From Clostridium celatum DSM 1785 (GTDB lineage: Bacteria; Bacillota; Clostridia; Clostridiales; Clostridiaceae), in contig NZ_KB291607.1 of the NCBI RefSeq assembly GCF_000320405.1, positions 1-64,000 on the forward strand: a stretch of DNA of 64,000 bases, written 5' to 3'. Below are positions 1-64,000 of the stretch, piece after piece; positions within the stretch are counted from its first letter, which is position 1, and each line of letters starts with the position of its first letter. Position numbers and translations under genes: made by a program. The notes under the pieces are model-generated. The model was given only the letters and a program-made list of their open reading frames with translations, searched no databases and was not told the DNA's origin.

Positions 1-74
1 AGCTATTTTTTCATATCAGCTTAACAGATTCCACCATAATTTTAGTTATTTAAATTTGTTAAATATATTAAAAA

Positions 75-1526
<1,452 letters not shown>

Positions 1527-1625
1527 CTATTCTCCTCTCTATTAAATCCGATAATATTCTATTCCTATTTAAGAATGGATAATTAAACTTTTATATTTAA
1601 TTATCCATTCATTAATTATTACTAT

Positions 1626-3485
<1,860 letters not shown>

Positions 3486-3516
3486 TTATTTATATTTAAA
3501 TTTTTATTCTTATTTA

Positions 3517-3586
3517 TAAAAAAAAGCGAAACCAAGATTTATAGGACAATATAGATATATACTTATCCTATAAATTTTGGTTTCGC
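3517..3586 (-). terminator. Rho-independent terminator controlled by RAT, before the PTS gene
   Basis: In leftward RNA a hairpin of about 21 bp (arms 3566-3586 and 3526-3546, starting GCGAAACC) is followed by a run of eight U. The first arm overlaps the RAT site, the standard antiterminator/terminator arrangement for BglG-family control. Confidence 0.9.
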
Positions 3587-3607
3587 CTGATTTAACAGTA
3601 ACAATCC
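3579..3607 (-). promoter_or_regulatory. Ribonucleic antiterminator (RAT) site between licT and the PTS gene
   Basis: The 29-nt leftward sequence begins GGATTGTTACTG and ends CAGGCGAAACC, matching the BglG/LicT/SacY RAT consensus with paired CTG and CAG flanking a short AT loop. Its 3-prime end is shared with the terminator stem, so binding of the antiterminator would block termination. Confidence 0.9.
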
Positions 3608-3622
3608 CCAGCTTATTTTAAA

Positions 3623-4462
3623 TTACCTTGCAGTAACTCTTTGAATATGCAATGTTAGGTATAATTTTTCAGAATCAGTTAATTCTACACCTAGGTATTT
3701 TTCAACCTTTAACATACATCCATAAGCTTGACTATATTTAATTTTAACTTGTTCTAGTAAAAATCCATCTTCAGATTCTACTACTTCCTTTTTACTTAAT
3801 CTTTTAAAGAAAAATCTTAAATGTGTAACAAATCTTTCATAATTTAATGAGTTCTCGTCTAATTGAGTATTGTATGTATACTTCACAATATTCAATATGT
3901 CTTGAACCATTACAGTCAATTTTCCAACTTCATTTTTATTATCTAATGACTTATTTATTTGTGCATTGACTAAGTGTAATGCAATACTTCCTGCTTCATC
4001 CTCTGGTAAAGTTTGTCCAGTTTCATCCTCTATTAATTCAATGGCTTTTAAGCCTATTTTATATTCTTTAGGATAAAACTTTTTTATTTCCCATATTAAA
4101 ACATTTGACCTATGAATACCTTCACTATCCAGCTTTAAAGCATAACTTATATGATCAGTTAATGTAACATATATATAATCATTTAGCTCTACGTCTAACA
4201 TATTTTTAGCATATTCAATAATATCATAAGACAAGGATACATGTTCTACAGGAATATCTTCTAATAATATCTTAAACTTTTCCGTTGTCTCTTTTTGTTT
4301 TAAAATAAAGGTTTTTTCAACCTTGTTATCATTTATAGCATCTCCAACTTTCTTTTTAAATGCTATTCCACAACCTAAAGCTACAACTTCATTTTTTGAT
4401 GAATCCACAGCTAATATAACATTATTATTAAATATCTGCTTAATAATCATATTTTGAAACAC
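3623..4462 (-). CDS. licT: BglG/LicT-family transcription antiterminator
   Basis: RNA-binding antiterminator of the beta-glucoside operon. The 279 residues comprise an N-terminal CAT RNA-binding domain (about 1-56, with NNNVILAVD and GCGIAFKKKVGD) and two PTS regulation domains. Conserved histidines, the PTS phosphorylation targets, are visible in VEHVSLSYDI, TDHISYAL, THLRFFF and TLHIQRV. When the substrate is absent the permease should phosphorylate and inactivate it; HPr phosphorylation should activate it. One RAT lies upstream of this gene and another downstream, so it probably controls its own transcription as well as that of the PTS and hydrolase genes. Confidence 0.95.
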   Translation of the reverse strand: MFQNMIIKQIFNNNVILAVDSSKNEVVALGCGIAFKKKVGDAINDNKVEKTFILKQKETTEKFKILLEDIPVEHVSLSYDIIEYAKNMLDVELNDYIYVTLTDHISYALKLDSEGIHRSNVLIWEIKKFYPKEYKIGLKAIELIEDETGQTLPEDEAGSIALHLVNAQINKSLDNKNEVGKLTVMVQDILNIVKYTYNTQLDENSLNYERFVTHLRFFFKRLSKKEVVESEDGFLLEQVKIKYSQAYGCMLKVEKYLGVELTDSEKLYLTLHIQRVTAR

Positions 4463-4477
4463 CCCAATAAATTATGA

Positions 4478-4543
4478 TAAAAAAAATAAACCTTACACCA
4501 ATTAAAAGGATAGTAAAATACCCACTTTAATCAATTAAGGTTT
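4478..4543 (-). terminator. Leader terminator before licT
   Basis: Leftward RNA can pair AAACCTTAATT (4533-4543) with a bulged partner ending AAGGTTT (complement of 4488-4494), followed by a U-rich run. The stem overlaps the leader RAT. It is less perfect than the terminator in front of the PTS gene. Confidence 0.7.
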
Positions 4544-4567
4544 CTCCTGATTTAACAGTAACGCATT
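4539..4567 (-). promoter_or_regulatory. RAT site in the licT leader
   Basis: This second RAT-like element shares the core TTACTGTTAAATCAGG with the one downstream and ends GAGAAACC. It sits about 80-105 nt upstream of the licT start and overlaps the leader terminator, implying autoregulation. Confidence 0.8.
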
Positions 4568-4600
4568 GTATTTACTTTGTAAACTTTTGTCTATGTTATT

Positions 4601-4629
4601 ATATTACCTTTATTTATAATTTTTGTCAA
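4601..4629 (-). promoter_or_regulatory. Sigma-A type promoter of the beta-glucoside operon
   Basis: Reading leftward, a consensus -35 TTGACA (4624-4629) and a -10 TAATAT (4601-4606) are separated by 17 bp. The RAT leader begins about 35 bp downstream. This is the best-matching promoter I saw in the window. Confidence 0.8.
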
Positions 4630-4740
4630 CAGTTTTTTTGATTAAATTTACTTACAAGGAAAAATCATTAAATTTGAAATTTAATTTCCTTTTCCTATTC
4701 CTGTACTAGGTTTATCTACTATTTAACGCTATTTTCTTAT

Positions 4741-4917
4741 TTAATTCAAGTCATTATCAATAACCACTCCAAGTTTAGTTGAAATTATAGTATTAAGTTT
4801 ATTAATTGAAAAAGTTAACGCAAGTATTTGCTTTTCCAAACGCATCAATAAATAAGCACTTATAGCGACAGGAAAACCAACATTCGCAATTAAATTAGTC
4901 AAATCACCAAACTCCAT
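4741..4917 (-). CDS. YvrJ family small membrane protein
   Basis: A 58-residue protein from the inner ATG (MEFGDL); the upstream ATG adds only MCV. A single hydrophobic segment contains VGFPVAISAYLLMRLE, followed by a short amphipathic tail with LTFSINKLNTII. This matches the YvrJ family, short membrane proteins of unknown role found next to DUF1659 and DUF2922 in Firmicutes. Both partners occur about 0.5 and 0.8 kb upstream on the same strand, which supports the call. I considered a BhlA/UviB holin-like protein because of size and topology, but the FPxxxSxYLLxRxE pattern and the neighbours favour YvrJ. Function is unknown. Confidence 0.75.
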   Translation of the reverse strand: MEFGDLTNLIANVGFPVAISAYLLMRLEKQILALTFSINKLNTIISTKLGVVIDNDLN

Positions 4918-5440
4918 AACACACACCCCATTTTCATATTAAATTTAGTATAAAGACTATATCTCTCCCCCTGCCCAACAAAATCAGTGGTAGAAATTAA
5001 CATTCTAGTTTTCTTCACAGAAGTTATCGTTAAGGCATTTAAAATGATAAATTATTAATTTGTAGGGAGCATTTATAATGAACCGTAGAATTTAATCATT
5101 GATGGAATAATTAAATTTAGCACAAACATTAACTTTTTCTTCCTATACCACTAAAGTTTAATGTATTTAAAAAGCTAAGCGAAGTTCTAAATCTTGATTT
5201 AGCTAACTAAGCTTACTCCTTGGATGATAAGAGAAGGAGTTACCTATTAAATCGTAAGGAATATTTGCAATAAGCCGTAGAATTTAATTAATTTTGGAGT
5301 GATAATTGCGTAAAAAAGTTTTAATGTCCGAAGCGGAGCAAGTTTTAAAACTTTAGCAATTATCACGGAAAATTTAATATAAATTCAAGGTGAAATTGCA
5401 ATAATTCCTGGAGATTTAATAATTAACTTTTTTATATCAC
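4918..5440. other. Gene-free region with repeated and inverted-repeat sequence
   Basis: No credible gene is seen on either strand. A 14-bp direct repeat CCGTAGAATTTAAT occurs at 5083-5096 and 5275-5288, each preceded by a similar GxxxATTTxxAATxA stretch. Short inverted repeats lie between (AGCTAA 5173-5178 with TTAGCT 5199-5204; ACTCCTT 5215-5221 with AAGGAGT 5234-5240). A long hairpin is at 5299-5366. The density of structure suggests an RNA or decayed repeat element between YvrJ and DUF2922. Confidence 0.6.
5299..5366. repeat. Long inverted repeat (hairpin) upstream of YvrJ
   Basis: An outer perfect 11-bp stem GTGATAATTGC (5299-5309) pairs with GCAATTATCAC (5356-5366). It continues through a small bulge into AAGTTTTAA pairing with TTAAAACTT. 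The apical part CCGAAGCGGAGC is locally GC-rich. Neither strand has a following U run, so it is not an obvious intrinsic terminator. Confidence 0.75.
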
Positions 5441-5656
5441 CTAAACTTCAAATTTTGTTGTTTCTTTTTGGGTTAATGCAGCACTTTCTTTTGCTACATA
5501 GTCACCTTTTTTATTGATAAAAACGTTGTTCTCTATTATTGCATTCATAAGAGCTTGGACCTCTTCATTTGAAACATCCTCTCTTACATCTGATATTGAA
5601 AAAGTAGATTTTTCTCCACTTTCAGTTAAAAATGTCATAGCTAAAGTATAAGTCAT
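5441..5656 (-). CDS. DUF2922 family protein
   Basis: A 71-residue protein starting MTYTLAMTFLTESGEKSTFS, the usual DUF2922 opening, followed by ISDVREDVSNEEVQALMNAI and a C-terminal segment with a conserved FINKKGDYV-like strand. The inner ATG is chosen because AAAGGATG lies at ribosome-binding distance; the upstream ATG would add MKGCVF. It is a partner of the DUF1659 gene 80-100 bp upstream and the YvrJ gene downstream. Biochemical function is not established for the family. Confidence 0.85.
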   Translation of the reverse strand: MTYTLAMTFLTESGEKSTFSISDVREDVSNEEVQALMNAIIENNVFINKKGDYVAKESAALTQKETTKFEV

Positions 5657-5756
5657 AAAAACACATCCTTTCATAAATTAAATTTAAATTTCAATAACAA
5701 GTTATACCCATAATTTTAATTACTTCAGTTTAATACTAAAGAAAAGTTAATAATCT

Positions 5757-5981
5757 TTAGTTTTGTTGAAGCTTAGATACTTCTGTTAAATAGAAATATC
5801 TAGTATCCTTATCCAAAACATCTTCAATAACTGTAACAACTGCACCTATTTTTTCTGGATCAGCATTTTCCTTAACCTTTCCAATAGTTTTTTTGCTGTA
5901 AATTGGATTTCCATCATTATCTGTATCTGTCTCCACCTCAATAGAAAGAGCCTTAGTTTCAAAAGTTTTAGTAACTGCCAT
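5757..5981 (-). CDS. DUF1659 family protein
   Basis: A 74-residue protein, MAVTKTFETKALSIEVETD onward, with the family pattern of a short beta-rich N-terminus, the YSKKTIGKVKENADPE segment and a helix ending in YLTEVSKLQQN. A strong AGGGAGGAATG ribosome-binding site precedes the ATG. It is first of the DUF1659, DUF2922, YvrJ series read leftward. The divergent gene at 6115 begins about 130 bp away, so both promoters share that interval. Function is unknown. Confidence 0.85.
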   Translation of the reverse strand: MAVTKTFETKALSIEVETDTDNDGNPIYSKKTIGKVKENADPEKIGAVVTVIEDVLDKDTRYFYLTEVSKLQQN

Positions 5982-6078
5982 TTTTCATTCCTCCCTTTAC
6001 ATTTTATTAATTAAGTTATTTCATATAATATATATACAATTTTAAGAAAATTTTATAGATATAAACAATTTTATTTGT

Positions 6079-6107
6079 TATAATGTTTAAGAATTTTTTA
6101 GGAGGTG
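6079..6107 (+). promoter_or_regulatory. -10 element and ribosome-binding site of the GT39 gene
   Basis: A consensus TATAAT at 6079-6084 lies 30 bp before the start codon, and AGGAGGTG at 6100-6107 is an ideal Shine-Dalgarno. No clear -35 is visible at the expected position. Confidence 0.55.
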
Positions 6108-6114
6108 AATTTAA

Positions 6115-7548
6115 ATGACAAAGTTTTTAAACAAACTATCATCAAATGTAGTAATATATCTATCATTGATTTTTACTATAGGTATGGTGATTTTAAATGG
6201 AATTGGATTAATTAGTTTTACTAACTTATTTTCATTTAACAGTGTATATGAAATCATAGGTATTATATTATTTCTAGCTTTAATGTTTTTATTAACAATG
6301 TACTTACCTAAGATAAAAGATAATAAAAATTTCTTAATTATCTTATTCATAGTAGCATTTATACTTAGACTTATATGGATAATATGGATTCCTACTGAAC
6401 CAACATCTGATTTTAAGGTTATGTATGATGGTGCAACAGAAATTGTAAATGGTAATTATAATGCTATATTAGATAGCTTTTACTTTAATGTTTGGGCATA
6501 TCAATTAGGCTTTACTGGATATTTAGCTTTATTAATTAAAATATTTAACGGTTCTTTATTTATGATAAAGCTAGTTAATGTATTAATTACATCATGTATT
6601 CCAATAGTAATATATTTTAGTGCAAAAAAATTATGTGGTGAAAAGCCTGCTAGAATAGTCTCTATCTTATATGCTTTATACATTGGAAGTATAGCTAATA
6701 CCTCTGTTTTAACTAATCAACATTTAGCTACACTTTTATTCTTTATTGCTATTTACTTAATAATAAGTGATGTTAATAGAATATATAAATGGTTATTAAT
6801 AGGACTACTTATTGGTTTTGGAGATATAATAAGACCTGAAGGGTCAATAATATTAATTGCACTTTTATTATTTGGAGTATTTAAGAATATTACTAATTTA
6901 AAAGAAGTAGCTAAAAGTATTTTAGAATTTGTTGGAATATTAGTTATTGTAGTAATGATTTCTAAAATAGTATCCTTTGGATTTGTAAATAGTGGTATAA
7001 GTAATTATCCATTAGAAAATAGAGATCCTCTATGGAAATTTACTTGTGGATTAAATCCAGAAACTAAAGGTACATATAGTGATGCTGATTTAGTTTATTT
7101 ACATAATGCAGAAGTTTCAGGTAAATCTAGAAATGAAGCTCATATGGAATTAATTAAAGAAAGATTATCAAATCCACCACAATTAATAACTACTATGGAA
7201 TATAAATATGTTACTATGTGGGCTGTAAATGATACTTCATTACAATTTGCATTTACAGACAATGTAGATAAGCCAGAAGTTTATGATTTTACACTTAAAT
7301 TAGAAAAAATTCAGTACATATTAATTATAGTATTATTTATGATTGGAATAATTAATATAATTAAAAGAAAAGAAGGTTTCACTAATAATCATATCTATTT
7401 AATAATTTTATTAGGTTATTTATTAGCACATTTACTTATAGAAATACAACCAAGATATCGCTACTTTGGATTACCAATATTCTTTATTATAGCGGCATAT
7501 TGCTTTTCTAAACCTTCAAGAGAATTAAGATTCTCAAGATATAACTAA
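6115..7548 (+). CDS. GT39/ArnT-like membrane glycosyltransferase (GT-C fold)
   Basis: A polytopic membrane protein of 477 residues with about eleven hydrophobic segments. After the first two helices an extracytoplasmic loop carries TEPTSDFKVMYDGA, in the place of the catalytic acidic residue of dolichyl/undecaprenyl-phosphate-sugar dependent GT39 enzymes. A long soluble loop at about residues 300-375 precedes the last helices, and the C-terminus is basic. The likely role is transfer of a sugar from undecaprenyl phosphate to a cell-wall polymer or protein outside the membrane. The GtrB/GtrA pair in convergent orientation just downstream would make and flip such a donor. The acceptor cannot be told from sequence. 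Confidence 0.8.
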   Translation: MTKFLNKLSSNVVIYLSLIFTIGMVILNGIGLISFTNLFSFNSVYEIIGIILFLALMFLLTMYLPKIKDNKNFLIILFIVAFILRLIWIIWIPTEPTSDFKVMYDGATEIVNGNYNAILDSFYFNVWAYQLGFTGYLALLIKIFNGSLFMIKLVNVLITSCIPIVIYFSAKKLCGEKPARIVSILYALYIGSIANTSVLTNQHLATLLFFIAIYLIISDVNRIYKWLLIGLLIGFGDIIRPEGSIILIALLLFGVFKNITNLKEVAKSILEFVGILVIVVMISKIVSFGFVNSGISNYPLENRDPLWKFTCGLNPETKGTYSDADLVYLHNAEVSGKSRNEAHMELIKERLSNPPQLITTMEYKYVTMWAVNDTSLQFAFTDNVDKPEVYDFTLKLEKIQYILIIVLFMIGIINIIKRKEGFTNNHIYLIILLGYLLAHLLIEIQPRYRYFGLPIFFIIAAYCFSKPSRELRFSRYN

Positions 7549-7561
7549 ATATAGTAAATTT

Positions 7562-7608
7562 AAGAGCCAAGTAAAAGTAACATATAATATTGCTTTTACT
7601 TGGCTCTT
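7562..7608. terminator. Bidirectional intrinsic terminator
   Basis: A perfect 16-bp stem (AAGAGCCAAGTAAAAG at 7562-7577 with its complement at 7593-7608) lies between the convergent GT39 and GtrA genes. A T-rich run follows on the plus strand. Confidence 0.85.
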
Positions 7609-7668
7609 ATTTTATTATCTTAAACTTTAAATTACTATGTATACTTTAATATATTTTTACAATATGAA

Positions 7669-8058
7669 TTACTTTTTAAAAACCCATATTTTATTAAATA
7701 TATAATTAATAATCATTACAATTCCTGTTGCTAATATTAGTGATATAAACTTATTTATATTAAATAAATCAACTAATAAAAATAAAATACTTGTATTTAA
7801 TATTAATCCAACTATGTTTAATATTATAAACTTAACAGATGCTTTAGCCTTCGAACCTTCAGTATATTTAAATACCCATATAGAATTCCAAAAATAACTA
7901 TGAGCTGTAGCTACTGTATAGGCAATGACATTTGCTATTATATAATAAACTCCCATACCACTTAGAACAAAGAAAATTATCCAATTCAATAAAGTATTTA
8001 AAACTCCTACAATTGCAAATTTTATAAAATTAAAAAAATCTTTTGATACTATGTTCAT
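7669..8058 (-). CDS. gtrA: GtrA family membrane protein
   Basis: A 129-residue protein with four hydrophobic segments and the GtrA pattern FIKFAIVGVLNTLLNW near the N-terminus, NxIxYxxAxxxSYFWNSIWVF in the middle and NYIFNKIWVFKK at the end. Family members are thought to flip or present undecaprenyl-phosphate-linked sugars made by a GtrB-type transferase. The gtrB-like gene is immediately upstream on the same strand (12 bp gap), supporting a coupled pair that serves the GT39 enzyme opposite. Confidence 0.9.
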   Translation of the reverse strand: MNIVSKDFFNFIKFAIVGVLNTLLNWIIFFVLSGMGVYYIIANVIAYTVATAHSYFWNSIWVFKYTEGSKAKASVKFIILNIVGLILNTSILFLLVDLFNINKFISLILATGIVMIINYIFNKIWVFKK

Positions 8059-8070
8059 TTTTATTACCTC

Positions 8071-9066
8071 TTAGCTGTTAGTGGAATCTCTACCAATAGC
8101 TACTTCCTTATATATGTCTTGGTTTTCTTCTATGTTTCCTGAATACTCATCTACAAAATATAGTGGTCTTCCTTTAACTTCAATGAATATTCTTCCAATA
8201 TATTCTCCTATAAGCCCTAAACAAATTAATTGAATTCCTCCAAGCATTAATAATATGCATATTAGACTTGCATATCCTGGTACATCAACTCCATAAACAA
8301 CAGTTTTTACTATAGTAAATATCATATAAATAAATGATCCTATAGCTGATAAAACACCTATTATTGTTGCTATTCTAAGAGGTGCTGTGGTAAATGAAGT
8401 TATTCCTTCTATAGCTAAATCCATAAGCTTAAAATAATTCCACTTTGTACTACCTGCTACTCTTGGATCTCTATCATATTCTATTTCTTTTTTCTTAAAA
8501 CCTATTAAACTAAACATACCTTTTGTATATCTTTGCTTTTCAGGAAATGCTTTTAGCGCTTCAATGGCTCTTCTACTTAAAAGCCTAAAATCTCCAGTAT
8601 CCTTTTGAATAGGTACATTAGAAACTGATTCCAAAACTCTATAAAAGGCTTTTGATGTAAATTTCTTTAACCAAGTTTCACCTTTTCTGTTTCTTCTCTT
8701 TGCATAAACATCATCATAGCCTTGCTCATAAAATTTAAGCATATCTACTATAAGTTCAGGTGGATCTTGCAAATCCGCATCTATAATTACAACTACATCG
8801 CCTGTAACATAATCAAATGCAGCTCCCATAGCTACTTCTTTTCCAAAATTTCTAGATAAATTTAAATACTGTACTCTTGAATCTTTCTTTCTGTATTCTT
8901 TAACTATTTTTAATGAATTATCTTTACTTCCATCATTAACAAATAAAAATTCTAATTGATATTTATCTATCCTTTTTGCAAGCTCTACTAACCTTTTGTA
9001 AAGATATGGAAGTGACTCTTCTTCATTATACATAGGTATTATTATTGATAATTTTTTATTATCCAC
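8071..9066 (-). CDS. gtrB: GtrB/DPM1-like polyprenyl-phosphate glycosyltransferase (GT2)
   Basis: A 331-residue enzyme with an N-terminal GT-A domain starting LSIIIPMYNEEESL. The DADLQDPPE motif (about residue 96) carries the metal-binding DxD-like acids, and the KWNYFKLMDLAIEGI element typical of this subfamily follows. Two C-terminal membrane helices lie at about 235-260 and 268-290. It should transfer a sugar from a nucleotide donor to undecaprenyl phosphate on the cytoplasmic face. It is first of a two-gene unit with gtrA. The sugar cannot be predicted. Confidence 0.9.
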   Translation of the reverse strand: MDNKKLSIIIPMYNEEESLPYLYKRLVELAKRIDKYQLEFLFVNDGSKDNSLKIVKEYRKKDSRVQYLNLSRNFGKEVAMGAAFDYVTGDVVVIIDADLQDPPELIVDMLKFYEQGYDDVYAKRRNRKGETWLKKFTSKAFYRVLESVSNVPIQKDTGDFRLLSRRAIEALKAFPEKQRYTKGMFSLIGFKKKEIEYDRDPRVAGSTKWNYFKLMDLAIEGITSFTTAPLRIATIIGVLSAIGSFIYMIFTIVKTVVYGVDVPGYASLICILLMLGGIQLICLGLIGEYIGRIFIEVKGRPLYFVDEYSGNIEENQDIYKEVAIGRDSTNS

Positions 9067-9236
9067 TATTTTCCCTCACTCTATTTGTTGTCTATCAATA
9101 TATAGTTTATCTATTTCATTTCCCAATAAATGAAAGAACAAATTTTAATTTGTTTAAACTAATGATTTTTTATACCTATATATTCTATATTAAAATGCAA
9201 ATTATAACCATACTTTATTATTGTATTTTTATGTAC

Positions 9237-11318
9237 TTACAATTCATATATATCTGATAGCTCACTAAATACTCTATCAATATCAACATCATATTTATCT
9301 ATTGCTTCAACTTCATTTATAGTAATATTAGGAATATATATCTTAAATTCACTACCTACATCTTCCATGCTTTCTAGTTCAATATATCCATTATTAACAT
9401 CTACTAATGACTTAACTAAAGATAACCCTATGCCACTACCTTCATTTTTTCTCTTAAAAGTTCTATCCACTTGGATAAATTTATTAAATATATTTTCTTT
9501 CATATTATTTGGAATGCCAATTCCATTGTCAGAGATAATTACTAGTATATAACCGTCCTTCTGCTTCATCCTTACATGTATAAATCCATTTTCTTTACTA
9601 AACTTTATTGCATTTGATAATAAATTCAATATTATTCTCTCTATCATATATGGATCACATTTTGCAATCATCTCTTCTTCATCTGTATCAAATGTTATAT
9701 AAATATTTTTAACTTCAACAGAAGATAAAACAGACATTGTTACCTCTTCAACTAAACTTACTAAATTATAATTACCAAACTTAGGTTTAATAGCTCCACA
9801 ATCAATTTTGTTTATATCAATCATATTTTGTATTATTTTAAGCATACGCAAGCAATTAATCCTTACACTTTTTTCATGCTTTAAATAATATTCCTTAAAA
9901 ACTTCATCACTTTTTCCCTTAAAAAGACTCATAAGTTGAATAGATGAATAAATTATATTTATAGGTGTCTTTAATTCATGAGATAAATTTGCAAAAAACT
10001 CTTCTCTTTCTCTTTCTTCCCTCTTTAACTCTTCATAGCTTTTTTGAACATTATTATACTTTGCCATTAAATTTACATGTTCTACATTCATAACAAGCTT
10101 GTTTACTTCTTCTATTGTTTCATATGCATTCTTATAATCTTCTAATGACTTATAATCATTTGCCAATGCTTCATATGCATTAATAGCATACTTTATCCTA
10201 TATTTCTTTGATATATTTACTGCATTCTTATGATGTTCTATAGCATTAAAAAATTCACCTATTTGGTAATATATATCTCCATATAACTTTTCTATATAAT
10301 AATCTACATATGCAAAAATAAAATTATCTATATCTCCTTGGAAAAAGTTATTAATTTCATCTAATATATCTAAGTTATCTTTTATATTTTCTTTTTTTGT
10401 TTTTATGTTATATTGAACTATTAATAAATTTAATTGCACTTTATATTGACCTTGTTTTATATAATCAATTTTTTTTATTTCCTTCTCACATTCATATAAT
10501 AATTCTTGTATAGAATTCATATCAGCATTCTTTTCTAAAAGACTATTTATAAGGTCAAATCTTACACATAGCCTAGTAGAAGTAAAATCTAAAAACCTAT
10601 TATCATCTAATATGCTATAAAGTGTATTAATAGCCTTATCCCTCATTCTTATTTCATCATATCCAATTCCTATGTAATATAATATCAACATCTCCATATA
10701 GATATCATTATAATATTTTGCTATATCCAATGCTTTTAAATACAAATCTATTGCCTTTTCAAATTCTCCATAAATTATAGAATAAACAGCTCCAATAGAA
10801 ACATATAATTGTGCAGACCGTACTGATTGAAATTTAGTTATATAATCCAATGCTTTACCTAAATACATCTTTATTAAATTTTCCGGTTCTCCCCTTTTAG
10901 CCATATAAGCTGCGGTTTTAGTATCTAACATAGTCAAATCTTCATAAGCTTCTAACTCTTTATATATTTTTTCAGCTATTAAATAGTGCTTTTCAAAGCT
11001 ATTAAATTCTTCTAATACAATATTATTTAGTGCTATTAATGCATGTGCTCTTGCTATAAAATACTTATCGTTTAAGTTATTAGCATATTCTAAAGATTTA
11101 AGTCCAGCTTCTATACTTTCATTATATGATCTTGTTCTATATCTAGTTAAAGCCAATAAATAATGTACTTTAAATAATATTTTATTCCCCAAATCATAAC
11201 CAATACTATTTAAATTCTCCTCTATTTCATTCCTAATTCTTTTCGCCTTATTTATATCTAAATTTATTTCTGTTATATATTCAAATATCTCTATGTAATT
11301 ATCAATTATTTTTTCCAC
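9237..11318 (-). CDS. Soluble TPR-domain sensor histidine kinase (orphan)
   Basis: A 693-residue protein without a signal peptide or membrane segment. About 1-415 is all-helical with TPR-like repeats (for example the stretch around AIEAGLKSLEYANN and KAIDLYLKALDIAKYY). A short coiled coil with EELKREEREREEFF follows. HisKA has the phospho-acceptor in ANLSHELKTP (about residue 450). HATPase_c shows NLLSNAIKFS, DNGIGIP and GSGIGLSLVK. It would sense a cytoplasmic ligand, peptide or protein through the TPR array and autophosphorylate. No response-regulator gene is adjacent, so its partner is elsewhere. A plain promoter was not evident upstream. Confidence 0.9.
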   Translation of the reverse strand: MEKIIDNYIEIFEYITEINLDINKAKRIRNEIEENLNSIGYDLGNKILFKVHYLLALTRYRTRSYNESIEAGLKSLEYANNLNDKYFIARAHALIALNNIVLEEFNSFEKHYLIAEKIYKELEAYEDLTMLDTKTAAYMAKRGEPENLIKMYLGKALDYITKFQSVRSAQLYVSIGAVYSIIYGEFEKAIDLYLKALDIAKYYNDIYMEMLILYYIGIGYDEIRMRDKAINTLYSILDDNRFLDFTSTRLCVRFDLINSLLEKNADMNSIQELLYECEKEIKKIDYIKQGQYKVQLNLLIVQYNIKTKKENIKDNLDILDEINNFFQGDIDNFIFAYVDYYIEKLYGDIYYQIGEFFNAIEHHKNAVNISKKYRIKYAINAYEALANDYKSLEDYKNAYETIEEVNKLVMNVEHVNLMAKYNNVQKSYEELKREEREREEFFANLSHELKTPINIIYSSIQLMSLFKGKSDEVFKEYYLKHEKSVRINCLRMLKIIQNMIDINKIDCGAIKPKFGNYNLVSLVEEVTMSVLSSVEVKNIYITFDTDEEEMIAKCDPYMIERIILNLLSNAIKFSKENGFIHVRMKQKDGYILVIISDNGIGIPNNMKENIFNKFIQVDRTFKRKNEGSGIGLSLVKSLVDVNNGYIELESMEDVGSEFKIYIPNITINEVEAIDKYDVDIDRVFSELSDIYEL

Positions 11319-11538
11319 TTTACTGCCCCCATTTAAAAAATCTCAGTATTATTATACTATTTTTACACTTTTTTGTAATTGTTTTTCTCCATTTTTTCAC
11401 ATAAAATGCTTTTATATCAAAATTTAAAAATACATTTTCCCCCTGAAAGATATGCAAATTTAATTATAAAACTTTAAAATTAATACTATTTACAAATTCC
11501 TTTTAATAAAAAATTAATTAAATTTAATTCTCGTTATA

Positions 11539-11575
11539 AAAAAAAGTGACAAGCTAATGCTTATCACTTTTTTAC
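11539..11575 (-). terminator. Intrinsic terminator of the surface glycosidase gene
   Basis: Leftward RNA forms a hairpin with GTGATAAGC pairing with GCTTGTCAC (one G-U pair), flanked by A and U runs. It lies about 25 bp after the stop codon at 11601. Confidence 0.85.
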
Positions 11576-11600
11576 ACTTCTCAATTCTAAAAATATTTAA

Positions 11601-14600
11601 TTATCTTCTTTTCTTTAATCCTAAACATCCAGCAGCTAAAGATGTTACTCCCATGAATAAAGCTGCAACTCCTCCTAAATCTCCTGTATTAGGAAGTTGT
11701 CCTTTACTACTTGTTTTATTTGTACTATTTCCTGAAGTACTAGCTGCTACATTGTTACTTTCACTATTTGTTGTAGTTCCAGAGGCTACATTATCACTTC
11801 CTGTATTAGCACTTTCATTATTATTTCCATTACCAGCATTAGTGTTTCCACCATTTTCTGTAGATTCACTAGCAACTAAATTATCAATAGCTCCTTGTAA
11901 TTCCTTTTCTACTTTTGCTATATCAGTACTAGTAGCTTCTTCATTTTCAAATACAGCCCTCGCTTTACCTAGAGTTTCTTGTAAGTTAGACCAAGATGAA
12001 GCTGTATATTGGTTTGCATCTAAAGTTTCAACTTTATTAATTAACCCTTCCAATTTATCTTTACTTGGTTTTAATCTTAATTCTAAGAATCCTCTTAAAC
12101 CTTCTTTATAAGATTCAGCCACTTCTGCTTCAAGAGCATTTTCATCTGCTACAATAGCATTTGCTTTTTCAACAACTGTTTGTAAATTAGTCCAAGTAGA
12201 TTGAATATATTCATCAGAATTTAATCCATTAATTCTATCTAATAAGTTAATTAATTGAGTTTTATCTCCTTTAATAAACTCTAACATTTGCATTACACCT
12301 GATAATCTTTCAAAAGCCTCATCTATTTCTGCTTGAGTTGAACTCTTATTTTCTAATATAGCCTTAGCTTCTTCAAGAGCTTCTATAAACTCATTAGCTA
12401 CTGCAGGAACAACCTTTGAAAGTTCTTCTTCAGTGACTTCATTAGCTAATTCAACAGCAATTTCAAGATGAGAAGTAAACTCTACTTCTGAAGCCTTTGC
12501 ATTAATTTTTATTGCAGTAACTGAATGTGGAGTTAATGTATATTGGAAATTACTAGTTTTAATAGTTTCAACAACAAACTCTTCCACAACTACATTATCT
12601 TTGTTATCAATGGTATTTTCAGCATCAAAGCTTGGACCATCTACTAACATTCCTTCTCCAGTTTTTCCTCTAAAATCAAACCCATCTACATTTATATTAA
12701 CGCTAACTTCTTCTTTTGCAGTATTTACTAGCATTAAATATAAGTTTCCTTCATCATCCTTAGTTATCATAGTATCTAAGGCTTCTAAATTACCATATAC
12801 TGTTTTATTATTAATAACTTTTTCATTTAAAACATAATTTCCTGTCATATTATTAAATAAAGTAAATACCTTTGCACTAGGAGTTGCAACAAACTCTATT
12901 TCCCCATTTTCATTGTATATACTTTGAATTATAGCTTGACCACCAGGCCCTAATAAGTCTCCTCCTGGAAAATCTACTAAACAATGCTTAGTTGCATATG
13001 GAATTGATTCAATATCTGCAAATCCAATTATAGATTTTGCTGTATATAAAGCATTTATTTGAGACTTTACAAACCTACTGCTATCATTAAATATCCCATA
13101 TTCAGATACAACTACACTAACATCTTTTGCTTTTTCTTCCCCTAGTACTTCTTTTATTTTATTTTCATAATTTTGAGCCACATTTACCTTTTCTTCTGCT
13201 CTATATAATATTTTTTCATAATAATTTGCATCAGAACTACTTATTGTTCCTGAATAAGGATGTGTAACTATTCCATCATAACTTTTTTCCGTTCCCATTC
13301 TAGTTATAAAGTTCTCACTATCATAGCATGAATATATCTTTATATCTGGATCAACCTTTTTCATTTCTTCATAATAATCAACATATCCATCTCTATGAGC
13401 CTTATAAGAAACCTTTATTTCTTTTCCTTCTGCTGGAATATTTCCATTTATACCATCACCAAAATTTATTCTTCCGCTTTCATTATCATAAACAAATACA
13501 TTACTTGCACCTTGACCTTCTAAAGACTCAACTTGTTGCCAAGTTTGTCCACCAACAGTTAATACTAGTGTATGTTCAACTATTGGATAATATCTAATTA
13601 TTTTTTCTTGATTAGCTTTCCCATTACTTCTACCAGCAGTAGAATTTCTCCAATCCTCATATTCAACAACAAATTGGTTATTAAATTGGAATTCACCACC
13701 ATCTATATAAGCTCCCATTGGATCATTAGATGCTGTTGTCCAATAAGCTTGCTCACTTAATAATTGAAATTCATTTCCCAGTTCAAAATGAGTAACATTA
13801 TAAGGTTCAACTCTTCCATTTTCAGCTCTAACTTCAGCCCAATCTATTCCTCCATTTGGATTTTCTCCTACTTCGCAATTTAAATATTCAACCAAATCTG
13901 CTGCATCAAGCTTATTACCATTACCCATATTATAAACATAGGCAAGCTCACTATTATTTTCTTCTGCATATTTAGCAACTTCATCTACCCCAAAGTAAGG
14001 AAACTCTGGTTCTTGCTCTGGATCACCATGAATAGTATATTTTCTTTCATCTATATCTCCAATTGACTTCTTCCATTCAAAAAGATTTGCAACCTTTCCA
14101 CCTGGATATCTTATAGCACCAAAATTAGATTCCTTATATAACTCATCAAATTCCTCTTTAACCTTTAAGTTTTCTGTATCATAACTGCCATAGCCATCCT
14201 TATGATACCTATGATTAGCCCCAAATAAAAATCTACCTATTTCCCTAAACACATCATTTATATCAGCCTTAACTAAAATATCATCTCCAATCTTATTATT
14301 TAAAGCTTCATTTACTTGTTCATTTAAATTATTTAAATAATTTATTTGATTTACAAACTCTTTAGCATCTTCTATATCACTTGATACTAACTCTTCTGAT
14401 TTATTTATTTCACTTAAAAATTTATCAATTAAATCTCCACTTAAAAAATCAACAGCTAAATTATAAGTTTCATATGCCACATTAATAGCACTTAATAATT
14501 CATCCTTTAATATACTTATATCAGCATTTTCATAATAAATATTAAGTATCTGTTCATCTGTCAAACAATCCCCAAATATCATAACCTCATCAACTATACC

Positions 14601-15257
14601 ATTTAAAGCTAAACCGTTATTATTTTTATGGTCCCCTAATCTTAAAGGATCATTAGAATTTGATAATGACGATAATAAATGTGTACTATCGAGCTTTCCA
14701 TTTATATAAAACTTAATTTCCTTCTTAGAATAATCACTAACCATAGCTACATTTATCCACTTATCTTGAGTTAACTTTTCATTACTAAAGCTATCAGAAC
14801 CACTAACAAAAGACCCTAATTTATCTCCACTACTACTTGCAGCATAATAAAGTATTGATTTACCATCGCCTTCTTGTTGTAGTAAAATGGTATGTCCACT
14901 CCTATTATTCTCACTTTCTGGTGATATATTTACCCAAAAGGATAAGGAAACGTTTTCTTGAGCTAAATTAAAAATCGAAGGAATACTTAAAAATGTTCCC
15001 TTTTCCCCTGTTAACTTAAGCCCCTTATTATTCTTTCCACCATCAACAATACTGGCATTTCCCTTCAAAGTTGCATCTTTTCCATTATTACTATCATCAA
15101 TAATATTATCCCCTTCAACATTTTCAAATGTCCAGTATCCTTTTAAACTATCCATTGGTATAGCATCATTTTCTATAGCTCCTGCATACATACTTGGAAA
15201 ATACGAAGTAGTAATAGCTAACACCGTAGCCATTGCAAGTATTTTTTTTATTTTCAT
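11601..15257 (-). CDS. LPxTG-anchored surface glycoside hydrolase with LamG and FIVAR domains
   Basis: A 1218-residue wall-anchored enzyme. In order: signal peptide (1-28), a LamG/concanavalin-like domain (about 38-245), a helical FIVAR-like spacer (about 248-325), and a clan GH-A type barrel (about 330-900). In the barrel, FELGNE fits the acid/base and VVVSEYGIF the nucleophile of alpha-L-arabinofuranosidase-like (GH51/GH39/GH79-type) enzymes. A jelly-roll-like end domain, about three FIVAR repeats (985-1160), an S/N/T-rich linker, the sorting signal LPNTGD, a hydrophobic helix and KKRR complete it. It probably trims host or dietary glycans. GH family assignment is tentative. It is divergent from the two-component system at 15594 and has its own terminator. 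Confidence 0.8.
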   Translation of the reverse strand: MKIKKILAMATVLAITTSYFPSMYAGAIENDAIPMDSLKGYWTFENVEGDNIIDDSNNGKDATLKGNASIVDGGKNNKGLKLTGEKGTFLSIPSIFNLAQENVSLSFWVNISPESENNRSGHTILLQQEGDGKSILYYAASSSGDKLGSFVSGSDSFSNEKLTQDKWINVAMVSDYSKKEIKFYINGKLDSTHLLSSLSNSNDPLRLGDHKNNNGLALNGIVDEVMIFGDCLTDEQILNIYYENADISILKDELLSAINVAYETYNLAVDFLSGDLIDKFLSEINKSEELVSSDIEDAKEFVNQINYLNNLNEQVNEALNNKIGDDILVKADINDVFREIGRFLFGANHRYHKDGYGSYDTENLKVKEEFDELYKESNFGAIRYPGGKVANLFEWKKSIGDIDERKYTIHGDPEQEPEFPYFGVDEVAKYAEENNSELAYVYNMGNGNKLDAADLVEYLNCEVGENPNGGIDWAEVRAENGRVEPYNVTHFELGNEFQLLSEQAYWTTASNDPMGAYIDGGEFQFNNQFVVEYEDWRNSTAGRSNGKANQEKIIRYYPIVEHTLVLTVGGQTWQQVESLEGQGASNVFVYDNESGRINFGDGINGNIPAEGKEIKVSYKAHRDGYVDYYEEMKKVDPDIKIYSCYDSENFITRMGTEKSYDGIVTHPYSGTISSSDANYYEKILYRAEEKVNVAQNYENKIKEVLGEEKAKDVSVVVSEYGIFNDSSRFVKSQINALYTAKSIIGFADIESIPYATKHCLVDFPGGDLLGPGGQAIIQSIYNENGEIEFVATPSAKVFTLFNNMTGNYVLNEKVINNKTVYGNLEALDTMITKDDEGNLYLMLVNTAKEEVSVNINVDGFDFRGKTGEGMLVDGPSFDAENTIDNKDNVVVEEFVVETIKTSNFQYTLTPHSVTAIKINAKASEVEFTSHLEIAVELANEVTEEELSKVVPAVANEFIEALEEAKAILENKSSTQAEIDEAFERLSGVMQMLEFIKGDKTQLINLLDRINGLNSDEYIQSTWTNLQTVVEKANAIVADENALEAEVAESYKEGLRGFLELRLKPSKDKLEGLINKVETLDANQYTASSWSNLQETLGKARAVFENEEATSTDIAKVEKELQGAIDNLVASESTENGGNTNAGNGNNNESANTGSDNVASGTTTNSESNNVAASTSGNSTNKTSSKGQLPNTGDLGGVAALFMGVTSLAAGCLGLKKRR

Positions 15258-15593
15258 AAATTTCTCCCTCCATTTATAATAAATTACAATACTTTATACA
15301 TTAACTATCTTAAAACTTTATAATTAATATGTTTTAATATCCCTATGTAAAATTATACCATCTAAAAATTATGTTTACTTTTTTTTCGTTTTTCATTTTC
15401 TTTCAAATTTTTATCCACTATCTTGTTACTTCAAGCAAATAAGTATTATTCTTCATGTTCTAACAGCTACCGCCCGCGGGGTGAATCCAAATATTGGATT
15501 CACCCCGCGGGCGGTATTTATAAAAAATATACATATCTTAAAAGTAAACATAATATTATTTATATATACAAAATAAATTAATGGGGGAATCTT
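15258..15593. other. Divergent promoter region carrying a GC-rich palindrome
   Basis: This stretch separates the leftward surface glycosidase from the rightward LytTR operon. It is AT-rich apart from the 49-bp GC-rich hairpin at 15468-15516. I see no reading frame. A GGGGG ribosome-binding site precedes the gene at 15594 and GGAGGGAG precedes the gene at 15257. Promoter elements are not clear enough to call. Confidence 0.6.
15468..15516. repeat. Dispersed GC-rich hairpin element, copy 1
   Basis: Perfect 23-bp arms (15468-15490 and 15494-15516) surround the loop ATA. The stem contains GCCCGCGGGG followed by TGAATCCAA. It is the longest of four copies. Relative to the others one stem pair is switched from C-G to G-C in both arms, a compensatory change. 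It sits between divergent genes, so it is not a shared terminator. Confidence 0.9.
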
Positions 15594-16307
15594 ATGATTA
15601 TAGCTGTTTGTGATGATAATGATATTGCATTAAATAATATATGTTCTTTAATTGAAAAAAACTTAGAGAAGCAATGTAGACTATTAAAATTTAATACAGC
15701 ATCAGCTTTAGAGTTTTATATAGAGGATAATAAAAAAATTAATTTAGACATTCTTGTTATAGATATTGATTTAGGAAACTCCAATGGAATTGACCTTGCT
15801 AAAAAAGTAAAATCACATTTTCCACTTATAAAAATTATATTTATTACTGGTTTTATTAACTATGCTGAAAATATTTTTGAAGCTGATCCAACATATTTTA
15901 TAGTAAAGCCTATAAAAGAAGATAAATTGGTAGACGCATTAAATAAAACTATAAATGCCATAAATGAAGATAAGCCAGATATCATATCCATTTCTTCAAA
16001 AGGCGCTATAACTAATATCAATTTAAAAAATCTAAAATATATTGAAAGCTTTAAAAGACAAATTATAATCCATGAATCTACTGATGAAATTAAGCTGTAT
16101 TTCAAATTAAAAGAAATTGAAAAAATTCTTCCTTCACATTTTGTCCGCTGCCATCAAAGCTATATAGTAAATATGAATAAAGTTAAGTATTTAAATACTG
16201 GATCTTTTTCTTTATATGATGGTGAAAGTATTCCTATAAGTCAGTCAAGATACAATAAAACCAAAGAATCATTTATAAATTATTTAGGAGAAAAGCTATG
16301 TCATTAA
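15594..16307 (+). CDS. LytTR-family response regulator (AgrA/VirR-like)
   Basis: A 237-residue cytoplasmic regulator. The receiver domain (about 1-120) has the acidic pair in AVCDDND, the phospho-acceptor aspartate in ILVIDIDLG (about residue 56), threonine in IFITGF and lysine in FIVKPI. The LytTR DNA-binding domain occupies about 135-235, with FVRCHQSYIVNMNKV and SIPISQSRY. It overlaps the downstream kinase gene by 10 bp, so the two are translationally coupled. The LPxTG gene that follows has a 21-bp spaced direct repeat in its promoter region, the spacing LytTR proteins prefer, making it a likely target. Confidence 0.95.
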   Translation: MIIAVCDDNDIALNNICSLIEKNLEKQCRLLKFNTASALEFYIEDNKKINLDILVIDIDLGNSNGIDLAKKVKSHFPLIKIIFITGFINYAENIFEADPTYFIVKPIKEDKLVDALNKTINAINEDKPDIISISSKGAITNINLKNLKYIESFKRQIIIHESTDEIKLYFKLKEIEKILPSHFVRCHQSYIVNMNKVKYLNTGSFSLYDGESIPISQSRYNKTKESFINYLGEKLCH

Positions 16308-17605
16308 AATCCTTAGCTATAATTAGTTTATTAATAGAGTCTTGTCTTACTTTTATATTCTTAATAAATGTATTAAACCTTAGGATAAATATCTTTAAGA
16401 CATTTTGCATATTAATGGCTAGTATAATTTCTACTTCTATAGTAACTTACCCACTAAAAGAATTTCTTATTGTAAAACCTATAGCCATGGCAATTGTTTT
16501 ATATATATGCCTAAGAAAAATTTCAAAAAACTCATCAAAGGAAATAATAATTATACTATCTGTTACTATCGGTTTCATCCTTGTAACAGATTTTTTTGCT
16601 CACTATATATATGGAATTTTTACAAATTTTGATTATACAAATTCACTTGAGCTTTCTGTCCCTAGAATTATAGCTATTCTCTTTGGATACATAGTTTACT
16701 TTACTTTAACTATGGGATTTTCTTTGTTTTGGAATAAAATTGTAAACTCCATAAAAAAGATTTTTATATTAATACTAATTTTAGTTCCAACTTCACAATT
16801 CACTTTACTTTTAGGTATGTATCTATATAACTATGATAATTTAACTGAAAAATTACTACAGTATGGAATTGCTTGTGTAGTTATCTTAATTGCAGTTGAC
16901 ACACTACTCTACCTTAGTATAAAAGAATATTCTAAGCTTACAAAAAAGGAAAAAGAGAGAGAATTTGAAAAAATGAAACAAGGAATGGAATTCTCCTACT
17001 ATAAGTTAGCTAATCAAAATAAAGAATATATATCCAAGCTTAAACATGATATTAGAAATCAGCTTCAAACCGCTTATTTTCTTCTTAATAATTCAAATAA
17101 TAATATTGATGCACAAAATATCGTTGATAACATAAGTCATAGGCTTGAATCTTTAGATAATATTTATTACTGTGAAAATTCAATTGTTAATACTATTATT
17201 AGTTTAAAAACTACTGAAGCAAAAAAGTATAAAATCCCAACGAAAATTTCTTTAAGAGATATTGATAAATTAGTAATTAACGAATTAGATTTATGTAGTA
17301 TATTTAGTAACTTATATGATAACGCCATAAATTGTTGTATAAAAAATAAATATAAAGAAAATAACTTTATAAGCATAATTTCTTCTAAAGAAGCTGGCTA
17401 TATAGTTATAAAGTTTTTAAATTGGTGTGACTTAGATATTGTCTTTAATAAAAAAAATACTATTTTAACAACTAATAAAGATAGTAAAAATCATGGCTAT
17501 GGGTTAAAAATATTAAATGATATAACAAATAGATATGATGGAAACTTAAGTATGAAGCATGAAAATAATATTTTTTCTATAACACTATTATTAAAAATAG
17601 AATGA
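16298..17605 (+). CDS. AgrC-like sensor histidine kinase
   Basis: A 435-residue membrane kinase with six or seven hydrophobic segments in the first 210 residues and a charged linker with TKKEKEREFEKMKQG. The phospho-acceptor is in KLKHDIRNQL (about residue 250), and the GHKL ATPase domain carries NLYDNAINCC and HGYGLKIL. This is the HPK10 layout of quorum-sensing AgrC and VirS kinases, which detect peptides. No agrD/agrB-type genes lie beside it, so the signal is unknown. It overlaps the response-regulator gene, and the next gene starts 80 bp downstream. Confidence 0.92.
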   Translation: MSLKSLAIISLLIESCLTFIFLINVLNLRINIFKTFCILMASIISTSIVTYPLKEFLIVKPIAMAIVLYICLRKISKNSSKEIIIILSVTIGFILVTDFFAHYIYGIFTNFDYTNSLELSVPRIIAILFGYIVYFTLTMGFSLFWNKIVNSIKKIFILILILVPTSQFTLLLGMYLYNYDNLTEKLLQYGIACVVILIAVDTLLYLSIKEYSKLTKKEKEREFEKMKQGMEFSYYKLANQNKEYISKLKHDIRNQLQTAYFLLNNSNNNIDAQNIVDNISHRLESLDNIYYCENSIVNTIISLKTTEAKKYKIPTKISLRDIDKLVINELDLCSIFSNLYDNAINCCIKNKYKENNFISIISSKEAGYIVIKFLNWCDLDIVFNKKNTILTTNKDSKNHGYGLKILNDITNRYDGNLSMKHENNIFSITLLLKIE

Positions 17606-17615
17606 AACTTTAAAT

Positions 17616-17660
17616 AATTACATTTTACACTTTAAAAATTACATCTCTAACCTTTATAAA
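17616..17660 (+). promoter_or_regulatory. Candidate LytTR operator and -10 upstream of the LPxTG protein
   Basis: The octamer AATTACAT occurs at 17616-17623 and again at 17637-17644, exactly 21 bp apart and both followed by similar TYTYWAMC-like sequence. A -10-like TATAAA is at 17655-17660. Two direct repeats on one face of the helix overlapping the -35 region are typical of AgrA/VirR-type activation. No experimental motif for this regulator is available to me. Confidence 0.5.
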
Positions 17661-17685
17661 AATTTTATTTTAGGAGGTGTTTACA

Positions 17686-19674
17686 ATGCAAAAATTAAAA
17701 AAATTCATTTCACTTACAGTTTCATTAGCTTTTTTGCTTTCCTTTATTGGTAATCAAGGAATAACATTTGCACAAGATAATCCTGATGCAGAAAATTCTA
17801 TAGAAGCACAAGAAGCTATGAAAGAAGAAACTTTCCTTGATGAAAGCTTAAATGAAGCTACCATCTTAGAAGAAACAGAAGAAGAGTTAATAGACGAAAT
17901 AACTCCAGTTATAGATGAAACTACTTCGGATGAAGCTGAAATTACTACAGATATAAATGAATCAACTACATCAAACGAAACTATTAATAATGAAGATAAT
18001 CTTGATGAAGTTATTATAGAAGATGTATCAGAAATTGAAGAATTTCCAAAAGATACTTCTACTGATAATACTAATGAAATAGAAGCTGAAGAGAATCCTA
18101 TATTAACTAATGGAACCTCTGAAGAAGTATCTGAAAATGAAAATTCCAAAGAAACTACCTTAGAAGAAAAAGTTGAAGAAGTTCAAATTCCCTCTTCTAT
18201 AGATGATATAGAAGTATATAGTATAGAAACTAATGGAACTTCCTTTGATTTTAGTAACTATACCATTCTTCCTTCAATAACTTTAAATGTAGCTGAAGAA
18301 TTTAATCAATATATATCAACACAAATTACGCTTGTAAATATTAATGACACTAGTAAAACAGTATATTATACTTCTTATGGAAATAATATATCTACATTTG
18401 TTCCTGAAACTACTTCTGTTTCTGGAACTTATGAAATTTCAAAAATAGAAATTATACTTGATACAACTTATACTACTTTAGCTTATATAAACCCAAAATA
18501 TAAAGATATAACAACAAGTTCATCTAATCGGACTGAATATAAAGACCTTGCACCTAACTTTCAATTAGAAATTATTAATTATGAGCCATTCAAATACTCC
18601 TTTGAAAACTTTAGTGTACCTCATATAGTTTCTAATGGTAATGAATTTACAGCTACTGTAACAATTAAATCAAATAGAGAGATAACAGGCCTTACAATCT
18701 GGTATCAATCAGATAATGATAGTATTGTTTTATATGATAATTCTGTAATTAAAGATGGTGATAATTATACTATTTCACCAATACCATACGTTTACGGTCA
18801 AGGATATACTCCATTTGAGTATTTAAAATCCGGAACTTATAGCGTAGAGTCAATGATTATTGAATATAAATATGATTCTTCTGACATTTTTGCTACATCT
18901 TATTTATCAATTTCAAATATAACTAGTGATGATGAATTTGAAAATGATGATTCTTACGATTTTAGCCCTTTAAACATAATATGCAACAATCCTAATGAAG
19001 ATTTAACACCTCCAGTAATCAATAGTATTACTATGGAAAAAAATATAATTAACTTAAATGAAGTTGATACTTCAGATGGTATTAAAATTAATATTTCAGC
19101 CGACGTAATAGATGATCTATCTGGATTTTCTAATATGGATACATGGATGTTTTTAGTTTGGAATTCTCCTAATGGTACTTCTCCTATTTATTCGGAATTA
19201 TATTATAATGATAGCTCAAATATGTTTGAAGGTTATGTATCTATAGATAAAGACCACCTTTATGAAGGCATTTATACGCTAGAATTTTTGTCTGTTTGGG
19301 ATAGAGCTAATAATTTACTTAGCTATGACCGTGAAACTGACTCTGAATTTTTATCTAACTATGATATAACTATAACTAGAGATAGCTTAAACAATAACGG
19401 TAGCGATAATAACAACAATAATAACACTAGTAACAAGCCTAATGATTCATCAAATATTGGATCTAATTTATCTGGTAATAATAGTACAATTACTATTACT
19501 CCAACAAATAATAATACTAGTTCTCAAGTATCATCAAATAGCTCTACTTTAAATAAAACTACTCTTCCTTATACAGGAAGTCCTATTTCAAGTATATTTA
19601 TCATTATATTTGGTAGTCTTATTTCAATAAGTGGATTTTATATGATTTTACGAAAAAAAGTTAATAAAGTCTAA
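17686..19674 (+). CDS. LPxTG-anchored acidic surface protein
   Basis: A 662-residue wall-anchored protein. The ATG at 17686 is chosen because AGGAGGTG lies at 17672-17679; an upstream GTG would add three residues. A signal peptide (about 1-27, ending in ITFAQD) is followed by a very acidic low-complexity segment rich in E, D, T and S (about 28-175). Two or more beta-sandwich-like modules follow (about 200-420 and 440-565). An N/S-rich linker, LPYTG, a hydrophobic helix and a basic tail complete the anchor. No catalytic motif was seen; adhesin or spacer roles are possible. It follows the two-component genes on the same strand. Confidence 0.85.
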   Translation: MQKLKKFISLTVSLAFLLSFIGNQGITFAQDNPDAENSIEAQEAMKEETFLDESLNEATILEETEEELIDEITPVIDETTSDEAEITTDINESTTSNETINNEDNLDEVIIEDVSEIEEFPKDTSTDNTNEIEAEENPILTNGTSEEVSENENSKETTLEEKVEEVQIPSSIDDIEVYSIETNGTSFDFSNYTILPSITLNVAEEFNQYISTQITLVNINDTSKTVYYTSYGNNISTFVPETTSVSGTYEISKIEIILDTTYTTLAYINPKYKDITTSSSNRTEYKDLAPNFQLEIINYEPFKYSFENFSVPHIVSNGNEFTATVTIKSNREITGLTIWYQSDNDSIVLYDNSVIKDGDNYTISPIPYVYGQGYTPFEYLKSGTYSVESMIIEYKYDSSDIFATSYLSISNITSDDEFENDDSYDFSPLNIICNNPNEDLTPPVINSITMEKNIINLNEVDTSDGIKINISADVIDDLSGFSNMDTWMFLVWNSPNGTSPIYSELYYNDSSNMFEGYVSIDKDHLYEGIYTLEFLSVWDRANNLLSYDRETDSEFLSNYDITITRDSLNNNGSDNNNNNNTSNKPNDSSNIGSNLSGNNSTITITPTNNNTSSQVSSNSSTLNKTTLPYTGSPISSIFIIIFGSLISISGFYMILRKKVNKV

Positions 19675-19766
19675 TAACTTTTATTTTTCTTTTTGTTATG
19701 TATTAGAATAAATCAAATGCTAATATTTATATAAACTAGCTGTATAAAAGTAAAAATTATAATAAA

Positions 19767-19812
19767 AAAAGCTATGTCAGATTGAATTTAAAATACAATC
19801 TGATATAGCTTT
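19767..19812. terminator. Bidirectional terminator between convergent genes
   Basis: A 17-bp stem starting AAAGCTATGTCAGATTG (19768-19784) pairs with 19796-19812 through one G-T wobble on the plus strand. A seven-base A run at its left edge gives a U tract for the leftward transcript; the rightward side is moderately T-rich. Confidence 0.85.
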
Positions 19813-19814
19813 GC

Positions 19815-21835
19815 TTATTTTGATGCCCTTTTTAACAATTCATCTGCCATCTTTTTATTTTTTTCAGTTCCTAAACCATTCTCATACATAAAGGCTAATG
19901 GTATACAAGCTTCGTAATCTCCATGCTTAACAGCATTACTATACCAATAAAAAGCTTCATCATTATTAACATCAACAGTATCTCCATTTAAATAAGCATA
20001 TCCTAACATTCTCATTCCTAATGTATTACCCTTATATGCAAGTTTCTTATACCAAACATATGCATACTTATGATTTTCTATAGTTCCTAATCCATGTAAG
20101 TACATATTAGCTAATTTATGAATATCATATTCATATCCTTTATCAACAGATATTTTATACAAAGTAAAAGCCTTTTTATAATCCTGTTCTAAATACTGTC
20201 CTTCATAATACATATCCGCTAATCTACTTATTGCTTCAACAACCCCTGCTTCAGCTAATTTATTATAAATAACAAAAGCTTTTTCATAATCTTGCTCTAC
20301 TGCTATTCCTTCATAATATATATGTGCTAATATAATCTCTACTTCTCTTTTTTGTACTTCATTTTTACACCTATTAATATTAGATTTTATTAATTCAAAG
20401 GATTTTTTATAGTCCTTTTCACAACCCTCTCCATAGTATAGCATAATAGCCATATTGAATATTCCTTCTATATTATCTTGTCTAGCAGCTTCTGCATACC
20501 AATTAAATGCTGACCTTAGGTTTTGCTTTATTCCATTACCATTTTTATAAAAATCAGCTAATATAACCATTGAATCAGTATCATTTTTCATTGCTGCTTC
20601 CTCAAAATATTTAGCAGCTTTATAATTATCCTGTAATACACCTTGCCCTTTTAAATACATTTTAGCCACTAACTTAATAGCAGTTATCTCTCCTAATTTA
20701 GCTAACTCCTTATAAATCTCAAAAGCCTTTTTATAACTTCTTTCTATTCCTAATCCATTATAATACATATGTCCGCAATTAATCATTGCTTCCTTATTTC
20801 CACTTTTACCTGCTTCATTAAACCAAAAAAAGGCCTTTTGATAATCTTGAGTCACTCCTTTTTCAAAATAATACATTTTTCCTAAAAGTAATTGAGCTGC
20901 TGGATAACCCTTATTGGCAGAAAGCCATGCATTTTTATATGCTCTATTATAGTCATCATCATTTTTTGCTTTTAAATACAATAGCCTAGCTTGTCTATAT
21001 AATTCTTCCTTAGAATAAAGTTCATATTCTTCTTTTTCCTTAATTCTATTTTCTTCTAATACTTTTATTTTGCTTACTGCTTCATCATAATGTCTTTTAT
21101 TAATAATATCTAAACTTACATATCTAGTATATGATTCAATACTATCCTCATTAAGTGCCTTTCTCCATTCCTCATTATCCAATTTATTATTATTTTCTAA
21201 GCATGCCCTATTCCAATTAATTTCTTCTTCATTTTCCTTTTGATTAATAAAATTTAATTCTTCTATTCTTTTTAAGGCTTCATTTTTATATTTATTATCA
21301 CCTTTTCTTGTAATATAATTTTCATAACTTTCTATTGTATTAATAGTACATGCTTGCTTCCATTCAATATCCTCTAAATTTATATTAAATTTATCATAAT
21401 ACCATTTAACTATATATTTTAATCCTTCAAATGCCCATTCTGCATCATCATAGGTAACTTCATCAAGCTCATTTTCCTGATAATGAGTACCCGTATTTCC
21501 CCATAATCTTGTGCTATTAAACCTATCCAATATTCTTTTATCTATTATTCCTTCTTTAAAAAGAATATTTAAAGAACCATTTAACGTTTCTTTCCCTTTA
21601 CTTAATCCATTGCTTTTATATAAATGTGCACATATTGCTTCACAAGCCCTTCGTCCATTTGTAATAGCATCTTCATAATTGTCATTTAGAAAATACTCAT
21701 AAACTTTAAATAATACTCTGCAACCTTAACTAATTCCCTACTATATGTATTATCATATGCTGTTATTTTTATTATTGCATTACATAACTCAAATAAATAT
21801 TCTTCCTTTTCCAATACTCTCTCTTTTACTTTCAC
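19815..21835 (-). pseudogene. DUF4145(HEPN)-like plus Sel1-repeat protein, frameshifted
   Basis: The visible 571-residue frame opens at a TTG (21530) with no ribosome-binding site, but coding clearly continues upstream. A GTG at 21835 preceded by AGAGG opens a frame of 49 codons that joins the main frame by a -1 step at TTTAAAG (21704-21710). Restored length is about 673 residues. Residues about 1-130 resemble DUF4145, with RRACEAICAHLY and RLWGNTGTH, a HEPN-type R...H layout. About ten Sel1 repeats (for example AMINCGHMYYNGLG) fill the C-terminal half. It is last in a row with the McrC-like gene, 73 bp downstream of it. HEPN activity is inference. Confidence 0.7.
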
Positions 21836-21908
21836 TTGTTTATCCTCTTACCATTAACTTAACTTTTATTTCTTTTGAAGCATTTGTATCATCACTATTT
21901 ATAGTCCA

Positions 21909-24659
21909 TTAATAGATATGTGCAAATCTTTTACTTCGTCCATCACCACATACAGGACATATTAAATGCCATGGATTTATATTGTCATTTCCTTCTCTTG
22001 ATATATCATTAGTATTATTTTCATTATATATTGGTAAATGATAATTATCCCTATGCTTAATTAATTTATGTCCGCTATTAGCTTCACAATGATTTTTCAC
22101 CCAAAACTCGCTACATCTTTTACAAGTATAATAATATTTTTCCTTTTTACCATAAGTAAGCCTTGTTTCTATATTAATTTCTTCGACTTCTCCACATTCC
22201 CAACAAATAGAATAAGATCTAAATTGATTAGAACTTAAATGATATTCACTTAATAACCTTAAGAATTTATTTAAATTACTAATATCTGAAGGAACTAGAT
22301 AAAAGGCTCCATAACTATGAGGCTTTAAGCTATCTGCTATAGCTTCTCTTTTTATATTATCTCCTCCCCAATCTACATACCTTTTATAATTATGACTATG
22401 AACTATCATAGAACAAATTGGTTCATTTATAGTATCTTCAAAAGTCTTTATATACTTTTCTATAGCCACATCTTTTATATCCTTATGATATATGACTTCC
22501 CCTTGAGAATCATAATTTCTATATTTAGCATCTAAATATGCTCTTTTTTCAATAATAGTTTCTCCTAATTTATCTTTAAGAGTATATATAAATTGATAAT
22601 CTGGAGTTTTAAACTTCTTTCCATCATAATAAACCCTTCCTTCATAAATAAGATTAAGTGTTAGCATATATCCATTTAGTAATTTTTTCTCAAAAACAAA
22701 TTCTAATTGCTTTTCACTAAATGGCTCCTTTAGTTCCATAAAATTATTTAATGAATATGCTACTTCCTTATGATTCAATAAAGTAAATTTTTGCTTACCT
22801 ATTAATATCTGTACTATTTTAAATAAACACCATATTTCATATATATCACTAGTTGACTTAATTAATATAGCCCTTGGACTTTTCATATTTAATAATAAAA
22901 TATTATTGTTAAGCTCTTTTATAAGCTTATATATTCTTCTATATGATGGATTATTAATAAATACCTGTGTTAATTTAACATTGTAAATTTGTTTATCATT
23001 AATATTTTTAAACATACTTACACTTAGCATTTTATCTATTCTTTTTTCTAAGGAGTTCCATACTTCTCCATAAGAGACTCTCTCTTGAATATTATCTATT
23101 TCTTCCTCTTTACCTACTATAGAGTCAAGCATTCCTAATATTTCATCTTCATTATCATCTCTCATATACTTTTTCAAAAACTCTATCTTTTCTTCCATAG
23201 AATAATTTCTTCTAATAGATTTAACACCGTCAGCATATATAATACAATTACAATAAAATTCCCCATTTTTGCTTTGTTTTTTCTCTCTTTTATAATCATT
23301 AATATTCATATCTATAAATGTTGGTAGATTATTAATGGGCTTTTCTTCAATAATATTTATAAATGATAACATTTCATCAATATTATTAGTATATAAAAAC
23401 ACCTTTAAACCGTGCTTACTAATCTTCATTTCTTTTTCATTAAAATAACTATATCCAGCTGCTATATTTTTACCTATAGAAGTAAACTGTAGTCTAAACT
23501 TCTTTTTAGAGTAATCAAACATAATCTTTATAGACATATCATCAATCTCAGCATTTTTAAATATTCCTAATCTACAATTTGATTTTACATTAAGTCTATT
23601 AGGTAACTTGCTAACCCTTTTTATTAGCTCATATTCTAATGCTTTCTTATCCTTAATTTCTTTTCTTTTAGCTTCAACTGAAATATTAGTTATTTGTTTA
23701 AAGTTATCTTTCACTTTTTTAATATTATTTTTTTCTTCTATAATATAATCATCATAAAATTCTTTATAGCTTCTTACCTTTTCTTTTAAAGTACATAAAA
23801 CATATTTAATTACTCTATTTTCATATACATCTAAGTTTTCAGAGTAATTAACAGCTGTAAATGAATTTTTATATGGATACATACTTTTTTCTATTAAAGT
23901 TTTACTAGTCATCTTATTTATCTGATTATAACTTTTCTTAATATACTCTTGCGTTAATGAAGATATTGGATTCTTATTTATTATATTTATGCTTTTTTCT
24001 AACTCACCTATAATCTTTTCAATATTTTCCTTCTTAGTTACCCAAAGTTCACCAATCCCAACCTTACTTTTATCATTAAGAATAATATCTTCCTTAATTT
24101 CTCTTAGTTCACGAATCATTTTTAAATAATCTTCATAAGACAAAGATGAAGGCAATACTAATATTGGAATAGTCTTTTCTATTACACTATTATCTTTTCT
24201 TATTATTTCAATAAAAAATCTACCTGATGTATCATTTGCTAATCCTAATGTTCTAACTATATTACCATTATCTTTATAAAAATAATCTGTATCAAAAAAC
24301 AAATTATTTTTAGGGCAATATCTTAAATAATCAACTTCTTGATCTTTATTTGTCACTTTAATCCTTAAATAAAAATCATTAATATTCTCATTATTTTCTA
24401 ATACTGGCTCAAATGCAATTCTATATCTTTTTTTTGGTGAATTAATTCCTTTACCCACATAGTGAGTTTTAATTATCCACCCTTCACTTCTTTCTTCTCC
24501 TAAAATAGTTCTATCTTCATATTCTTCTTTTGGTAGCTTAGTGATATTAGCTATTTTTAAAACCTTATATCTTGGATCTATTTTTATACCTTTTGGAAGC
24601 ATACTAATATCTTCTTCCTTAGAGTAAGAAATACTTATCATATGAGAAATTAATTTCAT
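21909..24659 (-). CDS. DUF2357 / McrC-like nuclease with zinc ribbons
   Basis: A 916-residue cytoplasmic protein. The middle matches DUF2357-type sequence (about 170-330, with NYSENLDVYENRVIKYVL). A PD-(D/E)xK nuclease follows at about 690-770, where TPDYQFIY and YLDAKYR supply the PD and DxK catalytic residues. The C-terminus has CxxC pairs in CWECGE, CKRCSE and CPVCGD, likely zinc ribbons. The AAA GTPase-like partner gene ends 6 bp upstream, so the two are an operon as in McrBC-type modification-dependent restriction. Known McrC proteins are shorter; the long N-terminus and zinc module are distinctive. Target specificity is unknown. Confidence 0.8.
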   Translation of the reverse strand: MKLISHMISISYSKEEDISMLPKGIKIDPRYKVLKIANITKLPKEEYEDRTILGEERSEGWIIKTHYVGKGINSPKKRYRIAFEPVLENNENINDFYLRIKVTNKDQEVDYLRYCPKNNLFFDTDYFYKDNGNIVRTLGLANDTSGRFFIEIIRKDNSVIEKTIPILVLPSSLSYEDYLKMIRELREIKEDIILNDKSKVGIGELWVTKKENIEKIIGELEKSINIINKNPISSLTQEYIKKSYNQINKMTSKTLIEKSMYPYKNSFTAVNYSENLDVYENRVIKYVLCTLKEKVRSYKEFYDDYIIEEKNNIKKVKDNFKQITNISVEAKRKEIKDKKALEYELIKRVSKLPNRLNVKSNCRLGIFKNAEIDDMSIKIMFDYSKKKFRLQFTSIGKNIAAGYSYFNEKEMKISKHGLKVFLYTNNIDEMLSFINIIEEKPINNLPTFIDMNINDYKREKKQSKNGEFYCNCIIYADGVKSIRRNYSMEEKIEFLKKYMRDDNEDEILGMLDSIVGKEEEIDNIQERVSYGEVWNSLEKRIDKMLSVSMFKNINDKQIYNVKLTQVFINNPSYRRIYKLIKELNNNILLLNMKSPRAILIKSTSDIYEIWCLFKIVQILIGKQKFTLLNHKEVAYSLNNFMELKEPFSEKQLEFVFEKKLLNGYMLTLNLIYEGRVYYDGKKFKTPDYQFIYTLKDKLGETIIEKRAYLDAKYRNYDSQGEVIYHKDIKDVAIEKYIKTFEDTINEPICSMIVHSHNYKRYVDWGGDNIKREAIADSLKPHSYGAFYLVPSDISNLNKFLRLLSEYHLSSNQFRSYSICWECGEVEEINIETRLTYGKKEKYYYTCKRCSEFWVKNHCEANSGHKLIKHRDNYHLPIYNENNTNDISREGNDNINPWHLICPVCGDGRSKRFAHIY

Positions 24660-24665
24660 AATATC

Positions 24666-26548
24666 CTACCTCCAGAAAGTTAATATCCCACATTGCTTCC
24701 AATAGCTTATCATCTTTGAAAATATACTTTTAGCAATAATAGTATTAGATAAACTCTTTTCAAAATCCTTTATTAAGCTTTCATTTTCAAAATCTATCTC
24801 CACGCTTATTTTAGGTAAAATCTTAGCAGTTACAATAGCATCAAATATATTATTTTCACTAATAATTTCAGAACCATATAACTCATTTACCTGTTGTCTT
24901 ATTCTATTAGTTAATGTAATATCAAATTTTCTTAAAAGCAATTCCAAAGCATTTAACTCTTCTCTTAATTCCTTAGATAATATTTTAGTATTTCTTTTAA
25001 AACAATTAGCTTTTAGATATAAATTTTCTTTACATTCTATTCTGTCATTTTCAATTTTATTTTTTAAATCTTCAACTAATTTTATGCTATAAGGATTAAT
25101 CTCCATAATATAGCTTCTATCCACAACCTTAGGACTAAGACTTTTCGTTGTTTCATCTTTATTAATAGTTCCTACAAATCTAATATTACTTGGAATTTTA
25201 AATTCATTTTTATATGTATTAATGGATTTCCATTGTTTTTTTAATTTATAATACTCATTAATATCTATATTTTTTAATAAACTTATACCTTCTTCCACAT
25301 TTAAGGCATTTTCTTCTCTTTTATTAGTAAATAGCTCTATCTTAGAAAAAATTTCTTCTCTCGCTTCTTCATACAAGTTTTTACTATATAATGTAATTAT
25401 ATTATCCTCTGATTGAAGCTTACTTAAAAATTCAGAGAAATAATATTCAACATGAGCTAAATTCATTTCATCTAAGCATATAATATGTAACTGCTCTGGA
25501 TTATTCTCAGCTTCAATTATTGCATCTAAAAATGGAGTAGAAATATAAGTTCCTTCTATTGGATTGAAAAATCCTAATAAATCCTGATTATCTGTCCAAT
25601 TAGGTTGAACAGAAATAATTTTTAGCTTTGCAGCAATAGCATTGCAAAAACCTTCCACTAAGCTAGTTTTTCCTGTGCCAGGTTGTCCACTTAAAACTAC
25701 TAATTGATTTGTACATAATCCAGCATAAAACTGTTCCAAAATTTCTTTACTATAATATAAAGGCTTTTCTTCCCTAGAAGCTAAATAGCTTTGAATATAC
25801 TCGATATACTTATCTTTAGATATCTTAGTCTTTCCTCGTACAGCACTTTCTTTGTTATTATTTTCAAAACTAAATCCGTATTTCTCAAAAGTTTTTTTAA
25901 GCTCTTCTTTTTCACTTAACTCTTTATTTATAGTTTTCAAAAGTAATTCAATTTCATCTATTTTTTTAAATTCCTTCTTCTTTTTAGCTTCTAATCTTTT
26001 AAGTTCCTTATTCCCAGTTTCCCTTTTATCCAAAAGTCTTTTTCAAATTCCTCTTTTCTTTTAGCTAATTCATTTTCAACTTCTTCTATTTTTTTATTTA
26101 ATTTTTCTTCTATATATACATCTTGTACTATATAATTTATATTCCCAACTATTTTCCTATTTTTAAACTGTTCTATAATGTCAGTCTTAGAAATCATATC
26201 TATATTTTCTGTATTAATTAGCTTAGATATATTTTTACTATCTGTTATTATAGGATTATAATTACTATTTTTATTTATTCTGAATTTAAAAACTACTTTA
26301 TCTCTATAGTCTATATTAAAAGTTTCACTTTCAATCATACATTTTACTTTTAATTGTTCTACTTCATTAAAAGGATTTTTTAATATTTCCTGATTTCCTA
26401 TTGCCTGAATATCTACTATTCCCATGTAACTTTGATTTTTATTATAAACTGTTCCAATTAAATACGGCTCATCTATTCCCCAGTATTTCATTAACTCTTT
26501 CAGCTGTTCTTCTGTACTCTCTAATTCTTTAAACTCTTTTATATTCAT
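24666..26548 (-). pseudogene. McrB-like AAA+ ATPase with N-terminal domain and coiled coil, frameshifted
   Basis: Two overlapping frames (25991-26548 and 24666-26033) are best read as one gene of about 627 residues. A coiled coil runs through the junction, the second frame begins at a TTG without a ribosome-binding site, and adding one base to the T run at 26032-26035 joins them. The N-terminal 150 residues are a small mixed domain of unknown type. AAA+ motifs are Walker A GQPGTGKTS, Walker B IICLDEMNLAHVEYYF, sensor-1 FVGTINKDETT and a trailing arginine in VVDRSYIM. The DEMNLA form is typical of McrB and dynein-clade relatives. It probably drives the adjacent nuclease. Confidence 0.8.
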
Positions 26549-26632
26549 AACCTTTTCCCCTTATCTTGTGTAATATAATCTTATGGAGTATTATACCATA
26601 ATTTCATTATTTATCTTGTATGTTTCCTTCCT

Positions 26633-27091
26633 CTAATAATCTCCCTGCTGAATTAATATTTGATTAATTCTTAAAGTTTCCTCCCAAGAACCATCATCAT
26701 CATAATCATCCTGCTTATTATCTCTTTTATTGTAATCATACTCATCCCATTCATAATTTGAATCATCAGGTGCAAAATCTCTATAGTCAAATATATCATC
26801 AATTTCCTCTTGAGATTTCTTTATCCATTGACCTCTTCCCTTATTATTTAATATAATATTATGCCATCCCACGTAATTTTCTAAACCATTTCTATATTCT
26901 TTAAAGCACATCTTTTCTAAAATTTCAGCTTCCTCTGGTAATATTCCCTTTGTGTGCATTATATCTAAAATTGTGTTTCTTCCTCTTTGTCTATCTGTAG
27001 TACTTAATATCTCTGCGTAGCAATATTCCTCTCATATAAAATTTTTAATAGCTATCCCAACAAAGTATCTTTTTCTTTCCTCAATCTTCAT
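26633..27091 (-). pseudogene. Small acidic hypothetical protein interrupted by an in-frame TGA
   Basis: An ATG at 27091 behind a strong AGGAGGG opens MKIEERKRYFVGIAIKNFI, then meets TGA at 27034-27032. The same frame continues open for 132 codons with protein-like content (EEYCYAEILSTTDRQRG, then MHTKGILPEEAEILEKMC), ending in a very acidic, D- and N-rich tail. The inner ATG at 26959 lacks a good ribosome-binding site. It may be a 152-residue gene with a nonsense change, or a start at 26959. I do not recognise the family. It lies between the XRE regulator and the McrB-like gene. Confidence 0.5.
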
Positions 27092-27178
27092 TAATATACC
27101 CTCCTAATTTTTATTAACAGTTTTAGTAAGCCTTCAATTAATCTTTGAAGACTTACACCTCCATACAATAAATTAAAT

Positions 27179-27886
27179 TTACTCCTCCATAATAGGCTCT
27201 TGTAATATAATTTCCCCTTCTTCTTCATTAGTTGCCACTTCAGAAGGATATTTCATTTCTAGTAAATCTCCTATTCCAAAACCTCTCATATGCTCTGTTA
27301 AATGATTAATTTCATCAGTTAATATATCAAGAAAATCACTATAATTTCCTTTAATAATATCTTCTACTTCTATTTTCCTCTTCATTGGAAAAACTAATCT
27401 ATATCCTTCTTTTTCATACATCTTAGCTGCTTCATTTAAGTTTTTCTTTCCAGAATTCATTAATATAACTTGCTCAAGTTTTTTCTTAGCATCATTAAAT
27501 TCTCCCTCTGCTACTCTGTATCTTGCAACTGTTTCAAATAAATCCATATCGCCTTTATTTAAATACCTAACTATATTTGAATACTGCTCAACTTCTTTAT
27601 TTTCATTAACATAATCATAAACATCCTTCATAGTCTCATATCTATAACTTAATACAAGCTTTGAAAAATCCGAATTGTATTCACTTAAATCTACTCTTCC
27701 TGATTTTATCTCATCACTTTCAGCAATAACTCTAGCAATACTTGATACTAATTCAAATGAAGTATTAATTATCGCCCCACTTTCAATTCTTGAAATATAT
27801 GTTGCACTTTTTCCAACCTTTTCTGCTAACTCCTTAGCCTGCATACCTATAGCAACTCTTATTTTTTTTAATTCTGTATACCACAT
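27179..27886 (-). CDS. XRE-family HTH regulator
   Basis: A 235-residue protein with an N-terminal Cro/CI helix-turn-helix (about 5-65; LAEKVGKSATYISRIESGA is the HTH core). A helical middle has LFETVARYRVAEGEFNDAKKKLEQ, a TPR-like arrangement, and the C-terminal tail is acidic. It sits at the head of the McrBC-like island and reads in the same direction, about 90 bp before the interrupted small gene, so it is the best candidate for control of the island. The sensed signal is unknown. Confidence 0.8.
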   Translation of the reverse strand: MWYTELKKIRVAIGMQAKELAEKVGKSATYISRIESGAIINTSFELVSSIARVIAESDEIKSGRVDLSEYNSDFSKLVLSYRYETMKDVYDYVNENKEVEQYSNIVRYLNKGDMDLFETVARYRVAEGEFNDAKKKLEQVILMNSGKKNLNEAAKMYEKEGYRLVFPMKRKIEVEDIIKGNYSDFLDILTDEINHLTEHMRGFGIGDLLEMKYPSEVATNEEEGEIILQEPIMEE

Positions 27887-27951
27887 ATAAACCTTCTCCT
27901 CTTCACTTATTTAATTATTTAATCTATATAATTTCATTTTCTATTTATTTT

Positions 27952-28836
27952 CTACATATATAAAGCAACAAATTGATCAACTATCTTAAATCTTGAACTT
28001 TCGTTATCAAAGGTATTAACTACTCTCTTATATCCAACATTATAAGTATCATATCTTTTAAAATATTCAATTGTTGCATTACCATTATCATCATAATAGA
28101 AATTAGGTGCTTCAACTATTAAGTTATCTTCCTTAATTAGAGTTCTTTTACTTATTAGCTCATATTTATCATCAATGTTGCAAATTTCATTTAACTTGTT
28201 ATTTAATAATACCAACTGCAAATAAGCTTCTGGGCTATTATCACTCTCTATTGCATCTAAATAACTTCTTTCTGCTTCATTAAATCTTAAACTAACTATC
28301 TCAAAATCATTAGTTACTAAATTATCAGAAGTTATGTTAGGTAAAATATCTTTATCTTTAAAAGCAAATATCATTCCCTTTTCTATCTCTTCAATCTTCA
28401 CTTTATAAATTTGTAAAGTATAGCCTTCTTTTACCTTCAACTTATTATAATTCTTAACTATTTCATTTACATTAATACTACTGCTTAAAGCTTTCACTTC
28501 TATGTTTTCTTCATTTAAAACTATATTAAGACTTTTCCAATTTTCACTTTTACTATCCTTAATTTCATATATATTAAGCTTTTCATTTAACTTTAAACCA
28601 TCATTAATACTTAAACTAGCAGGCATAAATGTTATCTTATTTGATTTCTTACTATTCCAAATTGATTCCTTCTCTGCTAAAGCTTTATTTATATCTTCCT
28701 CATTATTACTAACATAAAATCCATTATTGTTTAATAAAATACTATTCATTTCTAAAAAGCTATTAAAACCAAGCTCATTTAAAAATTCATCTCCATCATT
28801 TATTGCATTCATATATATATCCTTTATATTTTCCAT
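27952..28836 (-). CDS. Hypothetical protein
   Basis: A 294-residue protein starting at the ATG at 28836 (MENIKDIYMNAINDGDEF), chosen over an ATG 24 codons upstream because a G-rich ribosome-binding site precedes it. It has no signal peptide or membrane helix. The N-terminal third is mixed helix and strand; the C-terminal part is beta-rich with an FNEAERSYLDAIESDN helix and a YYDDNGNATIEYF strand pair. I do not recognise it. It lies between the XRE gene and the DnaB-like gene, with hairpin copy 2 about 130 bp upstream of its start. Confidence 0.65.
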   Translation of the reverse strand: MENIKDIYMNAINDGDEFLNELGFNSFLEMNSILLNNNGFYVSNNEEDINKALAEKESIWNSKKSNKITFMPASLSINDGLKLNEKLNIYEIKDSKSENWKSLNIVLNEENIEVKALSSSINVNEIVKNYNKLKVKEGYTLQIYKVKIEEIEKGMIFAFKDKDILPNITSDNLVTNDFEIVSLRFNEAERSYLDAIESDNSPEAYLQLVLLNNKLNEICNIDDKYELISKRTLIKEDNLIVEAPNFYYDDNGNATIEYFKRYDTYNVGYKRVVNTFDNESSRFKIVDQFVALYM

Positions 28837-28965
28837 ACCAACCCCCCCCAAAATTAACTTATGAATATAATATAATTCAGATTTACATATTTGTAAAGTA
28901 TTTTTCATTATAAAAATTACACATTTATAAATTTATATGATTTTAAACTGTTTTCTCTAAAAAAC

Positions 28966-29008
28966 TACCCGCGGGGTCAATCCAAATATTGGATTGACCC
29001 CGCGGGTA
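28966..29008. repeat. Dispersed GC-rich hairpin element, copy 2
   Basis: Perfect 20-bp arms (28966-28985 and 28989-29008) with loop ATA; the stem is TACCCGCGGGG then TCAATCCAA. It begins 5 nt after the restored stop codon of the DnaB-like gene (29014). In leftward RNA it is followed after one base by six U, so this copy alone could act as an intrinsic terminator. Confidence 0.9.
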
Positions 29009-29013
29009 TTTCG

Positions 29014-30338
29014 TTAAAAATCCACAACTCTTGAATATCGTCCCTGCCATTTTACTGCACAAGTTCCTCTTTCACCATGTCTATTTTTTAAAACCACAAC
29101 ATTCATACATTCTGGGTTATTTTCTGCATTTTTAGAGTTGTATTTTATCTTTCCTTTTTTAAATAAACTTTCTCTATACTCTTATCATCTAGTTTAATAT
29201 TTCTATAAAGAGCAATAACCTGATCACTGTCTTGCTCAATTCTTGCGCTATCTTGAATATCTGATGCATCTATTTTTTCAATTGCCATATCTGAAGTTCT
29301 TTTATCAACACTTCTATTTGCTTGCGCTAATAAAACAAAACAAATATCTTCTTCCATAGCTAATGTTTTTAACTTTGAACTAATTTTGCCAAGCTTATTT
29401 GTCATAATATCCTTGTCCGAAAAATCCACATACTTATTTATATAATCAATAAAAACAATATCTAAAGAATTTTGAAGCTTATAAACTTTAATTTCATTAA
29501 TAAACTTATCAATATCTGTTTCTGTTGAAATATAAAAACCTCTATTAAAAAGCCTGCCCATAAAATCACAAATACCATCCTTAGCTTCTTTTGTAATTTT
29601 ATCTTCATCAATTTCCTTACTAGACAAGGATAAATTACTTGCTGCCATCTTACTATAAACCTGCTTTGTACTCATTTCTGCACTACCATAAAGAACTTTA
29701 GCTCCTTTAAAAGCCATATTTGCTGCAATTTGAAGAGAAAAAGTAGTTTTACCAACACCACTTCTTGCAAAAATCGTTACAAGTCTTCCTCTTTGAAAAT
29801 TACCAAGATAACTATCTAAATAAATTAATCCACTACTTATTCCTTTATTTCTATCAGCATCATAAAGCCATCTCATATATTCTTCATACTGCTTGTCTAT
29901 ATTAATTTCCTTCTTAATTTGGCACTTATGAATATTAATTTGAAGCATTTCAACTTCAGCTTCAATCTCCTCAATAGACATACTATCTGTAATCTTACCT
30001 ACCATATCAATATACAAGCTCTTTTTATATGCCATAATAAACAAATCAAGCTTTGTATTAAAACCAATTTCACTAGAATTACAAGAGTAAATTTCAGAAA
30101 CATAAGTTATACTATCCATTTCTCTTATATTTTCCTTGTGATACTCCAAAAAATTAACTAAATCAATCTCTAGCTTATTAGAAACCATTTCTAATATTCC
30201 AACATAAATCCTAACATGAGGCTTATATCTAAACATATAAGGCTTAATTTTCTCCCTAGCAGTAATTATCAACTCAGAATTCTTAAGTATAGCACCTAAT
30301 ATCTCCTGCTCCAAAACAACTTGATTACTCTCCAACAT
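29014..30338 (-). CDS. DnaB-like replicative helicase (phage type), C-terminus in -1 frame
   Basis: A RecA-fold helicase. The first 397 residues read in one frame: an N-terminal helical domain (about 5-105), a linker helix, and the ATPase with Walker A ARSGVGKTT (about residue 190), SAEMSTKQVYSKM, Walker B DIVFIDYI and LLAQANRSVD. That frame stops at 29145. A -1 step at AAAAAAG (29154-29160) adds about 45 residues ending RHGERGTCAVKWQGRYSRV, which fits the DnaB C-terminal finger and strand. Restored length is about 441. It follows the DnaD-like gene by 52 bp. Together with the LexA-type gene this looks like a phage or satellite replication module. Confidence 0.8.
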
Positions 30339-30390
30339 AAAACAATCCTCCCTAAATTCCTAACTACTAACCCCTAAATAATAGTTATAA

Positions 30391-31332
30391 TCAACCATCA
30401 ATGTATTGTTCTATGTCAAGACAATGGTCATCTTCTTCTTGATCTTTATAATTTAAATCTAAATAACTAAGCCAAATATCACCCTCACAACAAAATCTAC
30501 TTATACCATTTTCTTTAACCAAAAAGTTTTCCAAAGTCCATCTTAAGTTATAATAATGCTTGCTTTTAAAAACCTCGCTATAATTATTAATAGCAGCTAT
30601 AATTTCTTCTTCGCTATACTTAGTTAAAGCCCTAGATATACAATCTATAACTTTTACATTCAAAACTCTAACTACTCCGAGTTTTTTACTATTCCAATGA
30701 TTTAAAATATTAATATATAATTTATTATTTATATTATTATAATTATTATTATTTATATTATTATCTTTAAATCTTTCTATTTCATTGTCATTATTATTAG
30801 AAATACTAGCAGTAATTTCAGTAGTACTAGCATTTTTACTATGAGTATTTTCAGCAGTACTATCTATTTTACTATGAGTAAATTCATCACTACTTTTACT
30901 TTCACTACTAGTATTTTCAACAGTACTATGATTCCTACTATTAGTATTTTTATAATTGCTCTCCACTTTACTAACTGCAATTTCAGTAGCAACATCATTT
31001 TCATTGATGAAATTCCCAATAACACTAATCTCTTTACTACTATCTAATTTTTCCTCTATATTATCCTTTAATAAATAATCCTTAATTAACTTATATTTAT
31101 TAACAGTTCCACTTTTTCTAATGATTTCAATATATCCCTTACCCTCTAAAGCTTTTAATATTTTTGCCATCTTTACTTTATTTTTAGAACTTAAATATTT
31201 TAATAACAACTCATAAGGAGCTTTCACACAATTGTTTTCATCATTTAAACTATTTAAAGCAATTAACATAAGCTTTTCATCATTAGAAATATTAATATCA
31301 CTTAAAATACTATCTATAATCAAACTATACAT
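30391..31332 (-). CDS. DnaD-like replication protein with winged-helix N-terminus
   Basis: About 313 residues from the ATG at 31332 (MYSLIIDSIL), where GGGAAGTG gives a ribosome-binding site; the frame extends 31 codons further upstream without one. The N-terminal winged helix (about 1-85, KAPYELLLKYLSS and KILKALEGKGYIEIIRKS) is followed by a low-complexity S/T/N/E segment. A DnaD-type C-terminal domain follows at about 215-290, with YSEEEIIAAINNYSEVFK and YYNLRWTLENFL, characteristic of phage replisome organisers. It lies between the LexA-type regulator and the DnaB-like helicase. It may load the helicase. Confidence 0.75.
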   Translation of the reverse strand: MYSLIIDSILSDINISNDEKLMLIALNSLNDENNCVKAPYELLLKYLSSKNKVKMAKILKALEGKGYIEIIRKSGTVNKYKLIKDYLLKDNIEEKLDSSKEISVIGNFINENDVATEIAVSKVESNYKNTNSRNHSTVENTSSESKSSDEFTHSKIDSTAENTHSKNASTTEITASISNNNDNEIERFKDNNINNNNYNNINNKLYINILNHWNSKKLGVVRVLNVKVIDCISRALTKYSEEEIIAAINNYSEVFKSKHYYNLRWTLENFLVKENGISRFCCEGDIWLSYLDLNYKDQEEDDHCLDIEQYIDG

Positions 31333-31420
31333 ATATCTAACACTTCCCTTAATACCATATAATACCCTTAATTTTTTCAAATTATTGGTTGTTATTCTAA
31401 TAAAAATATTTGAAAAAATA

Positions 31421-31474
31421 TACATATTAAGGTAAAATGTTAGTTGAAGACAAACATTAATACATTAATATGTA
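31421..31474. repeat. Spaced inverted repeat near the phage replication genes
   Basis: TACATATT (31421-31428) is the exact reverse complement of AATATGTA (31467-31474). The intervening sequence contains further ACATTAAT repeats. It lies between the LexA-type gene and the DnaD-like start and could be an operator. Only its position and symmetry support this. Confidence 0.35.
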
Positions 31475-31505
31475 CTTAATGAATCTTAAGCAATGGTAGT
31501 TGCCG

Positions 31506-31757
31506 CTACTGTTGCTCTTTTTTTATTAAAATACTTTGTTTTAAATCAAATTCTCTTAAAACTCTAATACCTCTACTGCAGTCTTTTTTTCTAGATATAT
31601 ATCCTAATCTCTCAATCTTAACCAAATTATCATGAACAGAAGATGTTGACTTCATTCCTGAAAGCTTACTTATTTCTCTAATAGTTGGGGGTATCCCTTC
31701 CCTATTCATATAATTAATAATTTCCCGTAATATTATTTCTTGATTCTTACTTAACAC
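31506..31757 (-). CDS. LexA-type DNA-binding protein lacking the peptidase domain
   Basis: About 83 residues from the GTG at 31757 (VLSKNQEIILREI). GTG is preferred over the upstream ATG because AGGAGGTGATA ends 2 bp before it. The sequence is a LexA N-terminal winged helix: EGIPPTIREISKLSGMKSTS then VHDNLVKIERLGYISRKK. The Ser-Lys autopeptidase domain of full-length LexA is absent, so it cannot self-cleave. An SOS box lies in its own promoter. It is first in a row with the DnaD-like and DnaB-like genes. Confidence 0.85.
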   Translation of the reverse strand: MLSKNQEIILREIINYMNREGIPPTIREISKLSGMKSTSSVHDNLVKIERLGYISRKKDCSRGIRVLREFDLKQSILIKKEQQ

Positions 31758-31776
31758 ACTATCACCTCCTAAATAC

Positions 31777-31806
31777 ATTATACCTGAACACCAGTTCACA
31801 TTTCAA
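31777..31806 (-). promoter_or_regulatory. SOS box within the promoter of the LexA-type gene
   Basis: GAAC-N4-GTTC (31786-31797) is a perfect Gram-positive LexA/DinR box. Reading leftward it sits between -35 TTGAAA (31801-31806) and -10 TATAAT (31777-31782), spaced 18 bp, where bound LexA would block polymerase. The start codon is about 20 bp downstream of the -10. Confidence 0.85.
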
Positions 31807-31866
31807 TAGTTTTCTGTTATTTTATTACATTTTTCTTTTTCTCTTTATATTATGAGCCTTCAAAAC

Positions 31867-32433
31867 TTACATAAAAGCTTCTTCACATTCTCTAATAAGC
31901 TTGTTCACTTTCATATCATAAACTGTACTTTCCCGTAAATTAGGTTGTATACATATAAGAGAAATAGTATTTGACTTAGTAATCTTTGAAAAAATCTTAG
32001 CTGCTCCAAATGCCATAAGTCTTAGCTCCATATCTTCCTTTGGACTTAGCCTATCATAATCAAATGATGATATTTTTATAACTTCTATTTTTTCTTTACC
32101 TACTATAACTACATCAACTATTTTAGATATGGAAATCTCATTAATATTTATGTTAACCTTTACACCAATAAAAATATTACTTCCTTTATCATTACAAAAA
32201 CTTTTACTTACAATACCATCTAAAATTTCATATGCTATATTTCCCAAAGTATTTGCAAATTTATTAAACCTTTTATCCTCAGTTATTTTTATTAATTTTT
32301 CACTATAATCTTCATAATCTTGAAGCTTTAACTTCTTTCCTAACCTTGCCTTAGCATAGTTGGCAATTAGCTTGTTATCTTCCTTAAAATTATTGAAACA
32401 ATTAATTTTATTTACTATTCTATACTTCTCCAT
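31867..32433 (-). CDS. DUF2800-like phage protein
   Basis: A 188-residue protein. The C-terminal half, MELRLMAFGAAKIFSK then LICIQPNLRESTVYDMKV, matches the ELxLYALGA...IQPRL pattern of DUF2800, a family found with phage recombination and replication genes and related to PD-(D/E)xK exonucleases. The middle VDVVIVGKEKIEVIKIS keeps the D...ExxK-like spacing weakly. It lies just upstream of the LexA-type gene in the same direction. A nuclease role is inference. Confidence 0.6.
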   Translation of the reverse strand: MEKYRIVNKINCFNNFKEDNKLIANYAKARLGKKLKLQDYEDYSEKLIKITEDKRFNKFANTLGNIAYEILDGIVSKSFCNDKGSNIFIGVKVNININEISISKIVDVVIVGKEKIEVIKISSFDYDRLSPKEDMELRLMAFGAAKIFSKITKSNTISLICIQPNLRESTVYDMKVNKLIRECEEAFM

Positions 32434-32510
32434 TAAAACTCTCCTTAACCCCTTTCTTTATAATTTTTTCATAAATAAACCAACTTTAAATTTATCATTT
32501 TAATTTTTCT

Positions 32511-32541
32511 AAATAAAAAAAAGGCTATATTTATTCTATAA
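32511..32541 (-). terminator. Intrinsic terminator after the RloA-like pseudogene
   Basis: In leftward RNA GGTTATA pairs with TATAGCC through one G-U, followed by a run of at least eight U. The remainder of 32434-32722 shows no gene. Confidence 0.75.
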
Positions 32542-32722
32542 CCTAATTTTACCATAAATTAAACTTTTTTCAATAATTTTATGTTTATTATTTTATATTT
32601 TTTACTTTCATCTTCATTTTTTACAATTAAGACTAACATTTGTTCCTTTTTTTATTTTATTTTTTAACTTTAATCTTCAAAATATCTAATTAAGGAACAT
32701 TTGTATTGAAAATTTTTTTGTC

Positions 32723-33941
32723 CTAAATCTCAGGAACTCCTCCAAATATACCACTTAAATATTTTTGTGAATAGCTTTCAGTTTGTCTTACCTTCTTATC
32801 ACTTAATCTATTTAAATAGCTTTGTCCATAACTATCCCTATCTACAAGCCAAATTTCATCTCTTCTAATATCTTTTTCAATTAAATTTGTATTATGTGTA
32901 GTGCAAATAAGCTGGGCATTTAATGGATTACTTTCTTTATTATAAAACTTGTCTATTATAGCTTTAAGTAAATTAGGATGAATAACATTTTCTATTTCAT
33001 CAACAACCAAAATTCCACCTTCATCTAAAACCTTAAATACCAAAGGTAACAATTCAAAAATATTAATTGTTCCATGAGATTGCTCTTCAAAAAATGGTAC
33101 TTTAATTTCCCCTACAACTTCATTATTCTTATAAATATTATGAATAGCTTCAACAGATATACTAGCTTCATTTTCATTAAATATAACATTTAGCTTCTTT
33201 ATAGTTGGATCTGCTACTTTTATAATTTCTAAATACTTATTAAGCTTTCTTCAGTATATTCACTTTCACTTAATATATTTAAGGATTTAAATTTAGACAT
33301 ATTTATCACTATTATTTTATTTATAGCTTCAATTATTTTGTTGGCCAATTTATTATTTAAAATATTAGCCATAGATAAACATAAGGCCTTTTCCCTTACA
33401 ATATGAATGTTAGGTTTAAAGCTCAAAAGTTCACCCTTTAATTCTATATCCTCATATCTTTCAGATGTTCTATTTAATATTAATTCTCTTCTTTTAACCT
33501 TTTTATATAGCTTTTCTTCAATAATTATATTATTTAAAGTTTTAAAACTATAGGTATATAAAATATCATCTATTAATAACTCTATACAAAAATAAATAGG
33601 GATACTTTCATACCCAGCTTCAAATTTAAAATAATTATCCTTTCCTTTAAGATGACTTTTAAATAAATTCATTTTCAAAGACTTTTCACATTAAATGCTA
33701 TTATAGGTGATAAAGCTATAATACTCTTTAACCAACCTATAGCTCTACAAAAATTAGTCTTTCCAGAACCATTTGCCCCATATATGTAAGAAACTTTATT
33801 ATAAACTTCTTCCTTTTCCTCAAATGTATTTCTTTCTAAATACTCTTTTTTACTATAATCAATTTCCGTTGTAAAACTTATCTCATCCTTAAAAGATTTA
33901 AAATTACTTACATAAAAAGATTTTAAAATTACTTTTTCCAT
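32723..33941 (-). pseudogene. RloA-like AAA ATPase, two frameshifts
   Basis: Three frames together encode about 406 residues of an AAA_15/AAA_21 (OLD/RloA-like) ATPase. The start is ATG 33941 behind GGAGTG. Walker A GANGSGKTN is in the first piece. Single missing bases near 33677-33679 and near 33241 break the frame. The last piece, extended upstream through EEQSHGTINIFELLPLVF, has Walker B GGILVVDEIENVIHPNLL and the His-switch ICTTHNTNLI, ending in FGGVPEI. RloA normally pairs with RloB, an RNA-binding defence protein; no RloB is seen downstream. It is either degraded or miscalled by two bases. Confidence 0.8.
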
Positions 33942-33988
33942 ATTCATCACTCCAGTAAATTCTCTACCATATAACAATAATACTTAAA

Positions 33989-34020
33989 ATTATATTAAAA
34001 AGTTTCCGTATAGGAAACTT
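33989..34020 (-). promoter_or_regulatory. Promoter with palindromic operator candidate before the RloA-like gene
   Basis: An 8-bp inverted repeat AAGTTTCC (34000-34007) with GGAAACTT (34013-34020) lies directly upstream of a -10 TATAAT (33989-33994, leftward) and covers the -35/spacer zone. Its position suits a repressor. The -10 is about 45 bp from the start codon. Confidence 0.45.
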
Positions 34021-34082
34021 ATATATATTTTATATCACTTTAGTATATTACTTTGTCATTTTCTGTCGTTTTTTAATAAAAT

Positions 34083-34256
34083 TTACGTCATATTAGCTAA
34101 CCAATCACCAGCTGCATTAATTGCTGTTCCTACTAAGATATTAGATATGACTCTTCCTACTATTTTACCTATGAAATATCCTATCTCATCTCTGTCAATA
34201 TCAAAATAACTAGTTATCATTGCTAACTCATATACCTTATTTAATCTTATTAACAT
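34083..34256 (-). pseudogene. Possible gene remnant (57-residue hydrophobic frame)
   Basis: The frame begins MLIRLNKVYELAMITSYFDI and ends NILVGTAINAAGDWLANMT, with one hydrophobic stretch. There is no ribosome-binding site at its ATG. It reads like the C-terminal end of a larger lost protein. I do not recognise it. Confidence 0.3.
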
Positions 34257-34364
34257 TATAGATAAATATAAAATTATTTTATAAAATTTACCAATATATA
34301 TTTTAAATAAAGTTATTTATTTAATTTTATAATAGATTTATTAAATACATTTCAATATACTTGT

Positions 34365-34397
34365 GAAAAAAAGTGGTAAGCTTACGCTTACCACTTT
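34365..34397 (-). terminator. Intrinsic terminator of the LPxTG DUF218 gene
   Basis: A perfect 12-bp stem AAAGTGGTAAGC with a TTAC-type loop and a following U run in leftward RNA, about 30 bp after the restored stop codon at 34428. Confidence 0.9.
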
Positions 34398-34427
34398 AAA
34401 TTCATTTAATATTCAGCATTATAAGAA

Positions 34428-35782
34428 TTACTTCTTCTTATTGAAACGTACTCCTCCAAGCATTAATGAAACACCTGTAATTAATGAAGCAATTACTCCA
34501 GCACCATCTCCTGTGTTTGGTAATTTTGTAATATTTGAATTACCCTTGTTTGAAGATCCTGTATTTGAGTTACTTCCATTTGAAGTTCCCCCATTTGAAG
34601 TTCCTCCATTTGAAGTTCCTCCATTTGAAGTTGAATCATCCTTATCTGAGTTGTTATTATCATCTGAGTTATCCTTATCAGAAGTATCATCATCAGTAGT
34701 GATATCATTTACAGTTACCTTAAATTCTGCAGTCTTAGTAACATCATTTTCTGTATATGTTACAGTTATAGTTTGCTCTCCTACTACATAGCATCATATC
34801 CTTCTATAGTAGCGATTTCTGTAATATCTCTAGTATAATCATCTATATCATATTTAGCAGTTACGCTTAATTCTAACTCTTCACCCTTTTTATAAGTAGT
34901 TTTACCTTCTACTTCTAATGATTGTAATTTTGATGCTTCTAAAGTCTCTGGAAGTTGTACCCCTAATAATTGAGATAATGTTAAAGCTTTTAAGTCAAGC
35001 GGTTCATAAGTTTTATCTTCTCTTAACCATCCTGCATTACCAACTAATTCAATTGGAGTCTTTCCTAAAGCTTCAGCTGCAATTAATGATTGAGTGTAAT
35101 ATAATAATGAAGCTCTCTTTAAGTGATATTGACTACTAATCATTGAGATTGTTGAAATATCATATTGATTATATAAAATATTAAATGTATTTTGAGCATT
35201 TTGAACTGTTGTCATAGACTTATCTTCTATAATAAGTCTACTTTCATCAAAGTTTAACTCATTTACCATGTAATCTCTCATTTGTCCTGCTTCAGTAACC
35301 TCTTTATTATCTGCTGCAGTACCACCACCTGCTAATACAACATATGCATTAGGATATTTCATAGCACTTTCATATGCAACTTGGCAACGACCCTTTAACT
35401 CGTCTTGCATACTTCCATCACTATTTAGGGCATATCCTAAAACAACAAAAGCATGCTTGTTTGTATCTGGAAGTCCATCTGGAGCTACCCCTATACTTTC
35501 TACCATTGAATTTTCTGTATAATCCCAGAAATCTATTACTTGTTTTAATCTGTTATACTCCTTTTCAGAAACTGACTTAATAGAATCAAATGTTCTTAAT
35601 ATATCAGTAGATTGTCCAGTTTTGTAATAATAAATTAACTCTGCTTTTAGCTCCTCTACACTTTTTTCTACAGTCATTACTTGCTCATTTGTAATAGTTG
35701 AAGCAAAAACTGGCATTGAAAAACCAACTGATATACTTGTCGCTACAACCATACTACAAATAAATTTACATTTTTTATTCAT
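34428..35782 (-). pseudogene. DUF218 (YdcF/SanA-like) domain protein with LPxTG anchor, frameshifted
   Basis: The main frame (34784-35782) has a signal peptide (1-28, ending VFAST), a helical segment and a DUF218 domain (about 110-260). The domain shows FVVLGYALN, VVLAGGG and SSQYHLKRA, and a bacterial Ig-like strand set follows. It stops mid-domain after ATIEGYDAM. One missing base near 34788-34792 restores VVGEQTITVTYTEND, a D/N/S-rich linker with SNGGT repeats, the sorting signal LPNTGD, a hydrophobic helix and RFNKKK. Restored length is about 451. DUF218 proteins are usually membrane-tethered envelope factors; wall anchoring is unusual. Sortase B is the next gene upstream. Confidence 0.75.
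34576..34635 (-). repeat. 15-bp tandem repeat in the wall-spanning linker
   Basis: Four units of CCATTTGAAGTTCCT (plus strand; starts 34576, 34591, 34606, 34621) encode SNGGT repeats. Units are nearly identical at DNA level, so copy number may vary between strains. Confidence 0.85.
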
Positions 35783-36251
35783 TAATTTTTCCTCCTCAAA
35801 ATCGGAATAATATTATACTAATCATAAATGACTTTTAATATATTCCTTTCTCTCTAATACTCATTTTTAGCGTTTTATGTAAAGGTTTTACATCGCATTA
35901 TAAATAATATCATAGTTTTTTTCAAATTTCCAACTTTTTCTGTATACATTTTCATTTATTTTTCTACATTATTCTACATTATTCTACATTATTTTATATA
36001 ATATATATTTTGTTATTGCTATTTTTTATTCTTATTTTTTAATTATTTACTATGTAAAATCCAGTTTCTTAAATGCTTGCTCCAAATAAAAGCATACATA
36101 AATTAACTGAAATTTTCCCTCAAAAAATATGCAACAAATAGTAACTATAAATCTAAATGTAGAAGAATCCTAAATAAAACCTTCATTTCTCGCATTAACA
36201 GTTATAAAAGGAAATATTATTAATTATATACTATATACTCTATAATAGCAC
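35783..36251. other. AT-rich intergenic region upstream of the DUF218 gene
   Basis: No gene is seen. A short tandem repeat of ATTCTACATT (about 35962-35993, nearly three units) and very A/T-rich flanks lie upstream of the DUF218 start and downstream of the sortase gene. It may hold the DUF218 promoter; I could not pick a convincing -35. Confidence 0.5.
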
Positions 36252-37025
36252 TTACCTTATTGGCTCTAAAAGTCTTGCTGTTACTACTGTTCTTGCACCA
36301 TCATATTCAAAGCTACATGTTACCAAAGTTATTAGACTACTGATTCCATCTTCATCAACTATATCTTCAGCATTTACATCCCTATAAAATATTGAGTTAC
36401 CTTTTATTTCTTCCATGTATTTATTCATATCATCTTCATTTTCAAAATCAAAAACAATATTAGCCGCATCATCTTTTACAACAAATATTGAAAATATTTC
36501 ATACTGATAGCTTATCCCATTTTTAAGTATAGTTATATATGGATTTTCATTGAAGTAAGTTTCATCCTTAAGATTTACTAAATCATGAAACATACTTTCA
36601 TCCTTCATGTGATGTCCATATATCCATATGTTTTCATCATTTTCTATATCATTTCTATAATCAATAAAAATACTTCCTGGATAATAATAGTCTCCATTAA
36701 AATCCGTAGATAAATATATATCATTATCTGGGCCTTGCATTACTGGATAATTAATATTGGTATTAGGCATTTGTATCCACATTTTATATTCATTATTTTT
36801 TGACTTTAAAGTATTCTCACTTGCTAATAGCTCTTCATTAACTACTCTCTCAGCCTTTGTTTCCTCTTCTACTATCTCATCCTCTACTCTAGGAGAATTT
36901 ATAACTATAATTTCATTAGGAATTTCTTCTCTTCCCTTCTTTTCACCTAGCTTATATCCTCCAAAACCTATTCCTCCCATTACAAGAATGCATAATATAG
37001 TAATAGCTATTTTTTTCACATCCAT
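36252..37025 (-). CDS. srtB: Class B sortase
   Basis: A 257-residue membrane-anchored transpeptidase with an uncleaved N-terminal helix (about 7-25). The class B fold is marked by NTNINYPVMQGPDNDIYL, the catalytic histidine in WIYGHHM, the cysteine in LVTCSFEY (TLVTC form) and the arginine in GARTVVTARL. It cleaves a sorting signal and attaches proteins to the wall. The neighbouring DUF218 protein carries LPNTG. Class B enzymes often use NPxTN-like signals, so whether this one handles LPxTG proteins here is open. Hairpin copy 3 lies about 105 bp upstream. Confidence 0.93.
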   Translation of the reverse strand: MDVKKIAITILCILVMGGIGFGGYKLGEKKGREEIPNEIIVINSPRVEDEIVEEETKAERVVNEELLASENTLKSKNNEYKMWIQMPNTNINYPVMQGPDNDIYLSTDFNGDYYYPGSIFIDYRNDIENDENIWIYGHHMKDESMFHDLVNLKDETYFNENPYITILKNGISYQYEIFSIFVVKDDAANIVFDFENEDDMNKYMEEIKGNSIFYRDVNAEDIVDEDGISSLITLVTCSFEYDGARTVVTARLLEPIR

Positions 37026-37128
37026 CTCCCCCCCAAATTACCCTCTTTATTATTTTCATAATAAAATTATAACATTTTATACCAATTTTAAAAGTTATAT
37101 TTTACCATTATATATTAGTGATATATAA

Positions 37129-37177
37129 TAGTACCCGCGGGGTCAACCCAAATATTGGATTGACCCCACGGGTACTA
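37129..37177. repeat. Dispersed GC-rich hairpin element, copy 3
   Basis: 23-bp arms (37129-37151 and 37155-37177) surround loop ATA, with two C-A mismatches on the plus strand. On the minus strand both become G-U, so the leftward transcript still pairs fully. It lies between the phosphodiester glycosidase stop and the sortase start, with no following U run. Confidence 0.9.
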
Positions 37178-37246
37178 CTTTATTCTTTTTCATGTCTACC
37201 TTTATTAGTTTTTTTACTTTGTGCTTCATTAATATTGGTAATTTTT

Positions 37247-38119
37247 TTATTCTATAAAATACATTATATCTGTTATCTTTCTTTCCTTTCCATCTGATGG
37301 ATTATTTAATACTTCCCCATTAAAATACAACGTTGTAGAACCTCCACCATCTAGGTTATATCCCCAGTAGCATCCCCTATTTTTAAGTTCCACTGCTGCA
37401 TCATAAAGACTAATTCCAACAGATGCTTCACTTCTTCCATCTATAACTAATATTACATATTCTAAAGGTCCTTTTTGACCAATAACTGTTCTTGGAGCTA
37501 AACCTTCCTTATACCATGTATCTCCATAGTCTACAATTTCACCATGTCTTATTAAATCAGGTCCAAAATCATATGTATGCATTGCACCCTTTTCAACTAA
37601 CTCATCTCCTGTTAATAGCTCATCATATATTCTAAAATCACCATCATTTTGAATAACAAGTGGATCACAATCTAACCATGTATCTCTATAAACTACTCCA
37701 TCTCTTATTACATAACTACTTTTGTTAAACCCAGTAGCAGCCCCATTAATAGCTAATATTGCATTATGCCTCATTGCCATATCAGAAGTCCTTTCCCTAT
37801 TTATTAAAGAAAATTTATCTCCTGCAAAAGCTGATTTAATCTGAGAACCATCACCTATATTTACATTTACTTCCCACATCTCCAAATTAGGATTACTTTT
37901 CTTTATTGGAGTTATGTTTATATTTAAAGTATCTGACTTATACTCAATTACTCCAGTTTCACCATTTCTATTTATATATATTTCATTTGATTCATTAAAA
38001 ACTGTATTTGCTTCTTTTATCTTTGACTTTGAATAAATATTATTTACTATTTTATATCCTACTCCAACTACCATTATTAATAATATAATACTTAAACACT
38101 TTATTATCTTATTGACCAT
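37247..38119 (-). CDS. Phosphodiester glycosidase family protein (NAGPA-like)
   Basis: About 290 residues from ATG 38119, chosen because GTGAGG lies just upstream; a GTG four codons earlier is less likely. It has an N-terminal membrane anchor (about 5-25) and then the PF09992 domain, with ILAINGAATGF, APRTVIGQKG, VILVIDGRS and the diagnostic NLDGGGSTTLYFNG near the C-terminus. Relatives include the enzyme that uncovers GlcNAc-1-P diesters and bacterial exopolysaccharide glycosidases. Its place beside the capsule locus and sortase suggests work on wall or capsule phosphodiester glycans. Confidence 0.88.
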   Translation of the reverse strand: MVNKIIKCLSIILLIMVVGVGYKIVNNIYSKSKIKEANTVFNESNEIYINRNGETGVIEYKSDTLNINITPIKKSNPNLEMWEVNVNIGDGSQIKSAFAGDKFSLINRERTSDMAMRHNAILAINGAATGFNKSSYVIRDGVVYRDTWLDCDPLVIQNDGDFRIYDELLTGDELVEKGAMHTYDFGPDLIRHGEIVDYGDTWYKEGLAPRTVIGQKGPLEYVILVIDGRSEASVGISLYDAAVELKNRGCYWGYNLDGGGSTTLYFNGEVLNNPSDGKERKITDIMYFIE

Positions 38120-38182
38120 ATTAACCCTCACTTAAATTTATTCTATATTAATTTTTATCATAGTTATCTCATTTATTAAAAC

Positions 38183-38218
38183 AATAACCTATTCCAATTT
38201 TTATTAGAATAGGTTATT
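38183..38218 (-). terminator. Intrinsic terminator after the acyltransferase gene
   Basis: A perfect 12-bp stem AATAACCTATTC (38183-38194) with its complement (38207-38218) just past the stop codon at 38221. A short U-rich segment follows in leftward RNA. Confidence 0.8.
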
Positions 38219-38220
38219 AC

Positions 38221-39297
38221 TTAATTATACAATATTTTATTTTCTTTATTTACTAATATTTTTTTATTTAACAATTTAATTATAGGATTATATATTAGAT
38301 TAATTAAATAAGATGATACTAAGCATAATATAACTAACCACGGAAATATTAAAAAACTATATTTAGGAGCAAACACTAATTTCTTAAAATAAATCATATA
38401 GAAAAACATATGTGTAAGCCACATATTAGTTGAATGATTTCCTAAATAATCTAATAATTTATTTAACCATTTAGGTTTATCCATCAAATTAAATATACAT
38501 ATAAATGCTATTCCTGTGAATACTGCAACAAATAAAGTTTCAACAAAACCATGAGCTATAATCATTAAAGCTATTAATATAACACCTAATATATTTTTAT
38601 ACTTTATGTTATTAGCTATATTATACAATTTACTATATATTTTCTTATGTGCAAATATTGCTCCAACTATAAATGGTAGCTGGGATGTTCCAAAAAGAGC
38701 AACCTGTCTAATACTCCAATTTAATACTTCATTATCAAACACTATAATACCTTTTATTCTTTGCACATATGCTACTACATAAAATACAAAGGATATTGTC
38801 ATAATAATTATACTGTTATATTTAACAATAATTTTATTTATAATTGGTGATAGCAATACTAAAATTATATATGTTGTTACAAACCACCAAGCTCCATTAT
38901 ATGCTGGAGATATTGCTGTAAAAGTTAATAAAAATGTTTTTAAATCACCCGGATATTTATTTACTTGTCCGCTTATAAATCCTAATAATACTACAAACAT
39001 AAAAAGTATTATCCAGTAATTAACATACAACTTCAATATTCTTATTAGATTATTTTTAATATACTTTTCTTTATTATTTTTATAACTAATAAATAACCCA
39101 TATCCACTACAAAAACAATAAATAGCAACACAACAATCTCCAAATAGTGCTAAATAATAAACTAATGGTATATCTCCTATAAATATTAATGGAGTATATA
39201 AACCTTCATATGTTTTTGTACAAAATAAATGTAATAATAGCATAAAACTTATTGCTATGCCTTTAGTTATTTTTATCTGATTTTTTGTTAATTCCAT
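38221..39297 (-). CDS. Acyltransferase 3 family membrane protein
   Basis: A 358-residue polytopic protein with about ten hydrophobic segments. The opening IAISFMLLLHLFCT carries the conserved histidine of acyltransferase-3 (OafA/WecH type) proteins. YLALFGDCCVAIYCFCSGYGL and the later NHSTNMWLTHMFFYMIYF are also family-like. It probably adds an acetyl or other acyl group to the surface polysaccharide. It follows the capsule genes in the same direction after a 330-bp gap and ends in its own terminator. Confidence 0.85.
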   Translation of the reverse strand: MELTKNQIKITKGIAISFMLLLHLFCTKTYEGLYTPLIFIGDIPLVYYLALFGDCCVAIYCFCSGYGLFISYKNNKEKYIKNNLIRILKLYVNYWIILFMFVVLLGFISGQVNKYPGDLKTFLLTFTAISPAYNGAWWFVTTYIILVLLSPIINKIIVKYNSIIIMTISFVFYVVAYVQRIKGIIVFDNEVLNWSIRQVALFGTSQLPFIVGAIFAHKKIYSKLYNIANNIKYKNILGVILIALMIIAHGFVETLFVAVFTGIAFICIFNLMDKPKWLNKLLDYLGNHSTNMWLTHMFFYMIYFKKLVFAPKYSFLIFPWLVILCLVSSYLINLIYNPIIKLLNKKILVNKENKILYN

Positions 39298-39626
39298 TAT
39301 TACTTTTCACCAAATTTCTTTCATTTAATGAATATAAATTCTTATATACTATTTCATTTAGTTTCAAATCTATATTGGTAAATATATTCTTCATTTTTCA
39401 GATATACCTTTAATTGCCCCTGTTCTAATAACTTCTATAGTAAGGGCTATTATGTGTATTATAATAATACTTTTAAAGCCATAAATTATAAAAAACTTAC
39501 TAAAATAAAATAGCTGAACCCCTTTTATTCTATTGAGTTCAAGTTTATTTCAATATACCGAATATAAATACTATAATCGAACTCAATATTATATATTAAA
39601 ATACTATATTTATTTCAAAGCTTAAA
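39298..39626. other. Intergenic region with a spaced inverted repeat
   Basis: No gene is seen. A perfect 10-bp inverted repeat, TATTGAGTTC (39531-39540) with GAACTCAATA (39579-39588), is separated by 38 bp. It may be an operator or a weak terminator for the capsule operon. Confidence 0.5.
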
Positions 39627-40766
39627 CTATCTAACTCTTTTTATCATATTATAAATTTTAATCTTTAATCTAATACTTAAGGGATCTTTTAAACTTTTTA
39701 TAACTAATTTATCAAATGGAGTTTTATTAATTCTTTTAAAGAAATAATCTCTTCTAGGATTACAATATGAAGATTTAATTGCTGAAGAATTATACTTTAT
39801 AGCTTCATCAATATCAACTTCAGCTTTTTCAATGGAATCAGATATATTTCTAAAATTTTTTTTTCCTTTTTCTGAATTGATTAAAATAAGAGAAATTCCC
39901 TTATCATCATTCATATCTCTTCTAACATTTTCTATTCCCCAAAAATCAGCTAATGTTATATCACTTTCTCTATTGATAGATTTAAATTTACAATTATGAC
40001 AAGATGGTCTTAAATAAATATCTCCTATAAATCCATCCATATATGAATTTTCATTTCTTTTAATTAAGATATCACTACTATCTTCAAACTCAACCTTAAA
40101 AGAATATGATTTCCATCCATAAGTCTTATCTCTAAAATTTATACCCTTTATATTGTTGTTTTTTTCAAATCTCTGCTTATATTTTCTCCAACTAATAGGT
40201 GATGGTACTCCATGACATATCAAGTCTACACATATTAAATTCTCATGCTCTTTTTGTAAATATCTTTTCAAACCACCAATCTGACAAGGTGTTCCAGAAA
40301 AAAGTACTTTTCTCCCCTTTTCTAAAAACATCTTAGCAAGACTATAAGTTTCTCCTATATTGCTCTGAACATATTTTGCTCCCCTAAATTGAGCTATTCC
40401 ATATATATTATCAGTATAATCATGAACTACCTCAAACTCATTATTAAATTTTGCTCCAAATACAATCCCACCACTTTTAATTATTGACTCTGCAATTAAT
40501 GTGAATACTCCACCTGAAGAACTCTCTTTTCTTATTCGCTCATCCTTATTATAGGCTGCTAATGCTATAGGATTGTTATCCATATTTCTATTGTTTAAAA
40601 TAGGACATACTTTATCACATAAATTACACTTTATACAAATATCGTTATTAATTTTAGGATATTTAAATCCCTCATCGTCTTCAATCATATTAATACAATT
40701 TTTAGGACAAACATTTGCACATCCATAACATCCTGTGCAATCTTTTTTTTCTAATATATTAATCAT
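39627..40766 (-). CDS. FrhB-like iron-sulfur oxidoreductase of polysaccharide clusters
   Basis: A 379-residue protein with two N-terminal 4Fe-4S motifs (CTGCYGCANVCPKNC and CIKCNLCDKVCPI). The coenzyme F420 reductase beta-subunit N and C domains follow, with SSGGVFTLIAESI, FSGTPCQIGGLKRYL, CVDLICHGVPSP and LADFWGI. Clostridia generally lack F420, and such proteins are common in capsule clusters next to pyruvyltransferase genes. A redox role in sugar modification or pyruvylation is inferred from context only. It overlaps the upstream GT2 gene by 8 bp. Confidence 0.88.
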   Translation of the reverse strand: MINILEKKDCTGCYGCANVCPKNCINMIEDDEGFKYPKINNDICIKCNLCDKVCPILNNRNMDNNPIALAAYNKDERIRKESSSGGVFTLIAESIIKSGGIVFGAKFNNEFEVVHDYTDNIYGIAQFRGAKYVQSNIGETYSLAKMFLEKGRKVLFSGTPCQIGGLKRYLQKEHENLICVDLICHGVPSPISWRKYKQRFEKNNNIKGINFRDKTYGWKSYSFKVEFEDSSDILIKRNENSYMDGFIGDIYLRPSCHNCKFKSINRESDITLADFWGIENVRRDMNDDKGISLILINSEKGKKNFRNISDSIEKAEVDIDEAIKYNSSAIKSSYCNPRRDYFFKRINKTPFDKLVIKSLKDPLSIRLKIKIYNMIKRVR

Positions 40767-41742
40767 ATCGTTCTCCTACTAAAGCAACCTTTCTCATAAC
40801 TCTAAAGAATAAACATAATATTTTATTGGTCGCATTATAATATAATATTTTATATTCTATATCATTAGCTTTATATTTCTTTAGCATTATATAATTTTCT
40901 TTTAATAATTTAATATCCTTTTTATAAAAAGCTAAATTCATTAAATACTTAGCATATACAATTTCAAGTCTCTCTAAATATTTATTAAGTTCATCATCTG
41001 ATAAAATAATATTAAGCATATGTTTTCTTATCTGCTTATATCCTAATAAATTTTTAACTTCAAGATTAAAATCTCCTTTTAGTTGTGATAATGAATTTTC
41101 TTGTCTTATATATTTCATAAGTGGTTTATCTATAAATCCAGATTTCCCCTTATAAGCTAACGGAAGCAATAATTGCAAATTTTGACCATATTTAGATTCA
41201 TAAATATTTCTATCCTTATAGAATTCAAATAGTTTTGAGCTTCTTAGCATATAACTTCCCGCCCAATTATTAGTTTTTGCTTCAATTAAATCATCAAATA
41301 TATATATATTATTTTTTTCATCATCATTAACAACAAATAGGTTTGTTTCATTATTTAAGTTTTCTTCGCTAACATAATATCCATTTGTTCTTACAATATC
41401 ATACTCTTTATTATCTTCTAAAAACCTTACCTTTTCTTCAATTGAATTAGGCATAAGATAATCATCTATATCCAATAATGTAAGATATTTTCCTGTAACA
41501 TGCTTAAGGCCACTATTTATAGCCCCTCCTGCTCCTTTATTTTGCTGATATATATATTTAAATTTAATATTTTTTTCCTTAAACTTTAACCTTTCTAATT
41601 TAATTATTTCTTCTGATTTATCTACTGATCCATCATTAACTAAAATAACTTCAATATTATTATAACTTTGGTTTAAAATACTATTAAAACATCTATTAAT
41701 AAATTTTTCTCCATTAAAGCAAGGTATTACTATGCTAACCAT
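40759..41742 (-). CDS. GT2 glycosyltransferase
   Basis: A 327-residue enzyme with a GT-A domain: MVSIVIPCFNGEKFINRCF at the start, ILVNDGSVDKS and the metal-binding LLDIDDYLMPNSI (about residue 97). The C-terminal region is helical and basic, suited to peripheral membrane contact. It should add one sugar of the capsule repeat unit. It is the last transferase of the operon and overlaps the iron-sulfur oxidoreductase gene. Donor and acceptor cannot be predicted. Confidence 0.9.
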   Translation of the reverse strand: MVSIVIPCFNGEKFINRCFNSILNQSYNNIEVILVNDGSVDKSEEIIKLERLKFKEKNIKFKYIYQQNKGAGGAINSGLKHVTGKYLTLLDIDDYLMPNSIEEKVRFLEDNKEYDIVRTNGYYVSEENLNNETNLFVVNDDEKNNIYIFDDLIEAKTNNWAGSYMLRSSKLFEFYKDRNIYESKYGQNLQLLLPLAYKGKSGFIDKPLMKYIRQENSLSQLKGDFNLEVKNLLGYKQIRKHMLNIILSDDELNKYLERLEIVYAKYLMNLAFYKKDIKLLKENYIMLKKYKANDIEYKILYYNATNKILCLFFRVMRKVALVGERYD

Positions 41743-41921
41743 ATTTTTTCTCCTAATTACACTATTACTTATTTCATTTACTATTAGCTTATAAAACTTT
41801 ATAAGCTAATTTTCTAATAATATTTTTATTATTTTATAAAACTCATCTAACTTAATAATTCGTAACACTTGTTTTTCTCAAATATTTCATAATTGAAAAT
41901 CAAAAGCTACTTTTTATTTCA

Positions 41922-43442
41922 TTACTGTCTACTTTTTATTAAATTTATGACTATATCTAAAACATATTTAAATTCTTTACTTCTACTAAATATAATAAAA
42001 TTAATAAAATTAGGTAAAATAATACATATAATTGCCTTAATCGCAATATTTACAAAAGGATTTACTATATTTATCAGCTCACATATATAATAAGAAATAA
42101 TCATGTGTAAGATTCCCATGAATACATAGATAAAATATTTTTTAAAATAATGAAAAACTGATTTTTTAAAAACTTTTTTGAAGATTACCAACGGCCTATA
42201 CCAATCTGCAGTTAAAAGACTTCCAATTATACTTCCAAGAACTACTCCAAACACGCCAAAATATTTTGCTAAAACTACTGATGAAGCTAAGTTTATAATT
42301 GAAAATCCAAATGGAACCCATATATCCTCTGTGTAAATACCTGCAGCACTCTTCATTGTTATTATAGGCATTCTTAATCCTGTTAAGAAATTATTTATTA
42401 CAATAACAGCTACTACAGGAAAAGAAAATAAATATGATTCTCCTATCCAAATTTTTATAAAAGGATTAAATAAACATATAAAGCATACCGCTTCAAAACT
42501 ATACAATACAAATGAAATAAAAAACAATACATCAAATATTTCTAAACACTTATCTTCATTTTCTTTAGCCACTAGATTTCCAAAACCAGATGTTATTGCT
42601 CCAAATAATATTCCAATATATCCATTAACTAGATTTCTTAACATGATATAATTAGAGTAAATACCTACTGATACCAAGCTTATAAATTTAGAAATTATAA
42701 GATTATCCGTTGAATTTACACAAAAATCACCTATTTTAGCTGATATTAATCCGAATATATTTTTCTTAATTATTTTACTTTCATTTTCTGGGATTTTATC
42801 TTTTGAGTTAAAATTAATATCCTTATATTCATTAGTAATAAATCTATTTTGTAAATAATTAAGTAATATAGATGAAGCTATTTGTAAAAATAAATATCCT
42901 ATATAATTTTTGAATATTAATAAATATATAATTTGTAAAATTTCAGTTGTTGTATTAATTTTTAATTGAATTGGAACTATTTTATATGCATTTTGGTCTG
43001 ATGAAATTAAAGTCGTTTTATATGATAGAAAATATCCAACAACTATATTTATTAAATACATAAAATAAATATAGCCTATTTCTGGTGGTTGCTGACTTGG
43101 ATCAACGAAAAAATCTAAATAATTATATAATATTGTTCCTATTACTAATATTACTATCCCTATTACTCTATAAGCCTTTCTATATAAACTCATTAATGAA
43201 CTAATAAGTTTAGTATCATTATTAGCTATAGGCTTATATAAACTAAATCCTATAGCAGTACTTATTCCTAATTCAGAAATAGACAATAATCCAAATATAT
43301 TTTGTAATAATCCTGATATTCCTAAATACGTAGCCCCTAATGTATATATAAAAACTGTTCTGGATATAAATCCTAAAATGCTTATGATAATATTGTTTGA
43401 TAGTGCAAAAAAAATGTTTTTTATAGACTTTTGTACCCTCAT
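41922..43442 (-). CDS. Wzx-type polysaccharide flippase
   Basis: A 506-residue membrane protein with about twelve to fourteen hydrophobic segments in the MATE/PST arrangement: FFALSNNIIISILGFISRTV at the start and GATYLGISGLLQNIFGLLSI next, as in oligosaccharide transporters. It should flip the undecaprenyl-linked repeat unit to the outer face before EpsG-type polymerisation. It lies 15 bp after the pyruvyltransferase gene; about 180 bp of gene-free sequence follow. Confidence 0.9.
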   Translation of the reverse strand: MRVQKSIKNIFFALSNNIIISILGFISRTVFIYTLGATYLGISGLLQNIFGLLSISELGISTAIGFSLYKPIANNDTKLISSLMSLYRKAYRVIGIVILVIGTILYNYLDFFVDPSQQPPEIGYIYFMYLINIVVGYFLSYKTTLISSDQNAYKIVPIQLKINTTTEILQIIYLLIFKNYIGYLFLQIASSILLNYLQNRFITNEYKDINFNSKDKIPENESKIIKKNIFGLISAKIGDFCVNSTDNLIISKFISLVSVGIYSNYIMLRNLVNGYIGILFGAITSGFGNLVAKENEDKCLEIFDVLFFISFVLYSFEAVCFICLFNPFIKIWIGESYLFSFPVVAVIVINNFLTGLRMPIITMKSAAGIYTEDIWVPFGFSIINLASSVVLAKYFGVFGVVLGSIIGSLLTADWYRPLVIFKKVFKKSVFHYFKKYFIYVFMGILHMIISYYICELINIVNPFVNIAIKAIICIILPNFINFIIFSRSKEFKYVLDIVINLIKSRQ

Positions 43443-43457
43443 TTTATCTTCCTTTTT

Positions 43458-44642
43458 TTATTCATTCATTAAAATTTTTAATTCTTTTGCTGCATCCAAT
43501 GATTTTTCTTTATATGAAGACATAAATTTATCCAAATGTCCTTTTATTTTATCTTCATTACACTTCATCCATTCAAATGCTCTTGTTAAATCTTTTTCAC
43601 TTTCTAGTGCTTGTACTGGTATAACATAATTCTCATATTCTCCAAATATATCCTTAGCTATTCCTTTTGCTTTTATTGAATATCCTACTACTAAAGTTGG
43701 AACACCTGTAGCATAAGCTGCTATTGTAGAGTGTGTTCTTGCTCCAATAAACATTCTACATCTTGATATATATCCCTTTAAAACTTCACAATTATCATCT
43801 TCTATTACTATCACCCTACCAGTATGTTTAAATTTATTATATAATTCCATAGATGGAATCCTATCATCATTATTATCTTCCCAAATTACATGTGGAATAA
43901 GTGCAATATTCATATCAGTATTTTTAATTATATCTTCTATTAATACTTCATAATTTTTCATAGTAATTCCACTTATTTTTTCATTTTTCATTATCATAGG
44001 GCTTATATTTATACCTACTGTATTACCTTCTATAAATCCCTTTGGTAAGTCCTTATTAATCTTATTTAGTTGAAAAGCAGGATCTGGATATAATTTCACA
44101 TTTGCACCTATATCTTCTAACGCACTTAATGTTAATGTTTCTCTAGTAATAATCAAATCATAGTTTCTTAAATCTTCTGCCATTTCTTCATCTATTTTAC
44201 TTGGTTCGACTGAGCATCCCCATAAAACAGTTTTTATACCTTTTTTTCTTAGCATATTATGTAACATAGTAAATCTTTGGTATCCTGGATAACAATAGTT
44301 ATCTCCCCCAATTGATAATGCTATTGTACTTTTATCTTGTCCATAAAATGTATCTCTATATTCTAACTCTTCTGATTTTAGTCTATTATTAAATAACTTT
44401 ATATTTAAATACGCATTAGCATATGCTAATGTTAATTTACTAACTCTATTTTTTTCATCAACAACATTAACAACCTTATCTAAGTTATACTTTTTATCCT
44501 CATTTCTTCCACCTGATGCTAATGTAACAATTGCATTATCATATTTATTTCTTAATATTTTAGCTGTTGATCTTACTATTGCCTCACATCCATGATTTCC
44601 ACTTCCATTATGTCCATATAAAAAGAATCTATTTTTACTCAT
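43458..44642 (-). CDS. Polysaccharide pyruvyl transferase family protein
   Basis: About 394 residues from ATG 44642 (MSKNRFFLYGHNGSGNHGCE), preferred because GGAGG lies 5 bp upstream; an earlier start adds nine residues. The NGSGNHGCEAIV opening, SIGGDNYCYPGY, SGARTHS-like GARTHSTIAAYATGVP and VGYSIKAKGI are the CsaB/PssM family pattern. It should add a pyruvate ketal from PEP to a sugar of the repeat unit, giving the polymer negative charge and possibly an SLH-type ligand. The FrhB-like gene nearby is a frequent companion. Confidence 0.9.
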   Translation of the reverse strand: MSKNRFFLYGHNGSGNHGCEAIVRSTAKILRNKYDNAIVTLASGGRNEDKKYNLDKVVNVVDEKNRVSKLTLAYANAYLNIKLFNNRLKSEELEYRDTFYGQDKSTIALSIGGDNYCYPGYQRFTMLHNMLRKKGIKTVLWGCSVEPSKIDEEMAEDLRNYDLIITRETLTLSALEDIGANVKLYPDPAFQLNKINKDLPKGFIEGNTVGINISPMIMKNEKISGITMKNYEVLIEDIIKNTDMNIALIPHVIWEDNNDDRIPSMELYNKFKHTGRVIVIEDDNCEVLKGYISRCRMFIGARTHSTIAAYATGVPTLVVGYSIKAKGIAKDIFGEYENYVIPVQALESEKDLTRAFEWMKCNEDKIKGHLDKFMSSYKEKSLDAAKELKILMNE

Positions 44643-44658
44643 ACTTACCTCCAAATTT

Positions 44659-45639
44659 CTATTTACCAAATTTTTTATTCATAATAAATTTATATATATT
44701 GCATGAATAGGATAATACTATAAATACTATTTTCTCATTACTATTAATACTTTTATTAATTATTAACTCTCTTCTATATCTAGCTAATAATTTTTTCGTT
44801 TCATTCATATATAAAACACTACTCTTTTTCTTCCACTTACTATCTATTTGTTTTTTATCAGAAATATACTTAATAACTTGAGAAATTACTCCGTAAAATG
44901 AAGTATCCCATATACTTGGAATTTTTAACTTTATAAATTCTAAAATATCATAGGCAGCTTTTATACTATCTCTACTTGGCTCTTTAATAAACTTAGCCAT
45001 AGCACCTATGCCCTCTCTATGTAAGTAATAATATCTACATCTAGTTGTAAATACAACATTACCAGCTTTGTATATAGCTTTATAACTAAAAATTAAATCT
45101 TCATATACTTTTAATTCTGGAAAATACAAATCATTTTCAAATAAAGATTTGTGTATTAATTTACCACAAGGTCCACCATTTAAATTTTTAAATTCAAATA
45201 ATTCCTTTAAAGCTTTAGTAGAAGAATAGATTCCATTCTTCATTTCCTTCATTGAAATTAAAGTACCATCTTCCTTTACAGATCGTATTCCACATATACT
45301 CATTTTTACATTATTATTTACACATTCATCATATAAAACCTTCAAATAATTCGAATCAATATAATCATCACAATCAATAAAGCATATATATTCTCCTACT
45401 GCACTATTAATTCCTATATTTCTTGCATTACTTACTCCAGAATTATTTTGATGTATTACATTTATTCTTTGATCCTTCTTGGCTAATTCCTCACATACTT
45501 GTCCACTGTTATCACTTGAACCATCATTTACTACTATTATCTCAAATTCCTTTAAAGTTTGTTTTTGTAAGTTTTTTAAACAACTTTTTATATATTTTTC
45601 TCCATTATATACTGGAACTATAACACTAATTTTAACCAT
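44659..45639 (-). CDS. GT2 glycosyltransferase (capsule)
   Basis: A 326-residue GT-A enzyme: VKISVIVPVYNGEKYIKSCL, VVNDGSSDNSGQVCEELA, and the DxD-equivalent FIDCDDYIDSNYLKVLY. A C-terminal helical region ends in a short hydrophobic patch. It overlaps the extended start of the pyruvyltransferase gene and follows the next transferase by 10 bp. The sugar specificity is not predictable. Confidence 0.9.
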   Translation of the reverse strand: MVKISVIVPVYNGEKYIKSCLKNLQKQTLKEFEIIVVNDGSSDNSGQVCEELAKKDQRINVIHQNNSGVSNARNIGINSAVGEYICFIDCDDYIDSNYLKVLYDECVNNNVKMSICGIRSVKEDGTLISMKEMKNGIYSSTKALKELFEFKNLNGGPCGKLIHKSLFENDLYFPELKVYEDLIFSYKAIYKAGNVVFTTRCRYYYLHREGIGAMAKFIKEPSRDSIKAAYDILEFIKLKIPSIWDTSFYGVISQVIKYISDKKQIDSKWKKKSSVLYMNETKKLLARYRRELIINKSINSNEKIVFIVLSYSCNIYKFIMNKKFGK

Positions 45640-45649
45640 ATTATTTACC

Positions 45650-46555
45650 TTAATTGGCGAATTGCCTCTTTCTTCTTAGTGATAAAATATATCCAAAAGG
45701 TAATGCTATTAGTGTTAACAACTTTGCATTACTTTTAAATATATAACTACATTCTTTACCTATAATAGATAAAGCTATATGCTGACATGCATAATTAAAT
45801 CTATCTTTAAATCCTTTAGTAAATTTTAATTTATGATTATATAACATAGCATATCCCATTGGATTATTTTTTAATAAATTCCAATTTCCTCTTGTCAAAC
45901 CATCCTCTAAATAATCACATATATATATGATATCTTTATGCCATCTTACTTTATATCCACTTAATGACATTTCATTTAAAACTATCTCTTCAGGTGAAAA
46001 TTTCTCTCCATTCCAAACCTCAAACGGAAAATTTTTTAATATTTTTATTTTATATGCCTCACACATATCTGCATCTAAATTATATTTACTTCTATCTATA
46101 TTAGTCGCATCTAAATAACCTATACTTTCATCAATATTAGGTTCGATTCCTTTAATATATTTCATATTAGGAAATGCTCTAGCTGCGCCTACTGCAACTA
46201 TATCCTCTACTTCATCTACTTCTTTTATCCATATTTCTAATTTTTTTATTGCATCTTCTAGTAAATAATCATCCGAATCAACCATAAAAAAATACTTTCC
46301 TTTAGCTAGTTCTACTCCCTTATTTATAGCTCGTGGCTTTCCACCATTCTCAAATTTATAATACCTTATATTAAATTTATTATCACTTTTACACCAAGTA
46401 TTAAATAAATCTTCTGTGTTATCACTAGATCCATCATCTATAACAAGCCACTCAAAATTAAATGAACTTTGAGCTTTTAGTGACTTATATAATTTTTCAA
46501 TAATATATCCTCTATTATAAGTAGGAGTAAAAACTGTTATTAATATGTTATCCAT
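45650..46555 (-). CDS. GT2 glycosyltransferase (capsule)
   Basis: A 301-residue enzyme starting ILITVFTPTYNRGYIIEKLY. It has VIDDGSSDNTEDLFNTW, MVDSDDYLLEDAI and a conserved ENGGKPRAINKGVELAKG, a variant subgroup distinct from its neighbours. ETDE-like acceptor-side residues lie in SPEEIVLNEM. One basic C-terminal segment is present. It starts 1 bp after the upstream transferase ends, so translation is coupled. Confidence 0.9.
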   Translation of the reverse strand: MDNILITVFTPTYNRGYIIEKLYKSLKAQSSFNFEWLVIDDGSSDNTEDLFNTWCKSDNKFNIRYYKFENGGKPRAINKGVELAKGKYFFMVDSDDYLLEDAIKKLEIWIKEVDEVEDIVAVGAARAFPNMKYIKGIEPNIDESIGYLDATNIDRSKYNLDADMCEAYKIKILKNFPFEVWNGEKFSPEEIVLNEMSLSGYKVRWHKDIIYICDYLEDGLTRGNWNLLKNNPMGYAMLYNHKLKFTKGFKDRFNYACQHIALSIIGKECSYIFKSNAKLLTLIALPFGYILSLRRKRQFAN

Positions 46556-46556
46556 C

Positions 46557-47597
46557 TTAAATTTTCCCCTTTAAAACTCCATATCTAATTTTTCTATAAA
46601 TAACTTCTATTCTTTTCCTTATATACAGCAATATCAATAATACAAAACTGCTCTTGCTTTTTATTAAAAGTATAATTATCCTTTTAAATAAATTTTGATT
46701 ATCACTAGTTAAACTCATTACAATTCTTTGATCACCATAAATTCTATTAATTACTTTTTTATTTTTACTAAAAGAATAATCAAACTCCTCATATAAATAA
46801 CATAATGTAAAACTAGTTATAACTTTATTAATAATATTTTCATTATTAATATTTAACGAATTATTTTTACTAAGCATATTTTTAGCCTTTAAATTAATAA
46901 GTATCTGAGTAAAATAATCATTTTTAAAATTTATGCTAGTAGACGAATTTTCAGCATTTTGTAAATAATAGTAATATGATTCATTACAAAAATATATATC
47001 ATTAATATAATCATATAACGTTAAATAAAAATCTAAATCCTCTGCTAATTTAATATTTTTATCAAATTTCAGTCTTATTTTTTCTATTAAACTTCTCTTT
47101 ATCAATTTATTACTAACACACCCATATAGTCCTGTGCTAAACTGTTCTTCTACAAAATTATCCATTAAATCTTGTTTGTTTTTTAATCCGTTTAATGAAG
47201 GTATTATTTTACTTATACTATTATAATCTTTATCAACTTTTGTTAATCCAGTTAAAATTATATCTGGAGTATATTTATCAATTATCTTTTTTAATTCTTT
47301 AAACATATCTAAATCAATATAATCATCGCCATCAATAAATTGAATATATTTACCTTTTGCATGTTCTAATCCTATATTTCTTGCATTAGAAACTCCTGAA
47401 TTATTTATGCTTATTATCTGAATTCTATTATCTTTTCTAAAAAATTCATTACATATTTTTAAAGAATCATCACTAGACCCATCATCTACTATTATTAATT
47501 CAAAATCCTTAAATGTTTGATTAAGTATGGAATTTATAGATCTATTTAAATAATTCATCTTATTATACACAGGCATAATTATACTTATTTGAGTCAT
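46557..47597 (-). CDS. GT2 glycosyltransferase (capsule)
   Basis: A 346-residue enzyme with ISIIMPVYNKMNYLNRSI, IVDDGSSDDSLKICNEF and FIDGDDYIDLDMFKELK. The C-terminal third is lysine- and isoleucine-rich with a hydrophobic stretch around SFVLLILLYIRKR, probably membrane contact. It directly abuts the next upstream transferase (no gap), indicating strict co-translation. Confidence 0.9.
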   Translation of the reverse strand: MTQISIIMPVYNKMNYLNRSINSILNQTFKDFELIIVDDGSSDDSLKICNEFFRKDNRIQIISINNSGVSNARNIGLEHAKGKYIQFIDGDDYIDLDMFKELKKIIDKYTPDIILTGLTKVDKDYNSISKIIPSLNGLKNKQDLMDNFVEEQFSTGLYGCVSNKLIKRSLIEKIRLKFDKNIKLAEDLDFYLTLYDYINDIYFCNESYYYYLQNAENSSTSINFKNDYFTQILINLKAKNMLSKNNSLNINNENIINKVITSFTLCYLYEEFDYSFSKNKKVINRIYGDQRIVMSLTSDNQNLFKRIIILLIKSKSSFVLLILLYIRKRIEVIYRKIRYGVLKGKI

Positions 47598-48590
47598 CTA
47601 ATTTCCCACCCTAAATATATATTTATAATTTTCTTTCATACTAATTAATTTCTTATATAATATTGGATTTATATAAAATATAATAAATCTTATCTTGTCT
47701 TTTAATAATATTTTTTTATTTATAATTTCCAATAAAATCTTATTATACTGTTCAAAATACCTCTTATAGTCAATTTCATTATCCAATTCTTTTATTTTAA
47801 AATAATAACCAATATTTACATCACAATATTCTTTTAAACTTTTTATAAATAAGTCAACATATCCTACACTCTTAAACAAGCTACATCTTTCATATAAAAT
47901 ATCTAAATTAACAAGATTCTCTTTAGAAAACTTTTTGTTAGTTATAGACTGAGCAACTTGAATATATTTATATAATGGTTGTCCTAATAGATATATATTT
48001 AACTTTTTACTATATATTTGCGTACAAATCTGCTCATCTTCATGAATAGAGTTTATAAATCTTAGATTATTAAATATACTCTTTTTATAAATTTTATTCC
48101 AAATGCATACACACAAAGCATTTTTATGCTGACCTTCATAAATAAAATCCATGAACTCTTTACTGGTATATATTCCCTCTAAACCATTCATTAAATCTTT
48201 GTTATATAAAGAAATATTATCTTTTGTAAAATATTCAAAATTACAAGCACATATATCTACTTTTTGTTTAATAGCATTTTCATATAAAATTTCATACATA
48301 TTTTCTTCTATCCAATCGTCACTATCTAAAAAAGCTATCCATTGCCCAGTTGCCAAATCTAAACCTATATTTCTAGCAGAAGATACACCTTCATTTTCTT
48401 TATGAATAACTCTTATTCTACTATCACTCTTAGCATAATAATCACAAATTTCTCCACTTTTATCTGTTGAACCATCATTTATTAATAATATCTCTATATC
48501 TTTCATTGTTTGATTAATTGCACTTTCTATGCACTTATTTAAATACTTTTGTACATTATATACCGGTATAATAATACTTATTAATGCCAA
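47598..48590 (-). CDS. GT2 glycosyltransferase (capsule)
   Basis: A 330-residue enzyme with ISIIIPVYNVQKYLNKCI, LINDGSTDKSGEICDYYA and FLDSDDWIEENMYEILY. IHEDEQICTQIY lies in the C-terminal acceptor region and carries the general-base-like acidic cluster seen in this CpsI/CpsJ-type group. It is closely similar in layout to the frameshifted transferase just upstream, suggesting duplication. Confidence 0.9.
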   Translation of the reverse strand: MALISIIIPVYNVQKYLNKCIESAINQTMKDIEILLINDGSTDKSGEICDYYAKSDSRIRVIHKENEGVSSARNIGLDLATGQWIAFLDSDDWIEENMYEILYENAIKQKVDICACNFEYFTKDNISLYNKDLMNGLEGIYTSKEFMDFIYEGQHKNALCVCIWNKIYKKSIFNNLRFINSIHEDEQICTQIYSKKLNIYLLGQPLYKYIQVAQSITNKKFSKENLVNLDILYERCSLFKSVGYVDLFIKSLKEYCDVNIGYYFKIKELDNEIDYKRYFEQYNKILLEIINKKILLKDKIRFIIFYINPILYKKLISMKENYKYIFRVGN

Positions 48591-48611
48591 TTAAAATCTC
48601 CGCCCTTTCAA

Positions 48612-49627
48612 TTATCTAGTATAAAATAATAAAGAGTATATCCAACTTAATTTATATTTTATTAATATAGTTACTATTTTTAATCCCTTAGACACTTGTG
48701 GTATTTTAAACTCTTTAAATATTTTTCTTACTCTATCATTACACATTATTTCTTTGCAATTTTTGCTCTTTTCTATAAATACGAGATTTGATTTTCCATT
48801 TTCTGATAGCATATTTAATGTAAAATACAACATATTAATCTTTATTTGTCTTGAAAAATCAAAGTCACTCTTGTTAAAATATTTTTCCATTCGTTCATTT
48901 ATTTTTATATATGAATCCCATTTATTTTTATTGTAAGTTGATGTCGTAGAATTGGGATTATAAAAATAATTATAAAAGTATTTATTTTTCATATAATAAA
49001 ATCTATTAGCATTATACATAGATTTAGATCCAAATATAGAATCCTCACAATAATGAATATCTTCATCATAAAATATATTATTTTTAATTAAAAATTCCCT
49101 TTTAAATAGACATGTACAATTTGATATTGTAGGTGGAAATTCTATATTTTCAAACATAATTAAACACGGGAATACTTCTTTTTTATTCTATCCTTATCAT
49201 AAAATCCACTCGATATTGGTTGAGATACATTGTATGATTTATCTACTCCCTTTTTAGAAAAATCACACATTATAAAATCCACATTAAATTCCTCTGCCTT
49301 TTCATACATACTCTTATACATATTAGATTCAATCCAATCATCTGAATCTATAAAGCTTATATATTTACCACTTGCTAACCTAATTCCATCATTTCTAGCA
49401 GCTGCTACACGAGAGTTTTTTTTATGTATAACCTTTATTCTACTATCTCTTCTTACGTATTCATCACAAATACTCGCGCTTGAATCTGTAGATCCATCAT
49501 TCACTAATATTACTTCAATCTCTTTCATCTCTTGATTTAATATACTATCTACACATCTTTTTAAATATTTTTCAACATTATATACTGGAACAATTACACT
49601 TATAATAGGTAAACTATCGAATACCAT
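48612..49627 (-). pseudogene. GT2 glycosyltransferase (capsule), frameshifted
   Basis: Two frames form one transferase. The N-terminal piece has ISVIVPVYNVEKYLKRCV, LVNDGSTDSSASICDEYV and FIDSDDWIESNMYKSMY, then stops at 49160 after DRIKKKYSRV. A -1 step at AAAAAAG (49178-49184) gives KKEVFPCLIMFENIEF and joins the second piece, with HYCEDSIFGSKSMYN in the acceptor region. Restored length is about 338, normal for the family. As written, the product would lack its acceptor domain, removing one sugar from the repeat unit. Confidence 0.8.
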
Positions 49628-49653
49628 ACTTGTACTCCTTTTATTAATACTAT

Positions 49654-50844
49654 TTAAAACATTTCATATAATTTTTTTAACTCATATTTGTTACTATAAT
49701 CCGTGTTTCTTGAATTATTAGCTAACTTTTCTTTTAACTCTTTATTTCTATATAGCTTTTCTACTCCATTAGCAATGCCATCAATTGATAACTCACATAT
49801 ATATCCATCAATATTTTCTCTAACTTGACTTTTTGCTGTCGTATAATTTGTTATAATAACAGGCTTTCCAAGTATTTGAGCCTCACCTACAGTAACAGCT
49901 TTTCCTTCATATCTAGAAGGTTGTACATAAATATCACATACTTTCATATATGGATAAGGATTAGTTTTTTTACCTAATAATATAAAGCTATCTTTTAAGT
50001 TATTTTCTTCTATTAGTTCTTTTATAATAGCTTCATCTCCACCATATCCAACAACATACCATTTAATATTTGTAAATCCTCTGTCATGTAATACTCTTAA
50101 AGCCCTAACAGCATTATCAATGCCTTTAGCATGTGAAAGTCTTGCTACTGAAAGCAACTTAAAGCTATTATCTTTACTAATGTCATCATCTACCTTTTCT
50201 TCCGACATTCTTCTTATAAAATCAGGTGAAGTTATATTTTCCATTACCTTAACTTTATTATGTAAACTAGGATACTTTTTTAAGAAAGCATTTTTACATT
50301 CTTCTGATACTGCCATTATATAATCAAACTTATTCCACATTTTTAAGTCCATTTTTATATCAGTTTCTATTGTTGAATAATCTGTATGTATCCAAGCTAT
50401 TTTAGTTTTAGCTTTAACCTTTTCTGCAACGAAATAATGAGGCCAAAGATAGCTTATTGCTACATCATATTCTTTATCTAGCTTAGGTAAAAAAGGTAAT
50501 GCATATTTCCACATAAGCTGCATTTGAACTACACTTTCAGTATTATTCTTATTATCTTTTTTTGATAGTTCTCCAATTAATTTTGCTAATAATCTAGATG
50601 CTCCTAAAAATACTTTTCCTTCTTTTATAGTTTGTCCTATACCTTTTCTAAAAGTTGAATATGATTTGTGTTCTTCTAATAAATTAACTTTATCAGTTAA
50701 AAGATTCATAAAATCACCGGTATGTCTATATAACATTAAGTCAACTTCATTATTCTCATAATCGAAATTATTTAACATACTTATTAAACTTCTTTCAACT
50801 CCACCAACTTCCATATCAAAAGATGATATTAATATCTTCCTCAT
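49654..50844 (-). CDS. GT4 glycosyltransferase (capsule)
   Basis: A 396-residue GT-B enzyme. The N-terminal domain has SFDMEVGGVERSLISML; the C-terminal donor domain has SVARLSHAKGIDNAVRALRV, WYVVGYGGDEAIIKELI and VQPSRYEGKAVTVGEAQILG, the EGxxxxxxEA retaining motif. It should transfer a sugar from a nucleotide donor with retention of configuration. The upstream GT4 gene ends within its ribosome-binding site once that gene's frame is restored. Confidence 0.9.
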   Translation of the reverse strand: MRKILISSFDMEVGGVERSLISMLNNFDYENNEVDLMLYRHTGDFMNLLTDKVNLLEEHKSYSTFRKGIGQTIKEGKVFLGASRLLAKLIGELSKKDNKNNTESVVQMQLMWKYALPFLPKLDKEYDVAISYLWPHYFVAEKVKAKTKIAWIHTDYSTIETDIKMDLKMWNKFDYIMAVSEECKNAFLKKYPSLHNKVKVMENITSPDFIRRMSEEKVDDDISKDNSFKLLSVARLSHAKGIDNAVRALRVLHDRGFTNIKWYVVGYGGDEAIIKELIEENNLKDSFILLGKKTNPYPYMKVCDIYVQPSRYEGKAVTVGEAQILGKPVIITNYTTAKSQVRENIDGYICELSIDGIANGVEKLYRNKELKEKLANNSRNTDYSNKYELKKLYEMF

Positions 50845-50854
50845 AATTTCACTC

Positions 50855-51978
50855 CTAGTTTATATCGATTTTATAAACATCTAATAAAGTATTAACTATA
50901 TCTTCTATTTCATATCCTTTAGCTTTAAGGCTTCTTCTATAGCTTCTTTATTATTATTTTTTTTGCCTATAAGCTTTAATGCTTCATCTGCCCATTTATC
51001 TATTCCATCATCTAGCTTAATTTGCTTTACAAGTCCTATTCCTAAATCTGCTTCTGGCTGTATAGCCTCTGATACTAAACAAGGCAATCCACTTGCTTGT
51101 GCCTCTAACATAACCAATCCTAACCCCTCATATATAGAAGGGAAAAGAAATATATCACAGCTATTCAATATTAAATCTACATCTTTCCTTAACCCTAGGA
51201 AAAAAACATTATCACTAATTCCTAATTTGATTACCTTTTTTTCTATCTCTTCCTTTAATGGTCCATCTCCAACTAAAATCAGCTTTATCCTATTATCTTT
51301 ATTTATCATTTTATTTGCTACTTCTATTAAAAAGTTATGATTTTTAGCATCTACAAATCTTCCAATATGTCCAGTAATAATATCATCATCATTTAATTTT
51401 AATTTTTTTATTAAGTTAATATTATTATTAAAATTTAAAAACTTAGTATAATCCACATAATTAGGTAATACCTTATATTTATTATTCTTAATTATATTTT
51501 TTCCAAATAAGTATTCTCCTGCACTATTACTACATGCAATATAATTAGTCGAAAATAATATTATTAAAATTCTCATAATAGTAAAATAAATCTTTTTTAT
51601 AATACTATTTCCCATATCTAAATTAGTATGTGAATGTGATATTCTTATTTTAGTTCCTGCTAATTTTGCTGCTATCATAGCTATTCCACAATTAAACAAA
51701 GTATGAGCATGAACTATATCATATCTTCCTTCTTTTATAATTTTATATAAATTCTTAATAGCCTTTAATTGCCCTATTTCAGCAGGAGATTTTGTGCTAA
51801 TAATCTTTCCACCTAGCTCAATAATTTCCTTATCATAATATCCATCTCTATCATAATAAGATATAAAGTCGAATCTAATATCTTTATGAATTTGCCTATA
51901 TAAATTCATAAGCATAGTTTCCGTTCCACCTATATCCATTCCACCTACTACATGTAATACTTTTTCTTTTTTATTCAT
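50855..51978 (-). CDS. GT4 glycosyltransferase (capsule), C-terminus in -1 frame
   Basis: A GT-B enzyme with GGMDIGGTETMLMNLYR near the N-terminus. The donor domain has HIGRFVDAKNHNFLIEVA, LILVGDGPLKEEI and LFPSIYEGLGLVMLEAQASG. The open frame stops at 50905 after KLKDMK. One added base in TTAAAG (50923-50928) gives KAKGYEIEDIVNTLL and a stop at 50855, a usual GT4 ending, and moves the stop into the next gene's GGAGTG ribosome-binding site. Restored length is about 374. Loss of the last 17 residues might not abolish activity. Confidence 0.88.
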
Positions 51979-51999
51979 ATTAATCTCAACTTTCTATAC

Positions 52000-53061
52000 T
52001 TAATAAAAGAAATTAATTATATTAAATTTACTTGTATAATTTATTCCACTCATCTTAGAATCTACTACAAAAAATACGATATAACATAAAATTAAGAAAT
52101 AATATATAACTCTTTTCTCTTTAATATTATTAAAAGATTTTTTTATTATAAAAGGTAATGTTATAAGTACATATAACTGAGTATATATAGTAAATCTTGC
52201 AAATATCCAATTATAATAGGATATAGCCATTATAAGAAAATTAATCAAAGTCATATTTATAAATATGTTACCATTTTCCCATTGTTTCAAACTTTCTCTC
52301 TTTATATATGACAACATTACTGGCACAAAATAAACTATTACTCTAATAATATTTGCTCCACCTTCATTAAAATCTTCATATCCTGCATATTTCGAATTTC
52401 CTAATATTTTGTATATTAAACTTATTGCTGGCTCATAAAATATCATCACTACAATAAAAGCTATAATTGCAACCCATATCTGTTTAGACCATTCCTTCTG
52501 TATCGCAACTAAATATATTGGAATCATAACCAGTGCGGATATATGAAAAGTAGACAGTGCTATCATAATAAGACAATATGTTTTAAACTTTCTATTAATA
52601 ATCAGTGGAGTACATAAAAATATTATTGATGCAACTAACGATTGTCTAATTCCATTCATTGTAACTATATAATATGAGACCATATATAAAAATACACCTA
52701 ATTCAAAATTATCCTTTGAATATTTTCTGATGACCCATATATTGCATACATTTATTATTAATGAAGTTATTAAAATCATAAATTGTGGATCTTCAGATAT
52801 ACTTTTTAATATCATAAGAAATATTGTAAATCCTGGCTCATAAGCTGAATTAGCAATATCATAATTAGGAGTAATTGAATTATATGAATGTACATAATAA
52901 TATGTGTCCCCTATTCCACTTCTTAATCCTGATACTAAAGTAAATATACTAATTATTACTATAGTAATTAATAAATTTGCATTACCATTTTTATCTTTAA
53001 AAATTACTGCTAATATTGCTAAAACAAATGTAATTATCAATGTAAAATAAAAAATATCCAC
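52000..53061 (-). CDS. EpsG-like polysaccharide polymerase (Wzy role)
   Basis: A 353-residue membrane protein with about ten hydrophobic segments. SGLRSGIGDTYYYVHSY early in the chain and MNGIRQSLVASIIFL in the middle, with AYEPGFTIFLMILK, are the EpsG family signature. It should polymerise flipped repeat units on the outer face. It lies 5 bp after a GT2 gene and 21 bp before the GT4 gene, within the operon. Confidence 0.9.
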   Translation of the reverse strand: MDIFYFTLIITFVLAILAVIFKDKNGNANLLITIVIISIFTLVSGLRSGIGDTYYYVHSYNSITPNYDIANSAYEPGFTIFLMILKSISEDPQFMILITSLIINVCNIWVIRKYSKDNFELGVFLYMVSYYIVTMNGIRQSLVASIIFLCTPLIINRKFKTYCLIMIALSTFHISALVMIPIYLVAIQKEWSKQIWVAIIAFIVVMIFYEPAISLIYKILGNSKYAGYEDFNEGGANIIRVIVYFVPVMLSYIKRESLKQWENGNIFINMTLINFLIMAISYYNWIFARFTIYTQLYVLITLPFIIKKSFNNIKEKRVIYYFLILCYIVFFVVDSKMSGINYTSKFNIINFFY

Positions 53062-53066
53062 ACTTT

Positions 53067-53891
53067 CTACCCCTCTATATTAACTTCTGATATACTTACA
53101 TTATTATGATATCTTCTAATTAAAGCTATTGGTATAAACATAGTAACTAATGGTTTTAACAAGTATAAATAATATTTCAATGGAATACTTAACCTTTTAT
53201 ATCCTCTACAACTTATTACAAATACATTAAAATAATTTCTAAATGTTCTTCTCTTATAAGCATCATTATCATCTCTTACTTTATATAATGCATCGTCTAA
53301 GTTATATCCTTTAAAACCTTCTTCAAAAAATCTAAACCATAAATCCATATCTTCACAACGAGTTGTATACTTAGTTACTCTATATCCATTTAATTTTTCA
53401 TAAACTTCTCTCTTAGCTAATATAGTAGCATGACAAAAAGCTGTTCCTTTTATCATTGTAAATTTATTAGGTATATTCTCTTCTATGCCCCTTATTCCAT
53501 TTATTCCATTTTCATCGAATGAAACCATTTTTGTTCCAACTAAATCATATTCTTCATTCTCACTTAAAAACTTAACCTGTTTTTCTAATCTATCATTTAA
53601 AGATATATCATCACCATCTTGTCTTGCTATATAATCCCCAGATGCGATCTCAAGGCATCTATTAAGTGTAGGAGCTAATGTTATATTATTTTCATTTGTA
53701 ATAATCTTTATTTTATCTGGATATTTATTAGCATATTCTTTAGCTATATCTAAAGTTTTATCTTTAGAACAATCATCACACATAATAAGCTCCCAATTAT
53801 CATATGTTTGTCCTAATATAGAATCTATACTTTCTCTTAAAGTACTTTCACAGTTATATATCCCCATTATTACAGAAACTTTTGGATTCAT
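53067..53891 (-). CDS. GT2 glycosyltransferase (capsule)
   Basis: A 274-residue enzyme, shorter than its neighbours, with VSVIMGIYNCESTLRESI, MCDDCSKDKTLDIAKEYA and RQDGDDISLNDRLEKQV. The acceptor-side RCEDMDLWFRFFEEG is typical of EpsE/SpsA-like rhamnosyl or galactosyl transferases. The C-terminal segment is hydrophobic (about 240-262). It starts 9 bp after the fused acetyltransferase-GT4 gene. Confidence 0.9.
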   Translation of the reverse strand: MNPKVSVIMGIYNCESTLRESIDSILGQTYDNWELIMCDDCSKDKTLDIAKEYANKYPDKIKIITNENNITLAPTLNRCLEIASGDYIARQDGDDISLNDRLEKQVKFLSENEEYDLVGTKMVSFDENGINGIRGIEENIPNKFTMIKGTAFCHATILAKREVYEKLNGYRVTKYTTRCEDMDLWFRFFEEGFKGYNLDDALYKVRDDNDAYKRRTFRNYFNVFVISCRGYKRLSIPLKYYLYLLKPLVTMFIPIALIRRYHNNVSISEVNIEG

Positions 53892-53900
53892 ATGCTCCTC

Positions 53901-55766
53901 CTAATTCAAACTTTTGTATATGTCCATTAACTCCTTATTAACATTAACAACATCATAAGGTTCAATTTCTCTAACTATTTCTTCATCACTACTTTCATAA
54001 GTAGCAGCAACTTCTAGCATTATTTCTTTCATATAGTAATATTCTTTAATTGTTCTTGCTGTTGCTTGAAAGTCTCCAACTTTAACTAACTGTCCAACAT
54101 TTTCATTGCAAACTAAATCTCTACATCCTCTAATATCTGTAGCAATAACTTTCTTTCCATTTGCCATAAGCTCCATAATATTTCTTGGAAGCCCTTCTCT
54201 ATATGAAAGTAATGTTCCTATATCACTTATATTGATAAGTTCATTAACATCATTTCTAAAGCCTAAGAATAAAACCTTATCCCTAACCCCTCTAGCTAAG
54301 GCTTCTTGCTTTAATTCATTAAGCTTATCACCCTCACCAACAAACATTACTTTAAGTCTTGGACAATCTTCTTTTAATAATTCAATTGCTTTTATAAGCT
54401 GTATTTGGTTTTTATTTTCATTAAGCTCTGCAATCATTATTACAACAAAATCCTCATCTTTAATATTAAGCTCTTGTTTCTTTCTTTTTTGTTCTTCATA
54501 ACTTAATGTTTTATATGAATTTAAGTCTAATCCAACACCTTTAACTAAATAGCTTTTTTTAGGCTTAAGCTTTGACTTTGTAATTTCATAATCTTCACTA
54601 TTTATATTGATAGTAACATCAGTAAATTTTGCCATAACCTTCTCAATTGGATAATATAAAAGCCACCCTGCCTTTGATCCACCTTTTAAGAAATGATACC
54701 CATGAGCTGTATAAATAGTTTTTAGCTTAGGGAATTTAACCTTAAGTAATCTACCAAATATAGAAGCTATAGGTGTATGAACATGAACTATTCCATACTG
54801 ATTTTCCTTTTGAATTTTTATAAGCTCCTTAAAAGCTTTAAAGTTTCCAATACTTAAAGGACTTCTGCTAAATGGAACCTCAAAAACTCTAACTCCCTTT
54901 TCAATTAAACCTTTATCAATTTCCTTATCAATAGAACATGCAATATCAACGCTATATCCATTTTCTAAAAGCATCTCTATATGAGGAATTAAAAAAGCAT
55001 TAACAGTTCTACTAACTGTAGTTATATATAAAACTTTTTTCATATTTTCTTTACTCTTATCTTTTTCATTATTTTCTTCTAGCTTTACTATGCTAGCATC
55101 ATTTATTTCTTTCTTTTTAATAATCTTACTTGGAACTCCAACATTAGTTGTATTGCTTAAAACATCCTTAACTACAACTGCACCAGCTCCAATAATTGAA
55201 CCTTGTCCAACAGTTTTACCTTGAATTACAGTAGCTCCAGATCCAATAAGCACTCCTTCTTCTATAAGATCATTTCCAGAAATATTAACATTCCAAAGAA
55301 GTGAGGCATAATCTTTTATGATAGAATCATGACCAATACCACATTTTGGACTTACAATAACATGATCGCCTATAGTAATATTAGTAGTCATAATTACACC
55401 TGGATAAATTATAGTCCCAGCACCAATGCTAATGCTTTCATTAATAAAAACATCTGGATGAATTATAGTAGCAAAGTCAAAATCATCCTTTAGCTTATCT
55501 ACAATATTTTTCTTAACTCTATAATTAGCTATAGCAACAACAATATTAGGTTTATTAATATAAGTTATGTCACCATTATTTCTATATCTATCTAAATAGC
55601 TTAAACCACCTAAAACAACATATCCATTAACAACTTTTCCCCACATAGATTCATTATCATCAACAATCCCTAGTATGTTCCACTTTGGAGTCCTAGCATT
55701 TATCTGCTCAATAATCAAAGCAACTTCTCTACCAACTCCACCAGCACCGATAATTATAATATCCAT
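53901..55766 (-). CDS. Fusion of PglD/EpsM-like sugar O/N-acetyltransferase and EpsD-like GT4
   Basis: About 621 residues from ATG 55766 (MDIIIIGAGGVGRE), preceded by GGGAGGTAGG; an upstream frame extension of 27 codons lacks a ribosome-binding site. Residues 1-215 are a NeuD/PglD acyltransferase: a Rossmann-like sugar-binding part, then left-handed beta-helix hexapeptides with CGIGHDSIIKDYA and GSGATVIQGKTVG. After a lysine/glutamate linker, about 241-621 form a GT4 enzyme with TVSRTVNAFLIPHIEML, VHVHTPIASIFGRLL, IYTAHGYHFLKGG and SYREGLPRNIMELMANG. In B. subtilis eps the equivalents (EpsM, EpsD) are separate proteins. The fusion would couple acetylation of the initiating sugar to the next transfer. 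Confidence 0.88.
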   Translation of the reverse strand: MDIIIIGAGGVGREVALIIEQINARTPKWNILGIVDDNESMWGKVVNGYVVLGGLSYLDRYRNNGDITYINKPNIVVAIANYRVKKNIVDKLKDDFDFATIIHPDVFINESISIGAGTIIYPGVIMTTNITIGDHVIVSPKCGIGHDSIIKDYASLLWNVNISGNDLIEEGVLIGSGATVIQGKTVGQGSIIGAGAVVVKDVLSNTTNVGVPSKIIKKKEINDASIVKLEENNEKDKSKENMKKVLYITTVSRTVNAFLIPHIEMLLENGYSVDIACSIDKEIDKGLIEKGVRVFEVPFSRSPLSIGNFKAFKELIKIQKENQYGIVHVHTPIASIFGRLLKVKFPKLKTIYTAHGYHFLKGGSKAGWLLYYPIEKVMAKFTDVTININSEDYEITKSKLKPKKSYLVKGVGLDLNSYKTLSYEEQKRKKQELNIKDEDFVVIMIAELNENKNQIQLIKAIELLKEDCPRLKVMFVGEGDKLNELKQEALARGVRDKVLFLGFRNDVNELINISDIGTLLSYREGLPRNIMELMANGKKVIATDIRGCRDLVCNENVGQLVKVGDFQATARTIKEYYYMKEIMLEVAATYESSDEEIVREIEPYDVVNVNKELMDIYKSLN

Positions 55767-55876
55767 TTTCCTACCTCCCTCTACAATGTGATTTTTAATA
55801 ATGTTATTATAGTTAGACATTAATTTTAATATGTAATATTTATACAATGCTGAAATAAATGTTTCATATTAATATT

Positions 55877-56530
55877 TTAATCTTCATAATAATAGTAATA
55901 ATAACTATCCTTTTTGTTTTCTACGGCATTTAGTACTGTTCCAACAACATTAGATTTAACTTTTTCTAGTTCCTTATATCCTTTAACTATATCAACACTC
56001 TTTGTTACTCCAGCTCTTACAACTAAAATAGTTCCATCAACCTTTGCTGATAGTACAACCCCATCATTTATATTTCTAACTGGAGGTGTATCAATAATTA
56101 CATAATCATAAACATCCTTTAAAGCTGCTATTAAATCTTCCATTGCTTTTGAAGAAACCATTTCTGCTGGATTTGGTGTTTTTTGACCTGCTGTAATAAT
56201 ATGTACATTATCTTCTATCTTATTAACAACCTCATTAACCTTTTTCTTACCAATAAGGCAATCTGTTAATCCTGCAGTATTTGCTACTCTAAATTTTTTA
56301 TGTATTGTAGGCTTTCTTAAGTCAGCATCAACAATAATAACTTTTTTTCCACCTTGAGCTAAAACAAAAGCTAAATTACCAGAAACAGTAGACTTTCCTT
56401 CTCCTGGATTACTACTAGTAACAACTAATGTTTTTAACTTCTTATCAACAGATGAGTATTCTAAACTTGTTCTTAGTCCTCTATAAGCTTCTGCTAATAA
56501 AGATTTTGGATTTTCTTTAACAGTTAACAT
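55877..56530 (-). CDS. cpsD: CpsD/CapB bacterial tyrosine kinase
   Basis: A 217-residue cytoplasmic BY-kinase. Walker A is SSNPGEGKST, Walker A-prime VIIVDADLRKP and Walker B YVIIDTPPV. The C-terminus is a tyrosine cluster (DSYYYYYYED), the autophosphorylation tail. It begins 11 bp after cpsC, whose cytoplasmic end activates it. CpsB at 63074 is the cognate phosphatase by family. Phosphorylation cycles set polymer length. Confidence 0.95.
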   Translation of the reverse strand: MLTVKENPKSLLAEAYRGLRTSLEYSSVDKKLKTLVVTSSNPGEGKSTVSGNLAFVLAQGGKKVIIVDADLRKPTIHKKFRVANTAGLTDCLIGKKKVNEVVNKIEDNVHIITAGQKTPNPAEMVSSKAMEDLIAALKDVYDYVIIDTPPVRNINDGVVLSAKVDGTILVVRAGVTKSVDIVKGYKELEKVKSNVVGTVLNAVENKKDSYYYYYYED

Positions 56531-56541
56531 ATTATGCCCTC

Positions 56542-57258
56542 CTAACTTGCCTTTTTGTTATTTCTTTTATTTTTCTTGCTTCTGCTTATTTCATCATCTT
56601 CTAAAGGTAATTCCCCTAATACTGGTATTGGTAATAATTTTTCTAAATCTTCTCTTCTTGCTAAAGTATCATCTAAATAATCTAAAACAAATACTAATCC
56701 AATTCCCATTAATAAACCTGCAATAAGCCCTACTAAAACTACCTTAGCCTTTGCTGGTACTTTTTCAACTACCTTTACACTTTCAATAACCTTTGTATAT
56801 GTATTTAAAACTATTTCTTTTACTCCAACTTCAAACTCACTAGATAATGTACTTACTACCTTTTCTGCTGTTGTTGGGTTATCCGAAGTATATCCTATAG
56901 TAAGTATTGGTGCATTTTGCGATGCAGTAAAGCTTAATCCACCCATAAGCTGACCTGGAGTCATATTTAAGTTTCCTTTGTCTATAACTTTTTTCATAAA
57001 GTCATCTGTTTTGATTATTTCTATGTATGAATTTATTAAACTAGCATAACTACTTAATTCACTACTGCTATAATCACCTTGAATATTTTCATTTTTCCCT
57101 GCAAATATCTTAACTGTTGCTGTATAGCTTGACTTCATTTTAAATGTAGCAAAAATACCAGCTAATAATGTAAATGCTAATGCACAAATTACTATTAATT
57201 TAAATCTTTTCTTTAAAACATATAAAAGCTCATCAATATTTAAAGTCTTTTCGTCCAT
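56542..57258 (-). CDS. cpsC: CpsC/CapA polysaccharide co-polymerase (Wzz family)
   Basis: A 238-residue chain-length determinant with two membrane helices (about 18-38 and 172-192) flanking an extracytoplasmic loop. The N-terminal Wzz pattern is LNIDELLYVLKKRFKLIV and the second helix carries PAKAKVVLVGLIAGLLMG. The cytoplasmic tail should activate CpsD. A strong AGGAGG ribosome-binding site precedes the ATG, and hairpin copy 4 lies directly upstream of it. Confidence 0.93.
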   Translation of the reverse strand: MDEKTLNIDELLYVLKKRFKLIVICALAFTLLAGIFATFKMKSSYTATVKIFAGKNENIQGDYSSSELSSYASLINSYIEIIKTDDFMKKVIDKGNLNMTPGQLMGGLSFTASQNAPILTIGYTSDNPTTAEKVVSTLSSEFEVGVKEIVLNTYTKVIESVKVVEKVPAKAKVVLVGLIAGLLMGIGLVFVLDYLDDTLARREDLEKLLPIPVLGELPLEDDEISRSKKNKRNNKKAS

Positions 57259-57280
57259 TTTTTCCTCCTAATCAGTAACT

Positions 57281-57321
57281 ACCCGCGGGGCCAATCCAAA
57301 AATTGGATTGACCCCGCGGGT
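57281..57321. repeat. Dispersed GC-rich hairpin element, copy 4
   Basis: 19-bp arms (57281-57299 and 57303-57321) with loop AAA. One C-A mismatch on the plus strand is a G-U pair in leftward RNA. It begins 6 nt after the stop codon of the sugar transferase and ends about 13 bp before the cpsC ribosome-binding site, inside the operon. No U run follows. Confidence 0.9.
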
Positions 57322-57327
57322 CATCCA

Positions 57328-57939
57328 TTAATTATTTCCATTAAAGAATTCTGCTGTAGCTTGACCTTCTTGGCTTATTCCTTCTCTCTTAGAGACTTTA
57401 TAAAAAGTCATAAAGAATATTTTTATATCAAGCCATAAACTCCAGTTTTCAACATACCAAACATCAAGCTCAAACTTTTCATTCCAAGTTAATGAGTTTC
57501 TTCCATTAATTTGAGCCCATCCAGTAAGTCCTGGTGTTACATCATGTCTTTTTATTTGTCTTTCGTTATATAAAGGAAGATATTGAACAAGTAATGGTCT
57601 TGGCCCAATTAAACTCATATCTCCTTTTAATATATTTATAAGCTCTGGTAATTCATCTAAGCTTAAGCTTCTTAAAGTTTTACCAAGCTTAGTCATTCTA
57701 AGCTCATCTGGAAGCTGATCCCCATTCTTATCAACAGCATCCTTCATAGTTCTAAACTTAATCATCTCAAACTCTTTATTGCCCTTTCCAATTCTCTTTT
57801 GTCTAAAGAATATTGGACTACCAAGCTTTGTTCTTATAAGTATTGCACATATAAGTAAAACTGGTGATAATACTATAAGCCCCCCAAGAGCACAAAGTAT
57901 ATCAAACACTCTTTTTATTACTAAACTAAATCTATTCAT
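57328..57939 (-). CDS. Undecaprenyl-phosphate sugar phosphotransferase (PglC/EpsL-like)
   Basis: A 203-residue monotopic phosphoglycosyl transferase that starts the repeat unit by moving a sugar-1-phosphate to undecaprenyl phosphate. The N-terminal hydrophobic re-entrant helix has VFDILCALGGLIVLSPVL. FFRQKRIGKGNKEFEMIKFR, the catalytic Asp-Glu in SLDELPELINIL and IGPRPLLVQYLP follow. Small PglC-type enzymes of this length prefer UDP-diNAcBac in Campylobacter, and the adjacent dehydratase, aminotransferase and acetyltransferase fit that substrate. Confidence 0.93.
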   Translation of the reverse strand: MNRFSLVIKRVFDILCALGGLIVLSPVLLICAILIRTKLGSPIFFRQKRIGKGNKEFEMIKFRTMKDAVDKNGDQLPDELRMTKLGKTLRSLSLDELPELINILKGDMSLIGPRPLLVQYLPLYNERQIKRHDVTPGLTGWAQINGRNSLTWNEKFELDVWYVENWSLWLDIKIFFMTFYKVSKREGISQEGQATAEFFNGNN

Positions 57940-57972
57940 TAAATAATCCCCTAAAACTACTTCACTACAATT

Positions 57973-59115
57973 TTATATAAATACACTTTTTACTATATTT
58001 ATAACTTTATCTATTTCTTCTTCAGTCATTTTTGTATCTGATGGTAAGCATAATCCCCTATTGAATATTTCTTCTCCTACGCTTATTCCATATTCATTAT
58101 GATTGAAGAATTCAAATTCACTATAGTATGGTTGCATATGCATTGGCTTCCATATTGGTCTACTTTCAATGTTCTTTTCTTCTAAAGCTAATATAATATC
58201 AAGTGGCTTAACCTTGCTTTCTTCCTTTAAAGTCATACAAGATAACCAGTAGTTTGGCTCACCATATTCACAAATTGGCATCATTGCTATATCTTCAATA
58301 TCTTTAAATGCTTCTGTATATCTTTCAAAGATATGCTTCTTTTGAGCTATTCTTTCGTTTAAAACTCTAAGTTGTCCTCTACCAATACCTGCTGTTATAT
58401 TTGACATTCTGTAGTTGTAGCCAAGCTCTGTATGTTCGTAATGTCTTGCATTATCTCTAGATTGAGTTGACCAAAATCTAGCCTTTGCTATTTTTTCAAC
58501 ATCATCTGAAACTAACATTCCACCACCTGAAGTAGTGATTATTTTATTTCCATTAAATGAAAATACTCCAAACTCACCAAAGGTACCTGTTTGTTTTCCT
58601 TTATATGTCGCTCCAAGTGATTCTGCTGCATCTTCAATTATTGGAGTGTTGTATCTATTACAAATTTCCATGATTTTATCCATATCAGCTGATTGTCCAT
58701 AAAGAGGAACTACTATAACAGCTCTAGGCATTTTGTTTTCTTCCTTAGCTTTAATAAAAGCTTTTTCTAAAGCTAAAGGTGACATATTCCAGCTTTCTGG
58801 TTCTGAATCTATAAATACTGGCTCTCCATGCTCATACATTATTGGATTACAACTTGCTGCAAAAGTTAAACTTGTACAGAAAACCCTATCTCCCTTTTTC
58901 ATTCCAATTGCCTTTAAAGCTAAATGAATTGCTGATGTTCCTGAAACTAAAGCTGCTGCATCCTTAGCCCCAACATACTCTGCAACTTCCTTTTCAAAAT
59001 TATTGACATTTGGTCCAAGAGGTGCAACCCAGTTAGTATCAAAAGCTTCCTTAACAAAGTCCTGCTCCATTCCACCCATATGAGGAGATGCTAAATATAT
59101 TCTCTTATTTTCCAC
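57973..59115 (-). CDS. DegT/DnrJ/EryC1 sugar aminotransferase (PglE/EpsN-like)
   Basis: A 380-residue PLP enzyme. NWVAPLGPNVNNFEKEVAEY is the substrate-side opening, ALVSGTSAIHLALKAIG binds PLP phosphate, and EDAAESLGATYKG supplies the PLP aspartate. The lysine in FSFNGNKIITT (about residue 187) forms the Schiff base. It should aminate the 4-keto sugar made by the dehydratase upstream, giving UDP-4-amino-trideoxy-GlcNAc. It is followed 33 bp later by the phosphoglycosyl transferase gene. Confidence 0.93.
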   Translation of the reverse strand: MENKRIYLASPHMGGMEQDFVKEAFDTNWVAPLGPNVNNFEKEVAEYVGAKDAAALVSGTSAIHLALKAIGMKKGDRVFCTSLTFAASCNPIMYEHGEPVFIDSEPESWNMSPLALEKAFIKAKEENKMPRAVIVVPLYGQSADMDKIMEICNRYNTPIIEDAAESLGATYKGKQTGTFGEFGVFSFNGNKIITTSGGGMLVSDDVEKIAKARFWSTQSRDNARHYEHTELGYNYRMSNITAGIGRGQLRVLNERIAQKKHIFERYTEAFKDIEDIAMMPICEYGEPNYWLSCMTLKEESKVKPLDIILALEEKNIESRPIWKPMHMQPYYSEFEFFNHNEYGISVGEEIFNRGLCLPSDTKMTEEEIDKVINIVKSVFI

Positions 59116-59292
59116 GTTCTATTCCCCCAATCTTTTTTATTTAGGGGAATTTGCTTCTCCCCCATTACTTCATATTGCTCTTTCATGACTTACTTCTAGA
59201 TCAACTTAATAAAATTACTCCTATGATAAAACACTTAAAAATTATTTACAAAATTTATATAATATTGAAGTGAATATTTAATATTAACCTTT

Positions 59293-61182
59293 CTAAATAA
59301 CCTTACTATTTATTTCTTCTGGTTCTTTAAATGTATCAACAACCATCTTTAATTGTTTCTTAAGTCTAATCTTACTTCCTTTAGTTGCATATTTTAAAAG
59401 TTCTTCTGTCTTTTGAGCGATATCATCAATTTCAAAATCTCCTGGTTTTCCTATAAATATCTTCTCATGCTTTGTTTCTGTTAACCCTTCTTCATTCATA
59501 AGAAGTTCTTCATATAGCTTTTCTCCTGGTCTAAGTCCAGTAACTTCTATCTTTATATCTCTATGTGGCTCATATCCACTTAGCTTTATAAGATTTTCTG
59601 CTAAATCGTATATTTTAACTGGTTTACCCATATCAAGTACAAATATTTCTCCACCTTCTGCATAAGCTCCAGCTTGAAGTACCAATTGTGATGCTTCTGG
59701 TATTGTCATAAAGTATCTTGTTATCTCCTTATGAGTTAAAGTAACTGGCCCACCTGCTGCTATTTGCTTTTTGAATAATGGAATTACTGAACCATTACTT
59801 CCAAGTACATTACCAAATCTAACTGCAACAAATTCTGTATCACTTACTTTGTTAAATGCTTGTACTATCATTTCACACATTCTCTTAGTTGCACCCATTA
59901 TATTTGTAGGATTTACCGCTTTATCTGTTGAAATAAGAACAAATTTTTCCACTCCATAGCTATTTGCAAATTCTGCTGTATTGAAAGTACCAACAACATT
60001 ATTTTTAATAGCTTCTTCTGGGCTAATCTCCATTAGTGGAACATGCTTATGAGCTGCTGCATGGAACACTACATTTGGATTATATCTTGTATAAATCTGT
60101 CTTAATCTTTGCCTATCTCTAACTGAACCTATAAGAGTAACTAAGTTTAAATCTGGATATGTTCTTTTAAGTTCATTTTGAATATCGTAGGCATTATTTT
60201 CATAAATATCAAAAATTATAAGTTGTTTTGGTTTAAATTTAGAAATTTGTCTGCAAAGTTCAGAACCGATAGATCCCCCACCACCAGTAACTAATACAGT
60301 TTTTCCTTCTAAATAATCTGCTATACCATCGTGATCTAATTTGATAGTTTCCCTTCCTAATAAGTCTTCTACATCTACATCCCTTATTTTATTAATAGAA
60401 AACTTACCATCTATCATTTCAGCTACACCAGGCATAATTTTAACTGCAATTTTTGCTTCTGTGCATTTTTCTATAAGCTCTTTTAAAACTTGATCTTTAA
60501 TAGAAGCAATAGCAATTATAATTTCATCTACTTTTTTTTCTTTAGCAACTCTTATGATGTCTTCTCTATTTCCGTAAACTTTAACCCCATTTACATATGT
60601 CCCTAACTTTTGTCTGTCATCATCAATAAAAGCTACTACTTTTCTCTTAAGTTGTGGAAATTTCTTATATTCATTTGAAACAAGTGCTCCCCCAGAACCT
60701 GCTCCTATAATAAGTACTCTTTTTAAATCCTCTGGATTACTAGCTTCATTATACATAATAGCTCTTCTTAAAATTCTCCATGCAACTCTAACTCCATTAC
60801 AAAGAATTAAAATCATAATCCCAGCAAGTAAAGTGACCATTAAAGGAATTCTTTCTTTACTAATTAGTGAAATTAAAACAGATACTACTCCCCCCAAAGT
60901 AACTGCTATAACTCCATTAACAATTTCATTAATCCCAGCTAATGTCCATATACTTTTGTATTGTTTAAATATGTAAAAAATTAAAATATAAATAATTGCA
61001 CTTAAAATCACTTTTCCAAAATGACTACCAAAACTTGCTATGATTTGAATTAAAGTGCTATCACTTAAATAGAATCTAAATATAAACCCTAAAAAATAAG
61101 ATAGTAGTATTAAAACAAAATCAGTAATAACTAAAGTTGTCATCTTAATCTTTCTATTACTTAAGATATCCTTCATCATCAT
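59293..61182 (-). CDS. Membrane UDP-GlcNAc 4,6-dehydratase (PglF/EpsC/CapD-like)
   Basis: A 629-residue protein with four N-terminal membrane helices (about 12-125) and a first Rossmann domain (about 148-265, VLIIGAGSGGALVS). The catalytic SDR domain (about 285-600) has the NAD motif VTGGGGSIGSELCRQI and STDKAVNPTNIMGATKRM, where the M-x-x-x-K form replaces the usual tyrosine as in long-form dehydratases. It produces the UDP-4-keto-6-deoxy sugar. It is the first gene of the capsule operon; three successive ATG codons follow a GGGG ribosome-binding site, and the exact start is uncertain by two residues. Confidence 0.92.
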   Translation of the reverse strand: MMMKDILSNRKIKMTTLVITDFVLILLSYFLGFIFRFYLSDSTLIQIIASFGSHFGKVILSAIIYILIFYIFKQYKSIWTLAGINEIVNGVIAVTLGGVVSVLISLISKERIPLMVTLLAGIMILILCNGVRVAWRILRRAIMYNEASNPEDLKRVLIIGAGSGGALVSNEYKKFPQLKRKVVAFIDDDRQKLGTYVNGVKVYGNREDIIRVAKEKKVDEIIIAIASIKDQVLKELIEKCTEAKIAVKIMPGVAEMIDGKFSINKIRDVDVEDLLGRETIKLDHDGIADYLEGKTVLVTGGGGSIGSELCRQISKFKPKQLIIFDIYENNAYDIQNELKRTYPDLNLVTLIGSVRDRQRLRQIYTRYNPNVVFHAAAHKHVPLMEISPEEAIKNNVVGTFNTAEFANSYGVEKFVLISTDKAVNPTNIMGATKRMCEMIVQAFNKVSDTEFVAVRFGNVLGSNGSVIPLFKKQIAAGGPVTLTHKEITRYFMTIPEASQLVLQAGAYAEGGEIFVLDMGKPVKIYDLAENLIKLSGYEPHRDIKIEVTGLRPGEKLYEELLMNEEGLTETKHEKIFIGKPGDFEIDDIAQKTEELLKYATKGSKIRLKKQLKMVVDTFKEPEEINSKVI

Positions 61183-61212
61183 CCCCCCTTTGTATGTTAA
61201 ATTTTAAACATT

Positions 61213-61224
61213 GTTAACGTTAAC
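61213..61224. promoter_or_regulatory. Palindromic, cre-like site in the capsule operon leader
   Basis: GTTAACGTTAAC is a perfect 12-bp palindrome about 30 bp before the first capsule gene. With flanks, TGTTAACGTTAACT differs from a cre consensus (TGWAARCGYTWNCA) at two positions, so CcpA is a candidate binder. It lies downstream of the likely -10. Confidence 0.45.
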
Positions 61225-61303
61225 TTAATTCTAAGATATACCATTAGTGTTGTTTAAAACCAACTACATTTAATGATATTTTTCTCCTCATAATATCAAT
61301 TTA

Positions 61304-61373
61304 ATTATAACACGCTTTACTATTTTAATAAAATTTATAATTTTATAATAATCTTCCACTGAAAACGTTTGTT
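61304..61373 (-). promoter_or_regulatory. Capsule operon promoter region with second cre-like site
   Basis: A leftward -10 TATAAT is at 61304-61309; the -35 is poor. Upstream at 61360-61373, TGAAAACGTTTGTT also resembles a cre box except for its last two bases. A weak -35 beside an operator would suit an activator-dependent promoter. Confidence 0.4.
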
Positions 61374-62307
61374 TTTCTCTAATAAATTCCTTGCATTCCT
61401 TTATTTTTATTAGCTGTTCTACACAATTCATTTTTTTTACTGTATCCTTCTATTTTTTCTAACTTTATTTGAGTAAGACTGTTTTTTATCAATTAAACTT
61501 TATATATTAAAAAATAATTTTTGTCGAATACTGACGATTAATTTTTTTATATTTTTTATATCTTTTTATTTTTCTTCTGCTTTTCTTATATTCTCCTCAT
61601 GTTTTTCTTATGTTTTTCTTATAATCTTTATAAATTTATAGTTTTTAGTTTTTCATATATAAATATATTTAAATTTTATTAATTATTAACTGTATTTATC
61701 CATATTTTAATTTGTACTTATCTTTATTTTTATAGCAATTACCTTTTCGTTGTTATTTTTGAATTCTTATTATAATTTTATTTATAATTACTAATACATA
61801 AATCTTAATATCTATATATTTATTTTACATATTATGGTATAATATTTTTATGAATGTTATCTCAAAATTCCTTTCTGATTCCTCAAACCACTCTTCCAAA
61901 TTATCCTATCAAATCACATTTTCAAACTAACCTTAATATTACCCTTTACTAAAGCACAATTAATGTAAATATTCTATCTATTCTATATCCTACTTTCTCT
62001 TAACTTTTCTCGCTATAATATATTTCCCATCCTATATTCTTACTCTGTTATATTTTGTCCAAAGATATATCTATCTTTATTTAAATACTTAGATTTACTT
62101 AAATACTTATCTAATAACATTAACTTCTTCATACTCCTACTACTTCTTACATCTGTCATATCTTATCCCCGTATATCTTGCCCCTGTTATACTCTATTTA
62201 AATGTAATCTTGATTCTCTTCTTTATCACTGATTACACTCCCAGTATTTCATATCTTAATTTTTCTAATAATTCATATACTAAAATTTTTAAAGAAGGTG
62301 ATTTATA
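61374..62307. other. Long gene-free interval with G-depleted, C-rich leader upstream of the sigma gene
   Basis: No credible gene is seen on either strand. From 61861 to 62280 the plus strand holds 98 C and only 16 G. A -10-like TATAAT at 61838-61843 could start a transcript with a leader of about 455 nt. A C-rich, G-poor, unstructured RNA is the usual character of a Rho loading region. Another reading is a decayed gene on the minus strand. Confidence 0.5.
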
Positions 62308-62898
62308 TTGAAAGAATACTCAAACTCTCCAAAGCTAGAAATTTTAAAAAGTGCCCAAGCTGGTGATGAATCTGCCAAGCTTTGTATCATAAATAAATAT
62401 GAAAAACTAATCTTAAAATACTCAAATTCCTATCATTTAAAGAACTATGATATTGATGACTTAATTCAAATAGGAAATATGGCTGTTCTTTATGCAATTA
62501 ATAAATTTGACCTAGAAAAAGGTAACCGTTGTATTGATTCCTATATGATTAACTCCATAAAAAATGCTTACAGAAATCTTGGTAGAGAAAACATTAAGTA
62601 TTCAAATGAATCTAGTCTTAATATTCTTGTTAAAACTGGTGATTACGTTAGTGAAATTATCGACTTAATTGAAGATAATATAAATATTGAAAATCTAGCT
62701 ATAGACAAGGACTCTATAAAAACATTAACTGAAGCTCTAACCCACCTATCTAACTTTGAAAAAAATCTAATAAAGGAAGTTTACCTAACTCCAAAAGGCT
62801 CTTTATTAAAATATTGCAAATCAAATAACCTTTCATATAATCAAACTAGAACAAAACTAAAATCAATTCTCAAATTTCTAAAAGAATCTATAAGTTAA
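62308..62898 (+). CDS. Sigma-70 family RNA polymerase sigma factor
   Basis: A 196-residue protein starting at TTG 62308, with GAAGGTG at the right distance. Region 2 is visible as NKYEKLILKYSNSYHL then YDIDDLIQIGNMAVLYAINKF, the core-binding and -10 recognition helices. Region 4 is LSNFEKNLIKEVYLTPKG and SLLKYCKSNNLSYNQTRTKL. Size and layout resemble specialised clostridial sigma factors (group of TcdR/BotR/UviA or SigH-like) rather than ECF factors with anti-sigma partners; none lies adjacent. Target genes are unknown, though it sits between the capsule operon and cpsB. Confidence 0.8.
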   Translation: MKEYSNSPKLEILKSAQAGDESAKLCIINKYEKLILKYSNSYHLKNYDIDDLIQIGNMAVLYAINKFDLEKGNRCIDSYMINSIKNAYRNLGRENIKYSNESSLNILVKTGDYVSEIIDLIEDNINIENLAIDKDSIKTLTEALTHLSNFEKNLIKEVYLTPKGSLLKYCKSNNLSYNQTRTKLKSILKFLKESIS

Positions 62899-62924
62899 TA
62901 TCTTACCCCAAAATGTAAATTAAT

Positions 62925-62996
62925 AAAAAGCAAAAGTCAGCATAACTCTGATTTAAAATCAAATTTACACTGACTCTTACTGTCCTCATGCTTTTT
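62925..62996. terminator. Probable bidirectional terminator between sigma gene and cpsB
   Basis: Nested inverted repeats: AAAAAGCA (62925-62932) with TGCTTTTT (62989-62996), AGTCAG (62935-62940) with CTGACT (62970-62975), and TGATTT (62949-62954) with AAATCA (62956-62961). It lies between convergent genes, with A and T runs at the edges. Stems are interrupted, so strength is uncertain. Confidence 0.45.
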
Positions 62997-63073
62997 ATTT
63001 AAAAGTTGCCATTTTTAAACTGAACATGCTTATTATTAAATTACCTATGACTACTAATCTCTATCTTTAAGTT

Positions 63074-63838
63074 TTACCAAATCCCTAAAAGCTTTTTTCT
63101 TTCCTTAATAAACTTTCCACTAAACTCTATTTCTCCATCTTCAACTAATAAATTAGAATTTTTCTTAAAATCTTCCTTATATTTTTTATCAATAGAATCT
63201 ATTAAATCAAAAGCTTCTGTCATATCTGTGCTTCTGCTTTCATCTCTATGAGCATCTGACCCTATAAAGCTATAAACTCCATTTTCAAGATACTTCATAG
63301 CAAGCTTCTTAACATCTTTTCCAAAATACCCAGTTAAGCTACCTGCATTAAGCTGAAATAAAAATCCTTCTTCTATAAAATTATTAATTAACCATGGTTT
63401 CTTCAAGAACACTTTATATCTTTCTGGATGGGCTATAATTGCTACTATACCTCTTATTTGTAATTCATATATATCATTTAAAATTGCATCTATATCAAAA
63501 TCCCTCATAGGAAATTCAATTAACATATATCTAGATTTATTTATTGTCCCAATAATACCATCTGTAAAATACTCTACAATTTTTTCAGTATAATAAACCT
63601 CTTGTCCTGTATAGATTTCAATATTAATATTATTCTTTTTAGCCTCTATTCTCAATTGCTCTGCACATTCCTCAATTTCACTATATTCAAAATTATAAAT
63701 ACCTCTTAAATAATGTGGTGTTGCAACTATTCCCTTAATTCCAATTTCCTCAGATTTTCTAAGCATATTAAGTGCCATATCCAAATTCTTTGCACCATCA
63801 TCTACATTATTAATAATATGTGAATGTATATCTATCAT
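63074..63838 (-). CDS. cpsB: CpsB/YwqE-type protein-tyrosine phosphatase (PHP family)
   Basis: A 254-residue metal-dependent phosphatase that removes phosphate from the CpsD tyrosine tail. Metal ligands are visible in MIDIHSHIINNVDDGAKN, VATPHYLRG, IIAHPERYKV and FIGSDAHRD. A GTAGGAGGGG ribosome-binding site precedes the ATG. It is separated from cpsC/cpsD by most of the capsule operon and by the sigma gene, unlike the usual contiguous cpsBCD order, and has its own promoter. Confidence 0.95.
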   Translation of the reverse strand: MIDIHSHIINNVDDGAKNLDMALNMLRKSEEIGIKGIVATPHYLRGIYNFEYSEIEECAEQLRIEAKKNNINIEIYTGQEVYYTEKIVEYFTDGIIGTINKSRYMLIEFPMRDFDIDAILNDIYELQIRGIVAIIAHPERYKVFLKKPWLINNFIEEGFLFQLNAGSLTGYFGKDVKKLAMKYLENGVYSFIGSDAHRDESRSTDMTEAFDLIDSIDKKYKEDFKKNSNLLVEDGEIEFSGKFIKERKKLLGIW

Positions 63839-63961
63839 CTTCTTTACCCCTCCTAAAACTACTGAAACCTACTACAATTAAACTTCTCCAATAAATCCTT
63901 ATATAACAGTTTTATATATTATTAAACCAAACTCTTTTTATTACACTTCCATATATATATA

Positions 63962-63991
63962 ATTATAGACAAGCTTTCAAAACTTATTCAA
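63962..63991 (-). promoter_or_regulatory. Promoter of cpsB
   Basis: Leftward -35 TTGAAT (63986-63991) and -10 TATAAT (63962-63967) spaced 18 bp, about 125 bp upstream of the cpsB start. Confidence 0.6.
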
Positions 63992-64000
63992 TGATTTTTA

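Follow-up and report, generated by a model that had tools for sequence, protein, structure and literature searches.

GC-rich intergenic palindromes of Clostridium celatum: probable miniature elements associated with a REP-associated tyrosine transposase

Results

Four palindromes between genes

The window, that is the whole stretch of 64,000 nucleotides that was analysed (positions 1 to 64,000 of contig NZ_KB291607.1 of Clostridium celatum DSM 1785), holds four GC-rich palindromes:

15468..15516, no strand assigned, palindrome copy 1, between a divergent pair, an LPXTG surface-protein gene and a LytTR response-regulator gene
28966..29008, no strand assigned, palindrome copy 2, between two minus-strand genes, a 318-aa ORF and a DnaB-like helicase
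37129..37177, no strand assigned, palindrome copy 3, between sortase and phosphodiester-glycosidase genes, both minus
57281..57321, no strand assigned, palindrome copy 4, between Wzz and sugar-transferase genes, both minus

An earlier note on this DNA had described four hairpins here, and all four are indeed present as near-perfect palindromes with a 3-nt loop, the stems being of 23 bp (copy 1, no mismatch), 20 bp (copy 2, no mismatch), 21 bp (copy 3, 2 mismatches) and 18 bp (copy 4, 1 mismatch). Its view that such blocks do not arise by chance agrees with the count of CCCGCGGGG, which at up to one mismatch gives 15 matches in the window, where each palindrome scores on both strands, the expected number being 0.03; each of 100 shuffles stayed below 15. 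According to the ORF calls the four copies all lie between genes, as had been claimed, and copy 4 has the stop codon of one gene at 6 bp and the start of the other at 22 bp. The neighbours are also of the announced kinds (LPXTG surface protein, LytTR response regulator, DnaB-like helicase, sortase, Wzz and sugar transferase), and the 318-aa ORF beside copy 2 (27952-28908) had no match in a Pfam search. When the response regulator next to copy 1 served as query for related loci, there was no match.

A family concentrated on one contig

Four proved to be an undercount, as the genome holds 11 strong copies, nine on the contig of the window and two on contig C108, all of them near-perfect palindromes of 39-59 nt. 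The contig of the window (150 kb) makes up 4.2% of the genome and carries 9/11 of the copies. Contig C108 could not be placed beside C12, its segment 20000-31252 showing no synteny with contigs of two relatives. Elsewhere in the genome, certain related cores are arranged as inverted pairs with spacers of 45-114 nt; C23:148646 is an inverted pair (76-nt spacer) and not a compact hairpin. Site C69:28582 lacks the GC core and is not a member, and C53:55576 and C63:27287 were not taken as members, with E values of 0.016 and 0.046.

A RAYT gene bracketed by copies

The earlier note saw no transposase nearby, but the only Y1_Tnp gene of the genome lies 2.9 kb beyond the right edge of the window, 9.6 kb from copy 4, and is itself bracketed by copies (same contig numbering):

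66738-66778, palindrome, 162 bp from the gene
66899-66937, palindrome, ending 3 bp from the stop codon of the gene
66941-67633, minus strand, gene for a REP-associated tyrosine transposase (RAYT)
67675-67715, palindrome, 41 bp from the start codon of the gene

Thus 3 of the 11 strong copies stand less than 170 bp from this one gene. Its two flanks share an inverted 41-nt match (score 39, null maximum 15), and the arrangement is that of a REPtron, a transposase gene between inverted repeat copies which recur elsewhere in the genome. When the three adjacent copies are set aside, 6 of the remaining 8 are still on the contig of the window (p 1.5e-7). Within this contig a gradient of copies toward the gene was not significant (p 0.40).

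The protein (230 aa) matches Pfam Y1_Tnp at 5.9e-15 and NCBIfam NF047646 (REP_Tyr_transpos) at E 1e-18, with 67.6 bits, below the curated cut-off of 80. It carries the class-2 RAYT signature, namely a HUH motif, a single catalytic tyrosine and Y-x-x-x-N-P in the Y1_Tnp domain. Its motifs are NHVH and YIHLNP, whose His, Tyr, Asn and Pro are invariant in all 18 aligned homologues; these are 18 of 25 RAYT matches, the fragments, truncated or stop-bearing L071, L076, L077, L078, L083, L084 and L085 being excluded. The top Foldseek match of its structural model is PDB 4er8 (E 8.9e-8), in which a RAYT is in complex with a REP hairpin. Table 1 of Quentin 2018 (PMC6006769), whose group names we follow, gives NHVH, FQ, Y[IV]HLNP, SS and a median of 238 aa as the marks of subclass 2.1; here we find NHVH, LFQ, YIHLNP, WSS and 230 aa. 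Judged by its motifs, the protein is a RAYT of group 1 / subclass 2.1. As to a C-terminal helix-turn-helix, Pfam reports Y1_Tnp alone and the predicted helices 183-198 and 201-229 are of low confidence; the RAYT homologue of genome G032 bears HTH_6.

RAYTs and palindromes in other Clostridium genomes

Many, not all, Clostridium RAYTs have their own palindromes, with CCYSMGGGG-like cores; flanking palindromes of this sort were found in G030, G062, G077, G032, G079, G004, G025, G012 and G021. In G004, 24/28 elements are on the RAYT contig, and a gradient toward the RAYT within that contig was not significant (p 0.05). The clustering tests in G030 and G062 used the copies among the matches listed (at least 22 and at least 23). 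The median density of CCYSMGGGG, a pattern picked after the RAYT flanks had been inspected, is 7.9 per Mb in RAYT-bearing genomes against 1.4, the genomes compared being related. Strong copies are present and a RAYT match is absent in G064, G070 and G076. A match in G056 was rejected, as it does not fold into a hairpin of this family, and the Alcanivorax stretch L052, a lone palindrome in an unrelated organism, is not a member.

A GC-rich hairpin (GC at least 0.40, within 400 bp) lies near 10/25 RAYT matches against 7/43 control loci, the latter being those of 49 that passed a length filter, with approximate placement for truncated loci. At GC of at least 0.45 the figures are 7/25 and 4/43, and for the core motif 12/25 and 7/43. 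On this hairpin score, 15 of the 25 RAYT matches, a set that includes fragments and truncated contigs, lack a GC-rich hairpin at a distance of 400 bp or less. Six of the seven control hairpins are themselves palindromes of the family or of RAYT loci, because the control genes had been chosen beside copies, and this control alone is therefore no proof of the RAYT association. The RF3 control loci all passed the filter (8/8), and none of the eight had the hairpin score.

Paired stems and variable sites

Pairing in the stems has been kept through sequence change, with a covariation score of 0.261 against 0.121 in shuffled and at most 0.070 in slid alignments. The number of pairs changed on both sides, 12, was not above that of shuffles (mean 10.9; 87/500 reached 12). 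The alignment has 34 rows; C108:26057 (2-nt deletion), C108:8980, L032 (G032), L054 (C. saudiense), L018, L028 and L052 were excluded, as were the duplicate places L029, L036, L037, L039 and L053.

At two sites the palindrome is present in some species and absent at the matching intergenic position in others. G030 and G062 have elements at matching positions, for example 50144/127356, 52170/125330 and 108965/56915. The RAYT gene occupies a mannose-6-phosphate isomerase/AAA-ATPase locus in G030, G032 and G062 and lies beside the AAA-ATPase gene in G077, whereas in C. celatum it adjoins RF3, about 11 kb from its position in relatives.

Discussion

The hairpins of the window belong to a family whose stems evolve as pairs, which is associated with a RAYT, is clustered in one region and differs in presence between species. 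In our opinion they are quite probably non-autonomous, RAYT-associated palindromic miniature elements of Clostridium, acting in the manner of REPs. The suggestion of REP-like elements in the earlier note was the right one, the copies forming a repeat family linked to a REP-associated tyrosine transposase. The same note held that its RNA-element idea would fail if the copies all proved to be end-repeats of a known IS or MITE; this is largely what we found, except that the mobile element is of RAYT type rather than an ordinary one.

That the RAYT binds, cleaves and mobilises the hairpins is something we infer, as is any cause of the clustering. On the model of TnpA-REP of E. coli, the protein would bind the hairpin formed by one strand while this is single-stranded, for instance in the lagging-strand template, and its tyrosine would nick the hairpin and join it elsewhere. 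Most new copies would then insert in the chromosomal region from which they came, and they would persist in intergenic positions.

It could also be that the system is a relic, its RAYT no longer active and its copies persisting by descent or because they are harmless or useful. The elements at matching positions in G030 and G062, the copies retained without a RAYT match in G070 and G076, and the RAYT locus shared among relatives, as expected of vertical inheritance, are all consistent with this. On the other hand, all 18 aligned homologues have kept the HUH and Tyr residues of catalysis, the palindromes of this genome are near-perfect, the occupation of some sites varies with the species, and the RAYT of C. 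celatum has another position than those of its relatives. We regard the relic reading as rather unlikely. A role in RNA, as bidirectional terminators or as hairpins that stabilise or process mRNA and are kept for that function, would account for strong GC-rich intergenic stems, several very near stop codons, and for the T-rich stretch on one side of the copies at 28966 and 77877. However, at least 6 T in the first 9 bases are found on only 3/18 sides of the nine copies of the contig, short of the T-run of intrinsic terminators, and a Rfam scan of the window gave no family at gathering thresholds. Clustering in one region and around a RAYT, and matching intergenic sites that are empty in relatives, also speak against such an origin, which seems to us very improbable. 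The RNA-site and protein-binding suggestions of the earlier note may still describe side roles of the copies, but neither is favoured by any result as their origin.

The inverted pairs with spacers of 45-114 nt are MITE-like, and the hairpins might for this reason be taken for ends or remnants of ordinary IS or MITE elements, or else for sites of DNA-binding proteins, with the RAYT nearby by coincidence. We consider this exceedingly improbable given the copies crowded around the single RAYT gene and the related palindromes flanking RAYTs of other species. In addition, the core pattern had no exact match in IMG/VR viral contigs, and one 93-base copy with flanks, used as a blastn query, had none in plasmids and phages.

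Beyond the family itself, we tentatively propose that group-1 RAYTs, at least in Clostridium, have cognate repeats, compact self-complementary palindromes with a GGGG/CCCC core that spread preferentially near their own gene. If true, mobility in this REP system would be proximity-limited (cis-biased), and each lineage would have a palindrome and an enzyme that drift jointly. Group 1 is among the largest RAYT groups, subclass 2.1 being given in the text of PMC6006769 for 14.9% of strains, and clostridial genomes supply candidate substrates beside their own enzyme, few enough for complete testing. The crowding of copies near the RAYT gene, extreme in G004, offers a natural test of a transposase acting mainly near its site of synthesis. 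For annotation, such clostridial intergenic hairpins may be traces of mobile elements rather than RNA signals.

Comparison with known systems

The IS200/IS605 elements (IS608, ISDra2) share the HUH/Y1 fold, and according to the text of PMC8266576 they recognise DNA hairpins, as the RAYT studied here would do. They differ in that a single gene copy is present here and carries Y-x-x-x-N-P, where Table 1 of PMC6006769 gives Y-x-x-x-Q for them.

The TIRYT family and its TIRtrons, as presented in the text of Di Nocera 2013 (PMC3733652), also place a RAYT-like gene with subclass 2.1 motifs between terminal inverted repeats, and some of these repeats are, as here, wholly self-complementary and moderately abundant; Quentin 2018 suspects in its text that TIRYT is subclass 2.1. 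Many TIRYT members, the majority but not all, have inverted repeats sharing the motif GGGGWSAS, whereas most copies here read GGGGTSAA, agreeing at 7/8 positions and differing at the last. Unlike TIRtrons, our elements form compact palindromes whose cores are specific to each lineage and which cluster near the gene. The text of PMC3733652, whose species lists stand in figures, mentions no clostridial case.

There is also a likeness to the REP/BIME/REPIN systems with their RAYT (TnpA-REP), found mainly in gammaproteobacteria, where the texts of Nunvar 2010 (PMC2817692) and Bertels & Rainey 2011 (PMC3116915) describe a single HUH/Y1 gene between inverted palindromes, repeats elsewhere between genes, and repeat and enzyme varying jointly from one lineage to another. 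The same texts place the repeats of some marine gammaproteobacteria no more than 200 kb from the RAYT gene. The differences are in the host, a Clostridium with a group 1 RAYT, and in the repeats. Classical REPs are short, imperfect palindromes in tens to hundreds of copies, usually more than 100 per genome in the account of PMC2817692, as opposed to the few, long and near-perfect elements of this genome, and the GT[AG]G foot of GTAG-type REPs stands within 6 nt on only 1/22 sides of the 11 copies. For subclass 2.1 / group 1, the text of Quentin 2018 states that no REP-like repeats were found, and our literature search, which covered main texts as distinct from supplements and figures, found no clostridial RAYT repeats of this type in print. 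Mobile palindromic repeats linked to RAYTs are thus already known, and what is new is a clostridial form that lacks the GTAG foot and has a low copy number.

A RAYT gene flanked by family copies

The earlier note saw no transposase near the family of GC-rich intergenic palindromes, a statement contradicted by a gene for a REP-associated tyrosine transposase (RAYT) 2.9 kb past the window on the same contig (C12). It is the single Y1_Tnp match in the genome (121 contigs, 99.62% complete).

C12 66941-67633, minus strand: RAYT gene
C12 15468, 28966, 37129, 57281, 66738, 66899, 67675, 77877, 116816: strong family copies (pattern search and covariance model R1)
C108 (another contig) 8980, 26057: strong family copies (same methods)

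Family copies lie 3 bp past the RAYT stop codon, 41 bp before the start codon and 162 bp off on the stop-codon side, and the gene's flanks are mutual inverted repeats (41-nt match). The protein, 230 aa long, has matches to Pfam Y1_Tnp (5.9e-15) and NCBIfam REP_Tyr_transpos (1e-18, under the bit cut-off), and NHVH, LFQ, YIHLNP and WSS are among its motifs. All 18 aligned clostridial homologues keep the HUH histidines, the FQ pair and, in the Y motif, Tyr, Asn and Pro. Its AlphaFold model averages pLDDT 72, with blocks at 76-94 across residues 11-150, and has as top structural match PDB 4er8, a RAYT with its REP hairpin (E 8.9e-8, TM 0.72 by target), followed by the IS608 and ISDra2 transposases; by sequence only, 4er8 is no more than a marginal match (E 0.098). 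We identify the protein as a RAYT. In its motifs the sequence agrees with TnpAY1 subclass 2.1, equal to RAYT group 1, to which Table 1 of PMC6006769 gives motifs of NHVH/FQ/Y[IV]HLNP/SS type.

Copies, placement and pairing

The four hairpins of the window are real and exactly where they had been placed, and their number is far above chance: the window has 15 matches to CCCGCGGGG (at most one mismatch), where shuffles lead one to expect 0.03. The proposed covariance-model search, run on the own genome with model R1 (built on alignment A2, 34 copies from several species) beside a pattern search, brought the strong copies to 11. Intergenic placement holds for all nine C12 copies (seven between co-directional genes, one divergent, one convergent), and the C108 copy at 26057 is intergenic. 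When stems of at least 14 bp were scored over the whole 150,229-bp contig, the best eight were all family members.

The outer letters vary by lineage and co-vary with their pairing partners: the window genome has mostly CCCGC, also CCTGC, CCTCC and CCCCA, Clostridium sp. D43t1 and C. cuniculi have CCTCC, and genome G032 has CCTGC. In the family alignment 86.8% of cells are paired, and two-sided-change cells number 92 against 44.5 after shuffling. Covariation scores 0.261, compared with 0.121 after shuffling and no more than 0.070 after sliding; 12 of 25 pairs are changed on both sides, which is no excess over shuffles (mean 10.9). In one element, found at corresponding places in G030 and G062, paired positions differ and pairing is intact in G062. 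Named relatives carrying copies are C. cuniculi, Clostridium sp. D43t1_170807_H7, C. saudiense JCC and Clostridium sp. 1001271B_151109_B4.

A second set, of looser inverted pairs of GCCCCAGGGG-like cores, REPIN- or MITE-like with spacers of about 45-114 nt, also occurs in the own genome, and its C23 pair is mixed:

C12:64969-65100 (L167): GCCCCAGGGG-like inverted pair
C99:929-1032 (L159): GCCCCAGGGG-like inverted pair
C51:4381-4474 (L161): GCCCCAGGGG-like inverted pair
C49:153659-153721 (L163): GCCCCAGGGG-like inverted pair
C23:148646-148739 (L169): inverted pair, one CCCGCGGGG end and one CCCCAGGGG end

At window positions 27952-30338, a 318-aa ORF with no Pfam match adjoins a 397-aa DnaB-like helicase gene, and this gene pair might be part of an integrated element. 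A single palindrome fitting the core pattern was seen in an Alcanivorax metagenome assembly (L052:434-462).

Turnover and clustering of sites

Copy 116816 lies between two convergent genes whose interval has no copy in G030 and G062. An element at G030 108965 and G062 56915 is missing in the window genome, where the genes orthologous to its G030 neighbours stand next to each other, 355 bp apart; other elements are positionally common to G030 and G062. Such occupied and empty matching sites show that positions turn over between species, whether by gain or by loss.

Copies at the RAYT itself being dropped, the RAYT contig holds 6 of 8 strong copies in the window genome (p 1.5e-7), 22 of 26 elements in G004 (p 2e-24) and, among the copies listed, 6 of 20 in G030 (p 0.001) and 3 of 21 in G062 (p 0.04). 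For 11 elements on the G021 RAYT contig, the median distance to one of its two RAYTs is 8 kb, where 93 kb would be expected; 0 of 20,000 draws came this near. A distance gradient towards the RAYT is not significant within C12 (p 0.40) and marginal within the G004 contig (p 0.05), where, all elements there being counted, 9 of 24 are within 10 kb. Regional clustering is therefore supported in several genomes, but a distance law is not. As guesses at the cause of this crowding, new enzyme might act preferentially close to its own gene, or copies might be captured inside one replication region.

RAYTs and palindromes across the genus

A RAYT homologue was found in 18 of 68 genus genomes and a family match in 23 (several weak, in large genomes). 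The best family match is below 1e-10 in eight genomes, five of them with a RAYT match; G064, G070 and G076 have no RAYT match despite such a family match. The genes for mannose-6-phosphate isomerase and the AAA-ATPase are next to each other in G070 (C. saudiense, judged by its contig) and G076; in G032 the RAYT and its palindromes stand between them, and in G030 and G062 the RAYT is at this locus with a glycerate kinase gene. The G077 RAYT adjoins the AAA-ATPase gene. The window genome's RAYT has release factor RF3 as its neighbour; the AAA-ATPase gene is about 11 kb away and has a solo palindrome at its other end. C12 is in part syntenic with G030:C33 and G062:C6. Identity to the G030 and G062 counterparts is 54-56% for the RAYT against 95-96% for RF3 and the AAA-ATPase. 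The G032 RAYT (L065:1489-2421, plus strand, 310 aa) ends in an RpiR-type helix-turn-helix (HTH_6, E 1.3e-14).

Several other clostridial RAYTs have palindromes or inverted repeats of their own, with mostly related cores. By the hairpin score used, no GC-rich hairpin is near 15 of 25 RAYT matches.

G030, G062: RAYT-flank core CCTCCGGGGAACAYCC
G032: RAYT-flank core CCTCAGGGGAAAAATACACA
G004: RAYT-flank core TACCCCTGGGGTACCCCAGGGGTA
G079, G014: RAYT-flank core CCCCAGGGG
G012, G021: RAYT-flank palindromes with GGTGAC

Of the 25 groups on the G004 RAYT contig, 24 lie between genes and 21 contain two or three cores. The density of CCYSMGGGG has a median of 7.9 per Mb in RAYT-bearing genomes against 1.4 in others (n=18 and 50; p 3.7e-7, or 1.6e-5 without the window genome, G030, G062 and G032), p-values that are optimistic because the pattern was picked after the RAYT flanks had been seen and the genomes are related. 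It exceeds 5 per Mb in 11 genomes, ten with a RAYT match (that of G024 a broken fragment).

We also observed highly uniform TACCCCTGGGGTACCCCAGGGGTA palindromes of two or three units, almost all intergenic, along G004:C37 (L198-L208, 217 kb), most crowded round the RAYT at 173.5 kb. Near the two RAYTs of G021:C67 (about 176-191 kb; L212, L213) lie composites of CACCCCTGGGGTGTAAAAAATGGAAA units and GTGACAGTCACC palindromes, as though two repeat types make mosaics.

Mechanism and relation to known systems

For E. coli TnpA-REP, hairpin recognition, cleavage and recombination have been shown in vitro (PMC8266576). By analogy, the RAYT would most likely recognise the hairpin of one DNA strand when single-stranded, and its tyrosine would most likely cleave it, with recombination following; as the palindromes are nearly perfectly symmetric, either strand could serve.

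The REP-like reading of the earlier note stands in that the enzyme is a RAYT and the family would, by the same analogy, operate like a REP/RAYT system. The repeats, however, are not classical GTAG REPs: the GT[AG]G foot is on only 1 of 22 sides of family copies, and the copies are few. In the text searched of the literature, no clostridial case of such repeats was found, and that of PMC6006769 reports no REP-like sequences for subclass 2.1, which it suspects to be identical to TIRYT. The closest likeness of the family repeats is to the TIRYT terminal inverted repeats described in PMC3733652, whose common motif GGGGWSAS most copies match at 7 of 8 positions.
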